From a gamma proteobacterium HTCC2207 (GTDB lineage Bacteria > Pseudomonadota > Gammaproteobacteria > Pseudomonadales > Porticoccaceae), in the NCBI GenBank assembly GCA_000153445.1, contig CH672397.1, positions 478,930-542,929 on the forward strand: DNA of 64,000 nucleotides. The letters run 5' to 3'. Within the stretch, counting starts at the first letter, position 1; the number at the start of each line of letters is the position of its first letter. The notes under the pieces are model-generated. The model saw nothing but the letters and a program-made list of their open reading frames with translations. It was not told where the DNA came from and did no database searches. The position numbers and the translations under genes are program-made. Shown here piece after piece: positions 1-64,000 of this stretch.

Positions 1-2477
1 CGACCGAAACCATCAGTTCCCAAGACAGTGAGTGGCTTATCGATATATTTACGCATCTGCTCAGCATAGTTTTTCATATAGTCAGTGGCGATAATCACTG
101 GGCCTTCAGCGCCATCGAGCTGCTCTGACAGGTAAGCTCTTTTTGGCTTGCTCTCAGGGTGCAGCAGATTCCAGCGATCAACTTGCTGACCTTCGCGGGT
201 CAGTTCGTTAACACTGGTCAAGCTCCAGATATCCGATTCAACCGAATAAGTCTCTTTAAGAATCTGCGCCGCTTCGCGCACTTCATTGAGAATCGTACCC
301 GCACCCATCAGCTGTACGCGCAACTTAGCTTTACCGCCATGGGAGAACTTGTAGATACCTTTGATGATGCCCTCTTCGGCACCCTCAGGCATAGCCGGCT
401 GCTTATAATTTTCGTTCATCGTGGTGAGGTAGTAGAAGCAGTTTTCCTTGTCTTCAAACATACGCTTAACACCGTCCTGAACTACAACCGCCAACTCATA
501 GCTGTAGGTTGCATCATAGCTGCGGCAATTAGGCACAGTGTTGGCCAATATAAGACTGTGACCATCCTGGTGCTGTAAGCCTTCACCGTTCAATGTGGTG
601 CGACCTGCAGTGGCACCGATCAAGAAGCCGCGGGCCTGACTATCGCCAGCGGCCCAAGCCAGATCGCCAATTCGCTGGAAACCAAACATTGAGTAGAAGA
701 TATAGAACGGAATCATCGGGCAGCTGCTGGTGCTGTAAGCCGTAGCCAGAGCGATCCAAGCGGACATAGCGCCGGCTTCGTTGATACCCTCTTCGAGAAT
801 CACGCCCTTCTTGTCTTCTTTGTAGTACATAATTTGCTGGTGATCGTGAGGCACATACTTCTGTCCTTCCGAGGTATAGATACCCAGCTGACGGAACATG
901 CCTTCCATACCGAAAGTACGTGCTTCGTCTGGAACAATCGGCACAACCGAGCTACCGATGGTTTTATCTTTGATCAACGTCGACAGCACACGGACAAAGG
1001 CCATGGTGGTAGAGATTTCTCTCTCGCCACTGCTCTCCAATTGCTTCTTAAAGGCCGATAACTCAGGCACTTTCATGGCAGTGAAGTCGGCTTTACGCGC
1101 TGGCAGTGAGCCACCCAGAGAGGCGCGACGTCTGCGCATATATTCCAGCTCAGGACTGTCCTCTGGTGGACGGTAGTAGGGAACATTTTGCAGCTGGTCA
1201 TCAGGTACCGGAATGCCGAATCGGTCGCGGAATCCACGCAAGCTATCGATGTCGAGTTTTTTCACCGAGTGAGTGTCGTTGGCCGCTTCTCCTGCACCTC
1301 CGAGGCCGTAGCCTTTAACCGTGTGCGCGAGAATAACCGTTGGCTGACCCTTGTGTGCTGAGGCTTCTGCATAGGCTGCATAAACCTTATACGGATCGTG
1401 ACCGCCGCGATTCAGATACATAATCTGTTCGTCGGTCATGTCCGCTACCAGCTCAAGCAACTCCGGATACTTGCCGAAGAAATGCTCACGGGTATAGGCG
1501 CCACCATTAAACTTGTAATTCTGTAGCTCGCCGTCACAGACTTCGTCCATGCGCTTAACCAGCAAACCTGTAGTATCTTTTTCGATCAGACGATCCCAGT
1601 GACGTCCCCAGACGACCTTGATCACGTTCCAACCAGCACCGCGGAACACACCTTCGAGTTCCTGCATGATTTTACCGTTACCGCGCACAGGACCATCGAG
1701 GCGCTGGAGGTTACAGTTCACCACAAAGGTCAGATTCTCAAGCTGCTCGCGGCCAGCCAGAGAGATTGCGCCCAAGCTTTCCGGCTCATCGCACTCACCA
1801 TCGCCGAGGAACGCCCAGACCTTGCGATCACCACGAGGCGACATGCCGCGGGCAGAAAGGTAGCGCATAACATGCGCCTGATAGATTGCCTGAATCGGAC
1901 CCAGCCCCATAGATACTGTAGGGAACTGCCAGTAATCCGGCATCAACCAGGGGTGTGGGTAGGACGAGAGACCGTCGCCATCGACTTCACGACGGAAGTT
2001 ATCCATCTGATCTGTGCTAAGACGGCCCTCTAGAAAAGAGCGTGCATACATACCCGGTGCACTGTGTCCCTGGAAGAACACAAGGTCACCGAGATGATCC
2101 CCTTCGGGACCGCGGAAGAAGTAGTTAAAGCCGACATCATAGAGCGTCGCGGCAGAAGCAAAGCTGGCAATATGGCCGCCGATGCCTTCACTTTTCTTGT
2201 TGGCGCGCATTACCATGGCCAATGCATTCCAACGAATCAGTGAGCGAATACGACGCTCCATAAACAGATCGCCAGGCATGCGCTTTTCGCGCTGAGCAGA
2301 GATGGTATTGCGGAAAGGTGTGGTGACCGATGGTGGTAATTTTATGCCCTGATCGCTGGCATGGGACTGAAGCTGGCTAAGCAGAAAGTTAGCTCTCTCA
2401 TCGCCGTGAATTTTGTGTACAGCATCGAAGGCTTCAAGCCATTCTTGAGTTTCAAACGGATCTAAATCCTTAGTCAT
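1..2477 (-). CDS. aceE: Pyruvate dehydrogenase E1 component, homodimeric type (3' end cut by window)
   Basis: ThDP-dependent decarboxylase of the pyruvate dehydrogenase complex; it decarboxylates pyruvate and acetylates the lipoyl groups of E2. The frame is open from an ATG at 2477 to the window edge, giving 825 complete codons against about 887 in E. coli AceE, so only some 60 C-terminal residues are missing. The ThDP-binding motif starts as GDGE at residue 225 and ends in the conserved NCNLQ stretch about 27 residues later. The N-terminal text (DPFETQEWLEAFDAV) is typical of the single-chain gammaproteobacterial E1 and not of the alpha/beta type. aceF would be expected just beyond the left edge. 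The 256 bp upstream contain AT-rich inverted repeats, listed separately. Confidence 0.97.
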   Translation of the reverse strand, partial: MTKDLDPFETQEWLEAFDAVHKIHGDERANFLLSQLQSHASDQGIKLPPSVTTPFRNTISAQREKRMPGDLFMERRIRSLIRWNALAMVMRANKKSEGIGGHIASFASAATLYDVGFNYFFRGPEGDHLGDLVFFQGHSAPGMYARSFLEGRLSTDQMDNFRREVDGDGLSSYPHPWLMPDYWQFPTVSMGLGPIQAIYQAHVMRYLSARGMSPRGDRKVWAFLGDGECDEPESLGAISLAGREQLENLTFVVNCNLQRLDGPVRGNGKIMQELEGVFRGAGWNVIKVVWGRHWDRLIEKDTTGLLVKRMDEVCDGELQNYKFNGGAYTREHFFGKYPELLELVADMTDEQIMYLNRGGHDPYKVYAAYAEASAHKGQPTVILAHTVKGYGLGGAGEAANDTHSVKKLDIDSLRGFRDRFGIPVPDDQLQNVPYYRPPEDSPELEYMRRRRASLGGSLPARKADFTAMKVPELSAFKKQLESSGEREISTTMAFVRVLSTLIKDKTIGSSVVPIVPDEARTFGMEGMFRQLGIYTSEGQKYVPHDHQQIMYYKEDKKGVILEEGINEAGAMSAWIALATAYSTSSCPMIPFYIFYSMFGFQRIGDLAWAAGDSQARGFLIGATAGRTTLNGEGLQHQDGHSLILANTVPNCRSYDATYSYELAVVVQDGVKRMFEDKENCFYYLTTMNENYKQPAMPEGAEEGIIKGIYKFSHGGKAKLRVQLMGAGTILNEVREAAQILKETYSVESDIWSLTSVNELTREGQQVDRWNLLHPESKPKRAYLSEQLDGAEGPVIIATDYMKNYAEQMRKYIDKPLTVLGTDGFG

Positions 2478-2566
2478 TCATCACCAACCAGTTGTCAATT
2501 AAACGGCTATCTGCGTCAGGTTTAAGACCTATTCTAGACTGAGCCAAAGGACGCAAAAATATGCGC

Positions 2567-2713
2567 GTAATTTTAATGTAGTTAAATTACGAAATCAATG
2601 GCAGTCCCAGATCGTCAATCGGCTGACTATTTGACGTTATTTTACAGGAATTAACATAAGTCATTGTAAATAATGCATTTATTTCAATAATTGTAAAGTT
2701 AGTAAAATTACAA
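2567..2713. promoter_or_regulatory. AT-rich inverted repeats upstream of aceE
   Basis: Two dyads lie in the leader region of aceE: GTAATTT-N10-AAATTAC at 2567-2590 and TTGTAA-N11-TTACAA at 2691-2713. They share GTAA/TTAC ends but differ in spacing. They could be operators for a regulator of pyruvate or fatty-acid metabolism, but no exact PdhR or FadR consensus is visible, so the role is a guess. Confidence 0.3.
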
Positions 2714-2733
2714 GATGGCCATTTATGACCAAT

Positions 2734-5568
2734 TTACCGAAATTCATACTGATAAACTGTTGCCAACTTACGTAAATCCACCAAAACGCTCTCTTGATCG
2801 CCGTCTACAGTCTCCACCACCAGCCCGCGAATCTGCTCAGCGGTGACCGCTTGATAGGCACTGCTAAGGGTTTCAACGGTCACTGATGCGATCTCAAGTG
2901 CCAACTGCTCGCGAAAATCAAAACCGTTATAGCCAAGCCCCAGAGACTCCATAAAACGGCCATTGAGCTCGCTTAGATTTTTGGGTGTCTCTTCAAGACC
3001 ACTTAATACCGAGGATTTATAGCGTTGCAAATCCTTATCGGAGAGCGCCGCCACCTGATCTTGATAGGCTGCCAAGAATCTCATCATTTCAGACTTGAGT
3101 TCTGATTCGGAAGCCGTGGGCGACTGAACTATCATCGCTATGCCTGGTACTCGCAGATGATTGCTAGCAAAGGCCGCCACGACATAACCAAGTTGTTTTT
3201 CAGTGCGCAAACTGGTGTAGAACGGCGATGCCAGCATCTCTCCAAGCAGCAACATATGCGCGCGCTCAGTGAGACTGTCGTTACGGCCCTGAAGATAGAG
3301 CATCAACGCCGCATCGCTGTGATCTACCGCAATCTGCCCACGCTGTTCTCCCAGGGCCAGCTTAGCCACAGACTGAGTAACCCCAGCCTCCTGAAGGTCT
3401 AATGGGGAGGTTAAACTGGAAACCAACTGCAGGGCCGAAGCCTTATCCTGATTACCGCTTATCATCACCTCGAGCTCTAGATTCTCCAGCACATTAGCTG
3501 CAAACAGCTTTACCTCTGCCATGGCCAGCTGCTCTACCCCGTCAACCTTCTGTAGCGGCGTCCACTGACCTTTAATCATGGCATTAAAACTCGCCACAAC
3601 CTGGCGGAACGGATACTGCTGGGCAAAGTTGCCCATATCTCGAGCCAGACTCTGCTGAATACGCTCAAAACGGGCAGCATCCCATTCCGGATTGAGCAGT
3701 GCAGTGAGAATATCCTCAAGCAGGACTGCCTGTTTATCCGAATAGCCACCCAGAACAATGGCGATACCGCGATTATTTGGCCGTAGGGAAAAGCTCAACC
3801 CGGCTTCTCGAGCCGGATAGACCGCTGCACTGAGCTGATCATTGATATAAGCGAGGTACAGTTCCAGCGCCGCAAATGCCTCTGGGGAATCAATTCCAGG
3901 AGTCTGCAGAGAGGCGATAATATTCGCCTTGGGAACACCGAAGCGAGTATCGGGAAAATGCCAGGCGCTGGCGGCCTTGCTATCGAGGATAAGCTGAGGG
4001 GCTTTCAAATTCTCATTAGCGCTAAGTAAACTAAGATCATCTGGAATATAGGGATTAGGTTCGGGCAGCACCAGATCGTCAAACTTTGCTGGCGCGCGCC
4101 ATTTGACCAGATCCGCATCGGTAATCTTTGTCACCTTGTAGGGCGTCTGGTACATCAGGCTGACTCTATCAGTTTCGACCTCGGGTGCAGTAAGGGACAA
4201 GAGCATATTATCTGGGGTTAAGCGCGCCGCCACGCTGGACAGTAGATCGGCATCAAACTCATTCATTACATAGTTAGCTTGGAGCACATGCTGGATCGGA
4301 TAGCGCTGCATCTTTGACGACAGCATGGAGACATAACCCATAGGGTTTTGCTTTTCCTGAAACTGAAAAGCGATCTCACTGAGTTTCGCGGTCTCTAAAT
4401 AACGCCACTTGTTGATGCCCTGCTGCGCAATCTTCTGTACTTTGGCAAAAAACATCTCAACAATTTCTGACTGATGGTCAAGACCTGCAGGTGTCAGAGC
4501 GATATCCACATAAAATAGCGCGCCGCCGCGATCTTCGAGACCGGTTCCAGCAGAGAGTCCCTCAGCCCAACCGCGGGCTTTTAAGCGTTCCAGCAAACTG
4601 CCTTCCCCCTCATGCCCCAGCAGTGCAGCCAAATAGTTCGCCGGCTTTTTCTGCCAGTGAGGAAACATTTTAGGCAACGGAAAGTTGAGGCTTAGGGAGC
4701 GGGAATTTTGCAAAGGCACTATACCTAGCTGCATTGGCAGTTGGTCACTGGCAAATAATGGTGCCGCTGGCGGCTCCACTACCACATGATTATTGACCAC
4801 CGGCTGGAATCGCGGCTCGACCATAGCTTGCAGCTCATCGAGGCTATCACTGCCAAGCACTACCAACTTCATAATATTGGCGGAGTAATATTTTTTATAG
4901 ATTGCCAGCAATTCGTCGCGCAGTGGACGATCCTCAAAGTCAGCCAGAGTGTCGAGATTGCCAACGGTAAATTTACTCAATGGATGCTGCGGATTAACCT
5001 GCTCCTGCAGGACATCTTGACCACGGCGACCGTCATCTTTTAGCTTTAGCCTATACTCCGACTCCACCGCATTGCGCTCACGATCGACATATTTCGCATC
5101 AAAGTTGGGCGCTGTAAAGAATTGTGCAAATCGATCTAGGGCCGGCTCCAAGTGAGCCGCGTCTATATCGAAAAAATAGTTGGTATTTTCCAAACCGGTG
5201 CCAGCGTTATGACTGCCGCCATGCTCGCTAATAAAACTCTGATACTCACCGGGCTCAGGATATTTCTGGGTACCCAAAAACAGCATATGCTCAAGAAAAT
5301 GGACCAGCCCCGCTCGATCCTGAGGATTTTGATAACTGCCTACATAGACATCCAAAGAGGCAGCCGCCTTATCGCTGCTAGGATCCGAAATCAGCAGCAC
5401 ATCCATGTTATTCGATAATCGTAAATGCCGGTATTCACGGCTGTCATTGGGACTGACAACAATGCCTTGGGGATGGCCCGCCTTATCTGGCGCTGAACAG
5501 CCCTGCTGCAAACCGGCGACAATCGCCACCAGTAATAGAATCCAAACAATGGATAATCTTTTGCCCAT
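2734..5568 (-). CDS. ptrA: M16 family zinc metalloprotease, pitrilysin type
   Basis: 944 residues, close to E. coli protease III (962). This family degrades small polypeptides in the periplasm within a clamshell chamber. The inverted zinc motif HFLEH is at residues 90-94, and the distal glutamate lies in the ERNAVESE stretch about 75 residues later. A hydrophobic N-terminal segment (about residues 6-20) runs into QQGC at 21-24. That could be a weak lipobox, but Gln at -3 and -2 is atypical, so either a lipoprotein or a cleaved secretory protein is possible. ATG start at 5568. It follows perM on the same strand after a 135 bp gap. Confidence 0.92.
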   Translation of the reverse strand: MGKRLSIVWILLLVAIVAGLQQGCSAPDKAGHPQGIVVSPNDSREYRHLRLSNNMDVLLISDPSSDKAAASLDVYVGSYQNPQDRAGLVHFLEHMLFLGTQKYPEPGEYQSFISEHGGSHNAGTGLENTNYFFDIDAAHLEPALDRFAQFFTAPNFDAKYVDRERNAVESEYRLKLKDDGRRGQDVLQEQVNPQHPLSKFTVGNLDTLADFEDRPLRDELLAIYKKYYSANIMKLVVLGSDSLDELQAMVEPRFQPVVNNHVVVEPPAAPLFASDQLPMQLGIVPLQNSRSLSLNFPLPKMFPHWQKKPANYLAALLGHEGEGSLLERLKARGWAEGLSAGTGLEDRGGALFYVDIALTPAGLDHQSEIVEMFFAKVQKIAQQGINKWRYLETAKLSEIAFQFQEKQNPMGYVSMLSSKMQRYPIQHVLQANYVMNEFDADLLSSVAARLTPDNMLLSLTAPEVETDRVSLMYQTPYKVTKITDADLVKWRAPAKFDDLVLPEPNPYIPDDLSLLSANENLKAPQLILDSKAASAWHFPDTRFGVPKANIIASLQTPGIDSPEAFAALELYLAYINDQLSAAVYPAREAGLSFSLRPNNRGIAIVLGGYSDKQAVLLEDILTALLNPEWDAARFERIQQSLARDMGNFAQQYPFRQVVASFNAMIKGQWTPLQKVDGVEQLAMAEVKLFAANVLENLELEVMISGNQDKASALQLVSSLTSPLDLQEAGVTQSVAKLALGEQRGQIAVDHSDAALMLYLQGRNDSLTERAHMLLLGEMLASPFYTSLRTEKQLGYVVAAFASNHLRVPGIAMIVQSPTASESELKSEMMRFLAAYQDQVAALSDKDLQRYKSSVLSGLEETPKNLSELNGRFMESLGLGYNGFDFREQLALEIASVTVETLSSAYQAVTAEQIRGLVVETVDGDQESVLVDLRKLATVYQYEFR

Positions 5569-5703
5569 GAATAGTGCCTTTTATCTGTATTTGCTAATGA
5601 TTATTGTGCTGCTTTCGGTGCTTAAGGTACTAAGAGTACTTAGCATGCTTTCTTGCGCTAACGCCAGAGGTCATAGAGCTGGCTTAGCGCTAAGTGCAAA
5701 GTG

Positions 5704-6825
5704 CTAGGCGCTGGGACCTACCTCACCGGCGGTCTCAGGGGCTAAGTCTAGCGGCGGCTGCAAACTCAATTCCTGTTGAGCCCTTCGCGGCCAGGCGTTA
5801 AATACTGCCTTGACCAAAGTGGCTAAAGGAATAGCAAAGAAGACACCCCAGAAACCCCAAATACCGCCAAACAACAGTACCGACACAATAATGAACACCG
5901 GATGCAGGTTAACCACTTCGGAAAACAATAGCGGTACCAATAGATTGCCATCGAGAAATTGAATCACACCGTAGGCACCGAACAACCAGAAGAAATCATT
6001 GCTAAAGCCCCACTGCATATAGCCCACCAAGAGCACAGGAATGGTTACCACGGTAGCCCCGATATAGGGTACCAACACAGAGAGACCCACCAGCAGCGCT
6101 AACAGCGCAGCGTAGTTAACACCGAGCCAGAGAAACACAGCATAGGAGACCAGACCAATAATCAGTATTTCTATCGCCTTGCCGCGCACATAGTTAGTGA
6201 ACTGCATATCCATTTCATTCCAAATGGTTCGCATCACTGAGCGCTCTTCTGGTAACAGATTACTTAAAAACAGTAATAGCTGGTCCTTATCTTTGAGCAT
6301 AAACATCACTAATAAAGGCACCAATACCAAATAGATCATCACCCCAATAATGCCGGGAAAGCTACTGATCGAAAACGACAGAGCCTGCTCGAGAAGACGC
6401 CCCACCTCTTCCGAGAGGCGCTGAGTAATGGATTGAAACTGTTCCGGACTAACATATTCAGCGTAGCGCTCGGGTATAGCCACGGCTAAATCCCGCAGCC
6501 CAGCAATCATATTGGGTAGCTCACCTATAAGTAGAGATGTCTGGCGTCCGATAATCGGAATCAAGCCGACAATCACCGAGACAAAACCAGCAACAAAAAG
6601 CAGATAGGTGCTCACTAGTGCCATAGCACGCGGCACACCGTAGCGTACCAGCGTATTGACCACACCCTGCAGTAGAAAAGATAGAATCAAGGCCGCAAAA
6701 AGAGGCCCCAACACCGCGCCCAGCGTGGCGAAAACTACTAGCGAGACAATTAGTATAATGGTGAGTAGCAGAGCCTCTTCAGTGCCAAAATAGCGCTCAA
6801 TCCATTTATGAAGTATCTTTTTCAT
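5704..6825 (-). CDS. AI-2E family transporter / PerM-like permease
   Basis: 373-residue polytopic membrane protein with the hydrophobic pattern of the AI-2E/PerM family: N-terminal helices, a soluble middle part (about residues 110-160), then clustered helices up to about residue 340. Members include the autoinducer exporter TqsA and Na+/H+ antiporters, so the substrate cannot be read from the sequence. The ATG at 6825 is preceded by a good ribosome site (GAGGAAATGG). It is divergent from bepA, with 273 bp between the starts. The C-terminal tail is polar and acidic. Confidence 0.88.
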   Translation of the reverse strand: MKKILHKWIERYFGTEEALLLTIILIVSLVVFATLGAVLGPLFAALILSFLLQGVVNTLVRYGVPRAMALVSTYLLFVAGFVSVIVGLIPIIGRQTSLLIGELPNMIAGLRDLAVAIPERYAEYVSPEQFQSITQRLSEEVGRLLEQALSFSISSFPGIIGVMIYLVLVPLLVMFMLKDKDQLLLFLSNLLPEERSVMRTIWNEMDMQFTNYVRGKAIEILIIGLVSYAVFLWLGVNYAALLALLVGLSVLVPYIGATVVTIPVLLVGYMQWGFSNDFFWLFGAYGVIQFLDGNLLVPLLFSEVVNLHPVFIIVSVLLFGGIWGFWGVFFAIPLATLVKAVFNAWPRRAQQELSLQPPLDLAPETAGEVGPSA

Positions 6826-7098
6826 CCATTTCCTCTCGAAACTGCTACAACAAAATTTTACTCAGCTCAACTACCATCCAGCAGGCGCACTATTGTGACG
6901 CCCTTATAAGAGAGCTATCTGACCTGAAACTTGTCAATATTTCAACTGTCGAACTGTGCATAATTTTCCGCTACAGTAATGCTGCCAAAGCGGAAGCGTT
7001 TATAGGCTGAACTTTAGACTCATGACAGTCCTTAGACACATCAGGCATATACATTATTTGAGATCAGGCCGAGAGGGAGCATCAGGATTATTTTGCCA

Positions 7099-8544
7099 AT
7101 GCCAACACTAATAAGGAGTCTGTTACTCTGCTGCCTGCTATGGCCTCTCAGTAGCTCACTGAGCGCAAATGAAATTAAACTGCCGGTGCTTGGCGATGCG
7201 GCCTCGGGAATGATCTCGAAAAGCCAAGAATATGAGCTCGGCAGGATCTGGTTAAAAATCTTCCGCAGTCGCGTGCGCGCCCATGATGATCCGCTGATGC
7301 AGACCTATCTTGAGCAATTGCTCTACAATCTCGCCACTTACAGTGAGTTAGAAGATCCCCGTCTCGAACTGGTAATCGTTAAAAATCCCACAATGAATGC
7401 CTTTGCCGTGCCCGGGGGCGTCGTTGGATTTCATACAGGGGTATTTGCCTTCGCTGAAAATGAGGATCAAATGGCCTCGGTGCTGGCTCACGAGCTGGCC
7501 CACCTTAGTCAACGGCATTTCTCACGGGGCACTGAGGCACAGAAAAAGAACTCAATGATCAGCATGGCCGGACTGTTGGCTACTGTTGTCCTTGCGGCAA
7601 CTGCCGGTGGCGACGCCGCTTCTGCGGCTATGATCACCTCTCAGGCACTGTCTATGGATAGTCAGCTACGCTTCAGCAGATCCAATGAGCAGGAGGCCGA
7701 TCGTGTTGGCCTGTCTACCATGGAACGCGCCAATCGCGATCCAGGTGCTGTGGCCGATATGTTTGCCACGTTACTCAAAGGCACGCGCTATACCGGAAGT
7801 CGCCCACCAGAATTTCTACTCACTCACCCGATTACCGAAAAACGTATAGGTGACGCGCGCAATCGTTCCATGGGAACGTCGATGCGCCAGTATGCTCAAA
7901 ATCCAGAATTTTACCTGATGCGAGCAAGAGCCCTGGTGGCTATGGACCAAACGACCACGCTTAGCATCAATCGCTTTACCGCTGAAATTGAAGCCAACAC
8001 GCTCAAGGCGGATGCGGCAAATTATGGTCTCGCCCTCGCCTACCTTAAGGCCAACCAGCTAGATAAAGCGCGCCAGAAAATGCAGCCGTTACTGACTAGT
8101 CAGCCAACTAATCTAATCTTTTTATACACGGATATTGAAATCGATATAGCCGCGAAACGCTACACCACTGCGCTGCGCCGACTCGGTCAACAGCTGGTGG
8201 TCAACCAAAATAATTATCCTCTTATGGTACTTAAATCAGAGGCCCTGTGGCAGTCGCGCAATTACGATGGCGCGGACACGTTACTCACAGCCCTATCGCG
8301 AATGCGTAACCAAGATCCTATGGTTTGGTATCGACTGGCTGAAGTGCGAGGATTGGCGGGAAATATTTCAGGCTTACATCAGGCGCGTGCAGAGTACTTT
8401 ATTTTGATTGGTGTCTTCGATAAGGCGCGGGAGCAGTTAGGCCTAGCTGCGAGAATGGTTAAGGAGGACTTTAAACAGTCAGCGATTATTCGCCAGCGAC
8501 TGCGTGATCTCGCTGCTATGGAAGATCGAGCTGAAAGGCTCTAA
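7099..8544 (+). CDS. bepA: Beta-barrel assembly-enhancing M48 protease with TPR domain
   Basis: Periplasmic chaperone/protease of the BepA (YfgC) family that helps LptD and other outer-membrane proteins fold and degrades stalled ones. A signal peptide covers about the first 23 residues. The zinc motif HELAH is at about residues 131-135, with the third ligand in the NEQEAD stretch about 65 residues later; the C-terminal half is TPR-like. The length (481) matches E. coli BepA (487). Start: I chose the ATG at 7099, with AGGA at 7084-7087 eleven bases upstream. A TTG at 7093 in the same frame is the alternative and adds two residues. Confidence 0.93.
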   Translation: MPTLIRSLLLCCLLWPLSSSLSANEIKLPVLGDAASGMISKSQEYELGRIWLKIFRSRVRAHDDPLMQTYLEQLLYNLATYSELEDPRLELVIVKNPTMNAFAVPGGVVGFHTGVFAFAENEDQMASVLAHELAHLSQRHFSRGTEAQKKNSMISMAGLLATVVLAATAGGDAASAAMITSQALSMDSQLRFSRSNEQEADRVGLSTMERANRDPGAVADMFATLLKGTRYTGSRPPEFLLTHPITEKRIGDARNRSMGTSMRQYAQNPEFYLMRARALVAMDQTTTLSINRFTAEIEANTLKADAANYGLALAYLKANQLDKARQKMQPLLTSQPTNLIFLYTDIEIDIAAKRYTTALRRLGQQLVVNQNNYPLMVLKSEALWQSRNYDGADTLLTALSRMRNQDPMVWYRLAEVRGLAGNISGLHQARAEYFILIGVFDKAREQLGLAARMVKEDFKQSAIIRQRLRDLAAMEDRAERL

Positions 8545-8567
8545 CAGCAATATCATTGAGATTACAC

Positions 8568-8608
8568 GCTTGTAAAAATAGCTTGTAATAAAGAGCTTGT
8601 AATAAAGA
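8568..8608. repeat. Short tandem repeat, unit about 14 bp
   Basis: Three near-identical copies of gcttgtaataaaga between the convergent ends of bepA and nadA; the first copy is degenerate. One of several period-10 to period-25 arrays found 3' of genes in this window. No coding potential is apparent. Confidence 0.75.
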
Positions 8609-8658
8609 GCGTATAACAAGGACCTTGGAACACCTAGTTTGCAATCAACAGCTTGACC

Positions 8659-9723
8659 CTAGGAGACCTGCTGCTCGCGAAACTCAATCATTCGGCCCAG
8701 TGACTTCATTGCCTCAACACCTACTTCAGCGTCCACAAACACTTCATTACTACCCTGTTTGAGCGCAGCCAGAAGGTTTTCCAAATCGTTCATACCCATC
8801 CAAGGACAGCTGGCACAGCTACGACAGGTTGCACCACTGCCCCCTGTCGGCGCTACCAGAAGCTGCTTGTCGGGCACCGCTTGCTGCATCTTAAAAAAGA
8901 TACCTTGGTCTGTTGCTACAATCATCTTTGACTGGGGCAGGCTCGCCGCTGCGGCAATAAGCTGTGAAGTAGAGCCCACAGCGTCGGCAATATCGATTAC
9001 CGACTGAGGTGACTCCGGGTGAACCAACACTGCAGCATCAGGGTGGACCTTTTTTAAATCGGTAATACCCTGAGCTTTAAATTCTTCGTGAACAATACAG
9101 GCGCCATCCCACAGCAGCATGTCAGCGCCGGTTTGTTTTTGCACATAACTACCGAGATATTTATCCGGCGCCCAGAGAATTTTCTCTCCGAGGCTATCCA
9201 GGTGGTCAACCACCTCTAGAGCAATACTGGATGTCACCACCCAATCGGCTCGAGCCTTAACGGCAGCCGAGGTATTGGCATAAACCACCACGGTGCGATC
9301 TGGATGCTGATCGCAAAACGCGGCAAACGCGTCAGCCGGGCAGCCCACATCCAGCGAGCAGGTGGCCTCCAGTGTTGGCATCAAGACGCGTTTTTCTGGA
9401 GTCAGTATCTTAGCGGTCTCGCCCATAAACTTAACCCCGGCAACAACCAGAGTCTGAGCGCTGTGAGTCTTGCCAAAGCGCGCCATCTCCAGTGAATCGG
9501 AGACCACACCGCCAGTTTCCTCTGCCAGAGCTTGAATCAATGGATCGGTGTAATAGTGCGCAATTAGCACCGCGTCTTTTTCAATCAGCTGTTGCTTAAT
9601 TTGATCCCGCAACTCGCTAACACGGGCGGCACTAATCTCAGGCTCGGGTTGAACCCGATTAAGATACTCCTCGACAACCTGACGCTGACTGAGATTTTCC
9701 ACTAGCTGAAGTTTTGCGCTCAT
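8659..9723 (-). CDS. nadA: Quinolinate synthase A
   Basis: Condenses iminoaspartate with dihydroxyacetone phosphate to quinolinate in de novo NAD synthesis; carries an oxygen-sensitive [4Fe-4S] cluster. 354 residues, usual for the family. The three cluster cysteines are recognisable in the [16 protein letters not shown] and CRSCASCPW stretches; the last matches the conserved CxxCxxC near the C-terminus of the E. coli-type enzyme. ATG start at 9723, just inside a 14-bp tandem duplication (9723-9750) that forms the leader. Convergent with bepA. Confidence 0.97.
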
Positions 9724-9758
9724 AGCTTTTGACCTATAGCTTTTGATCTATGCCCGAA

Positions 9759-9899
9759 TTAAAGGCTAGATAACCAATAGACCACGGTAACAATAATAAT
9801 AATCAGTACCGCAACTGCGGCAATGGCGTCTGCCTTGCTGTTGTCATGGCTCTCTTGATCATTGATGTCTTGGATTGATTGGTTGTTATCACTGCTCAT
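9759..9899 (-). CDS. 46-residue single-span membrane peptide, unknown function
   Basis: Small ORF with ATG at 9899 and TAA at 9759. The first 24 residues are polar and rich in Asn, Asp, Gln and Ser. Residues about 25-44 form one hydrophobic helix (AIAAVAVLIIIIVTVVYW). An AAGG sequence lies about 9 bases before the start. It reads in the same direction as nadA and ends 35 bp before it, so the two may be co-transcribed. I do not recognise a named family. The clear polar-head/helix architecture argues for a real gene, but no function can be given. Confidence 0.6.
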   Translation of the reverse strand: MSSDNNQSIQDINDQESHDNSKADAIAAVAVLIIIIVTVVYWLSSL

Positions 9900-10266
9900 A
9901 AATAATGCCTTTTAAACTGTCGTTTTAGCCTTGCTACACAGGGCTAGAGAATTTGAGCGCGCATTCTAGCAAGCGCTTTATCAGCTGTCGCCTGTTTACA
10001 GAACCCTTAAAAAGAGTTTTTACGCGCATTTTGCCAGAGGTCATCGATTGGCAATAATATCCTCAGCAAAACAGATATTCCGCAAACTGACTCTGATATG
10101 TCCAAATAGTAATTCAAAACAGGCCTCTGTGAAGCTATCATGTCGCCCCTGAAAGCTAGGGCCCCACTCTATGGTCAGGTATTCGGCATAATTTTGGTTC
10201 AAGCTGGCCCTTTTCAGTTCGCTTTTGTCGACTGGTTAGACTGGCTAATAAGGTTAAAAAACATCT
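9900..10266. other. Non-coding stretch upstream of cysI
   Basis: 367 bp between the start of the 46-residue membrane peptide (minus strand) and cysI (plus strand), so it must hold both divergent promoters. No convincing ORF, hairpin terminator or repeat was seen. A weak ribosome site (AAGG at about 10250) precedes the cysI ATG. Confidence 0.5.
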
Positions 10267-11943
10267 ATGTATATCTACGATCAATATGATCAAAAGCTCG
10301 TTGATGAACGAGTCGAACAGTATCGCGACCAGACCCAACGTTATTTGGATGGTAAAATCAGCGAAGAGGAATTCCTGCCTCTGCGCCTGCAAAATGGGCT
10401 CTATGTTCAACGGCTTGCACCCATGTTACGCGTCGCAGTGCCCTATGGCCTTATGTCTAGCACTCAGGTGCGCAAAATGGCCGAGATATCACGCAAGTTC
10501 GATAAGGGTTACGTGCACTTTACCACTAGACAAAATATTCAGCTCAACTGGCCACTACTGAAAGACGTTCCAGATATTCTCGCCGAGCTCGCCAGCGTGC
10601 AGATGCACGCAATACAGACAAGCGGAAACTGTATTCGCAACACCACTACCGATCAGTTTGCCGGCGTGGCCGCAGACGAGATTGAAGATCCGCGCCCCTG
10701 GTGTGAAATTATCCGCCAGTGGTCGACTATCCATCCAGAATTTGCCTTTCTACCGCGTAAATTTAAGATCGCAGTGTGCGGTTCTGAAGAAGATCGTGCC
10801 GCATTTTTGCTCCATGATATTGGCATCCAGCTGGTCAAAAATGATGCCGGCGAAACCGGCTTCCATGTATTTGTTGGCGGCGGTCTCGGCCGAACACCGG
10901 TTATTGCGTCATCCATTAAGCCATTCTTACCGAAGCAGCATTTGCTGACTTATTTAGACGCGGTACTGCGGGTCTACAATCGCTATGGCAACCGCAATAA
11001 TAAGTATAAGGCGAGAATTAAGATTCTGGTCAAGGCTTGGACACCTGACGTTTTTGCTGAACGTGTTGAAGCTGAATGGGCACAGATTTTAGCCCGCGAT
11101 GTGGATGGCGTGGCACAGTTAACCAGCGGTGAAGTTGAGCGAGTCAAAACCTTCTTCCCCCTGCCCGACTACCAGTCTGTTGACGAAGCCGCCATGGACG
11201 CTGCACTGCAGGCTCAGGCCTCAGATAATGTCGCGTTCTCTCGCTGGCTAGAGCGCAATGTGCGCAACCAGAAGCAGCCTGGCTACGCCGCAGTCACTTT
11301 ATCTTTAAAACCCGCCGGCGTTGCCCCTGGCGATGTTACCGACCGCCAGCTGGAAAGCATTGCCGGTTTGGCAGATCAGTTTTCTAACGGCGAACTGCGT
11401 ACCACCCACAATCAAAATATTGTTATTGCCGACGTCATCAAGAGCCAGTTATTTGATTTTTGGCAGATGGCCAAGGCCGACGGCCTAGCAACACCGACTA
11501 TAGGCACCATCAACGATATGATCTGCTGCCCCGGTGGCGACTATTGCTCCCTGGCCAATGCCAAGTCAATTCCGGTTGCCGAAGCCATTCAGCGGAAATT
11601 TGAAGACCTCGACTATGTCTACGATCTGGGCGACTTAGAACTCAATATTTCCGGCTGCATGAACGCCTGTGGTCATCACCATATTGGCCATATTGGCATT
11701 CTCGGCGTGGATAAAAAGGGAGAGGAATGGTATCAAATACAACTCGGCGGTAGCGCCAATAAAAACGCCGCGCTGGCTAAAGTCCTAGGACCCTCTCTAT
11801 CGCGGAATGATGTGGTCGAGGGCATTGAAAAACTGCTCGATGTCTATGTCGAAAACCGCCTCGAGGGCGAAGCGTTTCTCGCCACCTATCAGCGTATTGG
11901 TGCGGATAAATTTAAGGAGCGAGTTTATGCAAAAGATGCTTAG
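10267..11943 (+). CDS. cysI: Sulfite reductase hemoprotein subunit (nitrite/sulfite reductase family)
   Basis: Siroheme/[4Fe-4S] enzyme reducing sulfite to sulfide for cysteine synthesis. 558 residues with two ferredoxin-like/siroheme half repeats. The cluster ligands are in the canonical spacing: C421-X5-C427 (CPGGDYC) and C464-X3-C468 (CMNAC). This form, paired with a small DUF934 protein, replaces the CysIJ flavoprotein arrangement in Pseudomonas-type bacteria. A nitrite reductase role is less likely because no nitrite-specific partner is nearby. Its last codons overlap the next gene. Confidence 0.93.
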   Translation: MYIYDQYDQKLVDERVEQYRDQTQRYLDGKISEEEFLPLRLQNGLYVQRLAPMLRVAVPYGLMSSTQVRKMAEISRKFDKGYVHFTTRQNIQLNWPLLKDVPDILAELASVQMHAIQTSGNCIRNTTTDQFAGVAADEIEDPRPWCEIIRQWSTIHPEFAFLPRKFKIAVCGSEEDRAAFLLHDIGIQLVKNDAGETGFHVFVGGGLGRTPVIASSIKPFLPKQHLLTYLDAVLRVYNRYGNRNNKYKARIKILVKAWTPDVFAERVEAEWAQILARDVDGVAQLTSGEVERVKTFFPLPDYQSVDEAAMDAALQAQASDNVAFSRWLERNVRNQKQPGYAAVTLSLKPAGVAPGDVTDRQLESIAGLADQFSNGELRTTHNQNIVIADVIKSQLFDFWQMAKADGLATPTIGTINDMICCPGGDYCSLANAKSIPVAEAIQRKFEDLDYVYDLGDLELNISGCMNACGHHHIGHIGILGVDKKGEEWYQIQLGGSANKNAALAKVLGPSLSRNDVVEGIEKLLDVYVENRLEGEAFLATYQRIGADKFKERVYAKDA

Positions 11944-12415
11944 TCACGGAGCGGTTGCCGAGAATAACTGGACAGTTCTGCAAATGCCGGTGGAGACGAT
12001 TCCCCAGGGGAATATTCTGCTGCCGCTAAAGTACTGGCTTGAGCATAGCGCCGAGCTCGACCAGCAAGCCGGCCTAGTCGGTGTCTGGCTCGAGAGCGAT
12101 GAAGAGATCGAAGCCCTTGCGGATGATGTTGCGCAACTACCTGTCATAGCACTCAACTTCCCCAAATTTGTCGATGGCCGCGGTTTTTCCAGCGCCCGCT
12201 TACTGCGTGACCGCTATGATTATCAAGGCGAGATAAGGGCGATAGGCAATGTTATTCAGGATCAGCTGTTTATGTTGCAGCGCTGTGGCTTTAGCCAGTT
12301 TTGTTTAGCCGATGAGGTGGACCTGGAGGCTGCAGCTAAGTCCCTGAACGATTTTTCGGACGGCTACCAAACCGGCGCCGATCAGGCACAACCCCTGTTT
12401 AAGCGTCTGCGCTAG
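11927..12415 (+). CDS. DUF934 protein, CysI partner
   Basis: 162-residue protein of the DUF934 family, regularly found immediately after cysI in Pseudomonas relatives and thought to take part in sulfite reduction (the exact role, for example electron transfer or assembly, is not settled). The ATG at 11927 is preceded by AAGGAG seven bases upstream and overlaps the cysI end by 17 bp, which indicates translational coupling. Longer in-frame starts inside cysI exist but lack such a ribosome site. The conserved RGFSSARLLRDRY-like core is present at about residues 80-95. Confidence 0.88.
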   Translation: MQKMLSHGAVAENNWTVLQMPVETIPQGNILLPLKYWLEHSAELDQQAGLVGVWLESDEEIEALADDVAQLPVIALNFPKFVDGRGFSSARLLRDRYDYQGEIRAIGNVIQDQLFMLQRCGFSQFCLADEVDLEAAAKSLNDFSDGYQTGADQAQPLFKRLR

Positions 12416-12526
12416 ACGCCCTGTGCGCTCTAACCAGTCTAGCCATCCTAGCCATCCGAGCGCGTTATTTTAAAATAAACTTCACTAGACCTTGCACCCT
12501 GGTGCTGGATGTATTGAGATAACGCG

Positions 12527-13693
12527 ATGGAACATCATTTAATACAAATCTTCTTTCTTATCTTCACCGGGGCGGCTGTGGTCGCTTCCCTGGCGTTATT
12601 TGGTCGCCAACCGCTGTTGGTGGTCTATATCCTGCTCGGCGCTGCCATGGGCCCCCACGGCCTAGCCTGGGTTACAGATGTGCAGTTGATTGCTGAGATC
12701 GCCAGCATCGGCATTATTTTCCTGCTATTTTTGCTTGGTTTAGATATGCAGCCTCAGGCGTTGCTGCGCGTGTTTCGTCAGGTCACCCATGTCACCTTAA
12801 TTAGCTCAGTAATATTTGCTCTGGCCGGTTATGGCATAGGTTACCTATTTGGCTTCTCGGCCACAGAAAATCTGATTATTGGCACCTCGATGATGTTCTC
12901 AAGCACCATTATTGGTATCAAGCTTTTGCCCACTACTGTGCTACATCACCGCCACTCCGGCGAGCTTATGGTGGGAATGTTGTTGATGCAGGATTTTCTC
13001 GCCATCTTTGTACTCCTAATGCTGATATCTGCCGCCTCTGGCGGTGACAGCTACATGCGTTTTGCCGTCAGCTTGATATCCCTACCGCTACTGATTGCCG
13101 GCTCGGTGTTAATGGTGCGTTATATATTGCAGCCGCTGTTCGCGCGCTTTGATCGTATTGGGGAATATGTTTTTCTACTCGCCATCGGCTGGTGTCTGGG
13201 TATTGCCGAACTGGCAGAATACGGCGGGCTATCGCGCGAAATCGGCGCCTTTATTGCCGGCATATCCATAGCCACCAGTCCTATCGCACCCTATATAGCG
13301 CTCAACCTGAAGCCACTTCGGGACTTCTTTTTAATACTGTTTTTCTTTGCGCTTGGCGGTGGCTTTGACCTGTCGTTAATACCCCATATTGCCCTGCCGG
13401 CGATCATTCTGGCGATTATTATGTTGAGCCTCAAACCCGTGGTCTATCACTGGCTGTTGCGCAACCAGAGCGAGAGCCATGGCCTAGCATGGGATATTGG
13501 ATTGCGCCTGGGGCAAAACAGCGAGTTCTCACTGCTAATTGCCTATGTCGCCTTTAACACCAGCCTAATTGGTAATAATGCGTCACATTTGATTCAAGCC
13601 GCCGCGATCATTACTTTTCTAATCTCAAGCTACATAGTAGTCTTTAATCTGACTAATCCTATAGCCCTAAAGGATACGCTGCGCAGAGATTAA
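12527..13693 (+). CDS. CPA2-family cation:proton antiporter, membrane domain only
   Basis: 388 residues with the Na+/H+ exchanger fold of the KefB/GerN group, about 12-13 hydrophobic helices from residue 5 to 380. There is no C-terminal TrkA-N/RCK domain, unlike KefB or KefC (about 600 residues). It may therefore be a naturally short GerN/NapA-like antiporter or a truncated Kef protein. The remnant that begins within about 20 bp of its stop makes truncation by deletion possible. K+/Na+ export coupled to protons is the expected role; ion preference cannot be read. Confidence 0.85.
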   Translation: MEHHLIQIFFLIFTGAAVVASLALFGRQPLLVVYILLGAAMGPHGLAWVTDVQLIAEIASIGIIFLLFLLGLDMQPQALLRVFRQVTHVTLISSVIFALAGYGIGYLFGFSATENLIIGTSMMFSSTIIGIKLLPTTVLHHRHSGELMVGMLLMQDFLAIFVLLMLISAASGGDSYMRFAVSLISLPLLIAGSVLMVRYILQPLFARFDRIGEYVFLLAIGWCLGIAELAEYGGLSREIGAFIAGISIATSPIAPYIALNLKPLRDFFLILFFFALGGGFDLSLIPHIALPAIILAIIMLSLKPVVYHWLLRNQSESHGLAWDIGLRLGQNSEFSLLIAYVAFNTSLIGNNASHLIQAAAIITFLISSYIVVFNLTNPIALKDTLRRD

Positions 13694-14075
13694 AGCAGGC
13701 ATAGTGGACTGCTATGACGCCATGACCAGCCCGCGCTATTACGCCACACCAATCCCCCATTCAGAGGCCATACTCAAGCTCGCAGGCTGGCGCGCGCGGC
13801 TTTTTCAAAAGGAGTTGGTGGATACCTTTATACAGGCAATAGGTCTCTACCCACCGGGTTCTCTGGTTGAGCTAACCAATGGTGAGGTGGCTGTGGTCAG
13901 CGACTACAGAGCAGGAATGGGCAGAAAGCCGAAATTGACGGTGATATTGGATATGAATAAACGCCGACTGGCGCAAAAGAAGGTTATCTCAATTACTGGC
14001 AAGGAAGGCTCAATTGATATAGCTCGCAACCTTCCGCCGGATGCTTACAACTTGGACCCCGAAGCTCTTTTCTAA
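13671..14075 (+). pseudogene. C-terminal remnant of an HD-GYP domain protein
   Basis: Reading from about 13671, and with a GTG possible at 13704, the frame encodes AGIVDCYDAMTSPRYY and later FIQAIGLYPPGSLVEL. Both stretches are characteristic of the end of HD-GYP cyclic-di-GMP phosphodiesterases. The whole N-terminal part, including the HD metal ligands and the HHE/HGxxYP motifs, is absent, because the frame is closed by TAA at 13668 inside the antiporter gene. What remains (about 123 residues) cannot be a working phosphodiesterase. The simplest reading is that a deletion joined the antiporter gene to the 3' end of an HD-GYP gene. Expression as a small protein from the GTG cannot be excluded. 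Confidence 0.7.
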
Positions 14076-14150
14076 GAGGCTCTTTTCTAAGGGGCTCTTT
14101 TCTAAGGGGCTCTTTTCTAAGGCGCTCGTTTCTAAGGCGTTCTTTTTTAA
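14064..14150. repeat. 15-bp tandem array (about 6 copies)
   Basis: Units of gctcttttctaaggg starting at 14064, 14079, 14094, 14109, 14124 and 14139, the last two degenerate. The first unit overlaps the last codons and stop of the HD-GYP remnant. Each unit contains TAA in one frame, so it is not a coding repeat. Confidence 0.9.
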
Positions 14151-14197
14151 ACTGAGGGCGCTTGATCTAACAAGCGCCCAATACACTCTTTTACAAT

Positions 14198-14279
14198 CAG
14201 CCTGTTTATTACCGGCCTGTTTATTACCAGCCTGTTTATTACCAGCCTCTTTATTACCTGCCTCTTTACTACCAGCCTA
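14198..14279. repeat. Second 15-bp tandem array (about 5.5 copies)
   Basis: Units of cagcctgtttattac starting at 14198, 14213, 14228, 14243, 14258 and 14273. The array runs up to and includes the stop codon of sohB (14277-14279, minus strand). It has the same period as the neighbouring array but an unrelated sequence. Confidence 0.9.
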
Positions 14280-15368
14280 AGTCATACGCTCAGTATTATT
14301 GGTCAAGCGCTCCCACCAGCGCAGCATCACTCGATCGGCGCTCTCCTCAGCCGCCAGCCCCAATCGTTGATGAAGTTTTTTCTTAAGCACAAAGGCGATC
14401 TCATAGACATCGGCTTCCTGGGCGCGCGCAACCAGATATTCATCACTGGTTTGCAGATCGTCTACCAGAGCAACATTGAGTGCGCGGGTACCAAACCAGA
14501 CCTCACCCGTAGCAATAAGGTCTATATCCAGCTGTGGTCGACGCTCTTGAACAAATTCTTTAAAAAGACTGTGAGTATCTTCCAACTCCTCGAGAAACTT
14601 CTCCCGACCGCTGTCAGTATTTTCACCAAACATGGTCAGCGTGCGCTTATGTTCACCCGCAGTCAGTAGCTCAAATTCAACATCGTGCTTCTTTAACACC
14701 TTGTTAAAGTTGGGCAACTGGGCAACAACACCAATCGAGCCCAAAATCGCGAAAGGCGCAGCGATAATTTTATCGGCAACACAGGCCATCATATAGCCGC
14801 CGCTGGCAGCCACCTTGTCGACACAGACTGTCAGAGGGATATTGCGCTTGCGAATCCGATCCAACTGACTAGAGGCCAGACCATAGCTGTGAACCATGCC
14901 ACCACCGCTCTCTAGGCGCACCACTACTTCATCATTGGCACTTGCCTGGGACAGTATCGCAGTCACCTCTTCACGAAGATTGGTTACTGCAGACGCGCTG
15001 ACATTGCCGTAAAAGTTCACCACAAATACTCGCGGCTTTTGCGCAGGTAACTCGGCCTCTGGATCTTTAGCCGCCTTCTTACTGGCTTTCTGCAGCGCCT
15101 TGGCCTTTTTCTGCTTGTCTTTTTGGAGGCGCTTATCCTCAGCCTTGTGCAGTGACTCATCCATTACCGCAAATTTGATCGCATCACTCATATCGTCAAA
15201 CATTTCATTTAACGGGGTGATTTCCAAGTGGCCTTTGCTGCCGCTATGACGATTTTTTTGATTCAGCCCGACAATAATGCTGACCACAATTACCAAGGCG
15301 GCAATACCGGTAACTACTTTGGCTAAAAACAAACCGTATTCAAAAAGAAATTCCAAGACAAACTCCAT
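14277..15368 (-). CDS. sohB: Inner-membrane serine protease of the SohB/SppA family
   Basis: S49-family signal-peptide-peptidase-like protease, 363 residues (E. coli SohB 349). One N-terminal membrane helix (about residues 10-34) is followed by a Lys/Ala-rich charged linker (about 78-107), then the protease domain. The catalytic pair is visible as S189 in AASGG and K241 in AGEHKR. ATG start at 15368. The long basic linker between anchor and protease is the only unusual feature. Confidence 0.92.
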   Translation of the reverse strand: MEFVLEFLFEYGLFLAKVVTGIAALVIVVSIIVGLNQKNRHSGSKGHLEITPLNEMFDDMSDAIKFAVMDESLHKAEDKRLQKDKQKKAKALQKASKKAAKDPEAELPAQKPRVFVVNFYGNVSASAVTNLREEVTAILSQASANDEVVVRLESGGGMVHSYGLASSQLDRIRKRNIPLTVCVDKVAASGGYMMACVADKIIAAPFAILGSIGVVAQLPNFNKVLKKHDVEFELLTAGEHKRTLTMFGENTDSGREKFLEELEDTHSLFKEFVQERRPQLDIDLIATGEVWFGTRALNVALVDDLQTSDEYLVARAQEADVYEIAFVLKKKLHQRLGLAAEESADRVMLRWWERLTNNTERMT

Positions 15369-15400
15369 TTATGGGCAGACAAAAATTGATTATAGACGGC

Positions 15401-16234
15401 TTAAGCGCCGTTGACCTCTTCGACAAAGCGCGCAATCAAGCGCCCGGACATACTGGTAAGCGGCGGCAGGATCGCGGGCAACTCTTTGTAGTGCCACCAG
15501 TGCGCCTCAGCAATTTCGACCTCGTCGACGTTAATATCCGTAGTCACCGCATCGGCAATAAAACCGAGCATCAACTGGCCGGGAAATGGCCAAGCCTGGC
15601 TGCCCACATAGCGTATGTTCTCAACCTGCACGCCGGACTCTTCGAACACTTCACGATGCAGTGCCTGCTCGGCACTCTCACCAGCTTCGACAAAACCAGC
15701 CAGTGCACTAAAGCGCCCCTCAGGCCAGTTCACCGAACGACCCAGCAAACAGCGTTCACCATCACGTACCACGACAATTATGCAGGGAGAAATTCGTGGG
15801 TAGAGACTGATATCACAGCTTATGCAGCGCAGCGCATGATCATCTGCGGCGCTCTCGGTCGAGCCACCACAGCCGCCACAGAAACGGTGATTCTTTTGCC
15901 ATTCAAGCATCTGGACAGCGCGGCTCGCCAATGAAAACTGCTCGTCGCTGCTGGAAAGCAATACCGAACGCAGCTCCATCACTGAGAATCCCTCCATGGA
16001 ACGAGACTCTGGAGACAGATCCCAGACTTCGCAATCAACCCCGTTCCACTGCCCAACTACCAAGCGCTGTTCACAGAAGAACTTCATCACATCGGCCTGC
16101 TCGCGATCAATAACTAGATCACTGCTACCCCGCGCAACTAAAATATCCCGTCCAACCACGGGAATAACACATAAATTTTCAGTACCTGTTCGAGCATTAG
16201 CGGGAAAAAATCCTTCGAGAGCGGGAGGAAGCAT
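15401..16234 (-). CDS. nudC: NAD(H) pyrophosphatase / RNA NAD-decapping Nudix hydrolase
   Basis: Hydrolyses NADH to NMNH and AMP, and removes NAD caps from RNA in E. coli. 277 residues. Four zinc cysteines C119, C122, C137 and C140 precede the Nudix box G180-X5-E186-X7-R194-E195-x2-E198-E199-x-G201. The NudC-specific SQxWPFP motif follows at about 212-218 (here SQAWPFPGQ). ATG start at 16234 with GGAGGA immediately upstream. Same strand as sohB, 32 bp before it. A minus-strand terminator-like hairpin lies in its leader. Confidence 0.96.
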   Translation of the reverse strand: MLPPALEGFFPANARTGTENLCVIPVVGRDILVARGSSDLVIDREQADVMKFFCEQRLVVGQWNGVDCEVWDLSPESRSMEGFSVMELRSVLLSSSDEQFSLASRAVQMLEWQKNHRFCGGCGGSTESAADDHALRCISCDISLYPRISPCIIVVVRDGERCLLGRSVNWPEGRFSALAGFVEAGESAEQALHREVFEESGVQVENIRYVGSQAWPFPGQLMLGFIADAVTTDINVDEVEIAEAHWWHYKELPAILPPLTSMSGRLIARFVEEVNGA

Positions 16235-16257
16235 ATTGAGGTATTTGCCTTATTGTT

Positions 16258-16288
16258 ATTATTAAAAAGCCTCCATTAAAGAGGCTGT
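16258..16288 (-). terminator. Intrinsic terminator on the minus strand, upstream of nudC
   Basis: On the minus strand AGCCTC-7 nt-GAGGCT (16286-16268) is followed by a run of five T. It would stop transcripts coming from the nhaB side before they reach nudC, yet no minus-strand gene is seen between here and nhaB. It may be an attenuator or the 3' end of a small RNA. Confidence 0.6.
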
Positions 16289-16389
16289 GGCGAAGCTTGC
16301 ATATTGCGGAATCAACCGCTACTGTTTGCGCCTTAAAGCGTAAGTTTAACACGATTAATTTTCCGACTAGACAATAATAAGGACCTAAC

Positions 16390-17895
16390 ATGCAGCCAAC
16401 GATGTATCAGGCGTTTCAAAAAAACTTTCTGGGCAATTCCCCAGGTTGGTATGAAAAGGCGATTATTGCCTTCCTAATAATCAACCCCATCGCACTCTGG
16501 GCTTTTGGTCCCTTCGTGACCGGATGGATGCTGATTGCTGAATTTATTCTAACCCTTGCTATGGCGCTTAAATGCTACCCATTGCAGCCCGGCGGCCTGC
16601 TCGCCATCGAGGCAATCTTACTCGGCATGGCCTCGCCTGAGGCGGTCTATCAAGAGACAGTGTCAAACTTTCAAGTGATTCTGCTGCTGATGTTTATGGT
16701 CGCCGGCATCTACTTTATGCGCGACATGTTGTTATTTGTTTTCACCAATATACTGCTCAAGGTGAAATCAAAAACCACCCTGTCATTTCTATTCTGTTTT
16801 GCCGGTGCATTTCTCTCTGCGTTTCTCGATGCACTGACGGTTACAGCAGTACTGATTACGATTTCGGTCGGCTTCTACTCGGTGTTCCACAAAGTGGCAT
16901 CGGGTAAGAAAATTGTCGATGACGGACATGACCATAGCACTGACGAAAACCTCGCAGGCAATCAACGTGCAAACTTAGATCAATTCCGCGCCTTCTTGCG
17001 CAGTTTGATTATGCACGGAGCTGTGGGTACCGCACTCGGTGGAGTGACCACGGTTGTGGGCGAGCCGCAAAACCTATTGATCGCTGAGAAAGCCGGCTGG
17101 GAATTTATTGAGTTCTTCCTCACCATGGCGCCAGTGACCATGCCTGTTTTGGTCTGTGGTTTAGCCACTTGCATTATCTTGGAGAAAACCAAAATTCTTG
17201 GTTACGGTGCAGAGATGCCAGAAGAAGTCCGCGTCATTCTGCAAGCCTCCAGTGACCACGACAACTCACGTCGCACTCAGTACGACAAGGCCGCTTTGAT
17301 TATTCAGGTTATTGTCTCTCTGATTCTGGTTTTAGGACTGGCGTTTCACTGGGCTCCAGTGGGCTTGATTGGCTTGATGGTGATTGTACTTCTGACTGCC
17401 TTTAACGGTGTCACCGAAGAGCATCGCATTGGCCACGCCTTTGAAGAGGCCCTGCCCTTTACCGCTCTTTTAGTGGTGTTCTTTGCCATTGTTGCAGTGA
17501 TCCACGAACAGCACCTATTCTCTCCAGTTATCGGCTGGGTGCTGGCAATGGATGAATCTGTGCAGCCAGGCATGTTCTTCCTCGCCAACGGTGTGCTGTC
17601 GATGATCAGTGACAACGTTTTTGTGGCAACGGTTTACATCAACGAAGTCAGAGCAGTGTTAGACGCCGGTAGTATTAGCCGTGAGCACTTCGATAAGCTG
17701 GTTATTGCGATTAACACCGGTACCAACTTGCCGAGTGTTGCAACCCCTAACGGACAGGCTGCATTCCTCTTCCTGCTGACCTCAGCGATCGCACCACTTA
17801 TCCGCCTCTCCTATATGCGCATGGTGCTTATGGCGCTGCCATATACATTGGTACTGACCGCAGTTGGTTTGTGGGGCGTTGTGTATATGATCTAG
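16390..17895 (+). CDS. nhaB: Na+/H+ antiporter NhaB
   Basis: 501-residue membrane antiporter that expels Na+ in exchange for protons; E. coli NhaB has 513. The conserved N-terminal text ([20 protein letters not shown], then [20 protein letters not shown]) and [12 protein letters not shown] are NhaB signatures. A cytosolic loop with a His/Asp-rich patch (about residues 176-190) lies after the fifth helix group. ATG at 16390 with AAGGA eight bases upstream. Followed by a strong terminator. Fits a sodium-rich habitat. Confidence 0.97.
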
Positions 17896-17934
17896 TAATC
17901 TTAGATCAGATATCAGCTATTAAGGCACCACAAG

Positions 17935-17968
17935 AAAGGCCGGACTTGGTAACAAGCCCGGCCTTTTT
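17935..17968 (+). terminator. Rho-independent terminator of nhaB
   Basis: A stem of about 13 bp, AAAGGCCGG-a-CTTG, loop GTAA, CAAG-c-CCGGCCTTT, ends in a T run. It lies between the convergent nhaB and fadD genes and points mainly in the nhaB direction. Confidence 0.92.
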
Positions 17969-17990
17969 ATTGACTAGATCTTTGCAGTTT

Positions 17991-19664
17991 TTAGAGCTTA
18001 GCTAACTCCTCCGCTTTCAACTCTTTGCGCAGAACCTTACCCACGTTGCTCTTAGGCAGGTCCTCGCGAAACTCGACAAACTTAGGGACCTTGTAGCCGG
18101 CCATATTGGCTTTGCAAAACTCAACCACCTGCTCAGTAGTCAAGCTGGCATTATTGGCCACCACAAACATCTTCACTACCTCTCCAGCTTTGGCATCAGC
18201 AACCCCAATCGCGGCGCATTCCAGAACATCTGGATGCAGTGTGAGAGCCTGTTCCAGCTCATTGGGATACACATTGAAGCCGGAGACGATAATCATATCC
18301 TTCAGACGATCGACAATTTTTATATAACCCTGTTCATCGACTGTGACTATATCACCTGTATGCAACCAGCCATCGACAATCACCTCCTCGGTTTGTGCCT
18401 CTCGCTGCCAGTAGCCCTTCATCACCTGAGCACCCCGCACACAGAGTTCGCCAACACCACCGACGTCCTGTTCAACCCCATTTTCGTCAACCACCTTTAT
18501 CTCGGTTCCAGGCAGCGGGATACCTGCAGTGCCAATCTTTTCATGGCCGGAAGGGTTCATGGATATCACCGGTGATGATTCAGTCATACCATAGCCTTCA
18601 CTTACTACACAGCCAGTCGCCTCGTGCCATTCGTGGGCCACAGCATCCATTAGCGCCATGCCACCCGACAGTGTTATCTGCAACTTAGAGAAGTCGAGTT
18701 TCTGGAACTTACTGTCCTGCAATAGCGCCACAAACAGCGAATTTAGCCCACAGAATATTTCAAACTTAAGGGACTTGATAGCGCCGACAAACATCGGAAT
18801 ATTACGTGGATCCGGGATAAGCACACTGTGCCCGCGAGTTGCCGGCATCAGCCCCATATTCAGCATCCAGGCATAGATATGATAGAGCGGTAGCGGTGAC
18901 ACTGTGGTGAAATACTTTACCGAGCGGCCGCCGGCACTGACCATATCCATAGTCTGCGCCACATTGCTCATCAATGAGCCCTGAGTCAGCATCACACCTT
19001 TGGATACCCCAGTGGTACCGCCGGTATATTGCAGCGCACTAATATCATCGTAGGCAGGCGTATGGGAGGGATAAGCACTCTGCCCTGCCAGCATATCTGT
19101 AAAGCTGATAATCCCCTGAGCAGGTAAGCTAGGGCGCTTGCCCAGGACCTTAGTCACCGCTGTGAGTAGCGTTTTCTTAGGCTGTGGCAGCAGATCGATT
19201 GCTCGAGTGACCACAACATGCTCTATGCCTGTCTCGGGCAGCGCTGCCTGCAATGTGTCATAGAACTGGTCAAGTACCACCACCGCCTTGGCACCGGAGT
19301 CGTTGAACTGATGCACCAGTTCACGGTGGGTATACATGGGGTTGGTATTGACTATCACTAATCCCAGTTTCCAAGCCGCGATTACCACTATGGGATACTG
19401 CAACAAATTGGGTAGTTGGATGGCCAGGCGGTCGCCGGCGGCGAGCCCTAGTTGAGTATGAAAATAACCGGCAATACGCTCTCCCAACTGATCTATCTCA
19501 GCATAGGAGAGAGTCTGTCCCAAACAGGTGAACGCTGGACGCTCGCCGGAATCGGCAACTGCCTGTTGCCACATAGCCAACAGAGAGTCTGCTGGCAGCG
19601 CGGGCTGCTTATTCGACACACCTATAGCAAGTTGCGCTTGAATCGCAGCTTCTTGAACATTCAT
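17991..19664 (-). CDS. fadD: Long-chain fatty-acid--CoA ligase
   Basis: ATP-dependent acyl-CoA synthetase that activates imported fatty acids for beta-oxidation. With the ATG at 19664 it has 557 residues (E. coli FadD 561). The AMP-binding motif YTGGTTGVSKG is at 213-223, and GYGMTESSP and GWLHTGDI follow as in FadD. A longer frame to a TTG at 19724, or an ATG at 19676, is possible but adds residues outside the family alignment. It lies 64 bp downstream of the VWA/MoxR pair's stop on the same strand. Confidence 0.93.
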   Translation of the reverse strand: MNVQEAAIQAQLAIGVSNKQPALPADSLLAMWQQAVADSGERPAFTCLGQTLSYAEIDQLGERIAGYFHTQLGLAAGDRLAIQLPNLLQYPIVVIAAWKLGLVIVNTNPMYTHRELVHQFNDSGAKAVVVLDQFYDTLQAALPETGIEHVVVTRAIDLLPQPKKTLLTAVTKVLGKRPSLPAQGIISFTDMLAGQSAYPSHTPAYDDISALQYTGGTTGVSKGVMLTQGSLMSNVAQTMDMVSAGGRSVKYFTTVSPLPLYHIYAWMLNMGLMPATRGHSVLIPDPRNIPMFVGAIKSLKFEIFCGLNSLFVALLQDSKFQKLDFSKLQITLSGGMALMDAVAHEWHEATGCVVSEGYGMTESSPVISMNPSGHEKIGTAGIPLPGTEIKVVDENGVEQDVGGVGELCVRGAQVMKGYWQREAQTEEVIVDGWLHTGDIVTVDEQGYIKIVDRLKDMIIVSGFNVYPNELEQALTLHPDVLECAAIGVADAKAGEVVKMFVVANNASLTTEQVVEFCKANMAGYKVPKFVEFREDLPKSNVGKVLRKELKAEELAKL

Positions 19665-19728
19665 ACCAATACCCATCCAGTGTTTATTTTTATATTTTAT
19701 ATTGGTGACAAAACTGCGGTGCAAAAAT

Positions 19729-20904
19729 CTATTTCGACAGCAGTTTCATCCCGTTTTCCAAACCGCCAAGCGTCAGCGGAAACATTTTGCCCTCGACTAA
19801 CTCCCGTAACATAAGGATAGATGGCGTGTAGTCCCAATACTGTTCCTGCACTGGGTTCAACCAAATCAATTTATCAAAACTTTTGGCCATGCGATCCATC
19901 CACACATTGCCGGGCTCCGCATTGTGATATTCAACACTGCCACCAGGGCTATTAATTTCATAGGGTGCCATAGAGGCATCGCCAACAAAAATCACTTTAT
20001 AGTCCGAGGTGTATTTATTCAGCAAGTCTTGAGTGGATATCTGCTCATCGCGACGGCGATGATTGTCTTTCCACACATAGTCATAGAGACAGTTGTGAAA
20101 ATAGAAATATTCTAAATGCTTAAATTCAGTTTTGGCCGCGGAAAAAAGCTCTTCACAGAGACGCACATAGGGATCCATGGAACCACCGATATCAAAAAAG
20201 ATCAGAACCTTGACCGCATTGCGGCGCTCGGGAACCATCTTGATATCCAACATGCCGGCGTTGCGCGCAGTGCTGCGAATCGTGTCATCCAGATCTAATT
20301 GATCTTCAGAGCCCTCGCGGGCAAACTTGCGCAAGCGCCGCAGTGCCACCTTAATATTGCGTGTGCCAATCTGCACCGAATCATCCAGATCTTTAAACTG
20401 GCGATCCTCCCACACCTTAACTGCACTGCCCTGCCCGCCTTCGCCACCGACGCGAATACCCTCGGGGTTAAAGCCGCCATTGCCGAAGGGCGAGGTACCG
20501 CCAGTGCCAATCCACTTATTGCCTCCCTCGTGCCGCTCTTTTTGCTCTTCGAGACGCTTTTTAAATTCTTCAATCAGTTTTTCTAGGCCACCGAGACTTT
20601 CAATCTTGGCTTTTTCTTCTTCGCTGAGATTTTTTTCAAACTCTTTGCGCAGCCAATCTTCGGGAATCAGTGCCTCAATAATGTCATCGAGGTTTTCAAG
20701 ATTTTTAAAGTAGGCACCAAAGGCCCGATCAAAGCGGTCATAGTACTTCTCGTCTTTGACCATAATCGTGCGCGACAATAGATAGAAATCATCTATAGAG
20801 GCGAAGGCGAGATTCTCTTCCAGAGCTGCCAGTAAATCCAGCAGCTCTCTGATCGAAACCGGCACATTGGCTTTTTTTAAGGTGAAAAAAAAGTTAATCA
20901 ACAT
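19729..20904 (-). CDS. VWA domain protein, CoxE-like
   Basis: 391 residues. The N-terminal part is helical and charged; a Gly-rich segment (about residues 125-160) leads to a VWA domain whose MIDAS-like motif reads DIGGSMD (about residue 245). Such proteins pair with MoxR ATPases to insert or remodel metal or protein partners. The client is unknown in this branch. It is encoded 12 bp after the MoxR gene, the usual arrangement. ATG at 20904. Confidence 0.9.
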   Translation of the reverse strand: MLINFFFTLKKANVPVSIRELLDLLAALEENLAFASIDDFYLLSRTIMVKDEKYYDRFDRAFGAYFKNLENLDDIIEALIPEDWLRKEFEKNLSEEEKAKIESLGGLEKLIEEFKKRLEEQKERHEGGNKWIGTGGTSPFGNGGFNPEGIRVGGEGGQGSAVKVWEDRQFKDLDDSVQIGTRNIKVALRRLRKFAREGSEDQLDLDDTIRSTARNAGMLDIKMVPERRNAVKVLIFFDIGGSMDPYVRLCEELFSAAKTEFKHLEYFYFHNCLYDYVWKDNHRRRDEQISTQDLLNKYTSDYKVIFVGDASMAPYEINSPGGSVEYHNAEPGNVWMDRMAKSFDKLIWLNPVQEQYWDYTPSILMLRELVEGKMFPLTLGGLENGMKLLSK

Positions 20905-20916
20905 AAGCGATAAACC

Positions 20917-21762
20917 TTATCGGGCTTCTCGCCGAGTCATAAATGCCAAGCGTTCCAGCAGGTGAACGTCCTGCTCATTTTTCAACAGCGCGCCGTAAAG
21001 CGGTGGAATCGCCTTGGTGGGATCGCGATTAGTCAGAATATCCTCAGGAATATCATCGGACATAACCAATTTGAGCCAATCGACCAACTCTGAGGTTGAA
21101 GGCTTTTTCTTGAGACCGGGAATCTTGCGCACATCGAAGAAGATATCCAGGGCTTCGTCCACCAGCGTCTTTTTAATCACTGGGAAGTGAACGTCGACAA
21201 TGCGTTTCATGGTGGTGCGATCGGGGAAGCTAATAAAGTGGAAGAAGCAGCGACGCAAGAAGGCATCTGGCAGCTCTTTTTCGTTGTTGCTGGTAATGAT
21301 CACGATTGGACGCTGTATCGCCTTAACTGTCTCGCCGGTCTCGTAGACATGGAATTCCATGCGGTCTAATTCCAGCAGCAGATCGTTAGGGAATTCAATA
21401 TCCGCCTTATCGATCTCATCAATCAAGAGTACAACCTGCTCGTCGGCAGTAAAGGCCTCCCACAGCTTACCCTTGTCGATATAGTTACTGATATCGTTGA
21501 CTTTTTCATTGCCCAGCTGCGAATCTCGCAGACGGGATACTGCGTCATATTCATAGAGACCCTGCTGTGCCTTGGTAGTCGACTTGATATGCCAGGAAAT
21601 AAGTCGCTTACCCAATGATTTGGCCACTTCTTCTGCAAGCAGTGTCTTGCCAGTTCCGGGCTCGCCCTTAATCAGTAATGGACGCTGTAATGTTACGGCA
21701 GCGTTCACGGCCATCTGTAGCTCTTCGGTGGCTACGTAGTTGTCTGTACCTTCGAATTTCAT
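20917..21762 (-). CDS. MoxR-family AAA+ ATPase
   Basis: 281 residues from the ATG at 21762 (MKFEGTDNYVATEEL matches the usual family start). Walker A GEPGTGKT is at 33-40 and Walker B VVLLIDEID about 65 residues later. A longer frame to a TTG at 21828 is unlikely. Works with the downstream VWA protein as a chaperone/remodelling pair; the function in vivo is not defined. Confidence 0.92.
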   Translation of the reverse strand: MKFEGTDNYVATEELQMAVNAAVTLQRPLLIKGEPGTGKTLLAEEVAKSLGKRLISWHIKSTTKAQQGLYEYDAVSRLRDSQLGNEKVNDISNYIDKGKLWEAFTADEQVVLLIDEIDKADIEFPNDLLLELDRMEFHVYETGETVKAIQRPIVIITSNNEKELPDAFLRRCFFHFISFPDRTTMKRIVDVHFPVIKKTLVDEALDIFFDVRKIPGLKKKPSTSELVDWLKLVMSDDIPEDILTNRDPTKAIPPLYGALLKNEQDVHLLERLAFMTRREAR

Positions 21763-21939
21763 AGAGTCTAAATCCACATTTTGAGTGATAAATAAGTTAG
21801 GCGAGCATAATAGATTAGAAATCAGCAAAAAAAATTCGCAATTCAGCGAACTTTATCAGCCAATCGCAGCCTCTTAGCCGTCTAGTAAAAACTGATGAGG
21901 CATGGTGCCAAGCATGGGGCACTGTCTTCAAGTGAATCT

Positions 21940-22016
21940 GAGGTTAACTATGACCGCGGAGTACCCGAGGGTGATCCTGAGATCTCTCCCATACGCTTGA
22001 GATAACAGGAAAGACA
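21940..22016. repeat. Degenerate copy of the intergenic 'gagatctc / cgagatgacagg' repeat family
   Basis: Contains gagatctctcc and ttgagataacagg, which resemble the inverted pieces of the repeats at 47466-47610 and 54110-54358. It sits directly 3' of the membrane protein gene that ends at 22017. Weak on its own; listed because the same words recur at two other gene ends. Confidence 0.35.
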
Positions 22017-22442
22017 TTATTTAACGGAGTTAGAAGACTGTTCAGCAACCAGATCAACTTCGCGAACACTGTCATCAGCATCGCTGGAGGACAACACTTT
22101 TTTGCCAAACAGCTTGGCCCATAGCAGACGTCCCACGGCATAAATCAACAATGCAAAAATCAGCACCGCAATAATCGGCGCCAAGCCACGCTGGAAGCCA
22201 TCATTGGCCCCGGAGAGCAAAACCCCTTCATAGACACTGACAAAGAACGCGGGTGCCAGATGCGCGTCATCTTGATAAGCGGTTACAGGCGTAAACAAAA
22301 AGGCTGCAGAGATAAGCAAAAAGATATGACGCACGGCGGCATAGCGAAGATTACGCAACAGATACCAAAGAAAAAACAGCAACAACAAGCCACCAATAGA
22401 ATAGGCGATCCAGCCCTGGAGATAATCTTCAGCTGTGTACAT
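22017..22442 (-). CDS. Conserved three-helix membrane protein, unknown function
   Basis: 141 residues. Hydrophobic helices at about 9-29, 37-56 and 85-109, then a charged C-terminal tail ending in a Ser/Glu/Val-rich stretch. No family motif is recognised. Its ATG (22442) is 2 bp after the ycgN stop, so it belongs to the rnd-ycgL-ycgN operon. Confidence 0.8.
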   Translation of the reverse strand: MYTAEDYLQGWIAYSIGGLLLLFFLWYLLRNLRYAAVRHIFLLISAAFLFTPVTAYQDDAHLAPAFFVSVYEGVLLSGANDGFQRGLAPIIAVLIFALLIYAVGRLLWAKLFGKKVLSSSDADDSVREVDLVAEQSSNSVK

Positions 22443-22444
22443 AG

Positions 22445-22888
22445 TTAATTAATCCATCTAATAATATGGTCTTCAATATCATCGTCATGCACATTGAGTT
22501 CCGATGTGACCTTGCCGCGCAATGATGCGCCGTAATTATGCATAGCTTCGCGATCACCAGTGCGCAGATGATGCCATTCAGGCAGTGGCTGACCTGCGGC
22601 TAAAAGCCTATAGGAACAGCTATGGGGCAACCACTCCAGTTGATTGACATTGCTGCGGTCAAGTTTAAGGCAGTCATCCACTACCTTGGTGCGCCCAGCA
22701 TAATCAGAACAGCGACAGGATTCAGTGTCGAGCAGCTGACAGCTGACATTGGTGTAATAAATTTCTTCAGTATCGGCATCCTCGAGCTTTACCAGACAGC
22801 ATTTTGCACAGCCATCACAGAGTGCTTCCCACTCGTCATCGTTCATTTCCGCAAGAGACTTGGTGTGCCACCAGGGCTGACTGGCCAT
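22445..22888 (-). CDS. ycgN: UPF0260 (YcgN) cysteine-cluster protein
   Basis: 147 residues with the CDGCAKCC motif at the N-terminal third and further cysteines spaced as in the zinc/iron-chelating UPF0260 family. Function unknown. Its ATG shares one base with the ycgL stop (TAATG), which indicates coupling. Confidence 0.92.
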   Translation of the reverse strand: MASQPWWHTKSLAEMNDDEWEALCDGCAKCCLVKLEDADTEEIYYTNVSCQLLDTESCRCSDYAGRTKVVDDCLKLDRSNVNQLEWLPHSCSYRLLAAGQPLPEWHHLRTGDREAMHNYGASLRGKVTSELNVHDDDIEDHIIRWIN

Positions 22889-23160
22889 TAGAGCTGCTCT
22901 TTCAATGGAATAGGCGGCGGTGGCATCTGCAGATAGAACCCCTGCCGACCAATATCATCCATCACTTTCACTACATCCGCGCGCGCGAGTTTCTTCGTCT
23001 CTGCCAATAGCATAGTGGTTACCAGCACTGGTGTGCCAAATTGATTTAACAGCGCCTCGGGAACCCGCTTGGTGCCATCTTCCCGCGCGACATAAAGATA
23101 CATCTCTTCTTTCTTCACGGTCTTATAAATATCACAGAGAACTTTACCGGCAATTTTCAT
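22888..23160 (-). CDS. ycgL: YcgL domain protein
   Basis: 90-residue YcgL-family protein (KTVKKEEMYLYV, then the PPPPIPLKEQL end). Function unknown; commonly next to rnd in gammaproteobacteria. Its ATG overlaps the rnd stop as ATGA. Confidence 0.93.
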   Translation of the reverse strand: MKIAGKVLCDIYKTVKKEEMYLYVAREDGTKRVPEALLNQFGTPVLVTTMLLAETKKLARADVVKVMDDIGRQGFYLQMPPPPIPLKEQL

Positions 23161-24281
23161 AGCGCATCACTGCTGTCTATCACTAACTGCAGAGCCGGAA
23201 TCACCATACTGCCCCGCCACCCATCTACCAGCCTGACCGGCCATACGCACTTACCTTCAACAGTTGTGCGCAGAATCGATTCAAGTTCTTTTTTGTTACA
23301 CATAAGTTCTTTAGGAATAGCCTGGTTTTCAGCCAATTCATTGATGCTGACGCGCATCTTTTTCATAACATCACTCACCGCGCGAGACAATGGCTGCGGC
23401 AGTTCATCAGGCAGATCATTGTGATCCACATTGGCGATTTCCTGCAGCACCTGTTCACCAAAACGTTTTACCGAGCGGGAATACCAGTCGTCAATCTGAT
23501 GCAGCTGGCTCATATGCGTTGGCTTATTATTCGCCAATTCTAGCAATACATTATCTTTCACTATATGGGAACGCGGTTTGTCCAGTGCCCGTGCCGCTCG
23601 CTCGCGCCATTCACAGAGTCGCTTTAAGACAGCCAATGACAACGCGTCAAGCCGCCATGCACCTTTTACGCGCAAATAATAATCCAGGGCCTCACGACGC
23701 TCTGCGGCAACCCGCTGAAGGTCGAGCATCTCTTCGGCAAACCAGCTTTGACGCTGCTGTTGCTCGAGTAACTCGAGCAACAGCTTATAAATTCTAAATA
23801 GATATAACACGTCGTCTGCGGCATAACGTTTTTGGCGATCGCTGAGGGGCCGAGCCAACCAGTCAGAACGCGTGTCTTCCTTGCCCAATTCAATCTGCAA
23901 CATATTTTCCACCAGGCGCGCATAGCCCATGGAATAGCCTATATTGACAATGCCCGCGGCAACCTGTGAATCGAACAATTTTTTGGGACGCACTGAGAGC
24001 ACCTGATCGAGCACCTCCAGGTCTTCGCCACAGGAGTGGAATACCAAGGTTAGCTGCGGCCCATTAAGCAACGCTGTTAGAGGCTGCAGTTGCTCTATGG
24101 CGGGTGTATCGATCAACCAGCACTGTTCTCCATCTGACAGCTGGATCAGCGCCAGCTTGGCGAAAAAGGTATCGCTGCGCATAAACTCCGTATCAATTGC
24201 CAGCTCGGTAGCATCCTGCAGCTGTTCACAGAGTTCAGCGAGCTGCTGGCTGTTGTCGATCCAGTGATTAATTGTTGTCAT
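23157..24281 (-). CDS. rnd: Ribonuclease D
   Basis: 3'-5' exoribonuclease that trims tRNA precursors. 374 residues. DEDD motifs: D30/E32 in AIDTEFMR, the HSCGEDLEVL stretch, and YAADDVLYL. The HRDC domain follows from about residue 215. ATG at 24281. Leads the operon rnd-ycgL-ycgN-membrane protein. Confidence 0.96.
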   Translation of the reverse strand: MTTINHWIDNSQQLAELCEQLQDATELAIDTEFMRSDTFFAKLALIQLSDGEQCWLIDTPAIEQLQPLTALLNGPQLTLVFHSCGEDLEVLDQVLSVRPKKLFDSQVAAGIVNIGYSMGYARLVENMLQIELGKEDTRSDWLARPLSDRQKRYAADDVLYLFRIYKLLLELLEQQQRQSWFAEEMLDLQRVAAERREALDYYLRVKGAWRLDALSLAVLKRLCEWRERAARALDKPRSHIVKDNVLLELANNKPTHMSQLHQIDDWYSRSVKRFGEQVLQEIANVDHNDLPDELPQPLSRAVSDVMKKMRVSINELAENQAIPKELMCNKKELESILRTTVEGKCVWPVRLVDGWRGSMVIPALQLVIDSSDAL

Positions 24282-24317
24282 TAGGGGTATGAGTTCCGTG
24301 ATCTATTGTTGTGATTC

Positions 24318-24347
24318 TAAAGCTCTTATTTTTAAAGCTCTTATTTT
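24318..24347. repeat. Two perfect 15-bp tandem copies 3' of recR
   Basis: taaagctcttatttt at 24318-24332 and 24333-24347, between the recR stop and the rnd start. Member of the gene-end tandem repeats of this window. Confidence 0.8.
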
Positions 24348-24358
24348 AAGTTCTGGCT

Positions 24359-24952
24359 CTAAAGTGATTTACGACTCTGCAAGGCCATATTCAAGGTGCC
24401 ACCATCGACATATTCCAACTCACCACCCATGGGGACACCATAGGCAATTCTCGATACCTCGACGCCCAGAGCCTTGGCCTTGTCGGCAATAAAGTGGGCC
24501 GTGGCCTCGCCTTCAACCGTTAAATTGGTTGCCAATATAAGTTCACTGATATAGCCGTTTTTAAGCCGTTCCACAAGCTGATCTATGCCCAGCTGCTCGG
24601 GGCCAATGCCATCAATCGGAGACAGGTGACCCAGCAAAACAAAGTACTTGCCACGAAAACTGCCTGCTTGCTCTATGGCATACAAATCCGCCGGATTTTC
24701 CACCACGCAGATCTGATCTGCAAGCCGACGTTCATTGCGACAGATGGCGCAGACCTCATGCTCGGTAAGCGAACGACACTGAGCGCAGCGGCCGACTTTT
24801 TCCACGGCTTCTACCAGTGACTCAGCCAAACGTGTAGCACCGCTGCGATCGCGCTCAAGCAGATGCAGAGCCATGCGCTGGGCAGACTTATTGCCGACAC
24901 CGGGCAATACCCGCAGTGCGTCAATTAATTGATCAATTACATTACCGTACAC
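24359..24952 (-). CDS. recR: Recombination protein RecR
   Basis: 197 residues. Helix-hairpin-helix region at the N-terminus ([20 protein letters not shown]), a C4 zinc finger (CAQC...CAIC), then a Toprim domain ([16 protein letters not shown]). Works with RecF and RecO in loading RecA at gaps. The start is GTG at 24952: an in-frame TAA lies 15 bp upstream and no ATG fits the family N-terminus. Order dnaX-ybaB-recR is conserved widely. Confidence 0.96.
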
Positions 24953-25008
24953 AGCGTGGCCCTGTAGTTAGGAGTTTCAATATGGTCTCTCTTTGGACAG
25001 AGAGCAGC

Positions 25009-25326
25009 TTAAAACGGCATCTTAAAACCAGCGGGTAAATTCATACCGCCGGTCATTTTACCCAGCGCATCTACGCTCTGAGCCTCGACTTTGCGCACCG
25101 CGTCATTCACTGCAGCGGCGAGAAGGTCTTCGAGAAACTCCTTATCCTCCATCATCAGAGATGGATCCAGAGTAACTTTACGTACATCATGACGACCGGT
25201 CATGGTCACTTTGACCATGCCTGCACCCGACTCGCCCGTCACTTCAGCATTGGCGGCCTGTTCTTGCATTTCTGCCATCTTGCCCTGCATCTGCTGGGCC
25301 TGTTTCATTAATTCGTTGATATCCAT
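25009..25326 (-). CDS. ybaB: YbaB/EbfC nucleoid-associated protein
   Basis: 105 residues, [21 protein letters not shown] start typical of the family. Small DNA-binding homodimer with tweezer-like coiled coils. Between dnaX and recR as usual. ATG at 25326 with GAGAG upstream. Confidence 0.96.
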
Positions 25327-25340
25327 GGGGCTCTCTTATT

Positions 25341-25378
25341 AATACTTTATCTTTTCAATACTTTATCTTTTCAATACT
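25341..25378. repeat. 16-bp tandem repeat 3' of dnaX
   Basis: aatactttatcttttc at 25341-25356 and 25357-25372, followed by a partial third copy, in the short gap between dnaX and ybaB. Confidence 0.8.
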
Positions 25379-25424
25379 GTGTTTTAAAAGTCGGTCTTAA
25401 AAACAGATCTCTAAAAACGGATGA

Positions 25425-27368
25425 CTAATCTATCGGTCGCACTGAACGCTCGTCGAGCTCACCATCGAAAAGCTGTTTAAATTTCACCACCGCAGGATCC
25501 TGATTAAGACTATCTACGGCCTCAACCAGGCGTTCAGCCTTCTCTCTAGTTGTCGCTGCGCGAGGCGTCTCCTTCTCTGCCACACCCAGAGTGATATCAA
25601 CGGTCACAGGCTGTTGAAAATAATCACTCAAGGCCTCACTAAATTGCTCTTGGTGAGGCTCGTCATAGAGGCTGTTGTGATCACTATCGATCAGAAAGTT
25701 AAGCTGCTGACCGCTGCGACCCAAATAGAGGCAGTGACTGGCAATCTCACCAAGAGATGCGCCAATACTCAGCTGGCGACGCAGCTGAATCCAATTGTCT
25801 GGCGTGAAACGCTCCAGCGGAATAGGAGCCGGTGCAGGGGCGGCCTCTGGTGTCTGCAACGGTGTCCTCTCCTGACTAGGCTTTTCACTGGCCTCCTCAA
25901 TCGTCTCTTTAATCGTCTCATCAACAGTCTCTTCGATAGGTTGCCCAACAGCTCCGTCAACCGTCTTTTGAACGGCCTCTTGAACACCGTCGTAACCAGT
26001 AGGTTGAACTGACTTTTGATAGACCTCGACCGGCGATTCAACCACTAATTGCGCTGTCGGTTCCACTGGCGCTGCAGTCACAGGCTTAACAGTGGATTCA
26101 GGGGCAGATACAGCTTCTGCAACAGCTTCAACCGCAGGTTCCAAGGGCGGTCTGTCATCGACAACCGCCGTGACTACCGCTTCAGGCTTTTTTCCGCTGG
26201 GCTCCACCTCCAAAGGAGGTGCTACAGCTGCACTAGCCTGCGCTTTTGCCACAGCCTTTGGACCGGAGCCAACTTGCGCCGAAGTCTGCGGACGAAATGC
26301 CAACGCCCGCAGCATAACCATTTCAAAGCCTGACTTGGCATCCGGAGAGAGCTGCAAATCTTTGCGCCCCAACAGACAAATCTGATAAAACAGCTGAGTG
26401 TCTTCACGACTTACCGCCGCGGCCAGGGCCAGTAGTTCAGTGTAATTAGCAACACCTTTATCCAGCGCCTCAGGCACCGTCTGCACAATCGCCACCTGAT
26501 GCCAGACCGACAAAATATCGGTTAGGGCTGCATCATAATCTGGCGCCTGTTCTGCCATACGACCAATTGCGGCAAGTAACTCTGTACCCGATCCGGAGAT
26601 TAACGCCTGACAAATATCCACCACATAGCTGCGTTCAATAGTGCCCAACATGGCACTGACTTCGCCCTCATTGACCTGACCGCCGCCATGGCCAATAGCC
26701 TGATCGGTAAGACTGAGAGCATCACGCATACTGCCATCGGCAGCCCGTGCCAGGGACCAGAGTGCCGCTTCTTCAAAGGGTACCTGCTCTTCACCGAGAA
26801 CAAACTGCAGATGCTCAGTAATACGCTCAGCACTGAGGTTTTTTAGATTGAACTGCAGACATCTGGACAACACCGTGATCGGCAACTTCTGCGGATCTGT
26901 GGTAGCAAACAAAAACTTCACATGAGGTGGCGGTTCTTCAAGGGTTTTTAGAAGCGCAGCAAAACTCGACTTGGAGAGCATATGCACTTCATCGATAAGA
27001 TAGATCTTGTAACGACCTCTAGATGGCGCGTACTGGACATTGTCCAGCAGCTCGCGCATATCATCTACGCCAGTACGAGATGCCGCATCCACCTCAATCA
27101 GATCAATAAAACGGCCTTCACCGATCTCAGTACAGGAGGAACATTCACCACAGGGAACTGAGCTAACGCCGACTTCACAATTGAGGCATTTAGATAGGAT
27201 TCGAGCAATGGTGGTCTTACCCACTCCCCTTGTCCCAGTAAATAGATAGGCATGGTGCAAACGGTCGTGATCGAGCGCATTGATCAACGCCTGTAACACA
27301 TGTTGCTGGCCAGCCATTTCGGCAAAAATACGCGGGCGCCATTTGCGGGCAAGTACTTGGTAACTCAT
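25425..27368 (-). CDS. dnaX: DNA polymerase III tau subunit (and predicted gamma by frameshift)
   Basis: Clamp-loader ATPase of the replicative polymerase. 647 residues as tau (E. coli 643). Walker A GTRGVGKT at 45-52; zinc cysteines C64, C73, C76 and C79; DEVHMLS Walker B. Domains I-III extend to about residue 365. A long low-complexity linker rich in Pro, Val, Glu and Thr (about 370-510) precedes the tau-specific C-terminal domain. Codons 392-394 carry an in-phase A AAA AAG slippery heptamer; a -1 shift there reaches TGA after one codon, giving a 395-residue gamma form. Confidence 0.97.
   Translation of the reverse strand: MSYQVLARKWRPRIFAEMAGQQHVLQALINALDHDRLHHAYLFTGTRGVGKTTIARILSKCLNCEVGVSSVPCGECSSCTEIGEGRFIDLIEVDAASRTGVDDMRELLDNVQYAPSRGRYKIYLIDEVHMLSKSSFAALLKTLEEPPPHVKFLFATTDPQKLPITVLSRCLQFNLKNLSAERITEHLQFVLGEEQVPFEEAALWSLARAADGSMRDALSLTDQAIGHGGGQVNEGEVSAMLGTIERSYVVDICQALISGSGTELLAAIGRMAEQAPDYDAALTDILSVWHQVAIVQTVPEALDKGVANYTELLALAAAVSREDTQLFYQICLLGRKDLQLSPDAKSGFEMVMLRALAFRPQTSAQVGSGPKAVAKAQASAAVAPPLEVEPSGKKPEAVVTAVVDDRPPLEPAVEAVAEAVSAPESTVKPVTAAPVEPTAQLVVESPVEVYQKSVQPTGYDGVQEAVQKTVDGAVGQPIEETVDETIKETIEEASEKPSQERTPLQTPEAAPAPAPIPLERFTPDNWIQLRRQLSIGASLGEIASHCLYLGRSGQQLNFLIDSDHNSLYDEPHQEQFSEALSDYFQQPVTVDITLGVAEKETPRAATTREKAERLVEAVDSLNQDPAVVKFKQLFDGELDERSVRPID
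26146..26211 (-). promoter_or_regulatory. Programmed -1 frameshift signal in dnaX
   Basis: Read on the minus strand: a Shine-Dalgarno-like GGAGGTGGAG at 26211-26202; 8 bases later the heptamer A AAA AAG at 26193-26187, in the correct phase (third base of codon 392 onward); after a -1 slip, GCC then TGA at 26184-26182. A downstream hairpin of 10 bp with one bulged base and a 3-nt loop (arms 26169-26160 and 26156-26146) begins 17 bases after the heptamer. These are the three elements known from E. coli dnaX. Confidence 0.8.
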
Positions 27369-27478
27369 AGAAGCGACGGCTTGTGAATCAAAAAGCCATT
27401 ATAGGGAGATAAGGCAAATATAAACAGAGTGCAGAGCGAGACAGTTGCCATCTGCAGCCCACCCAGCAGTTTTTAGAA

Positions 27479-28114
27479 CTAACCTTGCTCTACACGGCAA
27501 CCAAACTCTGCACCCGCATCCAAAAGCCACTGGGCCACATAGTCCGCAAAACTGCGCCTAATCACTAGATCATAGGAACCGTCAGGTCTATTGCTTACGA
27601 CCGCCGACGCTTTGGCAAAAGTGGTTTGCACTACCCGTCCTGCAGTAGGTTCTGCGCTGTCCCAAGCCTCAAAATCATAGACGCTGGATTTTTTAAGCAG
27701 AGTCGCAGCTGCGCTGCCGCGCATGTTGATCGAGGTCTGACCACCACTGACGTCAACTATCGATATATGGCCTTGCAGGGCCTTACGCATTGTTGCTTCG
27801 ATAACGGCTGCATCACCGCCAATCTCTACGATCAGCCATTCGCTGGGACCGAGCCAATAGATACTCGTATTGCCATTCCGGCTATAGGTTCCAGCAACTA
27901 AGGGTAGCGTTAGATTTAGCACTTTAGCCACAGCCAAGCAAAACTCGCTGTCTGCAGCATCGCCGCGCAGATTTAAATGGGCACTGAAAGGTGCTTCTTT
28001 AATCACTAAACCGCAGTCTGTTTGATCACTGAATAACGACCCCGGAACCGCGCTTTTATTAAACGCCCCGTGAAAATAATACAGCACTGATTCCTGCACA
28101 ATAGAGTTAGACAT
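27479..28114 (-). CDS. soxG: Sarcosine oxidase gamma subunit
   Basis: 211 residues, small subunit of heterotetrameric sarcosine oxidase. The ATG at 28114 overlaps the soxA stop by 8 bp and has GGGAG eight bases upstream. Longer frames inside soxA (to 28267) have no family support. The C-terminal part (LLKKSSVYDFEAW...VVQTTFAKASAVV) resembles the GcvT-like fold of SoxG proteins. Last gene of soxBDAG. Confidence 0.93.
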   Translation of the reverse strand: MSNSIVQESVLYYFHGAFNKSAVPGSLFSDQTDCGLVIKEAPFSAHLNLRGDAADSEFCLAVAKVLNLTLPLVAGTYSRNGNTSIYWLGPSEWLIVEIGGDAAVIEATMRKALQGHISIVDVSGGQTSINMRGSAAATLLKKSSVYDFEAWDSAEPTAGRVVQTTFAKASAVVSNRPDGSYDLVIRRSFADYVAQWLLDAGAEFGCRVEQG

Positions 28115-31109
28115 GCTGGCGCTCTCCCTTGGGATCATAAAAAACTGAGCTGACAATTTCTGCGGCGATACTGCGTCCATCAGCCAAGGGGCAATAGACC
28201 ACCTGCCCCAACCTGCTGTGCCCGCCCTTAACCACTGCCAGTGCAATAGAATGGCCCAAGCTGGCACTGTAATAGCTCGAGGTTACATGACCCTGCATCG
28301 ACATAGGTATTTTTTGCTTGGCATCGAAAACAACCTGGGCGCCTTCAGGCAAAACATCCGAGCCTTTGAGCGTTTTTAGTCCCACTAGCTGCTTGCGATT
28401 TTCCCGCACTGTGTCGCTGCGCTGCAGCGATCGCTTACCGATAAAGCTAAAGGCTTTGTTCTTACCCACTACCCAATCCATATTCATATCCGCTGGCGTC
28501 ATGGAGCCATCTGTATCCTGGCCAACAATAATAAAGCCCTTTTCAGCGCGCAAAACATGCATGGTCTCGGTGCCGTAGGGCGTGATATTGAATTCTTCCC
28601 CGGCGGCGATTAATGCTTCCCAAATATGACGACCATAATGGGCTGGAACATTCACTTCGTAGGACAGCTCACCGGTAAAGCTAATGCGGAATATTCTCGC
28701 CTTGACGCCAGCCACGGTACCATCGCGCCAATCCATAAAACCAAAGGCCTCATTGGATAGTTCAATGTCGTTACAGACCTTGGCAATCACCTTGCGTGCA
28801 TTGGGTCCTGTCACAGTGGCAGTGGTCCAGTGATCGGTCACCGAGGTGAAGTAAACCTGTAGCTCTGGCCACTCAGTTTGCTGCCACAACTCCAACCAGG
28901 CTAATACCCCAGCGGCACCGCCAGTGGTGGTAAACATTAGGTAGTGGTTGTCAGCCAAACAGGCGCAGACACCATCGTCGAAAATCATGCCATCTTCTTT
29001 AAGCATCACGCCGTACCGGCATTTTCCGGGCGCTAGTTTTAGGTATGAATTGGTATACATGCGGGTGATAAACTCTGCCGCATCTGGCCCTTGGATATCA
29101 ATTTTACCCAAGGTGCTGGCATCCAAAATACCGACACTATTGCGCACCGCCAACCCTTCACGATTAACCGCTTTTTGCAGTGACTCGCCGGACTGGGGGA
29201 AATACCAGGGGCGTTTCCACTGACCCACATCTTCAAATTCTGCGCCCTGCTGCTGATGCCAGCGATGCATTGCGGTGTAGCGTTCAGGATCAAATAAATG
29301 ATTCACATCACGACCAGCGATGGCGCCAAAGGTGGTCGGCGTGTAGGAGGGTCGGAATATAGTGGTGCCGGTTTCAGCAATACTTTGATCCAGCGCATTG
29401 GCCAGTATCGCCATGCCATTAATATTGCCCAGCTTACCCTGATCAGTGCCAAAACCCAGGGCCGTATAACGTTTAACATGCTCGACGGATTCGAAACCTT
29501 CGCGTACCGCCAACTCAATACCACTGGCACTGACATCTAATTGAAAATCGACAAACTGGCTTGGGGCACGACTGGTGCTTTGGGTATGAGGAACCAAAAA
29601 CAATGCTTGCTGTGGCTGCTCTGAATACTCTTCAACGCTAAACCCAGGAAACTGCAAACCTCCGTCACCCCGACCGCTAAGCTTGGCCGCCTCGGCACCG
29701 GCACTGGCACCCTCAGCTAAACATCCGGCAAGATCAAAGGTACCTCTGCAGGCTCCGGCGGAGCGCTCTTGCTGTTTCGACGCTCCTGGCCGAAAACCAA
29801 CAATGTTTGGGTCCCATACCGGTTTGGCTCCTGTGTGAGAGCTTAAATGAATCGCCGGACTCCAGCCCCCTGAACAGGCTATAAGATCAGAGTCTAAATA
29901 CCGGACGGCACCGACTACCTGGGTACCAGATTCATTAATCGGCGCGACTAGCGCAGCCTTAACGCGTTTTTTACCCCTGGCTTCAATAAGCCCATGGCCC
30001 ACCAGAACCTCAATACCCAAAGCCTTTACCGCATCAACTATTTCGCCGCTTGGGTTAGTACGGCTATCCACCACTGCAACCACTTGGCGACCTGTCTGGT
30101 GCCAGTCCAGTGCAGTCTGATAGGCATTGTCATTAGTGGTAAATACCACCAGCTTATTGCCAGGAGCAACGCCATAGCGATTGACATAGGTCGAGACTGA
30201 TGAGGCCAGCATCACCCCGGGTATATCATTGTGCGCAAATACCAAGGGCCGTTCAAAAGCCCCGGTGGCCAACACCACCTGAGCTGCTCGGACTCTGTGA
30301 ATACGCTGACGTGTGCCGCTGGGAGCGCTGAGAGCAAGGTGGTCTGTGCGACGCTCCAGAATCGTTAAGAAGTTATGGTCGTAGTAACCAAAAACCGTGC
30401 TGCGCGGCAATAACTGGACGTTCTTATAGGCCGCAAGCTCAGCCACTAAACTGGCAATCCAATCGGTTGCTATCCTGCCATCAATGGTCTGTTTTGAGGC
30501 CAATAAACTGCCACCAAATTCCGATTGCTCATCGGCAATAATCACTCTGGCACCGGTGCGCGCCGCTTCACGCGCGGCAACTAATCCCGCCGGCCCCGCA
30601 CCGACCACTAACACATCACAATGTTGATTAAGTTTGTCGTAGCTATCGGGATCCGCCTCTACTGGGGTGGCACCCAAGCCAGCAGCCTTGCGAATAAAAT
30701 GCTCGTAAGTCATCCACAATTTTTTCGGATACATAAAGGTTTTGTAGTAAAACCCCGGCGGCATTAAGCGACCAAAGGCCCCGATTATACCCATTACATC
30801 AAAATCGACGCTGGGCCAGCCGTTCACACTGGACGCTTCAAGCCCCTGATAGAGTTCGACCTGAGTCGCTTTCAGGTTGGGAATAGTGGCAGCACCGGCG
30901 CCCAGTTGAATAATGGCGTTGGGCTCTTCTGCGCCATGCCCGAATATGCCCCGAGGACGTGCATATTTAAAGCTACGACCCACAACGTCAACACCATTGG
31001 CCAATAGTGCCGAGGCAAGAGTGTCGCCGACAATGCCCTGATAGGCTTTTCCATTAAAGGTAAAATCAAGCGTAGCGCCAGTATGCGACTCTAACCGATT
31101 GCGGCTCAT
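28107..31109 (-). CDS. soxA: Sarcosine oxidase alpha subunit
   Basis: 1000 residues, usual for the family. N-terminal Fer2-like fold without cluster cysteines (GRSFKYARPRGIFG at about 45-58), dinucleotide-binding domain with VVGAGPAGLVAAR at 168-180 for NAD, and a C-terminal GcvT-like folate domain (about 610-990) that captures formaldehyde as methylene-THF. Oxidises sarcosine to glycine together with SoxB, D and G. The soxD stop overlaps its ATG (ATGA). Confidence 0.97.
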   Translation of the reverse strand: MSRNRLESHTGATLDFTFNGKAYQGIVGDTLASALLANGVDVVGRSFKYARPRGIFGHGAEEPNAIIQLGAGAATIPNLKATQVELYQGLEASSVNGWPSVDFDVMGIIGAFGRLMPPGFYYKTFMYPKKLWMTYEHFIRKAAGLGATPVEADPDSYDKLNQHCDVLVVGAGPAGLVAAREAARTGARVIIADEQSEFGGSLLASKQTIDGRIATDWIASLVAELAAYKNVQLLPRSTVFGYYDHNFLTILERRTDHLALSAPSGTRQRIHRVRAAQVVLATGAFERPLVFAHNDIPGVMLASSVSTYVNRYGVAPGNKLVVFTTNDNAYQTALDWHQTGRQVVAVVDSRTNPSGEIVDAVKALGIEVLVGHGLIEARGKKRVKAALVAPINESGTQVVGAVRYLDSDLIACSGGWSPAIHLSSHTGAKPVWDPNIVGFRPGASKQQERSAGACRGTFDLAGCLAEGASAGAEAAKLSGRGDGGLQFPGFSVEEYSEQPQQALFLVPHTQSTSRAPSQFVDFQLDVSASGIELAVREGFESVEHVKRYTALGFGTDQGKLGNINGMAILANALDQSIAETGTTIFRPSYTPTTFGAIAGRDVNHLFDPERYTAMHRWHQQQGAEFEDVGQWKRPWYFPQSGESLQKAVNREGLAVRNSVGILDASTLGKIDIQGPDAAEFITRMYTNSYLKLAPGKCRYGVMLKEDGMIFDDGVCACLADNHYLMFTTTGGAAGVLAWLELWQQTEWPELQVYFTSVTDHWTTATVTGPNARKVIAKVCNDIELSNEAFGFMDWRDGTVAGVKARIFRISFTGELSYEVNVPAHYGRHIWEALIAAGEEFNITPYGTETMHVLRAEKGFIIVGQDTDGSMTPADMNMDWVVGKNKAFSFIGKRSLQRSDTVRENRKQLVGLKTLKGSDVLPEGAQVVFDAKQKIPMSMQGHVTSSYYSASLGHSIALAVVKGGHSRLGQVVYCPLADGRSIAAEIVSSVFYDPKGERQHV

Positions 31110-31396
31110 GCGCTAGCTCCAGTAATAGTCGGCTGGGTGCCGGTTTTATAGGTTTCCAAAATCTCGTAGGTGACTGTATTGCGCGTCGCATTAAAATAGC
31201 GACGGCAACCCACAGCGTGGTACCACATCTCATGATGGATACCGCGGCTGTTAGTGCGGAAAAACAGGTAGTCTCCCCATTCCTCATCGCTCAGGGCTTC
31301 AGGTTCCAACGGGCGCACAATATGGGCTTCGCCGCCGTAGCTAAACTCTTCCTCTTCGCGATGTTCGCGACAGTGGGGGCAATGGATTAGTAACAT
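31106..31396 (-). CDS. soxD: Sarcosine oxidase delta subunit
   Basis: 96-residue zinc-binding subunit. The ligands known from TSOX structures are all present: C6, C9, H60 and C64. ATG at 31396; it ends inside the start of soxA. Confidence 0.97.
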   Translation of the reverse strand: MLLIHCPHCREHREEEEFSYGGEAHIVRPLEPEALSDEEWGDYLFFRTNSRGIHHEMWYHAVGCRRYFNATRNTVTYEILETYKTGTQPTITGASA

Positions 31397-31424
31397 ACTT
31401 TTCTCATAATATTAGCAATCGAAG

Positions 31425-32675
31425 TTAGTGAGCCACACCAGCAGCGCCGTGTTCATCAATCAGCGCGCCACTATTAAAGCGGTCAAGATTAAAGGCCGCA
31501 GCCAGTGGATGTGGACGATCATTGGCCACGGTGTCGGCGAAGACATAACCGGAACCCGGCGTCGCCTTAAAGCCGCCAGTGCCCCAACCGCAGTTAAAAT
31601 ACAATCCTTGGACAGAGGTTTTACTGATAATTGGACAGGCATCTGGGCAGGTATCAACCACCCCACCCCACTGACGATTCATGCGCACCCGACTAAAGGC
31701 CGGGAACAGTTCGCAGATAGCTTGAATAGTATGTTCCACCACATGAAAGGAACCACGCTGGCCATAGCCGTTATAGCTATCTACCCCTGCGCCAATAACA
31801 AGGTCACCTTTATCTGACTGGCTGATATAACCGTGCACCGCATTGGACATTACCACTGTGTCTAAACAGGGTTTTACCGGCTCGGAAACCAGCGCCTGCA
31901 AAGGTCGTGACTCAACCGGTAATCTCAGACCTGCCATGGCTGCAACCACACCAGAATTACCCGCAGTCACACAGGCCACTTTCCGCGCACCGATAAAGCC
32001 ATTGCTCGTTTCTACACCCACCACAGCACCGTCTTTGCGACGAATCCCTGTGACTTCAGTCTGCTGAATCAGATCCACACCCAGTGCGTCGGCACCCCGG
32101 GCATAGCCCCAAGCAACAGCATCGTGACGAGCAGTGCCGCCCCGAGGCTGCCATGAGGCACCCAAAATCGGGTAGCGACTGTCGCGAGAAATATTAATTA
32201 GCGGCGCAATCTCTTTAATGCGCTGGGGACTCACCACTTCGCCATCTATACCATTTAGACGGTTGGCATTGACCCGCCGTTCTATATCGCGCATATCCTG
32301 TAGGTTATGACCCAGATTAAGCACGCCACGCTGGCTAAACATCACATTGTAGTTAAGCTCTTGGCTAAGGCCTTCCCACAATTTAAGCGACAGATCGTAG
32401 AGCTGTGCCGCTTCATCCCAGAGATAGTTAGAGCGAATAATCGTTGTATTTCGCGCCGTGTTACCGCCGCCCAAATAGCCTTTTTCGATCACCGCGATAT
32501 TAGTAATACCATGGACTTTGGCCAAATAATACGCCGTCGCTAAACCGTGGCCGCCACCGCCGACAACGATCACATCATATTCTTTTTTCGGGGTTGGGCT
32601 ACGCCAGACTTTTTGCCAATTTTCATGGTAGCTAAGGGCATTTTTTAATAGGCTGAAGGCGGAATATTTTTTCAT
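31425..32675 (-). CDS. soxB: Sarcosine oxidase beta subunit
   Basis: 416 residues from the ATG at 32675, the usual SoxB length; an upstream in-frame extension to 32738 is not part of the family. FAD-binding [14 protein letters not shown] is at 37-50. H184 in TARHD lies in the region where the family links FMN covalently. Carries the sarcosine-oxidising flavin. First gene of soxBDAG. It is divergent from an AraC-type regulator, with an operator-like inverted repeat in the shared intergenic region. The ribosome site before the ATG is weak. Confidence 0.96.
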
Positions 32676-32799
32676 TTCTATGGGTCTGCACAGTAGCGAT
32701 AAACGACTCCTATTGGAGCAAGATGAGGCTGCAAGCAACTAGAAGAAAACTGACAATCTCAGGACTCAAAAGCGACAAATGGCTGAAAAAACCCAATTA

Positions 32800-32848
32800 T
32801 GGCAGTTACATTCAAGTCAACCTCTCGATCTGTTGTATATAACTGCCA
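32800..32848. promoter_or_regulatory. 9-bp inverted repeat between soxB and the divergent regulator
   Basis: TGGCAGTTA at 32800-32808 and its exact complement TAACTGCCA at 32840-32848, 31 bases apart, centred in the divergent promoter region of soxB and the GlxA-type regulator at 32900. The spacing suits binding by an AraC-family dimer on one DNA face (inference). Confidence 0.5.
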
Positions 32849-32899
32849 CCAAGCCTACACTGCACTGAACAAAAATAACTCGAATCTAGGGCGCTCAGC

Positions 32900-33880
32900 A
32901 TGCCTAAAAAATCCTCTCTTTATAAAATATCGCCGAGTTTATCCGTCGGTTTTGTGTTGATGCCAAGCTTTACGCTGCTACCCTTTTCTGCGTTTATTGA
33001 CGCCCTGCGCCTGGCGGCAGATGAAGGTGATCAGAGCCAACAAATAAACTGTCGCTGGACCCTGATGGGGCCCAACCTCGACGCTATTTCTTCGAGCTCT
33101 GGAGTCCAGATAAAGCCCTGGGAAAGCTATAGGAATCCAGTGGAATTCGACTACATAGTTGTCGTAGGTGGCCTGCTACAAAAGACCTTGCATGGCAGTC
33201 AACATGTGATCGACTACCTGCAGCAAGCCAACCGAGCTCATGTGCCCATTATTGGTCTCTGCACCGGGTCCTTTGCAATGATCCGCGCCGGGCTGATGCA
33301 TCAACGTCGCTGCTGTGTCAGCTGGTTTCACTACAAGGATCTGGCAGAGCACTATCACGACGTTATTCCGGTTGCCGAACAACTCTTTGTCGACGACGGC
33401 GATCGGATTACCTGTGCTGGCGGCGCTGTGGCTGCGGATCTTGCCGGCTATATTATTGAGCGCCATCTGGGCCAGAGCTGGGCGCGCAAAAGTCTGCGTA
33501 TTTTACAGATGGATAGTCCTCGACCGGCCAATGCGCCACAACCGCAACCGGCGTCTGATTATCAGGTGAAAAATAAATCGGTTGCACGGGCGCTGTTGCT
33601 GCTAGAACAAAATCTCAGCCGGCCCCTCTCTACGGATGAAATAGCTGATCGATTGAATATTTCAAAGCGTCAATTAGAGCGTCTATTTATCGCCGAAACC
33701 GGTGATAGTTTGCAAAAGTTTTATCGAAAAATTCGCTTAAATTATGGACTTTGGCTACTGCAAAATACACAGCGCTTAATTACCGATATTGCGCAGGAAA
33801 CAGGCTTTTCAGATACCGCCCATTTCTCCCGCGCTTTTCGCGCGGCCTTTGACAAAAAGCCCACTCAGTGTCGAGAATAA
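32900..33880 (+). CDS. GlxA family transcriptional regulator (DJ-1/GATase1 + AraC HTH)
   Basis: 326 residues. The N-terminal DJ-1/PfpI-like domain (about 12-185) carries the nucleophile-elbow text LCTGSFAMI. The C-terminal AraC double HTH (about 220-320) includes ADRLNISKRQLERLF and the QETGFSDTAHFSRAFRAAF signature. Family relatives (GbdR, CdhR, SouR) control betaine, carnitine and sarcosine catabolism. Divergent from soxBDAG, which it probably regulates; a SouR-like role is a reasonable guess. Confidence 0.88.
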   Translation: MPKKSSLYKISPSLSVGFVLMPSFTLLPFSAFIDALRLAADEGDQSQQINCRWTLMGPNLDAISSSSGVQIKPWESYRNPVEFDYIVVVGGLLQKTLHGSQHVIDYLQQANRAHVPIIGLCTGSFAMIRAGLMHQRRCCVSWFHYKDLAEHYHDVIPVAEQLFVDDGDRITCAGGAVAADLAGYIIERHLGQSWARKSLRILQMDSPRPANAPQPQPASDYQVKNKSVARALLLLEQNLSRPLSTDEIADRLNISKRQLERLFIAETGDSLQKFYRKIRLNYGLWLLQNTQRLITDIAQETGFSDTAHFSRAFRAAFDKKPTQCRE

Positions 33881-33901
33881 TGCAGAGCAGCTGCACAGCC
33901 T

Positions 33902-34930
33902 CTAGCTGCGCATGTGTCGCTCATTGCTCGGCGGTATGCCATAGAGATCACTGTAGCAGCGACTGAAATGCGGCGCCGTGGAAAAGCCACAGCTTATTGC
34001 AACATCGATTACCGGAATCGAGGTTTGCAGTAGTAATAAGCGCGCTCTGGAGAGGCGTAATTCGAGATAATATCTAGACGGGGCACAGTGCAAATAGCGA
34101 TTAAATAAACGCTCTAACTGGCGCCTTGAAATGCCTACATAATTGGCCACTTCATCCAGTGTTAAAGGTTCTTCAGTATTGCTTTCCATCAGGGTTACCG
34201 CGTCCACTAAACGCGGCTGACTGGCACCAATCAAATATTGTAGCGGTGCGCGCTGAGCGTCTTTTTCTGTACGCACGCGGTCACAGCTAAACTGCTCAGA
34301 TATCTGCTGCACAAGCTGATGCCCGTGGATACTGGCAATCAAACTCAGCATCAGGTCAATGGAACTGATACCCCCTGAACAGGTATAGCGATCGCGGTCT
34401 ATAGCAAACAGTTTGGAGGAAAGCTGTAGCTTGGGAAATTCCTCACGCATACTGGCAAGATTTTCCCAGTGAATAGTGCAGCGATAGCCATCTAATAACC
34501 CGGCGGTGGCTAGGGCATAACTTCCGGTACACAACCCGCCCAGAGGAATCTTTTTCTTGGCAAAACCGCGCAGTGCATCAGTGAGCAACTTGGTGCAATA
34601 CTGCCTGATATGGTAGCCGCCACAGACTAGTAATATTTTCACGTCAGTGGCACTTTTAAGCGCACCGTAAATTTGTATCTCCAGCCCACAGCTTGACGTC
34701 ACAGGCTCTCCGTCTAGACTGTAGATCGACCAACGATACAGTTCGCGGCCACTGAGACGGTTTGCCATACGCAGGATACCTATGGCGTTAGAGAAGGTAC
34801 TTAGAGTGTACTCAGGCATCAACAGAAACCCTATATGCAGGGTGACCACAGGTTCGATTTCAGCCTGATCTTGAGCCTCTTGAGGCAGCAAAGGGTGCAG
34901 AGAGTATGGAGCAATATTATCGTCGGACAT
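33902..34930 (-). CDS. GbdR-like GlxA/AraC family regulator
   Basis: 342 residues from the ATG at 34930; the in-frame GTG at 34957 is less likely. DJ-1-like domain with GLCTGSYALATAGLL and AraC HTH (VGISRRQLERLF, then CGFSTAPHFSRCY). The text ANRLSGRELYRWS is close to that of GbdR, the activator of glycine betaine and dimethylglycine catabolism in Pseudomonas. It lies last in the minus-strand corrinoid cluster, 158 bp after the corrinoid activator gene, and is convergent with the other regulator. Naming it gbdR would go beyond the evidence. Confidence 0.85.
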   Translation of the reverse strand: MSDDNIAPYSLHPLLPQEAQDQAEIEPVVTLHIGFLLMPEYTLSTFSNAIGILRMANRLSGRELYRWSIYSLDGEPVTSSCGLEIQIYGALKSATDVKILLVCGGYHIRQYCTKLLTDALRGFAKKKIPLGGLCTGSYALATAGLLDGYRCTIHWENLASMREEFPKLQLSSKLFAIDRDRYTCSGGISSIDLMLSLIASIHGHQLVQQISEQFSCDRVRTEKDAQRAPLQYLIGASQPRLVDAVTLMESNTEEPLTLDEVANYVGISRRQLERLFNRYLHCAPSRYYLELRLSRARLLLLQTSIPVIDVAISCGFSTAPHFSRCYSDLYGIPPSNERHMRS

Positions 34931-35088
34931 TTTTAAACGCCTTCTTATAAAAACCACTTCTATTGGTGGCTTTTTCTAAGTATAGATCAACAAACTATTT
35001 TTTAAGAAACACTTTTAGTCAATGACTATTGCCCGCTCACAAAAAAACAATAATCCCAACACAGTCGATGAAACATCCAATCAAAAAC

Positions 35089-37116
35089 TTAGCGCCGGCG
35101 ACGCTTTCTGCCACCACTACTCTCAACAAGCTGTTTTATTGGCGGCCGATTCACCACGGAAAATAAATGATCAAAAGGATCAGTCTTGTTGGGAAAGGCC
35201 ATGGCATCGACAAAATAATCCTGAAATTTTGGCTCCAGAGCGGTTTCAATTTTTTCAATATTTTTAACCAAGCTTTCAATCACATTTCGAGACGGACTAT
35301 TCAACAGTGCAATACGCGCGCCAGTGCCGGCGGCATTGCCCGCCGACGAAACCTCGCCCAACACGCAGTCGGGAATCAACCCCAGCACCATGGCGTGTTG
35401 CACATTAATATGACTGCCAAAGGCCCCAGCTAAACGAATGCGCTCTACCCTGTCAGTGCCCATATGATCCAGTAGTAATTTCACACCGGCATAGAGCGCG
35501 GCCTTGGCCAGCTGAATTTGGCGAATATCATTTTGTGTCACTACAATCTGCGCCTCGTCATTGGCGGGGGTATGCAGAACATAACTCCAGGTGCGGTCAT
35601 TTTGAATAATTCTGGCACTGCGACTGGCAAGATCGCCATCGACTATTCCATCCAGCGTTACTATGCTGGCCAAATACATCTCGGCAACCACTTCAATAAT
35701 GCCTGAGCCACAGATTCCGGTGACACCATGGCTCTCTATGGCCTCGCTGAAACCCGCTTCATCAGACCAGAGCTCAGATCCAATCACTTTAAAGCGCGGT
35801 TCTAGGGTTTCAGGGTTTATTCGCACCCGTTCAATGGCGCCGGTGGCAGCCCGTTGACCACAGCTAATTTGGGCGCCCTCAAAGGCTGGGCCCGTGGGAC
35901 TGGAGCAGGCCAGTAACCGCTGGCGATTACCCAGCACAATTTCAGCATTGGTGCCCACATCCACCAACAGGGTCATCTGATCCTGTTCCTGTGGTTCTTC
36001 CGAAAGAATCATACCGGCGGTATCTGCACCCACATGACCGGCAATACAGGGCAATATATAAATCCGTCCGCCGGGATTAATCTTTAGATCTAATTCGGTG
36101 GCGGGTATTTCGACCGCTGCATCAGTCGTCAGTGCAAAGGGGGCACCGCCCAATTCCACTGGGCTAATGCCGAGTAAAATATGATGCATGATAGGATTAG
36201 CCACCAGGGAAATTTCTAAGATATCCTCGACGCTGGCCTCTATTTCCACAGCGACTTCCGCAAATAGGCTATTCAGCGCCTCACGGATAACCAGCGTTAT
36301 TTCCTCTGCTCCCTCCGGGTGCATCATCACGTAGGAGACGCGGCTCATTAAATCTTCACCAAAGCGAATCTGTGGGTTCATTAGGCTGGCGCTGGCCAGT
36401 ACCGAACCGGTAGAGAGATCACAGAGGTGGGCGGCAATAGTAGTTGAACCCACATCCACTGCGACACCATAGGCCCTGTCGTTTAAACCGGGCCACAGGG
36501 CGACGATTTTTTCCTGCTTATGCACAGCAACAGTGATGCTGCGCTTGCCCTCAGCCAAAACTGGCTGCAGGATTTTTAATAGGCCGCTGTCACAGCTTAG
36601 GTTATCCAGACCCCACTCTTCTGCAAGCGCATCGGTCAAGCGCTGCAGGTCTCCTTTGGGCACGTGCATATCGGCTTCGGCAACCTGCACATAGTAGAGC
36701 CGGGTAGCTGGATCCAGACTGATATCTCGGTACTCGGCATCTTTGCGCACTATCTGACGATGCACCTGGCTCTCGGCGGGCACATCTATCACCACATCAT
36801 CGAGTAGTAGTGTATGGCAACTTAAACGACGGCCATTGGCCAGTGGTGTTTTGCGCTCGCCATATTTGATTTCGGTGGCGCAAATAGCGGACAGATGGCT
36901 GCTATCGGAGGCGATCTGGTGTTTGGGAAAAGAGCCTTCAGCACAGATAATCTGACAGCGACCGCAGAGTCCACGACCGCCGCAGACGGAATCAATATCC
37001 ACACCCAGCACACGCGCAGCGTGTAATAGAGGTGTATTGACCGGAAAACTGCCACGGCGACCAGAGGGTGTGAAGACGATTTTGACCATCTTGTCACTGC
37101 TATGCGGAGTACCCAT
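35089..37116 (-). CDS. Corrinoid reductive activator: [2Fe-2S] ferredoxin fused to ASKHA domain (DUF4445)
   Basis: 675 residues from the ATG at 37116 (a TTG at 37125 or ATG at 37089 are alternatives). N-terminal [2Fe-2S] domain with C45-X5-C51-X2-C54 and a fourth cysteine at C100. A linker follows, then an actin/Hsp70-like (ASKHA) domain with phosphate motifs VDVGSTTIAAHL and LVDVGTNAEI. This is the RACo architecture, which re-reduces inactive Co(II) corrinoid proteins with ATP in acetogens. The protein ends in a basic tail (GGRKRRRR). It is placed 16 bp after the methyl-THF methyltransferase, supporting a repair role for the corrinoid protein encoded at 40462. Confidence 0.9.
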   Translation of the reverse strand: MGTPHSSDKMVKIVFTPSGRRGSFPVNTPLLHAARVLGVDIDSVCGGRGLCGRCQIICAEGSFPKHQIASDSSHLSAICATEIKYGERKTPLANGRRLSCHTLLLDDVVIDVPAESQVHRQIVRKDAEYRDISLDPATRLYYVQVAEADMHVPKGDLQRLTDALAEEWGLDNLSCDSGLLKILQPVLAEGKRSITVAVHKQEKIVALWPGLNDRAYGVAVDVGSTTIAAHLCDLSTGSVLASASLMNPQIRFGEDLMSRVSYVMMHPEGAEEITLVIREALNSLFAEVAVEIEASVEDILEISLVANPIMHHILLGISPVELGGAPFALTTDAAVEIPATELDLKINPGGRIYILPCIAGHVGADTAGMILSEEPQEQDQMTLLVDVGTNAEIVLGNRQRLLACSSPTGPAFEGAQISCGQRAATGAIERVRINPETLEPRFKVIGSELWSDEAGFSEAIESHGVTGICGSGIIEVVAEMYLASIVTLDGIVDGDLASRSARIIQNDRTWSYVLHTPANDEAQIVVTQNDIRQIQLAKAALYAGVKLLLDHMGTDRVERIRLAGAFGSHINVQHAMVLGLIPDCVLGEVSSAGNAAGTGARIALLNSPSRNVIESLVKNIEKIETALEPKFQDYFVDAMAFPNKTDPFDHLFSVVNRPPIKQLVESSGGRKRRRR

Positions 37117-37132
37117 GCTATCCAACGCCTAT

Positions 37133-38026
37133 TTAGCCTCTTTTTCTACGGCCACCACGAACTCGGCCTTCCCCCTCGGGGACCGGTTCGCGATAGGCTT
37201 TAATCCAGTTGGCACAGTTGGGGTCATTGCCCATCATCACATCGCCTCCGCGCACGGCTGCCATTACTTCTGCGTGCAGCGGACTGGTAATAGCAGACGT
37301 CATACCGGCCCCCATGGCCATGGTTAAAAAGGCACTGTTAATGCCATTGCGGTTGGGTAGACCAAAGCTGACATTGGAAGCACCGCAGGTCGTGTTAACT
37401 TTTAACTCTTCACGGAGACGGCGAACTATATGCATCACTTGCAGACCGGCGGTATTAATAGCTCCGATGGGCATCACCAGAGGATCGACGATTACATCGC
37501 TGTGATGAATGCCATAATCAGCGGCGCGCTCGATAATTTTTTTCGCCACTTTAAAGCGCTCATTGGGATCTTCTGAAATACCGGTTTCATCGTTTGAAAT
37601 AGCCACCACAGCAGCGCCATATCTGGCCACTAAGGGCAGCACTCTCTCAAGCACCTCATCTTCACCAGTGACGGAATTGACCAGGGCTTTACCCTGATAG
37701 ACCGCAAGACCGGCTTCCAATGCTTCAATAATCGAAGAATCAATACTCAGGGGCACATCGCTAATCGACTGCACCAGTTGAATTGCCTCGGCCAAAATAC
37801 GTGGTTCATCGGCCAGTGGAATACCCGCGTTCACATCGAGCATCTGAGCCCCTGCAGCCACCTGGGCTAGGGCATCCGCTTCTACACGACTGTAGTCCCC
37901 CACTTTCATTTCCTCAGCCAGTATTTTGCGGCCTGTGGGATTTATGCGCTCACCAATAATCACGAAGGGCTGATCAAAGCCGATTTTGACTTCTTTTGTG
38001 GCGGAGCTAATAGTCGTAATGGTCAT
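37133..38026 (-). CDS. Methyltetrahydrofolate:corrinoid methyltransferase (pterin-binding family)
   Basis: 297 residues from the ATG at 38026, with GGAG seven bases upstream; the longer frame to TTG 38038 has no ribosome site. The pterin-binding TIM barrel is recognised by VIIGERINPTGRK and LDVNAG. Relatives are MtgA, AcsE and the folate domain of MetH. In this context it probably transfers the methyl group from the methyl-corrinoid protein to THF. The C-terminus carries a Gly/Arg-rich tail (VRGGRRKRG) beyond the barrel. Confidence 0.9.
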   Translation of the reverse strand: MTITTISSATKEVKIGFDQPFVIIGERINPTGRKILAEEMKVGDYSRVEADALAQVAAGAQMLDVNAGIPLADEPRILAEAIQLVQSISDVPLSIDSSIIEALEAGLAVYQGKALVNSVTGEDEVLERVLPLVARYGAAVVAISNDETGISEDPNERFKVAKKIIERAADYGIHHSDVIVDPLVMPIGAINTAGLQVMHIVRRLREELKVNTTCGASNVSFGLPNRNGINSAFLTMAMGAGMTSAITSPLHAEVMAAVRGGDVMMGNDPNCANWIKAYREPVPEGEGRVRGGRRKRG

Positions 38027-38041
38027 GCTTTTCTCCAAAAA

Positions 38042-39025
38042 TTAACGGCTCGGATGCCAGGGGATTCGATCTCCCAACAGCTTAGTTTTTTCTACGATTT
38101 CAGCGATTCGATGTTCCTGACGATAGGCCATAATATGCACCCCGCTGACCCCTTCAATATCGCGAACTTCATTGATCATATCGATACAGATATTGACCCC
38201 TTCCTGCTTTTGATCCTCGGCACCTGCAAGGCGTTTAATAATCCCATCGGGAATATGCACACCGGCGACATTGTTGCGAATCCACTCAGCAGATTTGGCC
38301 GAGGCCAAAGGACCCACACCGGGCAAAATAAAAACCTTTTTATCCAATCCGAGATCCCGAACCTTGGCCATATAGGTTTTAAGCATGTCGATATCAAAGC
38401 AGTACTGGGTCTGCACAAACTGCGCACCAGCAGCGACCTTTTTCGCCAGACGCAGAGGTCGATAATCAAATGGTGGGGCAAAGGGATTGGCCGCTGCGCC
38501 CAAAAATACTCGCGGTGGCGAAGTGATCTTACGACCACTGAGAAACTCGCCATCATCGCGCATGCCACGAAGCATTTGCAGGCTGGTCATGCAGTCCATA
38601 TCGAATACTGGCTTGGCTTCTGGATGGTCGCCAGACTGCACGCCATCGCCGGTTAAGCAGAGAATATTCGACACGCCCATGGCTGAGGCGCCAAGCACAT
38701 CACCCTGCATGGCAATGCGGTTTTTATCACGGCAAGAGATCTGCATAATCATTGAGTAGCCACGGCGGGTCAGCAGCGCGCACATGCCGACACTGGACAT
38801 ATGACAATTGGCACCGGAGCCGTCGGTAGCATTAATGGCATCCACATAGCCATCAAACTGCGCCGCGCGGTCGAATACTTCCTGAGGATCAGCTGAATCT
38901 GGCGGCGCTATTTCCGCGGTTACGGCAAAATGACCGGCGCGCAATATCCGCTCAAAACGACCGGGAGAATCATGGCCCGGCAGTATTGGCAGGTTCTCTC
39001 CTGCTAGAGGTTCGTCGTCAAACAT
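38042..39025 (-). CDS. Methylenetetrahydrofolate reductase (MetF family)
   Basis: 327 residues from the ATG at 39025, which overlaps the stop of the preceding gene as ATGA. Flavin-dependent TIM barrel with FAVTAEIAPP, FVQTQYCFDID and GVHIMAYRQEH. Context suggests it runs in the oxidative direction, methyl-THF to methylene-THF, for dissimilation of methyl groups rather than for methionine synthesis. An in-frame ATG at 39067 is a less likely start. Confidence 0.9.
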   Translation of the reverse strand: MFDDEPLAGENLPILPGHDSPGRFERILRAGHFAVTAEIAPPDSADPQEVFDRAAQFDGYVDAINATDGSGANCHMSSVGMCALLTRRGYSMIMQISCRDKNRIAMQGDVLGASAMGVSNILCLTGDGVQSGDHPEAKPVFDMDCMTSLQMLRGMRDDGEFLSGRKITSPPRVFLGAAANPFAPPFDYRPLRLAKKVAAGAQFVQTQYCFDIDMLKTYMAKVRDLGLDKKVFILPGVGPLASAKSAEWIRNNVAGVHIPDGIIKRLAGAEDQKQEGVNICIDMINEVRDIEGVSGVHIMAYRQEHRIAEIVEKTKLLGDRIPWHPSR

Positions 39026-39483
39026 CAGGATGTCACGCCTAATTTTTTGCGCACAGCGCGAAGCCATGCACTGGTGCCTTTTAATCGTACATCCACGGGC
39101 GCCTGAATCACCTGAATCGTCGACTCCAGATCACCCACCCGCTTGCTGCCCTCCCAGGAGGTCACCCAGACGCAGACCATAGTTGCATCGACCTCGCAGT
39201 GACCATTGCTGCGCACGCCGCCACAGGGGCCATTGCGGAGGGTTTTAGGGCAGTTCATCGGACAGGCCATACCGGTTTCACCGAGAGTACACTGACCACA
39301 GGATTGAGAGTCGAACAGAAAGCCTTTGACCATTTGTTCAATAGCGGCAAAAGCGCGGTCTAGGCGCTGATAGCCGAGACGCTTAAAGATCGGATGCAGA
39401 GCCACCAAAAGCCTTTCTAGGGCCTGATAGGCGCTGCGTAACCAGCGGGCGTTGCGAGCCGACCAGTAGCGAACCCTTTTCAA
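39025..39483 (-). CDS. MetV-like MTHFR C-terminal domain protein (zinc/cysteine-rich)
   Basis: 152 residues. The core has seven cysteines (C62, C65, C74, C78, C87, C96, C104) with the text CPMNCPKTLRNGPCGG, as in the MTHFR_C family. In acetogens the homologous MetV forms a complex with MetF. It starts with TTG at 39483, overlapping the preceding stop (TTGA), which fits translational coupling. The N-terminal 55 residues are basic and helical. Adjacent MetF and MetV-like genes suggest a two-subunit methylene-THF reductase. Confidence 0.82.
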   Translation of the reverse strand: MKRVRYWSARNARWLRSAYQALERLLVALHPIFKRLGYQRLDRAFAAIEQMVKGFLFDSQSCGQCTLGETGMACPMNCPKTLRNGPCGGVRSNGHCEVDATMVCVWVTSWEGSKRVGDLESTIQVIQAPVDVRLKGTSAWLRAVRKKLGVTS

Positions 39484-39788
39484 GCGCTCACTATCCTAAG
39501 GCCTTTGCTGGCCACTAGGGCGGCAATATCAGCATTGGAATAATCACTCTCTATGGCACTGGCAAATTGCTCAGCGAGCTCCTGAGGACTGCCCTCGCCT
39601 TCAATTGAACTGGTAACACGGCGCCAGTCTTCCAAATACTCGTCGCTGCCTCCTTTGCCAGCGCGCATGGCAGCGCGATCTATAGCGACCTGAAAACGGT
39701 GGCTCAGCAGCGCCTTGCCCCGAACTCGGCCACTTTTGACCAGAATTTGAGCTGGGATATCACGCCAAAACACTTCAATTTTTTGCAT
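39480..39788 (-). CDS. Small 'virulence factor' family protein of the corrinoid cluster
   Basis: 102 residues; start IEVFWRDIPAQILVKSGR. It matches what I know of the 'virulence_fact' Pfam family, a misleading name for a short protein that recurs in alphaproteobacterial clusters of this type. Biochemical function unknown. ATG at 39788; it ends in a TGA that overlaps the MetV-like start. Its strict position between the DUF1638 and MetV genes suggests a part in methyl transfer or flavin/corrinoid handling. Confidence 0.75.
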   Translation of the reverse strand: MQKIEVFWRDIPAQILVKSGRVRGKALLSHRFQVAIDRAAMRAGKGGSDEYLEDWRRVTSSIEGEGSPQELAEQFASAIESDYSNADIAALVASKGLRIVSA

Positions 39789-39808
39789 CAAGTCGCTCTC
39801 TATTCGCT

Positions 39809-40462
39809 TTAGATAATCTGCAAAATTTGCTCTTTAAGACTCTTTCCCAAATCGCCATAACCACTGTGCTTATGGCTAAATTCTAAGCCTAAAAATTCCG
39901 CCGCTCGCTCTGCTCTAACAACCAAATCTGCATCTTGGCGCTGAGACAGATAGGTCACCAATCTGTAGTTGGCAAAGTACTGATCCCGCAACTCAGGATA
40001 CAGATCCAGCTTTAACCCCTTAATCACCAGTCGGTCAAAGTGCTCAACCAAAAAATCGGTCAGGTAAAAAGTACCCAATTCCCGCTCTGCCATCTGCGTA
40101 AAATCCTGTTCACCGGCATAGAAGGAATAACAGTGAGCGCCGGGCAGACGCTCTATAGATTCGCCGGCCTCGGCTATCACTCGGTCAATCTCACCACCGG
40201 TACCACAGTCTCCATAGGCAACAAAAATATGCTGATATTGACTGCGATATTGCTCGATTTTTTCCCGCAGCTTTTTCGGAATTAATTTTGGTCTATTGTG
40301 TAACTCGGCATCCAGACACTGCAGATCCATCTGGCTCCAGCCATTGAGCTTTTGCAGCCAGACGATCTCACGGGCCAGGGCTCCGCAGGCAATTACCAGT
40401 AATCTTGAACCCTCGGGGCTTTTTATTGGCTCAAGGCTGTCCATTGGCTCGAGGCCGTTCAC
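39809..40462 (-). CDS. DUF1638 protein
   Basis: 217 residues from a GTG at 40462 that overlaps the corrinoid-protein stop (TAGTG); an ATG at 40444 is the alternative, and the first 18 residues are a repetitive LEPMDSLEP stretch of doubtful value. Candidate metal- or corrinoid-contact residues are C26, C49, C86 (YGDCGTGG), H110 and C111. DUF1638 genes are known near methylamine and betaine methyltransferase genes, but no function has been shown to my knowledge. Confidence 0.8.
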   Translation of the reverse strand: MNGLEPMDSLEPIKSPEGSRLLVIACGALAREIVWLQKLNGWSQMDLQCLDAELHNRPKLIPKKLREKIEQYRSQYQHIFVAYGDCGTGGEIDRVIAEAGESIERLPGAHCYSFYAGEQDFTQMAERELGTFYLTDFLVEHFDRLVIKGLKLDLYPELRDQYFANYRLVTYLSQRQDADLVVRAERAAEFLGLEFSHKHSGYGDLGKSLKEQILQII

Positions 40463-41160
40463 TAAGCAGCCTCTAGGGCTCTACGTTCCTGCACCAAACG
40501 AATCGCTGTGGTCGCTGCATCCGCGGCATCGCGGCAATAGGCATCAGCGCCAACCGCGGTGCCAAATTCTTCATTCAGCGGTGCACCGCCAACCATGACT
40601 ATATATTTGTCACGCAGGCCCTGGTCTTTAAGCGCGTCGATCACCACTTTCATATAGGGCATGGTCGTAGTGAGCAGAGCGGACATACCCAAGATGTCGG
40701 GCTTATGGCGCTCTAGAGCGGCTATATATTCCTCTACGCTGTTATTAATACCCATATCGTGAACTTCGAAACCGGCACCTTCCATCATCATGGCGACCAG
40801 GTTTTTGCCTATATCGTGGATATCACCTTTCACTGTGCCAATCACCATAGTGCCCACTGGCTTAGCGCCGGTCTCGGCCAATAGCGGCTTGAGAATCGCC
40901 ATGCCACCCTTCATGGAATTAGCCGCGAGCAACACCTCGGGAACAAATAAAATACCATCGCGAAAATCAATCCCGACCACGGTCATACCGTCGACTAGCG
41001 CTTCACCCAACACGCGCTCTGGCGTCCAGCCTCGATCCAGGAGAATCTGTGTGCCCTCTTCAATCTCTTCTTTTAACCCATCGTAGAGATCGTCATGCAT
41101 TTGCAAAACCAGATCTGCATCGGATAATTCAGCCAGTACAATATCGTCTTCTTCAGACAT
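40462..41160 (-). CDS. Corrinoid (B12-binding) methyl-carrier protein, MtbC/MttC/MtgC type
   Basis: 232 residues. A helical cap domain (about 10-95) is followed by a Rossmann B12-binding domain with the signature DIHDIG (D113-x-H115-x2-G118); H115 is the expected lower cobalt ligand. A C-terminal extension of Ala/Arg residues follows VGADAYCRDA. ATG at 41160 with GAGGAA seven bases upstream. It carries the methyl group between the MttB-like enzyme just upstream and the folate methyltransferase. Confidence 0.95.
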   Translation of the reverse strand: MSEEDDIVLAELSDADLVLQMHDDLYDGLKEEIEEGTQILLDRGWTPERVLGEALVDGMTVVGIDFRDGILFVPEVLLAANSMKGGMAILKPLLAETGAKPVGTMVIGTVKGDIHDIGKNLVAMMMEGAGFEVHDMGINNSVEEYIAALERHKPDILGMSALLTTTMPYMKVVIDALKDQGLRDKYIVMVGGAPLNEEFGTAVGADAYCRDAADAATTAIRLVQERRALEAA

Positions 41161-41202
41161 CCTGTTTATTCCTCAAAAATCGTGCTTTTATATTAGTAAC
41201 GC

Positions 41203-42756
41203 TTAGTAATCACGGTCGGCAAAAGAGCCTTTTCGACGCGCCATAAAATCAATCAATGCTTCATCAATCGCCGGATCAAATGCCGGTGCCTGATAGTCAT
41301 TGAGCATTGTTTTCCACAACACATTGGCACGCTGGGCCGTATCCAGAGAGCCATCGACCTGCCACTGCTCATAGCTATTATTGTCCGCCACAGTGGATCT
41401 ATAGAATGCTGTTTCAAAGTTCTTAAGGGTGTGCGCTGAACCCAAGTAATGCTTGCCTGGGCCTACCTCACGAACCGCATCTAGAGCCTGACCGTTCTCC
41501 GACATATCCATACCCGATAGCAGCACAGAGATCATGCTGGCCTGATCGCAATCCATAATAAATTTCTCATAACCCATGGCCAGCCCCCCTTCCAGCCAAC
41601 CAGCGGTATGCAACATAAAGTGCACCCCAGCCAAGGCTGCGGTCTGCAAAGTATTGGCTGCTTCATAGGCGGCCTGAGCATCGGGCAGTTTGGAGCCTGT
41701 AAGTCCGCCACCACTTCTAAAAGGCACACCCAATCGACGGGCCAGGGCAGCCGCGGCGTAGATAACCTGGCTTGGCTCTGGAGTGCCAAAGGTGGGTGCA
41801 CCGGTGGCCATAGAGACTGCCGCGGCGAAGGTACCAAAGATAACCGGTGCGCCGGGGCGACAGAGCTGAGTAAAGGCTATACCGGCCAAAGCTTCGGCCA
41901 GTATCTGTGTCACGGTACCAGCGGCGGTAACCGGCGACATAGCACCGGCAAGAATAAAGGGTGAAACCACTGTTGCTTGATTATTGCGCGCATAGACCTT
42001 TAGCGAACCGAGCATGGTAGCGTCATAGGTCATGGGTGAATTGACATTGATCAGGCTTGTGAGCACACAGTTTTGGTCGACAAATTCATCGCCAAAGACC
42101 AGCTTCGCCATATCGACGGTATCTTGAGCGCGCTCAAAATGGGTCACCGATCCCATCAGTGGTTTGTCACTGTATTTAAAGTGACTGTAAACCATATCAA
42201 AATGGCGTTTATTCACCGGCAGATCCACAGGCTCACAAATAGTGCCACCGGAGTGGTGGATTCCCGGGGCCATATAGGCGAGCTTTACGAAATTCTGAAA
42301 GTCATCAATCGTGGCGTAGCGACGACCTTTATCTATGTCGTGAACAAAGGGGGAGCCATAGGCTGGAACCAACACCGTACGCTTGCCACCAATAATCACA
42401 TTGCGCTCTGGATTGCGCGCGTGCTGAACAAACTCCCGCGGAGCTGTTGCCTGAATAATCGAGCGACAAAGACCTTTGGGGAAATGAACCCGAGTACCCT
42501 GCACATCGGCACCGGCTTCTTTCCACATGGTCAAGGCTTCTGGATCGTCGAGAAAATCAATACCGATCTCTTCCAACAAGATATCGGCATTGTCTTCGAT
42601 CAGCTGCAGATCCTCATCGCTAAGATATTCCAAAAAGGGAATTTTACGCTCGATAAACGGCACAGTTTTGACCACTGTATTGGCCCGTGCTGTGCGACGC
42701 CCGTCGCGACCACCGCCCTCTCTACCCGCTCTTCTTCGACCCGTTGTTTCAGTCAT
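41203..42756 (-). CDS. MttB superfamily methyltransferase, non-pyrrolysine (betaine-type)
   Basis: 517 residues in one frame without an in-frame amber codon, so it lacks the pyrrolysine of archaeal trimethylamine MttB and belongs to the MtgB-like branch. MtgB of Desulfitobacterium demethylates glycine betaine; other members act on proline betaine, carnitine or butyrobetaine, so the substrate is not certain. Flanking dimethylglycine- and sarcosine-oxidising genes favour glycine betaine. The N-terminus is an Arg/Gly-rich tail (about residues 5-27). ATG at 42756. Confidence 0.9.
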   Translation of the reverse strand: MTETTGRRRAGREGGGRDGRRTARANTVVKTVPFIERKIPFLEYLSDEDLQLIEDNADILLEEIGIDFLDDPEALTMWKEAGADVQGTRVHFPKGLCRSIIQATAPREFVQHARNPERNVIIGGKRTVLVPAYGSPFVHDIDKGRRYATIDDFQNFVKLAYMAPGIHHSGGTICEPVDLPVNKRHFDMVYSHFKYSDKPLMGSVTHFERAQDTVDMAKLVFGDEFVDQNCVLTSLINVNSPMTYDATMLGSLKVYARNNQATVVSPFILAGAMSPVTAAGTVTQILAEALAGIAFTQLCRPGAPVIFGTFAAAVSMATGAPTFGTPEPSQVIYAAAALARRLGVPFRSGGGLTGSKLPDAQAAYEAANTLQTAALAGVHFMLHTAGWLEGGLAMGYEKFIMDCDQASMISVLLSGMDMSENGQALDAVREVGPGKHYLGSAHTLKNFETAFYRSTVADNNSYEQWQVDGSLDTAQRANVLWKTMLNDYQAPAFDPAIDEALIDFMARRKGSFADRDY

Positions 42757-42803
42757 AATTATTTTTCCGTTGAAGACTGTTGCTCTGTCTTTTTTTTAGG
42801 ATC

Positions 42804-42900
42804 TTTTTAGTATCTCTAGCGCTCGCAGTCTGTTCCTGTTTCGGCGCAGCCGCATCTGCTTTTACGACGCCGAAATACCAGTTTGCGACGCTACTAAAAA
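42804..42900. repeat. Nested imperfect inverted repeat between the FAD/GcvT gene and the MttB-like gene
   Basis: Four complementary pairs nest around one centre: TTTTTAGTA 42804-42812 / TACTAAAAA 42892-42900; GCG 42819-42821 / CGC 42889-42891; CGCA 42824-42827 / TGCG 42884-42887; TTTCGGCG 42839-42846 / CGCCGAAA 42868-42875. It fills most of the 144 bp gap and abuts the stop codon of the upstream gene. It may be an RNA processing or attenuation element, or a decayed small mobile palindrome. Confidence 0.6.
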
Positions 42901-45414
42901 CTAACTTCGCAAACAGCTATTTTCGCCATCAAAGGGCGACTCTTCGATCACTGTTACCGGATAGCGCTGCCCCAGCATTTCAATTTCTAACGCTGTCCCT
43001 ACAGCGCCATAAGCAGTCTTAACGAGACCCAGCGCCAGAGACTTATTGGTCCTGAAACCAAAACCTCCAGAGGTAGCTCGACCAACTAATACTCCGTCTT
43101 TATAAAGGCCCTCAGAACCTCGGGCATCGGCGTCATTGACGCCATGAACTTCCAAGGTCGCAAAACAATTATCAAAGCCACGCTCTTGCCAGTCAGTCAG
43201 CGCTTGTTTGCCGACAAAGTCACAGTCCTTATCCAGCTTTACAAAACGCTCTAAACCCGACTCCAAGGCGGAGTATTCAATCGACATTTCCCGAGGTATC
43301 AAACGGTAGGATTTTTCGATCCGCATACTGTCCATGGCGCGAATACCAAAAGGCTTGATATTAAATTCGGCACCGGCCTTCATCAGTTCATCAAAGATAT
43401 AGTTTTGCATCTCGATTGGATGGTGCAGCTCCCAACCCAACTCGCCGACAAAATTAACGCGCAGCGCCTCGGCCTGGGCATAGCCAACATTAATCGACTT
43501 GCCGGTAAGCCATTTAAAGTTATCGTTAGACATATCCGTGTCAGTAAGCTTTTGCAGCAACTGCCGAGACTTGGGCCCAGCTACCACCAAAACACCCATC
43601 TGGGTGGTAATTTTCTGTAAATTAACCGAGCCATCTCGCGGTGCCAGCTTAGTCAGATAATCCCAGTCGTGACGCTCTTGAGCGCCGGCAAAAACCAGGT
43701 AATAGCTGTTTTTTGCGCGTTTGTAGACAGTGAATTCGGCTCGCACACCGCCGTTTTTAGATAGCATATGGCAGAGACCAATGCGCCCTATGGCCTTGGG
43801 AATCGTGTTCGCGACAATGCTGTTCAGCCAAGCTTCTGAGCCGCGCCCGGTGACCGTACATTTGGAGAATGCCGACATATCCAGCACGCCTACATGTTCA
43901 TTTACATGGCGGCATTCCTGACCGACAAAATCAAAGTAGTTGGAGCGACGGAAGGAGTTCTTTTCAACGATGCGGCCGTCGGCCAACGCCGCTGAATGGT
44001 TTTTATTCCACAGGGTATCTGACTTGTCCAAGTCTTCATCGGACAAAGAATAACCGGGAGGCGCAAACCAGTTGGGTCGCTCCCAGCCATAGACAGAGCC
44101 AAACACTGCGCCCAGGGCTTTCATACGATCGTAGCAAGGGGTAGTTTTTAACGGCCGCGCAGCACCGCGTTCTTCATCTGGGTAGTGGTTTTTAAACACA
44201 TGATCATAGGCTTCTTCGTTTTTGCTGCGCAGATAGCCACGACTGGCGTAGGGTCCGAAACGACGTGGATCAACACCCATCATATCCACCGTTGGCTCAC
44301 CGTCTACAATCCATTCCGCCAACTGCCAACCGGCACCGCCAGCAGCGGTAATACCAAAGCTATGGCCTTCATTGAGCCACAAATTGTTTAAACCCCAGGC
44401 CGGACCAACGATGGGATTACCATCCGGGGTATAGGCAATAGCGCCGTTATAGACCGTTTTGATTCCCACATCGGCAAAACCGGGAACCCGTGTCATACAG
44501 GCTTCAATATGGGGCATCAAACGATCTAAATCGCCATTAAAAAGTTCATATTCGGAATGCTCACTGGGACCGTCCACATAGCAGCAGGGTGCAGTTTCTT
44601 CATAGGGACCGAGAATAAATCCACCGGCCTCCTCACGCAGATAATAGCCAGCGTCAGAATCACGCAGCACAGCCTGCTCAGGAAGTCCCTGGGCTTTGCG
44701 CGCTAAAATATCAGGATGTGGGTCGGTAACTATATACTGGTGCTCTACAGGAATAACCGGAATATCCAGCCCCACCATCTCGCCAGTCTTGCGGGCAAAG
44801 TTGCCGGTGCAGCAGACAACATGCTCACAGTGGATATCACCCTTATCGGTTTTAACAATCCAACTCTCATCGGACTGCTGCTCCAGATCGAGCACTGCAG
44901 TATTGCGATAGATGGTTGCACCCCGAGAGCGCGCACCTTTGGCCAGAGCCATAGTTAAGTCTGCGGCTTGAATATAGCCATCATCTGGATGCTGGATCGC
45001 ACCAATCACGCCATCTAGGTTAGCCAATGGCCAGGCTTCTTTAACCTGTTCTGGGGTTAAAAAATTAACCTCCACGCCAACGGTCTGGGCCACGCCGGAA
45101 TAGTACCGATATTCATCCATACGGTCTTGATTAGAGGCTAAGCGAATATTTGAGACCACGGAAAAGCCCACATCTTGCCCAGTCTCTTTTTCCAGCTCAT
45201 GATAAAAATTCACTGAGTACTGGTGCAACTTCCCCACCGAGTAACTCATATTAAAGAGTGGCAATAGACCCGCAGCGTGCCAGGTGGAACCGGATGTCAG
45301 TTCCTTGCGCTCCACCAACACCACATCGGTCCAGCCTTTTTTAGCCAGGTGATAAAGGGTGCTGACCCCAACCACGCCACCGCCAACTACCACTACTTTT
45401 GCACTCGTTTTCAT
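42901..45414 (-). CDS. FAD-dependent dimethylglycine/sarcosine dehydrogenase with GcvT domain
   Basis: 837 residues. FAD-binding VVVVGGGVVGVSTLYHLA at 7-24; H46 in SGSTWHAAGL matches the histidine that binds FAD covalently in dimethylglycine dehydrogenase. Amine-oxidase domain to about 380, then FAO and GcvT-like folate domains (about 430-830). Demethylates a secondary or tertiary amine and hands the carbon to THF. With sarcosine oxidase encoded nearby, dimethylglycine is the likely substrate. Probably the first gene of the minus-strand cluster; divergent from fhs. Confidence 0.9.
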   Translation of the reverse strand: MKTSAKVVVVGGGVVGVSTLYHLAKKGWTDVVLVERKELTSGSTWHAAGLLPLFNMSYSVGKLHQYSVNFYHELEKETGQDVGFSVVSNIRLASNQDRMDEYRYYSGVAQTVGVEVNFLTPEQVKEAWPLANLDGVIGAIQHPDDGYIQAADLTMALAKGARSRGATIYRNTAVLDLEQQSDESWIVKTDKGDIHCEHVVCCTGNFARKTGEMVGLDIPVIPVEHQYIVTDPHPDILARKAQGLPEQAVLRDSDAGYYLREEAGGFILGPYEETAPCCYVDGPSEHSEYELFNGDLDRLMPHIEACMTRVPGFADVGIKTVYNGAIAYTPDGNPIVGPAWGLNNLWLNEGHSFGITAAGGAGWQLAEWIVDGEPTVDMMGVDPRRFGPYASRGYLRSKNEEAYDHVFKNHYPDEERGAARPLKTTPCYDRMKALGAVFGSVYGWERPNWFAPPGYSLSDEDLDKSDTLWNKNHSAALADGRIVEKNSFRRSNYFDFVGQECRHVNEHVGVLDMSAFSKCTVTGRGSEAWLNSIVANTIPKAIGRIGLCHMLSKNGGVRAEFTVYKRAKNSYYLVFAGAQERHDWDYLTKLAPRDGSVNLQKITTQMGVLVVAGPKSRQLLQKLTDTDMSNDNFKWLTGKSINVGYAQAEALRVNFVGELGWELHHPIEMQNYIFDELMKAGAEFNIKPFGIRAMDSMRIEKSYRLIPREMSIEYSALESGLERFVKLDKDCDFVGKQALTDWQERGFDNCFATLEVHGVNDADARGSEGLYKDGVLVGRATSGGFGFRTNKSLALGLVKTAYGAVGTALEIEMLGQRYPVTVIEESPFDGENSCLRS

Positions 45415-45716
45415 ACCCGTCTCTTCAAGCCTGTTTTCATTATTTTTAGGTCAGTGTAACCGCCAAAACTAGCCTGCCAACGCGCAAATACGACAGCCAT
45501 ATACCTTCCAACGCCATGACCGCAACAGCCTATATCACTTACCGTAGAGTCGTTTTTAGAACAGCTAGAGCCGGTCTCAGAAAGCCAGTAAGGAATTGGT
45601 TTGTGGAAGATGTGCGCAGCGTTAACTAAGCTTGTGAGAAGTGGTTTTACCAGGCGGTATAAGCAGGCGGTATTAGCAGGCAGAGTTACTGACATAATTA
45701 TCGGAGTTAGATCCCC
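45415..45716. promoter_or_regulatory. Divergent promoter region of the demethylation operon and fhs
   Basis: 302 bp with no gene. It must contain both divergent promoters, but no clear -35/-10 pair could be assigned. I saw no cobalamin or glycine riboswitch core. Three 13-bp direct repeats stand before fhs and are listed separately. Confidence 0.45.
45651..45689. repeat. Three 13-bp direct repeats upstream of fhs
   Basis: caggcggtataag, caggcggtattag and caggcagagttac follow head to tail, ending 27 bp before the fhs ATG. Either an operator-like iteron or another slippage-born tandem repeat; unlike the other arrays it lies 5' of a gene. Confidence 0.6.
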
Positions 45717-47384
45717 ATGAGTGATATCGAAATAGCACGCAGTGCCACCAGCCAACCAATCGCTGAAATTGCCGCAAAGCTCCACATTCCCGATGCAGCA
45801 TTAATTCCCTACGGCAGAACCAAAGCCAAAATATGTCCGGATCATATTGCCTCGTTAAAAGATAAACCCGACGGCAAGTTGATTTTGGTTACCGCGATTA
45901 CCCCTACCCCTGCAGGCGAAGGTAAGACAACAACCTCCGTTGGCCTCACCGACGGACTCAACCGCATAGGTAAAAATGCACTGGTGTGCCTGCGTGAACC
46001 CAGCCTTGGCCCCTGCTTCGGGATGAAAGGCGGAGCCGCCGGTGGTGGCTATGCACAGGTGGTTCCCATGGAGGATATCAACCTGCACTTTACCGGCGAC
46101 TTTCACGCCATTGGCGCAGCACACAACTTGCTGTCGGCACTAATAGACAACCATATTCACTGGGGTAATAGTCTCGAAATTGATGCCCGACGGATCGTTT
46201 GGAAGCGCGTTGCCGATATGAATGACCGCGCCCTGCGCAGCATTAACTGTGGTTTGGGCGGCCCAGGAAATGGTTTCCCGCGCGAGGATGGCTACGACAT
46301 TACCGTGGCATCAGAGGTCATGGCGATCTTCTGCCTGGCCACGGACTTAGACGACCTCAAAGAGCGACTGAATAAAATTGTGGTTGCCTATACCCGCGAC
46401 CACCGACCCATTCATGCCAGTGAGATTTTGGGAACTGGCGCCATGAGCGTGCTGCTCAAGGATGCCCTTGCACCGAATTTGGTGCAGACTCTAGAGAACA
46501 ATCCCGCGATAATCCACGGCGGTCCGTTTGCCAATATAGCCCATGGTTGCAACTCGGTTATCGCCACCAAAGCGGGCCTTAAGATGGCCGACTATGTCGT
46601 CACCGAAGCAGGCTTTGGTGCCGACCTAGGGGCTGAAAAATTCTTTGATATTAAATGCCGTGCTGCAGGCTTGCATCCGGACGCCGCTGTTATTGTCGCC
46701 ACCACCCGCGCTTTGAAAATGCACGGCGGTGTCAGCAAAGACGATTTAGATAAAGAAGATCTGAGCGCCCTGGAAGAGGGTTGCTGCAATCTGGTTCGTC
46801 ATATTGAAAATGTAAAAGCCTTTGGCGTGCCAGTGGTTGTGGGTATCAATCGCTTCACCTCAGATACCGATGCAGAGATTGCCCTGATCAAGAAGATCGC
46901 CCTGGCTAATGGCGTTAAAGCCATAGACTGCACTCATTGGGCGGATGGTGGTGCTGGCACAGAGGAATTGGCCGAGGAAGTAGTTGCGCTTGTGGACTCT
47001 GGGCACGCTAACTTTGCCCCCTTATACCCAGATGACATGCCAATTTGGGATAAGGTTAAAACGGTCGCCACTAGGCTCTATAGAGCAGATGATATTATTG
47101 CCGATCAGAAAATTCGCGATCAGATTCAAAAGCTGCAGGACAGTGGCTATGGTCACTTCCCCGTCTGTATCGCCAAAACGCAGTACAGTTTTTCAACTGA
47201 CCCGACACTAAAGGGAGCGCCATCTAATCATGTTGTGGCCATTCGTGAGGTGAGGTTATCTGCTGGTGCTGGATTTATAGTAGTGGTTTGCGGAGACATT
47301 ATGACTATGCCGGGGCTACCCAGAGTGCCGGCGGCGAATCATATTGATATCAATGAAAATGGCGAGGTTGTGGGGCTTTTCTGA
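45717..47384 (+). CDS. fhs: Formate--tetrahydrofolate ligase
   Basis: 555 residues, full length. ATP-binding [11 protein letters not shown] at 63-73 and [24 protein letters not shown] are family signatures. Makes formyl-THF from formate, THF and ATP, or the reverse with ATP gain. Next to an operon that floods the cell with methylene-THF, the reverse direction (formate release) is plausible; the needed FolD is not in the window. ATG at 45717 with GGAG ten bases upstream. Confidence 0.97.
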
Positions 47385-47391
47385 TTCGGTG

Positions 47392-47423
47392 CTAGGGCCG
47401 TTCTTAGTTAAGAATGGCCCTAG
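47392..47423 (+). terminator. 32-bp near-perfect palindrome after fhs
   Basis: CTAGGGCC-g-TTCTTA...TAAGAA-t-GGCCCTAG, beginning 8 bp after the fhs stop. Very stable, but no T run follows on either strand, so it is an atypical terminator or a 3'-end stabilising hairpin. The same TAGGGCC/GGCCCTA core recurs after the opp operon. Confidence 0.55.
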
Positions 47424-47465
47424 AATATGAAAACCGATAATCCATCTTGTGTTACCGAGAACCCT

Positions 47466-47553
47466 AACCTTTCATCTTGAACACTCCAATCTGTCATCTC
47501 GAACATCCCAACCTGTCATCTCGAACATCCCAACCTGTCATCTCGAACGAATG
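47466..47553. repeat. 22-bp tandem array containing tgtcatctcgaac
   Basis: Four copies start at 47466, 47488, 47510 and 47532 (consensus aacctgtcatctcgaacatccc). The word tgtcatctcgaac is also found in the repeats at 54291-54345, which points to one dispersed family. Confidence 0.9.
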
Positions 47554-47700
47554 TGACGGATCTCAGAAGCCTGCAAGGAGATCTCTCCTGATCTGCGCTC
47601 TGTCGAGATATCAAGATACGGGAATAGCTCGAATCCCCCAGGCTCAAAAAAGCTGAACCAAAGTATGTTTCAAGAAGAGATAGAGAAATAGAAAGAACAA

Positions 47701-47739
47701 GAGATAACTGGAGATAACTGGAGATAACTGGAGATAACT
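47701..47739. repeat. 10-bp tandem array (4 copies) next to ffs
   Basis: gagataactg repeated four times without gaps, directly beyond the 3' end of the SRP RNA gene. Confidence 0.9.
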
Positions 47740-47747
47740 AAAAGTAT

Positions 47748-47862
47748 GGCGGTGACCCTCACCAGCCACACCTCGGCACACAGCGTAACCACTACCGTTG
47801 CTCCCTTCCGGGCCTGGCGGGGTTCGCGGCTGGCTGTTGCGAGGGGACCAGTGAGGGCCACC
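47748..47862 (-). ncRNA. ffs: Signal recognition particle 4.5S RNA
   Basis: Read on the minus strand, the segment contains CCAGGCCCGGAAGGGAGCA, the conserved apical loop (GGAA tetraloop and symmetric loop) bound by Ffh. The ends pair as GGTGGCCCTCAC with GTGAGGGTCACC, giving the long hairpin of bacterial small SRP RNA of about 115 nt. A CTTTT run follows the 3' end. The exact ends are estimated from the terminal stem. A plus-strand ORF across this region is spurious. Confidence 0.95.
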
Positions 47863-47875
47863 ATTGAAGCGCGGG

Positions 47876-47904
47876 ATTATCAAGGGTTTGGCCTCCAAGT
47901 GCAA
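47876..47904 (-). promoter_or_regulatory. Sigma-70 promoter of ffs
   Basis: On the minus strand TTGCAC (47904-47899), a 17-bp spacer, then GATAAT (47881-47876). The -10 box lies 13 bp before the predicted RNA 5' end, so a short 5' leader that is processed off, as in E. coli, is expected. Confidence 0.7.
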
Positions 47905-48065
47905 CAGCTCATCAAGCAAAAAATGCCTTATTGGCAGATAAAAATGGGTCCACCCAGAATCAAAATAGCCCACCAATAGATCACTTTTATTGTGGTTAAA
48001 TCTTATCGGTTCGGTAAACTACAGGCAGATCCCAGTGACAAAACCCTAAAAACGGATTTCCAACA

Positions 48066-49778
48066 ATGAGTCATTCCTCAGCAACGACACCCACCCAACC
48101 CAACTGTGGAAATAACCCATCTTTTAGACCCAATCCAATCAAACCACTGACTCCACTCTTACTACTCGCCCTGCTAACATTACTCACCAGCTGCGGCGGT
48201 GGCGAAAACAATGTCAGCAGCGGCAATCGCAGTGGTACCCTGCACTGGGGCAACGGCACAGAACCACAGAGCCTCGACCCCCATATAGCCACCGGCGTCC
48301 CCGAGCATAAAATTATCGTCGCGCTGATGGAAGGCCTAGTGCTCAAAGACAGCAAAACCCTAGAACCGCGACCTGGTGTTGCCACCTCATGGGATATCAG
48401 TGACGACGGTCGAGTCTATACGTTTTACCTGCGCAAAGACGCCCGCTGGTCTAACGGCGATCCACACAACGCCCATGATTATGTCTGGTCATGGTGGCGC
48501 GCACTGCAACCAGCACTGGGCAACTTATACGCCTATATGTACTTCCCCATAGCCAATGCTAAAGAATATTACGAAGGGCAAATCAGCGACTTCGAACAGG
48601 TCGGCGTCAAAGCCCTAGATGACCATACCCTACAAGTTACCCTCAACAACCCAACCCCCTACTTCCTGCAACTGCTCGATCACTACAGCCTCTATCCAGT
48701 GCATCGCGCCACCATCGAAAAATTTGGTGACGCCGACCAACGGGGCACTCGCTGGACCTATGAGGGCAACCTAGTGGGCAATGGTGCCTTTCAGCTGTCT
48801 GAATGGAAGATTAATCGCCGAGTGGTGGTGGAGCGCAATCCCCACTATTGGGATGCCGAGAGCATCAAGCTGAATAAAATTATCTTCTACCCCATCGAAA
48901 ACGCCGTCACCGTGGAACGTATGTTCCGCGCAGGGCAGTTGCACTACAGCGGGACAGTGCCCGCTGACAAAATCGCCACTTACAGAGAACGTAAGGATCC
49001 ATCCCTGCATATAGCGCCCTATCTTGGGGTCTACTTCTATCGCATTAATACACGCATACCCCAGCTGCAAGATAAGCGTGTGCGACGGGCTCTGGGCATG
49101 ACTATTGACCGCGACAAGATTAGCCAACGAATACTTAAAGGCGGACAGATCCCCGCCTACACCATCACGCCTCCAGGCACTATGGGCTATTACCCAAAGA
49201 GCGATTTAGCCTTTGACCCAGAGGCCGCCAGACAACTGCTGGCCGATGCCGGCTATCCCAATGGCGAAGGTTTTCCCGCCACAGAAATTCTCTATAACAC
49301 CAGCGAAGGTCACCGCAAGATTGCCGTTGCGATTCAGCAGATGTGGAAGAAGCACCTCAATATTGACGTCAAACTGCTCAACCAAGAGTGGAAGGTCTAT
49401 CTGAATAGCGTCACTAGCCTTGACTATGAAATCGGTCGCGCCGGCTGGATCGGTGATTATGTGGACCCCAATAACTTCCTCGATATGTTTCTCTGCAATG
49501 GCGGCAATAACCGCACCAGCTGGTGTAACCCAGAATATGACCAGCTGATCCTCAAAGCGGCACCGGAAGCTAAGACCCACGCTGAGCGACTGGCGATATT
49601 TGAGCGCGCTGAAACTATGTTGCTCGACGCTATGCCGGTGATCCCAATCTATATCTACACATCGAATAATTTGGTCAATGCTTCAGTAAAGAACTTTAAT
49701 GACAATATTCTCAATCAGCCGTCATTTAAAGAAATGTATCTCGAAGCCGGCCCAGCAGATGCAGGAGCAAAAAACTAA
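48066..49778 (+). CDS. oppA: Oligopeptide ABC transporter, substrate-binding lipoprotein
   Basis: 570 residues of the SBP_bac_5 family. The lipoprotein signal is unusual in having a long polar start (about 28 residues) before the hydrophobic core and the lipobox LTSC at 40-43; an internal start may be the real one. Text such as GTEPQSLDPHIATGVPE and YVWSWWRALQP resembles OppA of E. coli. Peptide uptake is the likely role. First gene of a four-gene operon with one-base TAATG overlaps. Confidence 0.9.
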   Translation: MSHSSATTPTQPNCGNNPSFRPNPIKPLTPLLLLALLTLLTSCGGGENNVSSGNRSGTLHWGNGTEPQSLDPHIATGVPEHKIIVALMEGLVLKDSKTLEPRPGVATSWDISDDGRVYTFYLRKDARWSNGDPHNAHDYVWSWWRALQPALGNLYAYMYFPIANAKEYYEGQISDFEQVGVKALDDHTLQVTLNNPTPYFLQLLDHYSLYPVHRATIEKFGDADQRGTRWTYEGNLVGNGAFQLSEWKINRRVVVERNPHYWDAESIKLNKIIFYPIENAVTVERMFRAGQLHYSGTVPADKIATYRERKDPSLHIAPYLGVYFYRINTRIPQLQDKRVRRALGMTIDRDKISQRILKGGQIPAYTITPPGTMGYYPKSDLAFDPEAARQLLADAGYPNGEGFPATEILYNTSEGHRKIAVAIQQMWKKHLNIDVKLLNQEWKVYLNSVTSLDYEIGRAGWIGDYVDPNNFLDMFLCNGGNNRTSWCNPEYDQLILKAAPEAKTHAERLAIFERAETMLLDAMPVIPIYIYTSNNLVNASVKNFNDNILNQPSFKEMYLEAGPADAGAKN

Positions 49779-50713
49779 TGTGGCGATTTGCCCTCAACCG
49801 TCTGCTCCAGGCCATTCCTGTTTTGCTAATCGTCATCAGCGCCACCTTTTTGCTGGTGCACTCTGCACCTGGCGGGCCCTTTTCAGCGGATAAAGCTGTG
49901 CCGCCAGAGGTGATTAAAGCGCTGGAAGCCCAATATAATCTCGACCAACCATTGTGGCAGCAATATATTAGCTACCTGGGTGATGTAGTGCAGGGTGATT
50001 TCGGCCCCTCATTTAAATACTCCGGACGCACAGTCAACGAACTGATTGCGGCGGGCATACCCGCCACCGCGGAACTCGCGCTCTATGCCATGTTGGTGGC
50101 GCTGATAATTGGCGTCAGTGCTGGCGTCGCCGCCGCCATGCGCCCCAACACCTTACAGGACTATGTGCCCATGTCAGCGGCCATGTTGGGTATCTGTATG
50201 CCCTCGTTCCTATTGGGGCCGCTATTGGTGTTGGTATTTGGTATTTACCTGGAATGGCTGCCGGTCTCCGGCTGGGGTGATATGCCCGGGGACAAAATTA
50301 TGCCGGCGATCACACTGGGCACCGGTTACGCTGCCTATATAGCGCGACTCTCTCGAGGCGGCATGCTCGAGGTGCTATCTCAGGACTATATTCGCACAGC
50401 CAGAGCCAAGGGCCTGTCGGAACCTGTGATTATCTTTAAGCACGCTATGCGCGGCGGTCTAATACCGGTAGTAGCCTTTTTAGGGCCAGCCTTTGCCGGC
50501 CTATTAGGCGGCTCCTTTGTGGTGGAAACCATTTTCCAGATTCCCGGACTCGGGCGTTTCTATGTGCAAGCTGCGTTTAATCGCGACTACACCATGATAT
50601 TGGGCATGACCATCTTCTTCGCCACGCTGATTATTCTGTTTAACCTGCTCTCAGATATGCTCGCCATTTGGCTCGACCCAAAACTGCGTCAGCAAGCTCG
50701 GGAGAATAACTAA
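49778..50713 (+). CDS. oppB: Oligopeptide ABC transporter permease
   Basis: 311 residues, six-helix permease of the OppB/DppB family. N-terminal RFALNRLLQAIPVLLIVISATF is typical; the EAA-like loop reads RTARAKGLSEPVIIFKHAMRGGLIP. Starts in the TAATG overlap with oppA. Confidence 0.94.
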   Translation: MWRFALNRLLQAIPVLLIVISATFLLVHSAPGGPFSADKAVPPEVIKALEAQYNLDQPLWQQYISYLGDVVQGDFGPSFKYSGRTVNELIAAGIPATAELALYAMLVALIIGVSAGVAAAMRPNTLQDYVPMSAAMLGICMPSFLLGPLLVLVFGIYLEWLPVSGWGDMPGDKIMPAITLGTGYAAYIARLSRGGMLEVLSQDYIRTARAKGLSEPVIIFKHAMRGGLIPVVAFLGPAFAGLLGGSFVVETIFQIPGLGRFYVQAAFNRDYTMILGMTIFFATLIILFNLLSDMLAIWLDPKLRQQARENN

Positions 50714-51627
50714 TGGAGCAGATTAGCCCTCAGCATCAGGAACAACAGGCGCAGCAAGAACAAAGAGCCCAGCAAGAAAAAGGTACCTCCCTCTGGAAAG
50801 ATGCCTGGATCAAACTGAGTAAAAATTATCTCGCTCTATTTGGCCTCAGTGTATTGGCCTTTCTCTGCATTGTCTCAATACTGACACCCTGGATTGCGCC
50901 CTATGGTTATGAAGAACAGAACCTGATGCTCGGCGCCACGGCTCCGTCCCTGCAACACTGGCTGGGTACGGATATCTTTGGCCGGGATATGCTTACACGG
51001 ATTATGTACGGTGGCCGCGTTTCCCTCACCGTTGGCTTTATTGCCACCGCAGTGGCCCTGATCATCGGCGTGCTCTGGGGCGCTATTGCGGGTTTTGTTG
51101 GCGGTCGTGTGGATGCAGTGATGATGCGCATAGTCGACATCATGTACGCCCTGCCCTTTATGATTTTTATTGTCCTGTTAATGGTCGTATTTGGGCGCAA
51201 TATTCTGTTGCTGTTCTTGGCCATTGGTGCCGTCGAATGGCTGACTATGGCGCGCATTGTCCGCAGTCAGGTGATGTCATTGCGCAAACAGGAGTTTGTT
51301 GAGGCGGCCCATTCTTTGGGACTCTCGCAATGGACCATTATTCGCCGCCATATTATTCCCAACACCCTGGGCCCAGTGCTTGTTTACACCACCCTAACCA
51401 TTCCCAGCGTGATGTTGTTAGAAGCCTTTCTGAGCTTTCTTGGGCTCGGTATTCAACCACCACAGAGCTCTTGGGGTCTGTTGATTAACTACGGTGTCGA
51501 GACCATGGAAGAATATCCCTGGCTGCTGATATTTCCTGGCGTGACACTGTCCCTAACGCTGTTTGCACTTAACTTTCTCGGCGATGGCCTGCGCGATGCC
51601 CTCGACCCCAGAACCTCAAAGGATTAA
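50713..51627 (+). CDS. oppC: Oligopeptide ABC transporter permease
   Basis: 304 residues of the OppC/DppC family, with a Gln/Glu-rich cytosolic N-terminus (about 25 residues, partly repetitive QQEQRAQQE), then six helices. HWLGTDIFGRDMLTR and the EAA loop VEAAHSLGLSQWTIIRRHIIPN are characteristic. Confidence 0.94.
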   Translation: MEQISPQHQEQQAQQEQRAQQEKGTSLWKDAWIKLSKNYLALFGLSVLAFLCIVSILTPWIAPYGYEEQNLMLGATAPSLQHWLGTDIFGRDMLTRIMYGGRVSLTVGFIATAVALIIGVLWGAIAGFVGGRVDAVMMRIVDIMYALPFMIFIVLLMVVFGRNILLLFLAIGAVEWLTMARIVRSQVMSLRKQEFVEAAHSLGLSQWTIIRRHIIPNTLGPVLVYTTLTIPSVMLLEAFLSFLGLGIQPPQSSWGLLINYGVETMEEYPWLLIFPGVTLSLTLFALNFLGDGLRDALDPRTSKD

Positions 51628-53270
51628 TGGATATGGCATTACTTGAGGTAGAGGGACTTAGCATTTATTTCCACAGCAGAAATGGTGTGGTGAAAGCCGT
51701 GGACAATGTCAGCTTTAGTGTTGATGCAGGCGAGACTCTGGCAATTGTCGGGGAGTCCGGATCCGGTAAATCGGTTACCTGTTACAGCCTGCTCGACCTG
51801 CTGCCAAAACCGCCAGCCAAAATCGAAGCAGGCACTGCGCTATTTGATGGTATTGATCTACTGAGTTGCGATGCTGCGCAAATGCGACGTTTTCGCAGCA
51901 ATGATATTGCGATGATTTTCCAAGATCCTATGACCTCGCTAAATCCCTTTATCAGTATTGGTGAGCAGCTTATTGAACCGCTGATCTACAACGAGGATAA
52001 AAGTCGCCGTCAGAGCCGCTCAGATGCTCGTCTGCGGGCGATAGAGCTGCTCAACGAAGTAGGTATTACCGACTCTGAGCAGCGCTTTGATTGCTTTCCC
52101 CATGAGTTTTCAGGCGGCATGCGCCAGCGGGTAATGATTGCCATGGCACTGATCAATGAACCGCGCCTACTAATCTGTGACGAGCCGACCACGGCGCTAG
52201 ATGTCACCATTCAGGCGCAAATCCTAGCATTGATTAAAACCCTGCAGCAGAAGCGCGATGTCGCGGTAATCTTTATCAGCCATGACCTAGGTGTGGTTGC
52301 TGGTATTGCCGATAAAGTGGTGGTGATGTGCGAGGGCACAGTGCGCGAAGCTAACGATGCCGAAGGTATTTTTTATCGCACCGAAGATGATTACACCAAG
52401 AAATTATTAGCCGCAATTCCAGAGGGTGCCAAGCTTCTGCCCAATCGCGCCCAAGCCAATCAATCAATGCTTCGGGTCGAAAACCTCAAGACCTATTTCC
52501 GTGATTACAGCAAGACACCGGCTGGTGATATCAAAGCTGTAGATGGTGTCTCTCTGGAGATTCAACGGGGCGAGATTCTCGGTCTGGTGGGTGAGTCAGG
52601 GTCTGGAAAATCCACATTGGGGCGCTCGATTTTACAGTTGGCGCCGATTACAGCAGGGTCAATCTACTTTGATGGCACCGAGCTCAATACACTCAGCGCC
52701 GCAAAACTCGTGCCTTGGCGACGCAAGATGCAGATGATTTTTCAAGACCCCTATGCATCCCTAAACCCGCGTATGACTGTCTACCAAACACTGGCTGAGC
52801 CCCTGCTTTATCACGGCCTCGCCAATGCTCGGAATATTGACCAGCAAGTCCAGCAATTGATGGATGATGTAGGTCTGGCGCGGAGCAGTATGCGCAAGTA
52901 TCCCCATGAGTTTTCCGGCGGTCAGCGTCAGCGCATTGCCATTGGCCGCGCCATCGCCACTAAACCGGAATTAATTATTGCCGATGAGCCAGTCTCGGCT
53001 CTCGACGTGACTATTCAAGCGCAGATTCTCGATCTGATCCTTAATCTCGTGGACAAGCATAATTTGACCATGATGTTTATTTCTCACGACCTCTCAGTGG
53101 TGCGTTATATCTCTGACCGCGTGACGGTGATGAATAAGGGTGTGATTATCGAGACAGGAAACACCGAGACACTGTGGAAAAACCCGCAACAGCAGTACAC
53201 CAAAGATCTTCTGGCGGCGATCCCAATAGCCGACCCAAGATCTGAGCGCCTGCGTTCATCTAACCTTTAG
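51627..53270 (+). CDS. Fused dual ABC ATPase for oligopeptide uptake (OppD-OppF)
   Basis: 547 residues containing two complete ATPase domains. First: Walker A GESGSGKS 42-49, signature FSGGMRQRV at about 161, DEPTTALDVT. Second: Walker A GESGSGKS 322-329, signature FSGGQRQRI at about 429, DEPVSALDVT. It replaces the separate OppD and OppF, as in YejF. ATG at 51627 overlapping the oppC stop. Confidence 0.95.
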   Translation: MDMALLEVEGLSIYFHSRNGVVKAVDNVSFSVDAGETLAIVGESGSGKSVTCYSLLDLLPKPPAKIEAGTALFDGIDLLSCDAAQMRRFRSNDIAMIFQDPMTSLNPFISIGEQLIEPLIYNEDKSRRQSRSDARLRAIELLNEVGITDSEQRFDCFPHEFSGGMRQRVMIAMALINEPRLLICDEPTTALDVTIQAQILALIKTLQQKRDVAVIFISHDLGVVAGIADKVVVMCEGTVREANDAEGIFYRTEDDYTKKLLAAIPEGAKLLPNRAQANQSMLRVENLKTYFRDYSKTPAGDIKAVDGVSLEIQRGEILGLVGESGSGKSTLGRSILQLAPITAGSIYFDGTELNTLSAAKLVPWRRKMQMIFQDPYASLNPRMTVYQTLAEPLLYHGLANARNIDQQVQQLMDDVGLARSSMRKYPHEFSGGQRQRIAIGRAIATKPELIIADEPVSALDVTIQAQILDLILNLVDKHNLTMMFISHDLSVVRYISDRVTVMNKGVIIETGNTETLWKNPQQQYTKDLLAAIPIADPRSERLRSSNL

Positions 53271-53271
53271 G

Positions 53272-53292
53272 TAGGGCCTAAGTTGGGCCCTA
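53272..53292 (+). terminator. GC-rich hairpin after the opp operon
   Basis: TAGGGCC-7 nt-GGCCCTA starts 2 bp after the stop codon of the fused ATPase gene. No T run. It shares its stem sequence with the palindrome after fhs. Confidence 0.5.
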
Positions 53293-53344
53293 GGATATAC
53301 TTTACTATTTGCCTTAAATAATAATTTCAATAAAGAGCCCCGAT

Positions 53345-54100
53345 ATGTCAGATAAGCCAGACCTTATTCAATCCCATTATGCCGACGGCATTCTCTCCAT
53401 CAGCATTAATCGTCCGGACAAGAAGAATGCCCTAACGTCCGATATGTATGCTCAGTTGGCTGACCTATTCGATCATCGTGCCACTCAGGAAGACGTCAAT
53501 GTAGTGGTATTTTCCGGCGGTAAGGATTTTTCAGCGGGTAATGATCTGGAGGATTTTCTCGCCCGGCCACCGAGCAGTGAGCCCGGTGCAACAGCGCCAG
53601 TGTGGGAGTTTATGCGTGCCCTATCCACTTGCCCGGTGCCCGTTATAGCTGCAGTGGATGGTTTTGCCGTGGGTATAGGCACGACCCTCTTACTGCACTG
53701 TGAATTTGTCTATTCAACACCCAAGACCGTATTTATGCTGCCATTTATTAACTTGGCAGCGGTACCGGAGTTCGGTTCTTCAATGTTAATGCCGTTGCGC
53801 TGTGGTTACGTTAAAGCTGCTGAAATGTTGCTCTTGGGCGATCGCTTTGATTCGGCGACTGCACTGCAATACAACCTGATTAATCAAATTTGTAGCAGTG
53901 ATAATCTGATGCCCTGCGCCATGGCGACGGCAGCCAAACTGGCGGGTAAATCTCGGCAAGCTCTAGTGCAGAGCAAAGCGCTGATGCGCAGAGATATGGA
54001 ACCTTTGGCTGAGCGTATTAGTATTGAATCTGAAGAATTTTCTAAGCGTGTTGCGTCGCCGGAAGCCAAGGCGGCTATATCGGCGCTTTTGAAGCGTTAA
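53345..54100 (+). CDS. Enoyl-CoA hydratase/isomerase family protein
   Basis: 251 residues, crotonase fold. The oxyanion-hole segments VVVFSGGKDFSAGNDLEDF and AVDGFAVGIGTTLLLHCEFVYS are clear. Substrate not determinable: many such proteins of 250 residues act on medium- or short-chain enoyl-CoA. ATG at 53345. Stands alone between the opp operon and a repeat region. Confidence 0.9.
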   Translation: MSDKPDLIQSHYADGILSISINRPDKKNALTSDMYAQLADLFDHRATQEDVNVVVFSGGKDFSAGNDLEDFLARPPSSEPGATAPVWEFMRALSTCPVPVIAAVDGFAVGIGTTLLLHCEFVYSTPKTVFMLPFINLAAVPEFGSSMLMPLRCGYVKAAEMLLLGDRFDSATALQYNLINQICSSDNLMPCAMATAAKLAGKSRQALVQSKALMRRDMEPLAERISIESEEFSKRVASPEAKAAISALLKR

Positions 54101-54109
54101 ACGAAACGG

Positions 54110-54358
54110 GCATTCTGAGCGCAGCCGCAGGATCTTGTGACGACCGAACTAGATCCCTCGTCGCTTCGCTCTGTCGGGATGACAAATTGGGTGCTCTGTC
54201 GGGATGAAAAATTGGATGCTCTGTCGGGAAGACAGATTAGGGGCGCTGCCGAGATAGTTAACCCCACGTCTTAAGGAGCACAACTTGTAATCTCGAACCA
54301 CACCGCTGACCTATCGAACCACACCGCTGTCATCTCGAACGCAGCGAGATCTCAAAAG
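54110..54358. repeat. Composite repeat region with 25-bp and 21-bp tandem arrays
   Basis: Three copies of a 25-bp unit (gctctgtcgggatgacaaattgg plus 2 bp) start at 54168, 54193 and 54218. Three copies of a 21-bp unit beginning tctcgaaccacaccgct start at 54291, 54312 and 54333. The last copy continues into gcagcgagatctc and reaches the msrA stop. The two arrays carry the same core in opposite orientation (gtcgggatgac / gtcatctcgaac). Confidence 0.85.
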
Positions 54359-54982
54359 CTAAATCGCGCAGCTAATCCCAGTCCCACGCAACCCACAGTA
54401 ACCTCCAGGATTCTTCGCCAAATACTGCTGATGGTACTCCTCAGCATAATAAAACGTCGGCGCCATGCGAATCTCAGTAGTAATCTCACCGAAACCCAAA
54501 GCCGTCAATTGACCCTGAACAGTCTCCGCTGAAGCCATTGTCTGGGCGAGCTGAGCCTCCGTATCACAGTAAATCACCGAGCGATATTGACTGCCCTGGT
54601 CATTGCCCTGACGCATACCCTGAGTGGGATCATGGGATTCCCAAAACACCGTCAACAGCTGTTCAAAACTTATCTGTGCCGGATCAAAAACCACCAATAC
54701 CACCTCTGAATGACCGGTTAAACCAGAACAGGCTTCTTCATAAGTAGGGTTGGGAGTCGCCCCACCAGCGTAGCCCACAGCTGTGGTGACCACACCAGCC
54801 TGCTGCCAAAAGCGGCGCTCGGCGCCCCAAAAGCAACCCATTCCAAACACCAGGGTACTGAGTCCATCGGCAAATGGCGGTTGCAGTGGCTGGCCATTAA
54901 TAAAGTTGCGATTGCTAATCTGCATGGCCGTTTCGCGACCGGGCAATGCCTGATCAGCAGTGGGAAGATTTAATCTGAACAT
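54359..54982 (-). CDS. msrA: Peptide methionine sulfoxide reductase A
   Basis: Reduces the S-form of methionine sulfoxide in proteins. 207 residues (E. coli 212). Catalytic C50 in GMGCFWG; recycling cysteines C196 and C205 near the C-terminus ([12 protein letters not shown]). N-terminal [15 protein letters not shown] matches the long MsrA form. Same strand as metZ, 51 bp after it. Confidence 0.96.
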
Positions 54983-55033
54983 AGCGCTAACCCTAATAAT
55001 TTATCGACTAATCACAGGTTGTACGCAATAGGT

Positions 55034-56254
55034 CTAAATAAGATCTAAACCCAATTGCAAATCGTTTTTAATATCGACAATATCTTCCAAACCCACGGCT
55101 ATACGAATCAAATTCTGGCCAATTCCCGCCTCCTGGCGCTCCTCATCAGAGAGCCTGCCATGTGTGGTAGTTGCCGGATGCACAATAGTTGTTTTGGTGT
55201 CACCCAAATTGGCTGTAAGAGACAGCATGCGCGTATTATCAATCACCGTCCAAGCCTGTTCGCGGCCACCGGAAACGGCAAAAGAGACTACACCTCCAAA
55301 ATCAGATTGCTGCTTCACGGCCAAGCCGTGACCCGGATGATCTTCCAGACCCGCATAAAATACCTTGGTGACCTTTGGATGATTATTCAACCAGCTGGCC
55401 AGTTCTGCAGCATTCGCTGAATGCGCTTGCATACGTATCCGCAGGGTTTCTAAACCTTTGAGAAACACCCATGCATTAAAGGGGCTCATGGTGGGGCCAG
55501 CGGCGCGTAAAAAACCGACGATTTTTTCTATTAACTCACTGTTGCCGACCACGGCGCCACCAAGACAGCGGCCCTGCCCGTCGAGGTATTTAGTCGCTGA
55601 GTGCACCACTAAGTCCGCACCCCATTGGAGCGGCCTTTGCAGTGCTGGAGTGCAGAAACAGTTATCCACAACAAAGAGCGCACCCGCCTTTTTCGACATA
55701 GCGGCCAGGGCCTCAAGATCGGCTACCTCCGACATGGGATTAGACGGCGTCTCGCAAAATAGCATTTTGGTATTGGGCTGAATTGCCTGCTGCCAGGCAT
55801 CGAGATCGGTCAGTGACACATAGCTGACCTGGACACCAAACTTAACAATATAGTTATTCAGCATGACCCGGGTGCTGCCAAAGACATCTTTGGAACAGAG
55901 AATATGATCGCCAGATTGCAGCAGTGACATCACGACACTGAGAGTCGCAGCCATACCCGATGATGTGGCCACAGCCTGCTCGCCACCTTCCATCACGGCG
56001 AGACGTTCTTCAAAAGCACGCACGGTGGGATTGGTGTATCGGGAATAAACGTTGCCGTTCAGCTCATTGCTAAAGTGCTTGGCGGCCAACTCGGCGCTAT
56101 CAAACACATAGCTGGAGGTGAGGAACATTGCCTCTGAATGCTCTGCCTCATGGCTGCGTTGATAACCGCTGCGAATCGCTAGGGTTGCTTGCTGATAGGC
56201 CTCGACCGATACATTGGTTGGCTGGTTGTTATCTTTGCTGCCTGAGTCCGACAT
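55034..56254 (-). CDS. metZ: O-succinylhomoserine sulfhydrylase
   Basis: PLP enzyme that makes homocysteine from O-succinylhomoserine and sulfide. 406 residues; K222 in HSATKYLDGQGR binds PLP. Position next to purF is typical for metZ in Pseudomonas relatives and separates it from metB. Sulfide would come from CysI. ATG at 56254. Confidence 0.95.
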   Translation of the reverse strand: MSDSGSKDNNQPTNVSVEAYQQATLAIRSGYQRSHEAEHSEAMFLTSSYVFDSAELAAKHFSNELNGNVYSRYTNPTVRAFEERLAVMEGGEQAVATSSGMAATLSVVMSLLQSGDHILCSKDVFGSTRVMLNNYIVKFGVQVSYVSLTDLDAWQQAIQPNTKMLFCETPSNPMSEVADLEALAAMSKKAGALFVVDNCFCTPALQRPLQWGADLVVHSATKYLDGQGRCLGGAVVGNSELIEKIVGFLRAAGPTMSPFNAWVFLKGLETLRIRMQAHSANAAELASWLNNHPKVTKVFYAGLEDHPGHGLAVKQQSDFGGVVSFAVSGGREQAWTVIDNTRMLSLTANLGDTKTTIVHPATTTHGRLSDEERQEAGIGQNLIRIAVGLEDIVDIKNDLQLGLDLI

Positions 56255-56286
56255 AGTTAATTAAAGCTCCTAAATAACAGCGCGGC

Positions 56287-57828
56287 TTAGTTAATATTCG
56301 CCGCACTGTTGTTATTGTGAATACCAATAACCTGATTCTTTTGTCCACCGCCCGGTGCGCCACCTTCGCTCTTGGCATTGTCGTTACGCTGCTGATCTAT
56401 ATGCGCAAGGTAGGCGTCATCAACGTCTCCTGTGACATAGTCACCATTAAACACTGAACACTCAAAGCGTTTAATCGCCAAATTACCCTCTGCAGCTGAT
56501 GCCACCAGATCGTCGAGATCTTGGTAGATCATCCAGTCGGCACCAATAATCTCGCCCACTTCCTCGTCACTGCGGCCGTGTGCAATAAGCTCTGAGGCTG
56601 ACGGCATATCGATGCCGTAGACGTTGGGATAGCGCACTCCAGGTGCAGCGGAGGCCATATAAACTTTATTGGCTCCAGCATCTCGGGCCATCTGAATAAT
56701 TTCTTTAGAGGTAGTGCCACGGACAATCGAGTCGTCCACTAGCATTACATTCTTACCGGCAAACTCAAGCTTTACGGCATTGAGCTTTTGACGCACGGAT
56801 TTTTTGCGCTGCGTCTGGCCCGGCATAATAAAGGTGCGGCCGATATAGCGATTTTTCATAAACCCTTCACGGAGTTTTACACCCAGAGTTTCGGCCATGG
56901 CCTGAGCGGAAACACGACTGGTATCGGGAATCGGGATTACCACATCAATATCGTTTTCGGGCATTAGTCGCAGGACTTTTTCAGCCAGTTTCTCACCCAT
57001 ACGCAGACGGCATTTGTAAACCGAAATATCGTCCATCATCGAATCTGGACGGGCGAAGTAAACATGCTCAAAAATACAGGGTACTAATTCGGGATTAGTA
57101 GCACATTGCTGAAAGTGGATCTCGCCCTTATTGTCGACAAACAGCGCTTCACCGGGCTGCAGATCTTTGATCTGGCCAAAGCCCATGCTATCTAGCACCA
57201 CGCTCTCTGAGGCCACCGCGTACTCAATGCCCGCTTCAGTCTCGCGAGAGCCATAGCAGAGTGGTCGAATGCCATAGATATCGCGAAACGCGAACATCCC
57301 GTGGTTGGCAACTAACCCGACTACACCATAGGCTCCGCGACAGCGCAGATGAACATTTCTCACTGCATCAAATATATCCTCACTGGAGGGCACCAGTTTG
57401 CGCCGCAACTGTAATTCGTGAGCAAACACATTGAGCAAAACTTCCGAGTCAGAGTCGGTATTTAGATGACGCAGATCGGAACGAAAAATATGTTTACGCA
57501 ACTCATCCGCATTGGTCAGGTTGCCATTGTGAGCAATACAGATGCCGTATGGGGAGTTAACGTAAAATGGCTGCGCCAGTGCTGGGCCAGAACTGCCAGC
57601 GGTGGGATATCGAACATGGCCTATACCCACATTGCCCACCAGTCGCGCCATATGTTCTGAGCGGAATACATCCCGCGCCAGACCCACGCCTTTGCAGACA
57701 TGGATCTCACCATCGTGGTCGGTAACAATACCTGCGGCATCCTGACCGCGATGCTGTAAAACAGTCAATGCATCATAGAGACGCACATTAACGTCTGAGT
57801 TTCCGGAAATTCCAACAACACCGCACAT
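56287..57828 (-). CDS. purF: Amidophosphoribosyltransferase
   Basis: First committed step of purine synthesis. 513 residues. N-terminal nucleophile C2 (MCGVVGI), glutaminase text [11 protein letters not shown], and PRPP site [16 protein letters not shown]. Follows cvpA with a 3-bp gap. Confidence 0.98.
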
Positions 57829-57831
57829 CTA

Positions 57832-58332
57832 TTACACCCACCCCAGTAGAAGATTTTTAATCGCCGCCGCTGCTTCTCTGCCCCAGGCCTCAAAGCTCTG
57901 GAAAACTGGAATCAACGCCGACGCTTGCCACCAGGGGTCCTGATCAACCGGCAGTGCGCTGGGCAGTATGACCACCAGCGCAAGCACAATTAACAACCCC
58001 CGAAACACACCAAAAACCAGTCCGAGCATCCTGTCGGTTCCGCTCAATCCCGTCGAGCTGACTAATTTACCCAATAAAAAGTTGACCATACTGCCTAGCA
58101 GTAAGGTCCCTACAAACAAACCGCCAAAGGCAACTAACTGCCTGATCGATGGCTGATCAATCATATTGACTAACAGCTCTGCCGCCGGCTGTTTAAAATT
58201 TACCGCCACCGCAAAGGCTACCATCCAGATAACCAGTGACATGGCCTCTTTGACAAAACCGCGCACCAGACTGATTAGAGCTGAAAGAGCAATTAGCCCA
58301 ATTATTATCCAATCTACAGTGGCCACTTCCAT
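57832..58332 (-). CDS. cvpA: CvpA family membrane protein
   Basis: 166 residues, four hydrophobic helices, VDWIIIGLIALSALISLVRGFVKEA start typical of CvpA. Needed for colicin V production and envelope functions in E. coli; the mechanism is unknown. Co-transcribed with purF. Confidence 0.95.
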   Translation of the reverse strand: MEVATVDWIIIGLIALSALISLVRGFVKEAMSLVIWMVAFAVAVNFKQPAAELLVNMIDQPSIRQLVAFGGLFVGTLLLGSMVNFLLGKLVSSTGLSGTDRMLGLVFGVFRGLLIVLALVVILPSALPVDQDPWWQASALIPVFQSFEAWGREAAAAIKNLLLGWV

Positions 58333-58346
58333 GGGCTAACCTCGCA

Positions 58347-58868
58347 TCAGGGAACGTACTGCAGCACAATCGCATCAGTGGCGAAGTTGCTATCAATTTT
58401 TGTTTTCTCGGCTATCGCTCTGCGTTTGTCCGCTTTGGGGCCTACATAAACGCGATAGAAGGTCGTGCTCTCAATAATGGCTGTTTTTACAAAGGCTTTG
58501 AATCCGCTCTTGCGCAGACGCTGCATTAGCCCTTCCGCTTTGTCTCGCGCTTCGAAACTGCCAGCTTGTAACACCCAGGCGCGAGGCAAATCATTCTCAT
58601 TGAGACCGTAAAAGCCTTCACTGATGTCAACACTGGGCTTTGACTCGGCAATGTTAAATAGACTGTCTATAGCGCCTAATTTTGCGTCGCCCTCTGGACT
58701 TTTTGCCCTGGCAACTTCAATGGGTTTTATTTCTGGTGCTGCAGGCAAGCGACTCTCTCGATCAATTTTTAATGGATCGGCAAAATCAAATACGATTGGC
58801 AATATGATCAAACCCAGCGCACCAAGAACCAGAGCACCGATTATTCGCTGCTGTAACCCATTACTCAT
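58347..58868 (-). CDS. SPOR domain protein (DedD-like)
   Basis: 173 residues from the ATG at 58868, which overlaps the folC stop as ATGA (a GTG at 58877 is the alternative). N-terminal membrane helix (RIIGALVLGALGLIILPIVF), then a linker, then a C-terminal SPOR domain (ARAWVLQAGSF-like to VYVGPKADKRRA), which binds denuded peptidoglycan at the septum. Likely cell-division related. Confidence 0.92.
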   Translation of the reverse strand: MSNGLQQRIIGALVLGALGLIILPIVFDFADPLKIDRESRLPAAPEIKPIEVARAKSPEGDAKLGAIDSLFNIAESKPSVDISEGFYGLNENDLPRAWVLQAGSFEARDKAEGLMQRLRKSGFKAFVKTAIIESTTFYRVYVGPKADKRRAIAEKTKIDSNFATDAIVLQYVP

Positions 58869-60196
58869 TGAATACACCCATCAGACACACGCTGCATATT
58901 AAGTACGGCTGAGACCGTATAAAAAGACCCGAACACCACGATCACATCGTCCTTACCGGCCTCTTTCGCGACCTCGGCAAGGGCACTGGTAAAAGCCTCT
59001 TCAACCGACTCGAATAAACGACTTGAAAGCCCCGCATTGTATAACACTTCAAACATAGTTTGAGCTTTAGTCGCCCTCTCGCTGTCGCTTATTTCGCCCA
59101 CATACCATTCAGCGAAAATATCACTCAACGGCTCAACGATACCCGGCCAGTCCTTGTCGTTAAGCACAGAAACTACCGCCAAGTAGCGTCCGCTAATCGG
59201 AGGTAATGCTGCAGCCAGAGCCTTGGCTGCGGCAGGATTATGCGCCACATCCAGAATCACCGAACAATCATTGACCATCATCCGTTGTTGACGGCCAGTC
59301 AATGCCAGACCGTCTAGCGCGGCGACCACTTTATCTGCACTCAGACTTAGACCCGCACAGCTCAGCGCCTGAAGGGCCGCAGCTTTATTGCTTGGCATTA
59401 AACCTGATACGGGTAACCCATCAAAGTGCTGAGAGCCAGCACCAGAATCTCCTAAGCTAAGACTAAAGCGTTCAGGCTTTTGGTCTGGGTCTGGGTCTGG
59501 GTCTGGGTCTAAAATAAAATCTCGGCCTATAACAAAAGGCTGTGCGCCAGTGGCGGCAATCGCGCGATCAAAACCTTTAGGGCCATCGGCCTCGGCAATT
59601 ACCAGGGGCCTTGAGGGACGAGCTATGCCGAGCTTTTCCACGGCAATCAACTCCCTGGTGTCACCCAGCCAAGCCTGATGATCCAGCGCTATGCTGGTAA
59701 CCACGGCCACATCCGCGTCAATAATATTAATCGCATCCAAGCGCCCGCCCAGTCCAACTTCCAGTAGCACCAGATCGAGACCGGCATCCAAAAACACCAC
59801 CAGGGCGGCAAGGGTGCCAAATTCAAAATAGGTTAAAGAGATCTCACCGCGAGCCGCTTCGATCTCATCAAAGGCATCAACAATCACCCTGTCTTGGGCC
59901 GGCAGCCCCTGAATCGCGATACGTTCGTTGTAGTGAAGAAAATGCGGCGAGGTAAATAGACCAACCCGATAACCATGAGCATGAGCCACCGCCTGCATAC
60001 TGGCCAGACAAGAGCCCTTGCCATTGGTGCCGGCAACGGTAATTGCGGTTGGAAGGGAGATTGCATCGCCTCGCTGACGACGCTGTTGCACTATAGCCGA
60101 CCAGACTGCTGCAACGCGGTCTAGCCCTAGATCAATTTCGGACGGGTGCCGCGCTTCTAGCAGAGTTAACCACTCCGCTAGGCTGTGCTCAGGCAT
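58865..60196 (-). CDS. folC: Folylpolyglutamate synthase / dihydrofolate synthase
   Basis: 443 residues from the ATG at 60196; the longer frame reaching into accD lacks support. ATP-binding GTNGKGS at 56-62. The start overlaps the accD end by 8 bp. A run of Asp-Pro pairs at about residues 229-238 is encoded by a 6-bp microsatellite. Adds glutamates to folates, relevant for the folate-heavy metabolism of this genome, although it is a housekeeping gene. Confidence 0.96.
59482..59510. repeat. Hexanucleotide microsatellite inside folC
   Basis: gggtct units repeated almost five times (29 bp). In the folC frame they encode alternating Asp and Pro. Copy-number changes would keep the frame and only lengthen or shorten the loop. 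Confidence 0.9.
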
Positions 60197-61061
60197 CGAC
60201 TGGTTCTGGCAAATGCATAAATTTGGAGAGTATGCTCGAAAGGCGATCGCGCATCTGATCTCGGGCGACAATCATATCGATCTGCCCCTTTTCCAAGAGG
60301 AACTCACTGCGCTGAAAGCCCTTGGGCAATTTTTGTCGAATAGTTTGTTCAATAATGTTGGGACCGGCAAACCCCGCCCGTGCGCCCGGCTCAGCAATAT
60401 TGATATCACCTAACATAGCAAGACTGGCTGAAACGCCGCCGTAAACCGGATCGGTCATCACGGAAATATAGGGAACACCGGCGATTCGCATACGCTCGAG
60501 AATGGCACTGGTTTTGGCCATCTGCATCAGAGAGATCAGCGCTTCCTGCATTCGTGCACCACCTGTGGCTGAGAAACAGATCAACGGCTTGTTTTCCGCC
60601 AGGGCAAGTTTGGCCGCGCGAGTAAACTTCTCTCCCACTGCGTAGCCCATAGAGCCGCCATGGAAGGCGAATTCGAAGGCCACTGCCACTACAGGGATAC
60701 CTTTTACCGTGCCACTCATGGCAACTAGAGCATCTTTCTCACCGGTTTTTTTCTGCGCATCAGTAAGGCGATCTTTATATTTTTTAACATCACGAAACTT
60801 GAGGCGGTCTATAGGCGCAACCTCTGCAGCGACCTCGGTGCGACCATCGGTGTCGAGAAAAATATCCAAGCGTCGGCGAGCGCCAATGCGCATATGGTGT
60901 TCACATTTGGGACAGATATCGAGGTTGCGCTCTAACTCTGGACGGTAGAGCGGAGAGGCACATTTGGGGCACTTTTTCCAAAGTCCCTCTGGAACTGAAT
61001 TTGAGCGCTCACTTGGAGTGCCCGTGGGTCCTTTAGGTCGAATTCGATTCAGCCAGTTCAT
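60189..61061 (-). CDS. accD: Acetyl-CoA carboxylase carboxyltransferase beta subunit
   Basis: 290 residues. Zinc ribbon C31, C34, C50, C53; carboxyltransferase core [22 protein letters not shown] and [13 protein letters not shown]. Makes malonyl-CoA for fatty-acid synthesis with AccABC. ATG at 61061 with AAGGG upstream. Confidence 0.98.
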
Positions 61062-61221
61062 CTATGTCCCTTTCACTAAAATCAATAAGTACTATTATTA
61101 CTAGGCCTAGAACCACCGTCGAGCAAGTTATCCACTTCCCGTATGGCTGCAGCCTGTATTTAGGCCGGAAGTTTAACACGACAGATTGGCCTAGCTAAAC
61201 AGCGCAATCGGTTATTTTTAC

Positions 61222-61842
61222 TTAACCGGCAGCTTTTGCTCGCTGAATAAAGTCCCGCACCTTCTGCGGATCTTTTATCCCTGGCGCTGACTCAACCCCA
61301 CCGCTGACATCAACCATATCTGGCGCCACAACTGCCACTGACTCGGCGACATTATCTGGGGTTAAACCACCTGCGAGAATCAGATTAAAGCTGCGCTCAC
61401 GAGGCAGCCGAGCCCAGACAAAGCTTTCACCTGTGCCACCGTATTGACCTGGGTGCCAAGCATCAAATAGCAGACTATGAGCCGGCTTGTGAGCCTTTGC
61501 TTCTGCAGCAATATTTAGATCATCGCGCATACGCAGCGCGCGGATATAGGGGAAATCAAATTGCTGGCAAAAGTCAGCGCTCTCGTCACCGTGAAACTGC
61601 AGCAGATCCGGTTTTACCTCGGCGATTACCTGTTTAACAAACTCTTTGTCGGCGTTAACCAACAGCACAACACAGAGAACATCCGAGGCAATCGCCGCTC
61701 GAATGGCGATGGCCTGACGTAAGTCTACGTAGCGCGAACTCTTGCGGTAGATCACCAAACCCAGGGCATCGGCACCAGCCTGCTGCACCATAAGCGCTTG
61801 CTCGGGTGTTGTGATACCACAAATCTTTACCTGGACCGACAT
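61222..61842 (-). CDS. trpF: Phosphoribosylanthranilate isomerase
   Basis: 206 residues, TIM barrel; VKICGITTPEQA start with catalytic C8, later DVSGGVESAPGIKD. Tryptophan synthesis. Located between accD and truA as in Pseudomonas, apart from the other trp genes. Confidence 0.97.
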   Translation of the reverse strand: MSVQVKICGITTPEQALMVQQAGADALGLVIYRKSSRYVDLRQAIAIRAAIASDVLCVVLLVNADKEFVKQVIAEVKPDLLQFHGDESADFCQQFDFPYIRALRMRDDLNIAAEAKAHKPAHSLLFDAWHPGQYGGTGESFVWARLPRERSFNLILAGGLTPDNVAESVAVVAPDMVDVSGGVESAPGIKDPQKVRDFIQRAKAAG

Positions 61843-61917
61843 GCCTTCTCCTGCAAACCTTTATCAACAAATAACATTAATTAATACCTGTAAATTATTG
61901 ATTTTTATTATTTAAAT

Positions 61918-62775
61918 TTAGATATTCAGAAACAACGGACCCTTTGGCATCAAGGGAATAAGCGGATCATTGGGGTAGCCAACCTGAACTAAATAAAGGC
62001 CTTTTGGCGACGCTGTCGCAGCACTTTTGGTGCGATCACGGCCTTTAATCAACTGACCTATCCAGCCTGGATCGCGACGGCCAAACCCGACTTCCATCAA
62101 TGACCCGATAATATTACGCACCATATGCAGCACAAAGGCATTAGCGGTAACCTCAAAAACGATCAGCTCCCCCGCCTGAATAATCTTAGCGCTAGTGATA
62201 TTACGATTTGGCGACAGTGACTGACACCCTGCCCCACGGAATGCGGAAAAGTCCTGTTCACCGAGCAAATACTGACAGGCCTCCTGCATAGCTGCAGTAT
62301 TCAGGGGCTTGCGCACCCAGGTAACACCTTGGGAGAGTATTGCCGGCCGAGCGGGAGCAGAATGGATAACGTAGCGGTAAGTGCGCGACGTGGCGCTAAA
62401 GCGTGCATGAAAAGTCTCATTGACTTCATCCGCCCAAAGCAAGGCAATACTGTCTGGCAACTGACTATTTGACCCTTTAACCCAATTGCGTCCAGTCCGC
62501 AGTGCTTGAGTATCGAAGTGAATCACCTGATAGCTGGCATGCACTGCGGTATCCGTGCGCCCTGCGCAGCTAACAATAATCTCGGCGTTGGCCACCGAAC
62601 TCAGGGCCCGTTCCAGCTCTTGCTGTACCGAGGGACTGTGCTTTTGTTTTTGGAAACCACAAAAAGCACTGCCGTCGTAGGAAACGACGGCAGCATAGCG
62701 TTTTACGCCTGGGGGAAGACTCTTCCCCTGAGGAATTTTACTGTTGAGGCTGTATACCCAATCTAGTTCTGTCAT
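61918..62775 (-). CDS. truA: tRNA pseudouridine(38-40) synthase
   Basis: 285 residues from the ATG at 62775. Catalytic D75 in AGRTDTAVHA. Modifies uridines 38-40 in the anticodon arm. No ribosome site is seen before the ATG, but TATAAT (62787-62782 on the minus strand) ends 6 bp upstream, so the mRNA could be leaderless; a GTG at 62793 is the alternative start. Confidence 0.95.
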   Translation of the reverse strand: MTELDWVYSLNSKIPQGKSLPPGVKRYAAVVSYDGSAFCGFQKQKHSPSVQQELERALSSVANAEIIVSCAGRTDTAVHASYQVIHFDTQALRTGRNWVKGSNSQLPDSIALLWADEVNETFHARFSATSRTYRYVIHSAPARPAILSQGVTWVRKPLNTAAMQEACQYLLGEQDFSAFRGAGCQSLSPNRNITSAKIIQAGELIVFEVTANAFVLHMVRNIIGSLMEVGFGRRDPGWIGQLIKGRDRTKSAATASPKGLYLVQVGYPNDPLIPLMPKGPLFLNI

Positions 62776-62835
62776 GGGCGAAATTATACACACTGAGGAG
62801 TTTATAAACCCACTTAAGGTTTAACTGACGACCTT

Positions 62836-64000
62836 TTATTTTAGGCTATCAAGCAGGGATTGCGCCTTGGCTTTGCCCTCTTCATCGGCTTCACCAAGAA
62901 GCTCTTCGAGAATTTCTCTAGCGCCCTCTGGATCACCCATTTCTATATAAGTATTGGCTAGATCCAGCTTAATATCTGCTGAGTCAAGACTATTGATATC
63001 ATCTAAGGCACTAAACGCCTCGCCTGCACCCTCACTTGCAGCTGGAGAGTCTGCAGTAAAGTCAGTGAGCATGTCATCTAGATCTTCGCCACCGGGCAAC
63101 TGCAGCCCTGCTGACTGATCTGTGTCACTCATGGATTTTTTGGACTCCTGAGGCAAATCATCCAACTCAATATCAAAGTCCTGGATATCCAGTGAGTCTA
63201 AATCCAGATCATCTAGCTCAAGAGCGCCCAAATCAAGATCGGAGAAGCCGAGATCTTCAAGCTCGGGATGCTGAGCCTCAAAGCGGCCCTCTGATGCCGG
63301 GTCATTTGTTGTGGGCTCAGGGCTGTTTGTCGTGAGCTCAGGGCTGTCTGTTATTAGCTCAAGGCTGCCTGTTGCAGGATCAGGGCTGTTTTCTACCTCA
63401 AGGCTGTCGGCCCTATCAAGCTGAGATTCATCTATGTCCCCCAGCTCTAGGCCCTCTATATCTGATCGCTCGAGGCTGCTGAGCTCAGAGCCACTCTCTA
63501 AAACGTCGGCGCCCTCTTCCAGCTCGGTTACAGCACCGCCCTGTGGGCCAGCAATAATCGCTGCCATTTCAATCGCGGCGCTATCCTCTGTCAGTAGGAT
63601 TTCTTCATAGAGCGCGCTCAGTTCATCCTTGCGACCTTCGCGGAAAAGAATCTCCATCAACTTCAAGCGCGATGCACCATCCGCCGGATCTTGGGCACGG
63701 GCGTCTTCAAGCACTTGTATAGCCTGAGGCGTATTCCCCAGAGATAGATAGACCTCGGCCTCAGCTACAGCCTCAACCATCATGTCAAAAACCTCTCCCC
63801 CAACCGTCTCTTCGATGCTGTCAAAGATCTCAGTATCGCTCTCGTCGAACAGGTCATCATCTGGATCTAACTCCAGATCGTCTAGCTCGTGAAGGGTTGC
63901 AGCAGCAGCCGCTTTGTTCGGCGCGCCGCTATCGTAGTCTTCATAACGGGACCCAGGCAGATTATCCAACGCCTCACCATTTTGCGGCGAGGACTGAGAT
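62836..64000 (-). CDS. fimV: FimV-like protein, C-terminal part (5' end beyond window)
   Basis: The frame is open to the right edge. About 388 residues are visible: a very acidic region with repeated Asp/Glu/Leu motifs (LEDLGFSDLDLGALELDDLDL), a TPR-like segment (VYLSLGNTPQAIQVLEDARAQDP), a repeated SPELTTNSPEPTTN stretch, and the conserved FimV C-terminal helix pair (LDLANTYIEMGDPEGAREILEELL). FimV organises polar type IV pili and secretion components. Gene order trpF-truA-fimV agrees. The LysM-bearing N-terminus would lie outside. Confidence 0.92.
   Translation of the reverse strand, partial: SQSSPQNGEALDNLPGSRYEDYDSGAPNKAAAAATLHELDDLELDPDDDLFDESDTEIFDSIEETVGGEVFDMMVEAVAEAEVYLSLGNTPQAIQVLEDARAQDPADGASRLKLMEILFREGRKDELSALYEEILLTEDSAAIEMAAIIAGPQGGAVTELEEGADVLESGSELSSLERSDIEGLELGDIDESQLDRADSLEVENSPDPATGSLELITDSPELTTNSPEPTTNDPASEGRFEAQHPELEDLGFSDLDLGALELDDLDLDSLDIQDFDIELDDLPQESKKSMSDTDQSAGLQLPGGEDLDDMLTDFTADSPAASEGAGEAFSALDDINSLDSADIKLDLANTYIEMGDPEGAREILEELLGEADEEGKAKAQSLLDSLK

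Follow-up and report, generated by a model that had tools for sequence, protein, structure and literature searches.

Introduction

Glycine betaine (GBT) is an abundant marine osmolyte, and its cobalamin-dependent demethylation has been described in an aerobe, Ruegeria pomeroyi (PMC12478193, PNAS 2025). Mutants in mtgC or mtgD do not grow on GBT, and their phenotypes show that MtgC and MtgD are needed for GBT use and methionine synthesis alike. Two MtgB-type proteins, RamA, a DUF1638 protein and MetF2 were implicated in the same study by proteomics and homology; the MtgB-type proteins increase in the proteome, and in the available text the assignment of MtgB in this aerobe is based on proteomics and homology, as opposed to a mutant or an enzyme assay. 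The published model couples demethylation to methionine synthesis through MtgE, and MetH was missing from 108 of 156 genomes carrying MtgBCD. The study also reports mtgC homologues from Alpha-, Gamma- (SUP05) and Deltaproteobacteria, many of them sharing an operon with genes for the later demethylation steps (PMC12478193).

Work published in 2018 on the aerobe Phaeobacter inhibens had tied related components, one RamA-like and one with DUF1638, to methionine synthesis that depends on B12, for which the DUF1638 homologue was found to be needed (PMC5764234). The authors assigned reactivation to the RamA-like protein by inference and made no specific proposal for DUF1638. Among anaerobes, GBT is demethylated by MtgB, MtgC and MtgA of Desulfitobacterium hafniense and by MtgB of Methanolobus vulcani, in which the methyl acceptor is coenzyme M (PMC6855144 for Methanolobus). 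Two further aerobic routes, GbcAB and BHMT, carry out the same step from GBT to dimethylglycine (DMG).

Here we describe a gene cluster in a 64,000-nucleotide stretch of the HTCC2207 genome (the window), which very probably encodes a complete aerobic, catabolic GBT operon in a SAR92-type gammaproteobacterium.

Results

Gene content and layout of the cluster

Profile matches agreed almost exactly, in open reading frames and in families, with the minus-strand gene series proposed in an earlier sequence-only reading of the window (Table 1); the protein which that reading had left as small and unknown belongs to PF13769. From 45414 down to 27479 the minus strand carries, in order, the genes for DMG dehydrogenase, MtgB, MtgC, DUF1638, PF13769, MetV, MetF, MtgD, RACo, a GbdR-like regulator and SoxBDAG. 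The plus strand of the same cluster holds a second GbdR-like regulator and fhs, and the flanking positions of soxBDAG (27479-32738) and fhs had likewise been read correctly. Intergenic gaps from mtgB to RACo range from -43 to +42 bases, all on the same strand, as in an operon. The soxG frame of 262 aa overlaps soxA by 161 bases and its Pfam match starts at residue 101; the true start probably lies inside this frame.

Table 1. Features of the cluster, in the order of the minus strand, with the profile or structural match on which each name is based.
Feature	Position	Strand	Match
Fhs, formate-THF ligase, divergent neighbour	45717..47384	+	NF010030, 913 bits (cut-off 652)
Dimethylglycine dehydrogenase (DAO + FAO_M + GcvT)	42901..45414	-	Best solved relative dimethylglycine dehydrogenase 5l46, E 1.1e-187; Pfam architecture
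MtgB, putative non-pyrrolysine MttB-family glycine betaine:corrinoid methyltransferase, 517 aa	41203..42756	-	PF06253, 749 bits
MtgC, stand-alone corrinoid-binding protein with GDIHDIG	40462..41160	-	PF02310 + PF02607
DUF1638 protein, putative reactivase partner	39809..40462	-	PF07796, 99 bits
PF13769 "Virulence_fact" protein, 103 aa, accessory	39480..39791	-	PF13769, 66.6 bits
MetV-type subunit (DUF5981)	39025..39483	-	PF12225, 89 bits
MetF-type methylene-THF reductase, presumed methyl-THF oxidiser	38042..39067	-	PF02219, 129 bits
MtgD, pterin-binding methyl-corrinoid:THF methyltransferase	37133..38038	-	NF005719, 361.8 bits (cut-off 259); PF00809
RACo/RamA-like ATP-dependent corrinoid reactivase, N-terminal 2Fe-2S domain	35089..37125	-	PF14574, PF17651, PF17650, PF00111
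GbdR-like regulator 1 (AraC/DJ-1)	33902..34957	-	NF052371 GbdR, 436 bits (just under cut-off 480)
GbdR-like regulator 2 (AraC/DJ-1), more distant	32900..33880	+	NF052371, 180 bits (cut-off 480)
SoxB, sarcosine oxidase beta	31425..32738	-	TIGR01373, 726.5 bits (cut-off 529)
SoxD, sarcosine oxidase delta	31106..31396	-	TIGR01374, 124.1 bits (cut-off 116.5)
SoxA, sarcosine oxidase alpha with GcvT domain	28107..31109	-	TIGR01372, 1473 bits (cut-off 1164)
SoxG, sarcosine oxidase gamma	27479..28267	-	PF04268, 112.7 bits, residues 101-254; TIGR01375, 100 bits (under cut-off 144)

The genome comprises 2.63 Mb in six contigs, is 98.6% complete and is of the SAR92 type within the Porticoccaceae. Among the best 80 of at least 565 MttB relatives, the named sequences closest to that of the window (89-97% identity) lie on contigs labelled Porticoccaceae, SAR92 clade or HTCC2207, which identifies the host as a SAR92-type gammaproteobacterium; a few others in the same identity range are labelled only Pseudomonadales or Cellvibrionales. 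The gene order recurs on named SAR92 and Porticoccaceae contigs and on other gammaproteobacterial contigs, and the arrangement is thus not due to chance. All neighbourhood counts given below refer to close relatives, namely those best 80, of which 58 loci were readable (at least 6.5 kb downstream of mtgB) and 22 with less than 6.5 kb were excluded. At two of the readable loci (L043 and L053) mtgC is missing from its usual place in a cluster that is full in other respects; it was likewise not seen in a third, L062, where the cluster reaches the end of the stretch.

Two sets of transport genes were also examined. A divergent ABC transporter (48066-53270) was rejected as a GBT importer, its families being Opp-like. 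BCCT carriers gave four matches in the genome, three of them full length, and the best of these three, which were scanned, scored 572 on the betaine model (cut-off 650). Their presence counts in favour of a GBT operon, even with none above that cut-off.

MtgB and its probable substrate

A search of the whole genome with PF06253 returned MtgB as the only MttB-family protein. Its 517 codons form an open frame with no in-frame amber stop and it scored 258 bits on TIGR02369, for which the cut-off is 525; a pyrrolysine-type MttB trimethylamine methyltransferase was ruled out on these grounds, in line with the sequence-only reading. The best solved relatives were 4yyc (E 3.6e-227) and a glycine betaine methyltransferase, 9yce (E 7.2e-127).

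Docking has predicted that Y94, N199, R309 and H345 contact GBT in the MtgB proteins of both Desulfitobacterium and Methanolobus, with F/Y353 as an additional aromatic contact (PMC6855144); this set is derived from docking and has no ligand-bound structure behind it. The available portions of PMC12155760 and PMC9842639 contain nothing on these residues. The contacts were placed on the window MtgB through an alignment to 9yce, in which the numbering is offset by one, and their placement is to that extent indirect. The Y, N, R and H contacts are present in 81 of 81 MttB sequences, comprising that of the window and the best MttB from each of 80 loci, and all four are missing from each of the nine MttB paralogues longer than 350 aa in the same loci (2 of the 91 MttB-family frames were shorter than 350 aa and were excluded). 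Position 353 is a glycine in all 81 sequences, and position 349, four residues upstream, is a tryptophan.

These residues bear on whether the MttB protein might act mainly on another quaternary amine (e.g. proline betaine, carnitine, gamma-butyrobetaine or choline), with DMG dehydrogenase and sarcosine oxidase serving dimethylglycine and sarcosine that are acquired separately. The substrates of the MttB family are widely varied (PMC12478193), one of the five docked positions is unlike that of Desulfitobacterium MtgB, and Halieaceae relatives such as L026-L042 have, within their stretch, no close DMG dehydrogenase beside MttB (at most 38% identity, or none). Against this, the DMG dehydrogenase and Sox genes of the window share the cluster and are flanked by GbdR-type regulators, the four GBT contacts are invariant, and the genome has a single MttB and no alternative GBT demethylase that we could find. 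We therefore regard a different main substrate as improbable. The four contacts, together with the DMG dehydrogenase, Sox and GbdR-type regulator genes in the cluster, favour GBT as the substrate of MtgB, short of proof.

Corrinoid protein, methyl transfer and reactivation

The DIHDIG motif that the sequence-only reading had picked out in the corrinoid protein is present in MtgC as GDIHDIG. The best NCBIfam match of this protein is the MtgC model NF047996, at 197 bits against a cut-off of 370, and it scored 167 bits against a cut-off of 310 on the second MtgC model, NF047995; it is thus under both curated cut-offs for MtgC of the anaerobic type. For DUF1638, an AF2 model was obtained with a pLDDT of 90. 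A sequence search of the PDB gave no useful relative, and a fold search gave only one hit of note, the model of a ribose-binding protein (E 2.1e-4, TM 0.30), with all others at E >0.001 and TM of about 0.2-0.4. Alignment A3 of DUF1638 used 44 of 45 rows.

The PF13769 protein follows the methyl-transfer genes closely. Both mtgC and mtgD are carried by 43 of the 58 readable loci in the close-relative set (80 of at least 565), and PF13769 is present in 41 of these 43 (missing from L084 and L087). The same 43 include 38 with DUF1638, 38 with RACo and 26 with MetV. None of the 58 loci has PF13769 without mtgD. Three Woeseiaceae clusters (L045, L046 and L049) retain PF13769, with no DUF1638 or RACo seen within their stretch. 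This pattern, which is one of association only, points to a role for PF13769 at the MtgC-MtgD step.

Seventeen positions, including W9, R10, P13, R32, F33, D38 and W56, are invariant across 45 aligned PF13769 sequences. There were 51 PF13769 rows, of which 44 entered alignment A1 together with that of the window and 43 entered A2, L029 being dropped for an unknown residue. AF2 modelled the protein with confidence (pLDDT 92.4, pTM 0.81). Foldseek found no PDB match at E <=0.001, the best being E 0.38 and the TM at most 0.32 among the matches listed; a PDB sequence search gave no useful relative, and a literature search found no paper on PF13769. The domain occurs in 23 of 369 genomes of the class at E 0.001, 22 of them above the cut-off. 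It is not confined to the MttB system, as Bacillus subtilis, the one of 14 controls that matched PF13769, has no PF06253 match.

Proposed C1 oxidation and regulators

The MetF of the operon is the second of two in the genome; the other is canonical, scores above its cut-off and lies beside ahcY. A literature search found no paper that brings MetV and MetF together with methyl-tetrahydrofolate and glycine betaine. Both GbdR-like AraC/DJ-1 regulators were absent from the sequence-only reading, and each falls under the GbdR equivalog cut-off.

Whole-genome inventory

The absence of GbcAB and BHMT, which the sequence-only reading had observed, now holds genome-wide. Four Rieske oxygenases scored 117, 111, 98 and 87 bits on the GbcA model NF058607, for which the cut-off is 670, and the GbcAB monooxygenase route was ruled out on this basis. 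The only PF02574 match in the genome falls within MetH, which excludes BHMT elsewhere in the genome and equally a separate MtgE. At the thresholds used, then, neither aerobic alternative for the step from GBT to DMG was found. MetE was not found in the genome search, and MetH is complete: it has 1254 aa and five domains (S-methyl_trans, pterin-binding, both B12 domains and the reactivation domain).

The enzymes that methylate the corrin ring in the later part of B12 synthesis are members of the TP_methylase family. The genome encodes three TP_methylases, namely CysG, a uroporphyrinogen-III methyltransferase and RsmI, and none of the three is a corrin-ring methyltransferase; the host therefore probably imports B12.

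Methionine synthesis and two flavours of the operon

In R. pomeroyi (PMC12478193) and Phaeobacter (PMC5764234) the same MtgC and MtgD families serve methionine synthesis. If MtgC and MtgD were shared with methionine synthesis here too, MetH would be a backup, and some MetH-negative genomes of the SAR92 family do combine the same mtg cluster with a separate PF02574 protein. The window genome, by contrast, lacks MtgE and any other free-standing homocysteine methyltransferase, and its complete MetH has a reactivation domain of its own. We consider such sharing very improbable in this host and rule out a dual MtgBCDE methionine synthase/GBT demethylase. A complete MetH and the lack of MtgE argue instead that MtgC and MtgD are catabolic, and the MtgBCD system of the window genome looks decoupled from methionine synthesis.

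The wider family of the window was surveyed for the same features. An MttB match was found in 49 of its 112 genomes (fragments in G376 and G416), and 31 of the 49 have the MetH activation domain. In good genomes (completeness of 90% or more, contamination of 5% or less) MetH accompanies MttB in 22 of 26, the exceptions being G371, G391, G413 and G468, and this makes the operon look purely catabolic. MetH is present in 17 of the 20 good genomes whose cluster was read through to mtgD.

Clusters were read in 44 family genomes, four other MttB-positive ones (G376, G383, G400 and G416), with a fragmentary or partial MttB, being left out; six clusters stopped before the MTHFR position and G464 has MttB without a cluster, leaving 37 usable. 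These relatives and the window fall into two flavours, one with the MetV/MetF pair and one with a single divergent MTHFR. MetH was detected in 17 genomes of the MetV/MetF flavour and not in 5, which are 73-87% complete; one of these, G420, has a PF02574 frame at 324 bits that is MetH-like. In the MTHFR flavour it was detected in 5 and not in 11. Of the genomes tested, a separate PF02574 protein (clade A/B) was found in 7 of 14 with the MTHFR flavour versus 0 of 19 with the MetV/MetF flavour, the window included; this search covered 39 of the 48 MttB-positive genomes besides that of the window, the nine left out being MetH-positive.

By Fisher's test the two flavours differ in MetH absence (p 0.008) and in the separate PF02574 protein (p 0.0008). 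With good genomes only, the counts for the MTHFR and MetV/MetF flavours are 3/6 versus 0/14 for MetH absence (p 0.018) and 5/6 versus 0/14 for the separate protein (p 0.0004). All four tests count related genomes as independent, and the p-values are therefore too small.

Six of the nine clade A/B proteins were scanned; they are MmuM-like, under the PRK09485 cut-off and not of the PRK07534 type. That they are partners in methionine synthesis is a guess. Clade C proteins were above the PRK07534 cut-off in both members scanned (G394 and G464), and the MtgE of PMC12478193 appears to be of this type, judging from its described homology to S. meliloti Bmt.

Discussion

From the gene identities, operon layout and genome inventory we infer the substrate, the direction of MetV/MetF and MtgD, the role of Fhs and the ligand of the regulators, drawing on R. 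pomeroyi and Desulfitobacterium precedents for the first steps and on knowledge of the families for the remainder. MtgB would transfer a methyl group from GBT to Co(I)-MtgC, yielding dimethylglycine and CH3-Co(III)-MtgC, and MtgD would pass it to THF, giving methyl-THF and restoring Co(I). RACo, with DUF1638, would return accidental Co(II) to Co(I) at the expense of ATP. MetV/MetF would oxidise methyl-THF to methylene-THF, while DMG dehydrogenase and SoxBDAG would convert the second and third methyl groups to two methylene-THF and leave glycine. GbdR-type regulators would sense the substrate. The divergent Fhs, running in reverse, would close C1-THF oxidation with release of formate and ATP, and recovery of ATP by Fhs is plausible. 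The outline of this pathway, from MttB-type GBT demethylation to methyl-THF through DMG and sarcosine oxidation, had been put forward in the sequence-only reading and is supported by the genome searches and by the 5l46 match.

The cluster resembles the aerobic MtgBCD(E) system of R. pomeroyi (PMC12478193) in its PF06253 (MttB-family) MtgB, separate, stand-alone MtgC and MtgD, RamA-like reactivase and DUF1638 protein, and also in its MetF paralogue beside mtgD, its downstream DMG and sarcosine demethylation, encoded here by co-located genes, and its lack of gbcAB. It differs in forming a single cluster, in having a MetV and MetF pair at the position of metF2 and in its adjacent GbdR-type regulators. 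In addition, the genome encodes MetH but no MtgE, and coupling to methionine synthesis is therefore not expected. The split methionine synthase of P. inhibens shares the MtgC, MtgD, RamA-like and DUF1638 families (PMC5764234) and serves methionine synthesis, whereas their companions in this locus are MttB, DMG dehydrogenase and Sox, with no MtgE in the genome. With the Desulfitobacterium and Methanolobus systems the locus shares the reaction logic, a homologous MtgB and the four predicted contacts; the differences are that the window MtgC is under the NCBIfam MtgC cut-offs, that the THF methyltransferase is named differently and that the methyl acceptor proposed here is THF, as opposed to the coenzyme M of Methanolobus.

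The sequence-only reading had called such a system little described in an aerobe. That judgement is outdated in view of the R. pomeroyi mtgC and mtgD mutants and of the mtgC homologues in Gammaproteobacteria (PMC12478193). The biochemical idea was already published in 2025; the window is a further example, and its twist is the retained ordinary methionine synthase. As available, the main text of PMC12478193 mentions none of SAR92, OM60, Halieaceae, MetV or "virulence". Literature searches found no experiments on any gammaproteobacterial MtgB and no paper joining SAR92 with trimethylamine methyltransferase. A paper covering SAR92 and glycine betaine mentions, in its available part, GBT transporters in another group.

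A joint reading of these observations is offered tentatively, as we give it somewhat less than an even chance of holding as a whole. The published coupling model would find a natural series in the SAR92 family, whose shared MtgBCD operon would be accompanied by MetH and MetV/MetF in the window genome, where it would be purely catabolic, and by a single divergent MTHFR, often with no MetH detected, in sister genomes, half of those tested adding a homocysteine-methyltransferase-like protein that may double for methionine. PF13769, whose fold is unmatched in the PDB, would be a core MtgC-MtgD accessory, required for methyl transfer itself as distinct from reactivating the corrinoid or oxidising methyl-THF.

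Heterotrophs of the SAR92 type are common in coastal waters, and a B12-dependent route in this host links their use of betaine to B12 that is probably imported. PF13769 is a concrete missing part that is open to testing. The arrangement in which MetH is retained suggests that betaine demethylation need not be coupled to methionine synthesis as in the published model, and comparisons within the family would allow the conditions under which such coupling arises to be tested.

A small PF13769 protein accompanies mtgC and mtgD

The small protein of the cluster, annotated as PF13769 'Virulence_fact', accompanied mtgC and mtgD in 41 of 43 readable loci (those with at least 6.5 kb downstream of mtgB, drawn from the best 80 of at least 565 MttB relatives). 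Its predicted structure is a confident model for which no fold match was found in the PDB. A full-text literature search found no paper on PF13769, and the word 'virulence' is absent from the main text of the 2025 Ruegeria pomeroyi study (PMC12478193).

Variation among related clusters

Two otherwise full mtg clusters, at about 11.5 kb in L043 and at about 6.2 kb in L053, have no mtgC between mtgB and DUF1638. In some relatives the place of MetV and MetF is occupied by a single divergent MTHFR-like protein (PF02219, 20-43 bits), and Halieaceae clusters such as L026 have no MTHFR-like ORF between PF13769 and mtgD. A second MttB paralogue family, of which the table gives examples, occurs near some mtg clusters; all four predicted GBT contacts are missing from its sequences, and it presumably acts on another substrate.

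Features of related loci
Feature	Locus	Position (strand)
PF13769 protein	window	39480-39791
Divergent MTHFR-like protein	L019	13221-14171
	L025	13239-14201
	L045	9055-9897
MttB paralogue	L030	3088-4632
	L039	2878-4422
	L045	15703-17241
PRK07534-type (Bmt/MtgE-like)	L116	3164-4210 (-)
MttB	L116	4483-5958 (+)
Split MetH N-terminal region	G425	C13:6815-7731
Clade A	L107, L108, L109, L110, L111, L113, L114	
Clade B	L112, L122	

Homocysteine-methyltransferase-like proteins and MetH

L116 carries a divergently oriented, head-to-head pair of genes, one Bmt/MtgE-like and the other encoding an MttB (67% to the window's MttB); no mtgCD cluster is seen in the remainder of this 19.5 kb stretch. In relative G425 the N-terminal region of MetH appears as several fragments, and stop codons interrupt one of the frames, which is a frameshift or an assembly error. 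Clades A and B comprise nine separate homocysteine-methyltransferase-like proteins, 291-328 aa long. Six of them were scanned and proved MmuM-like, with scores under the cut-off. Six of the nine come from family genomes without detected MetH, and these proteins may provide an alternative methionine route.
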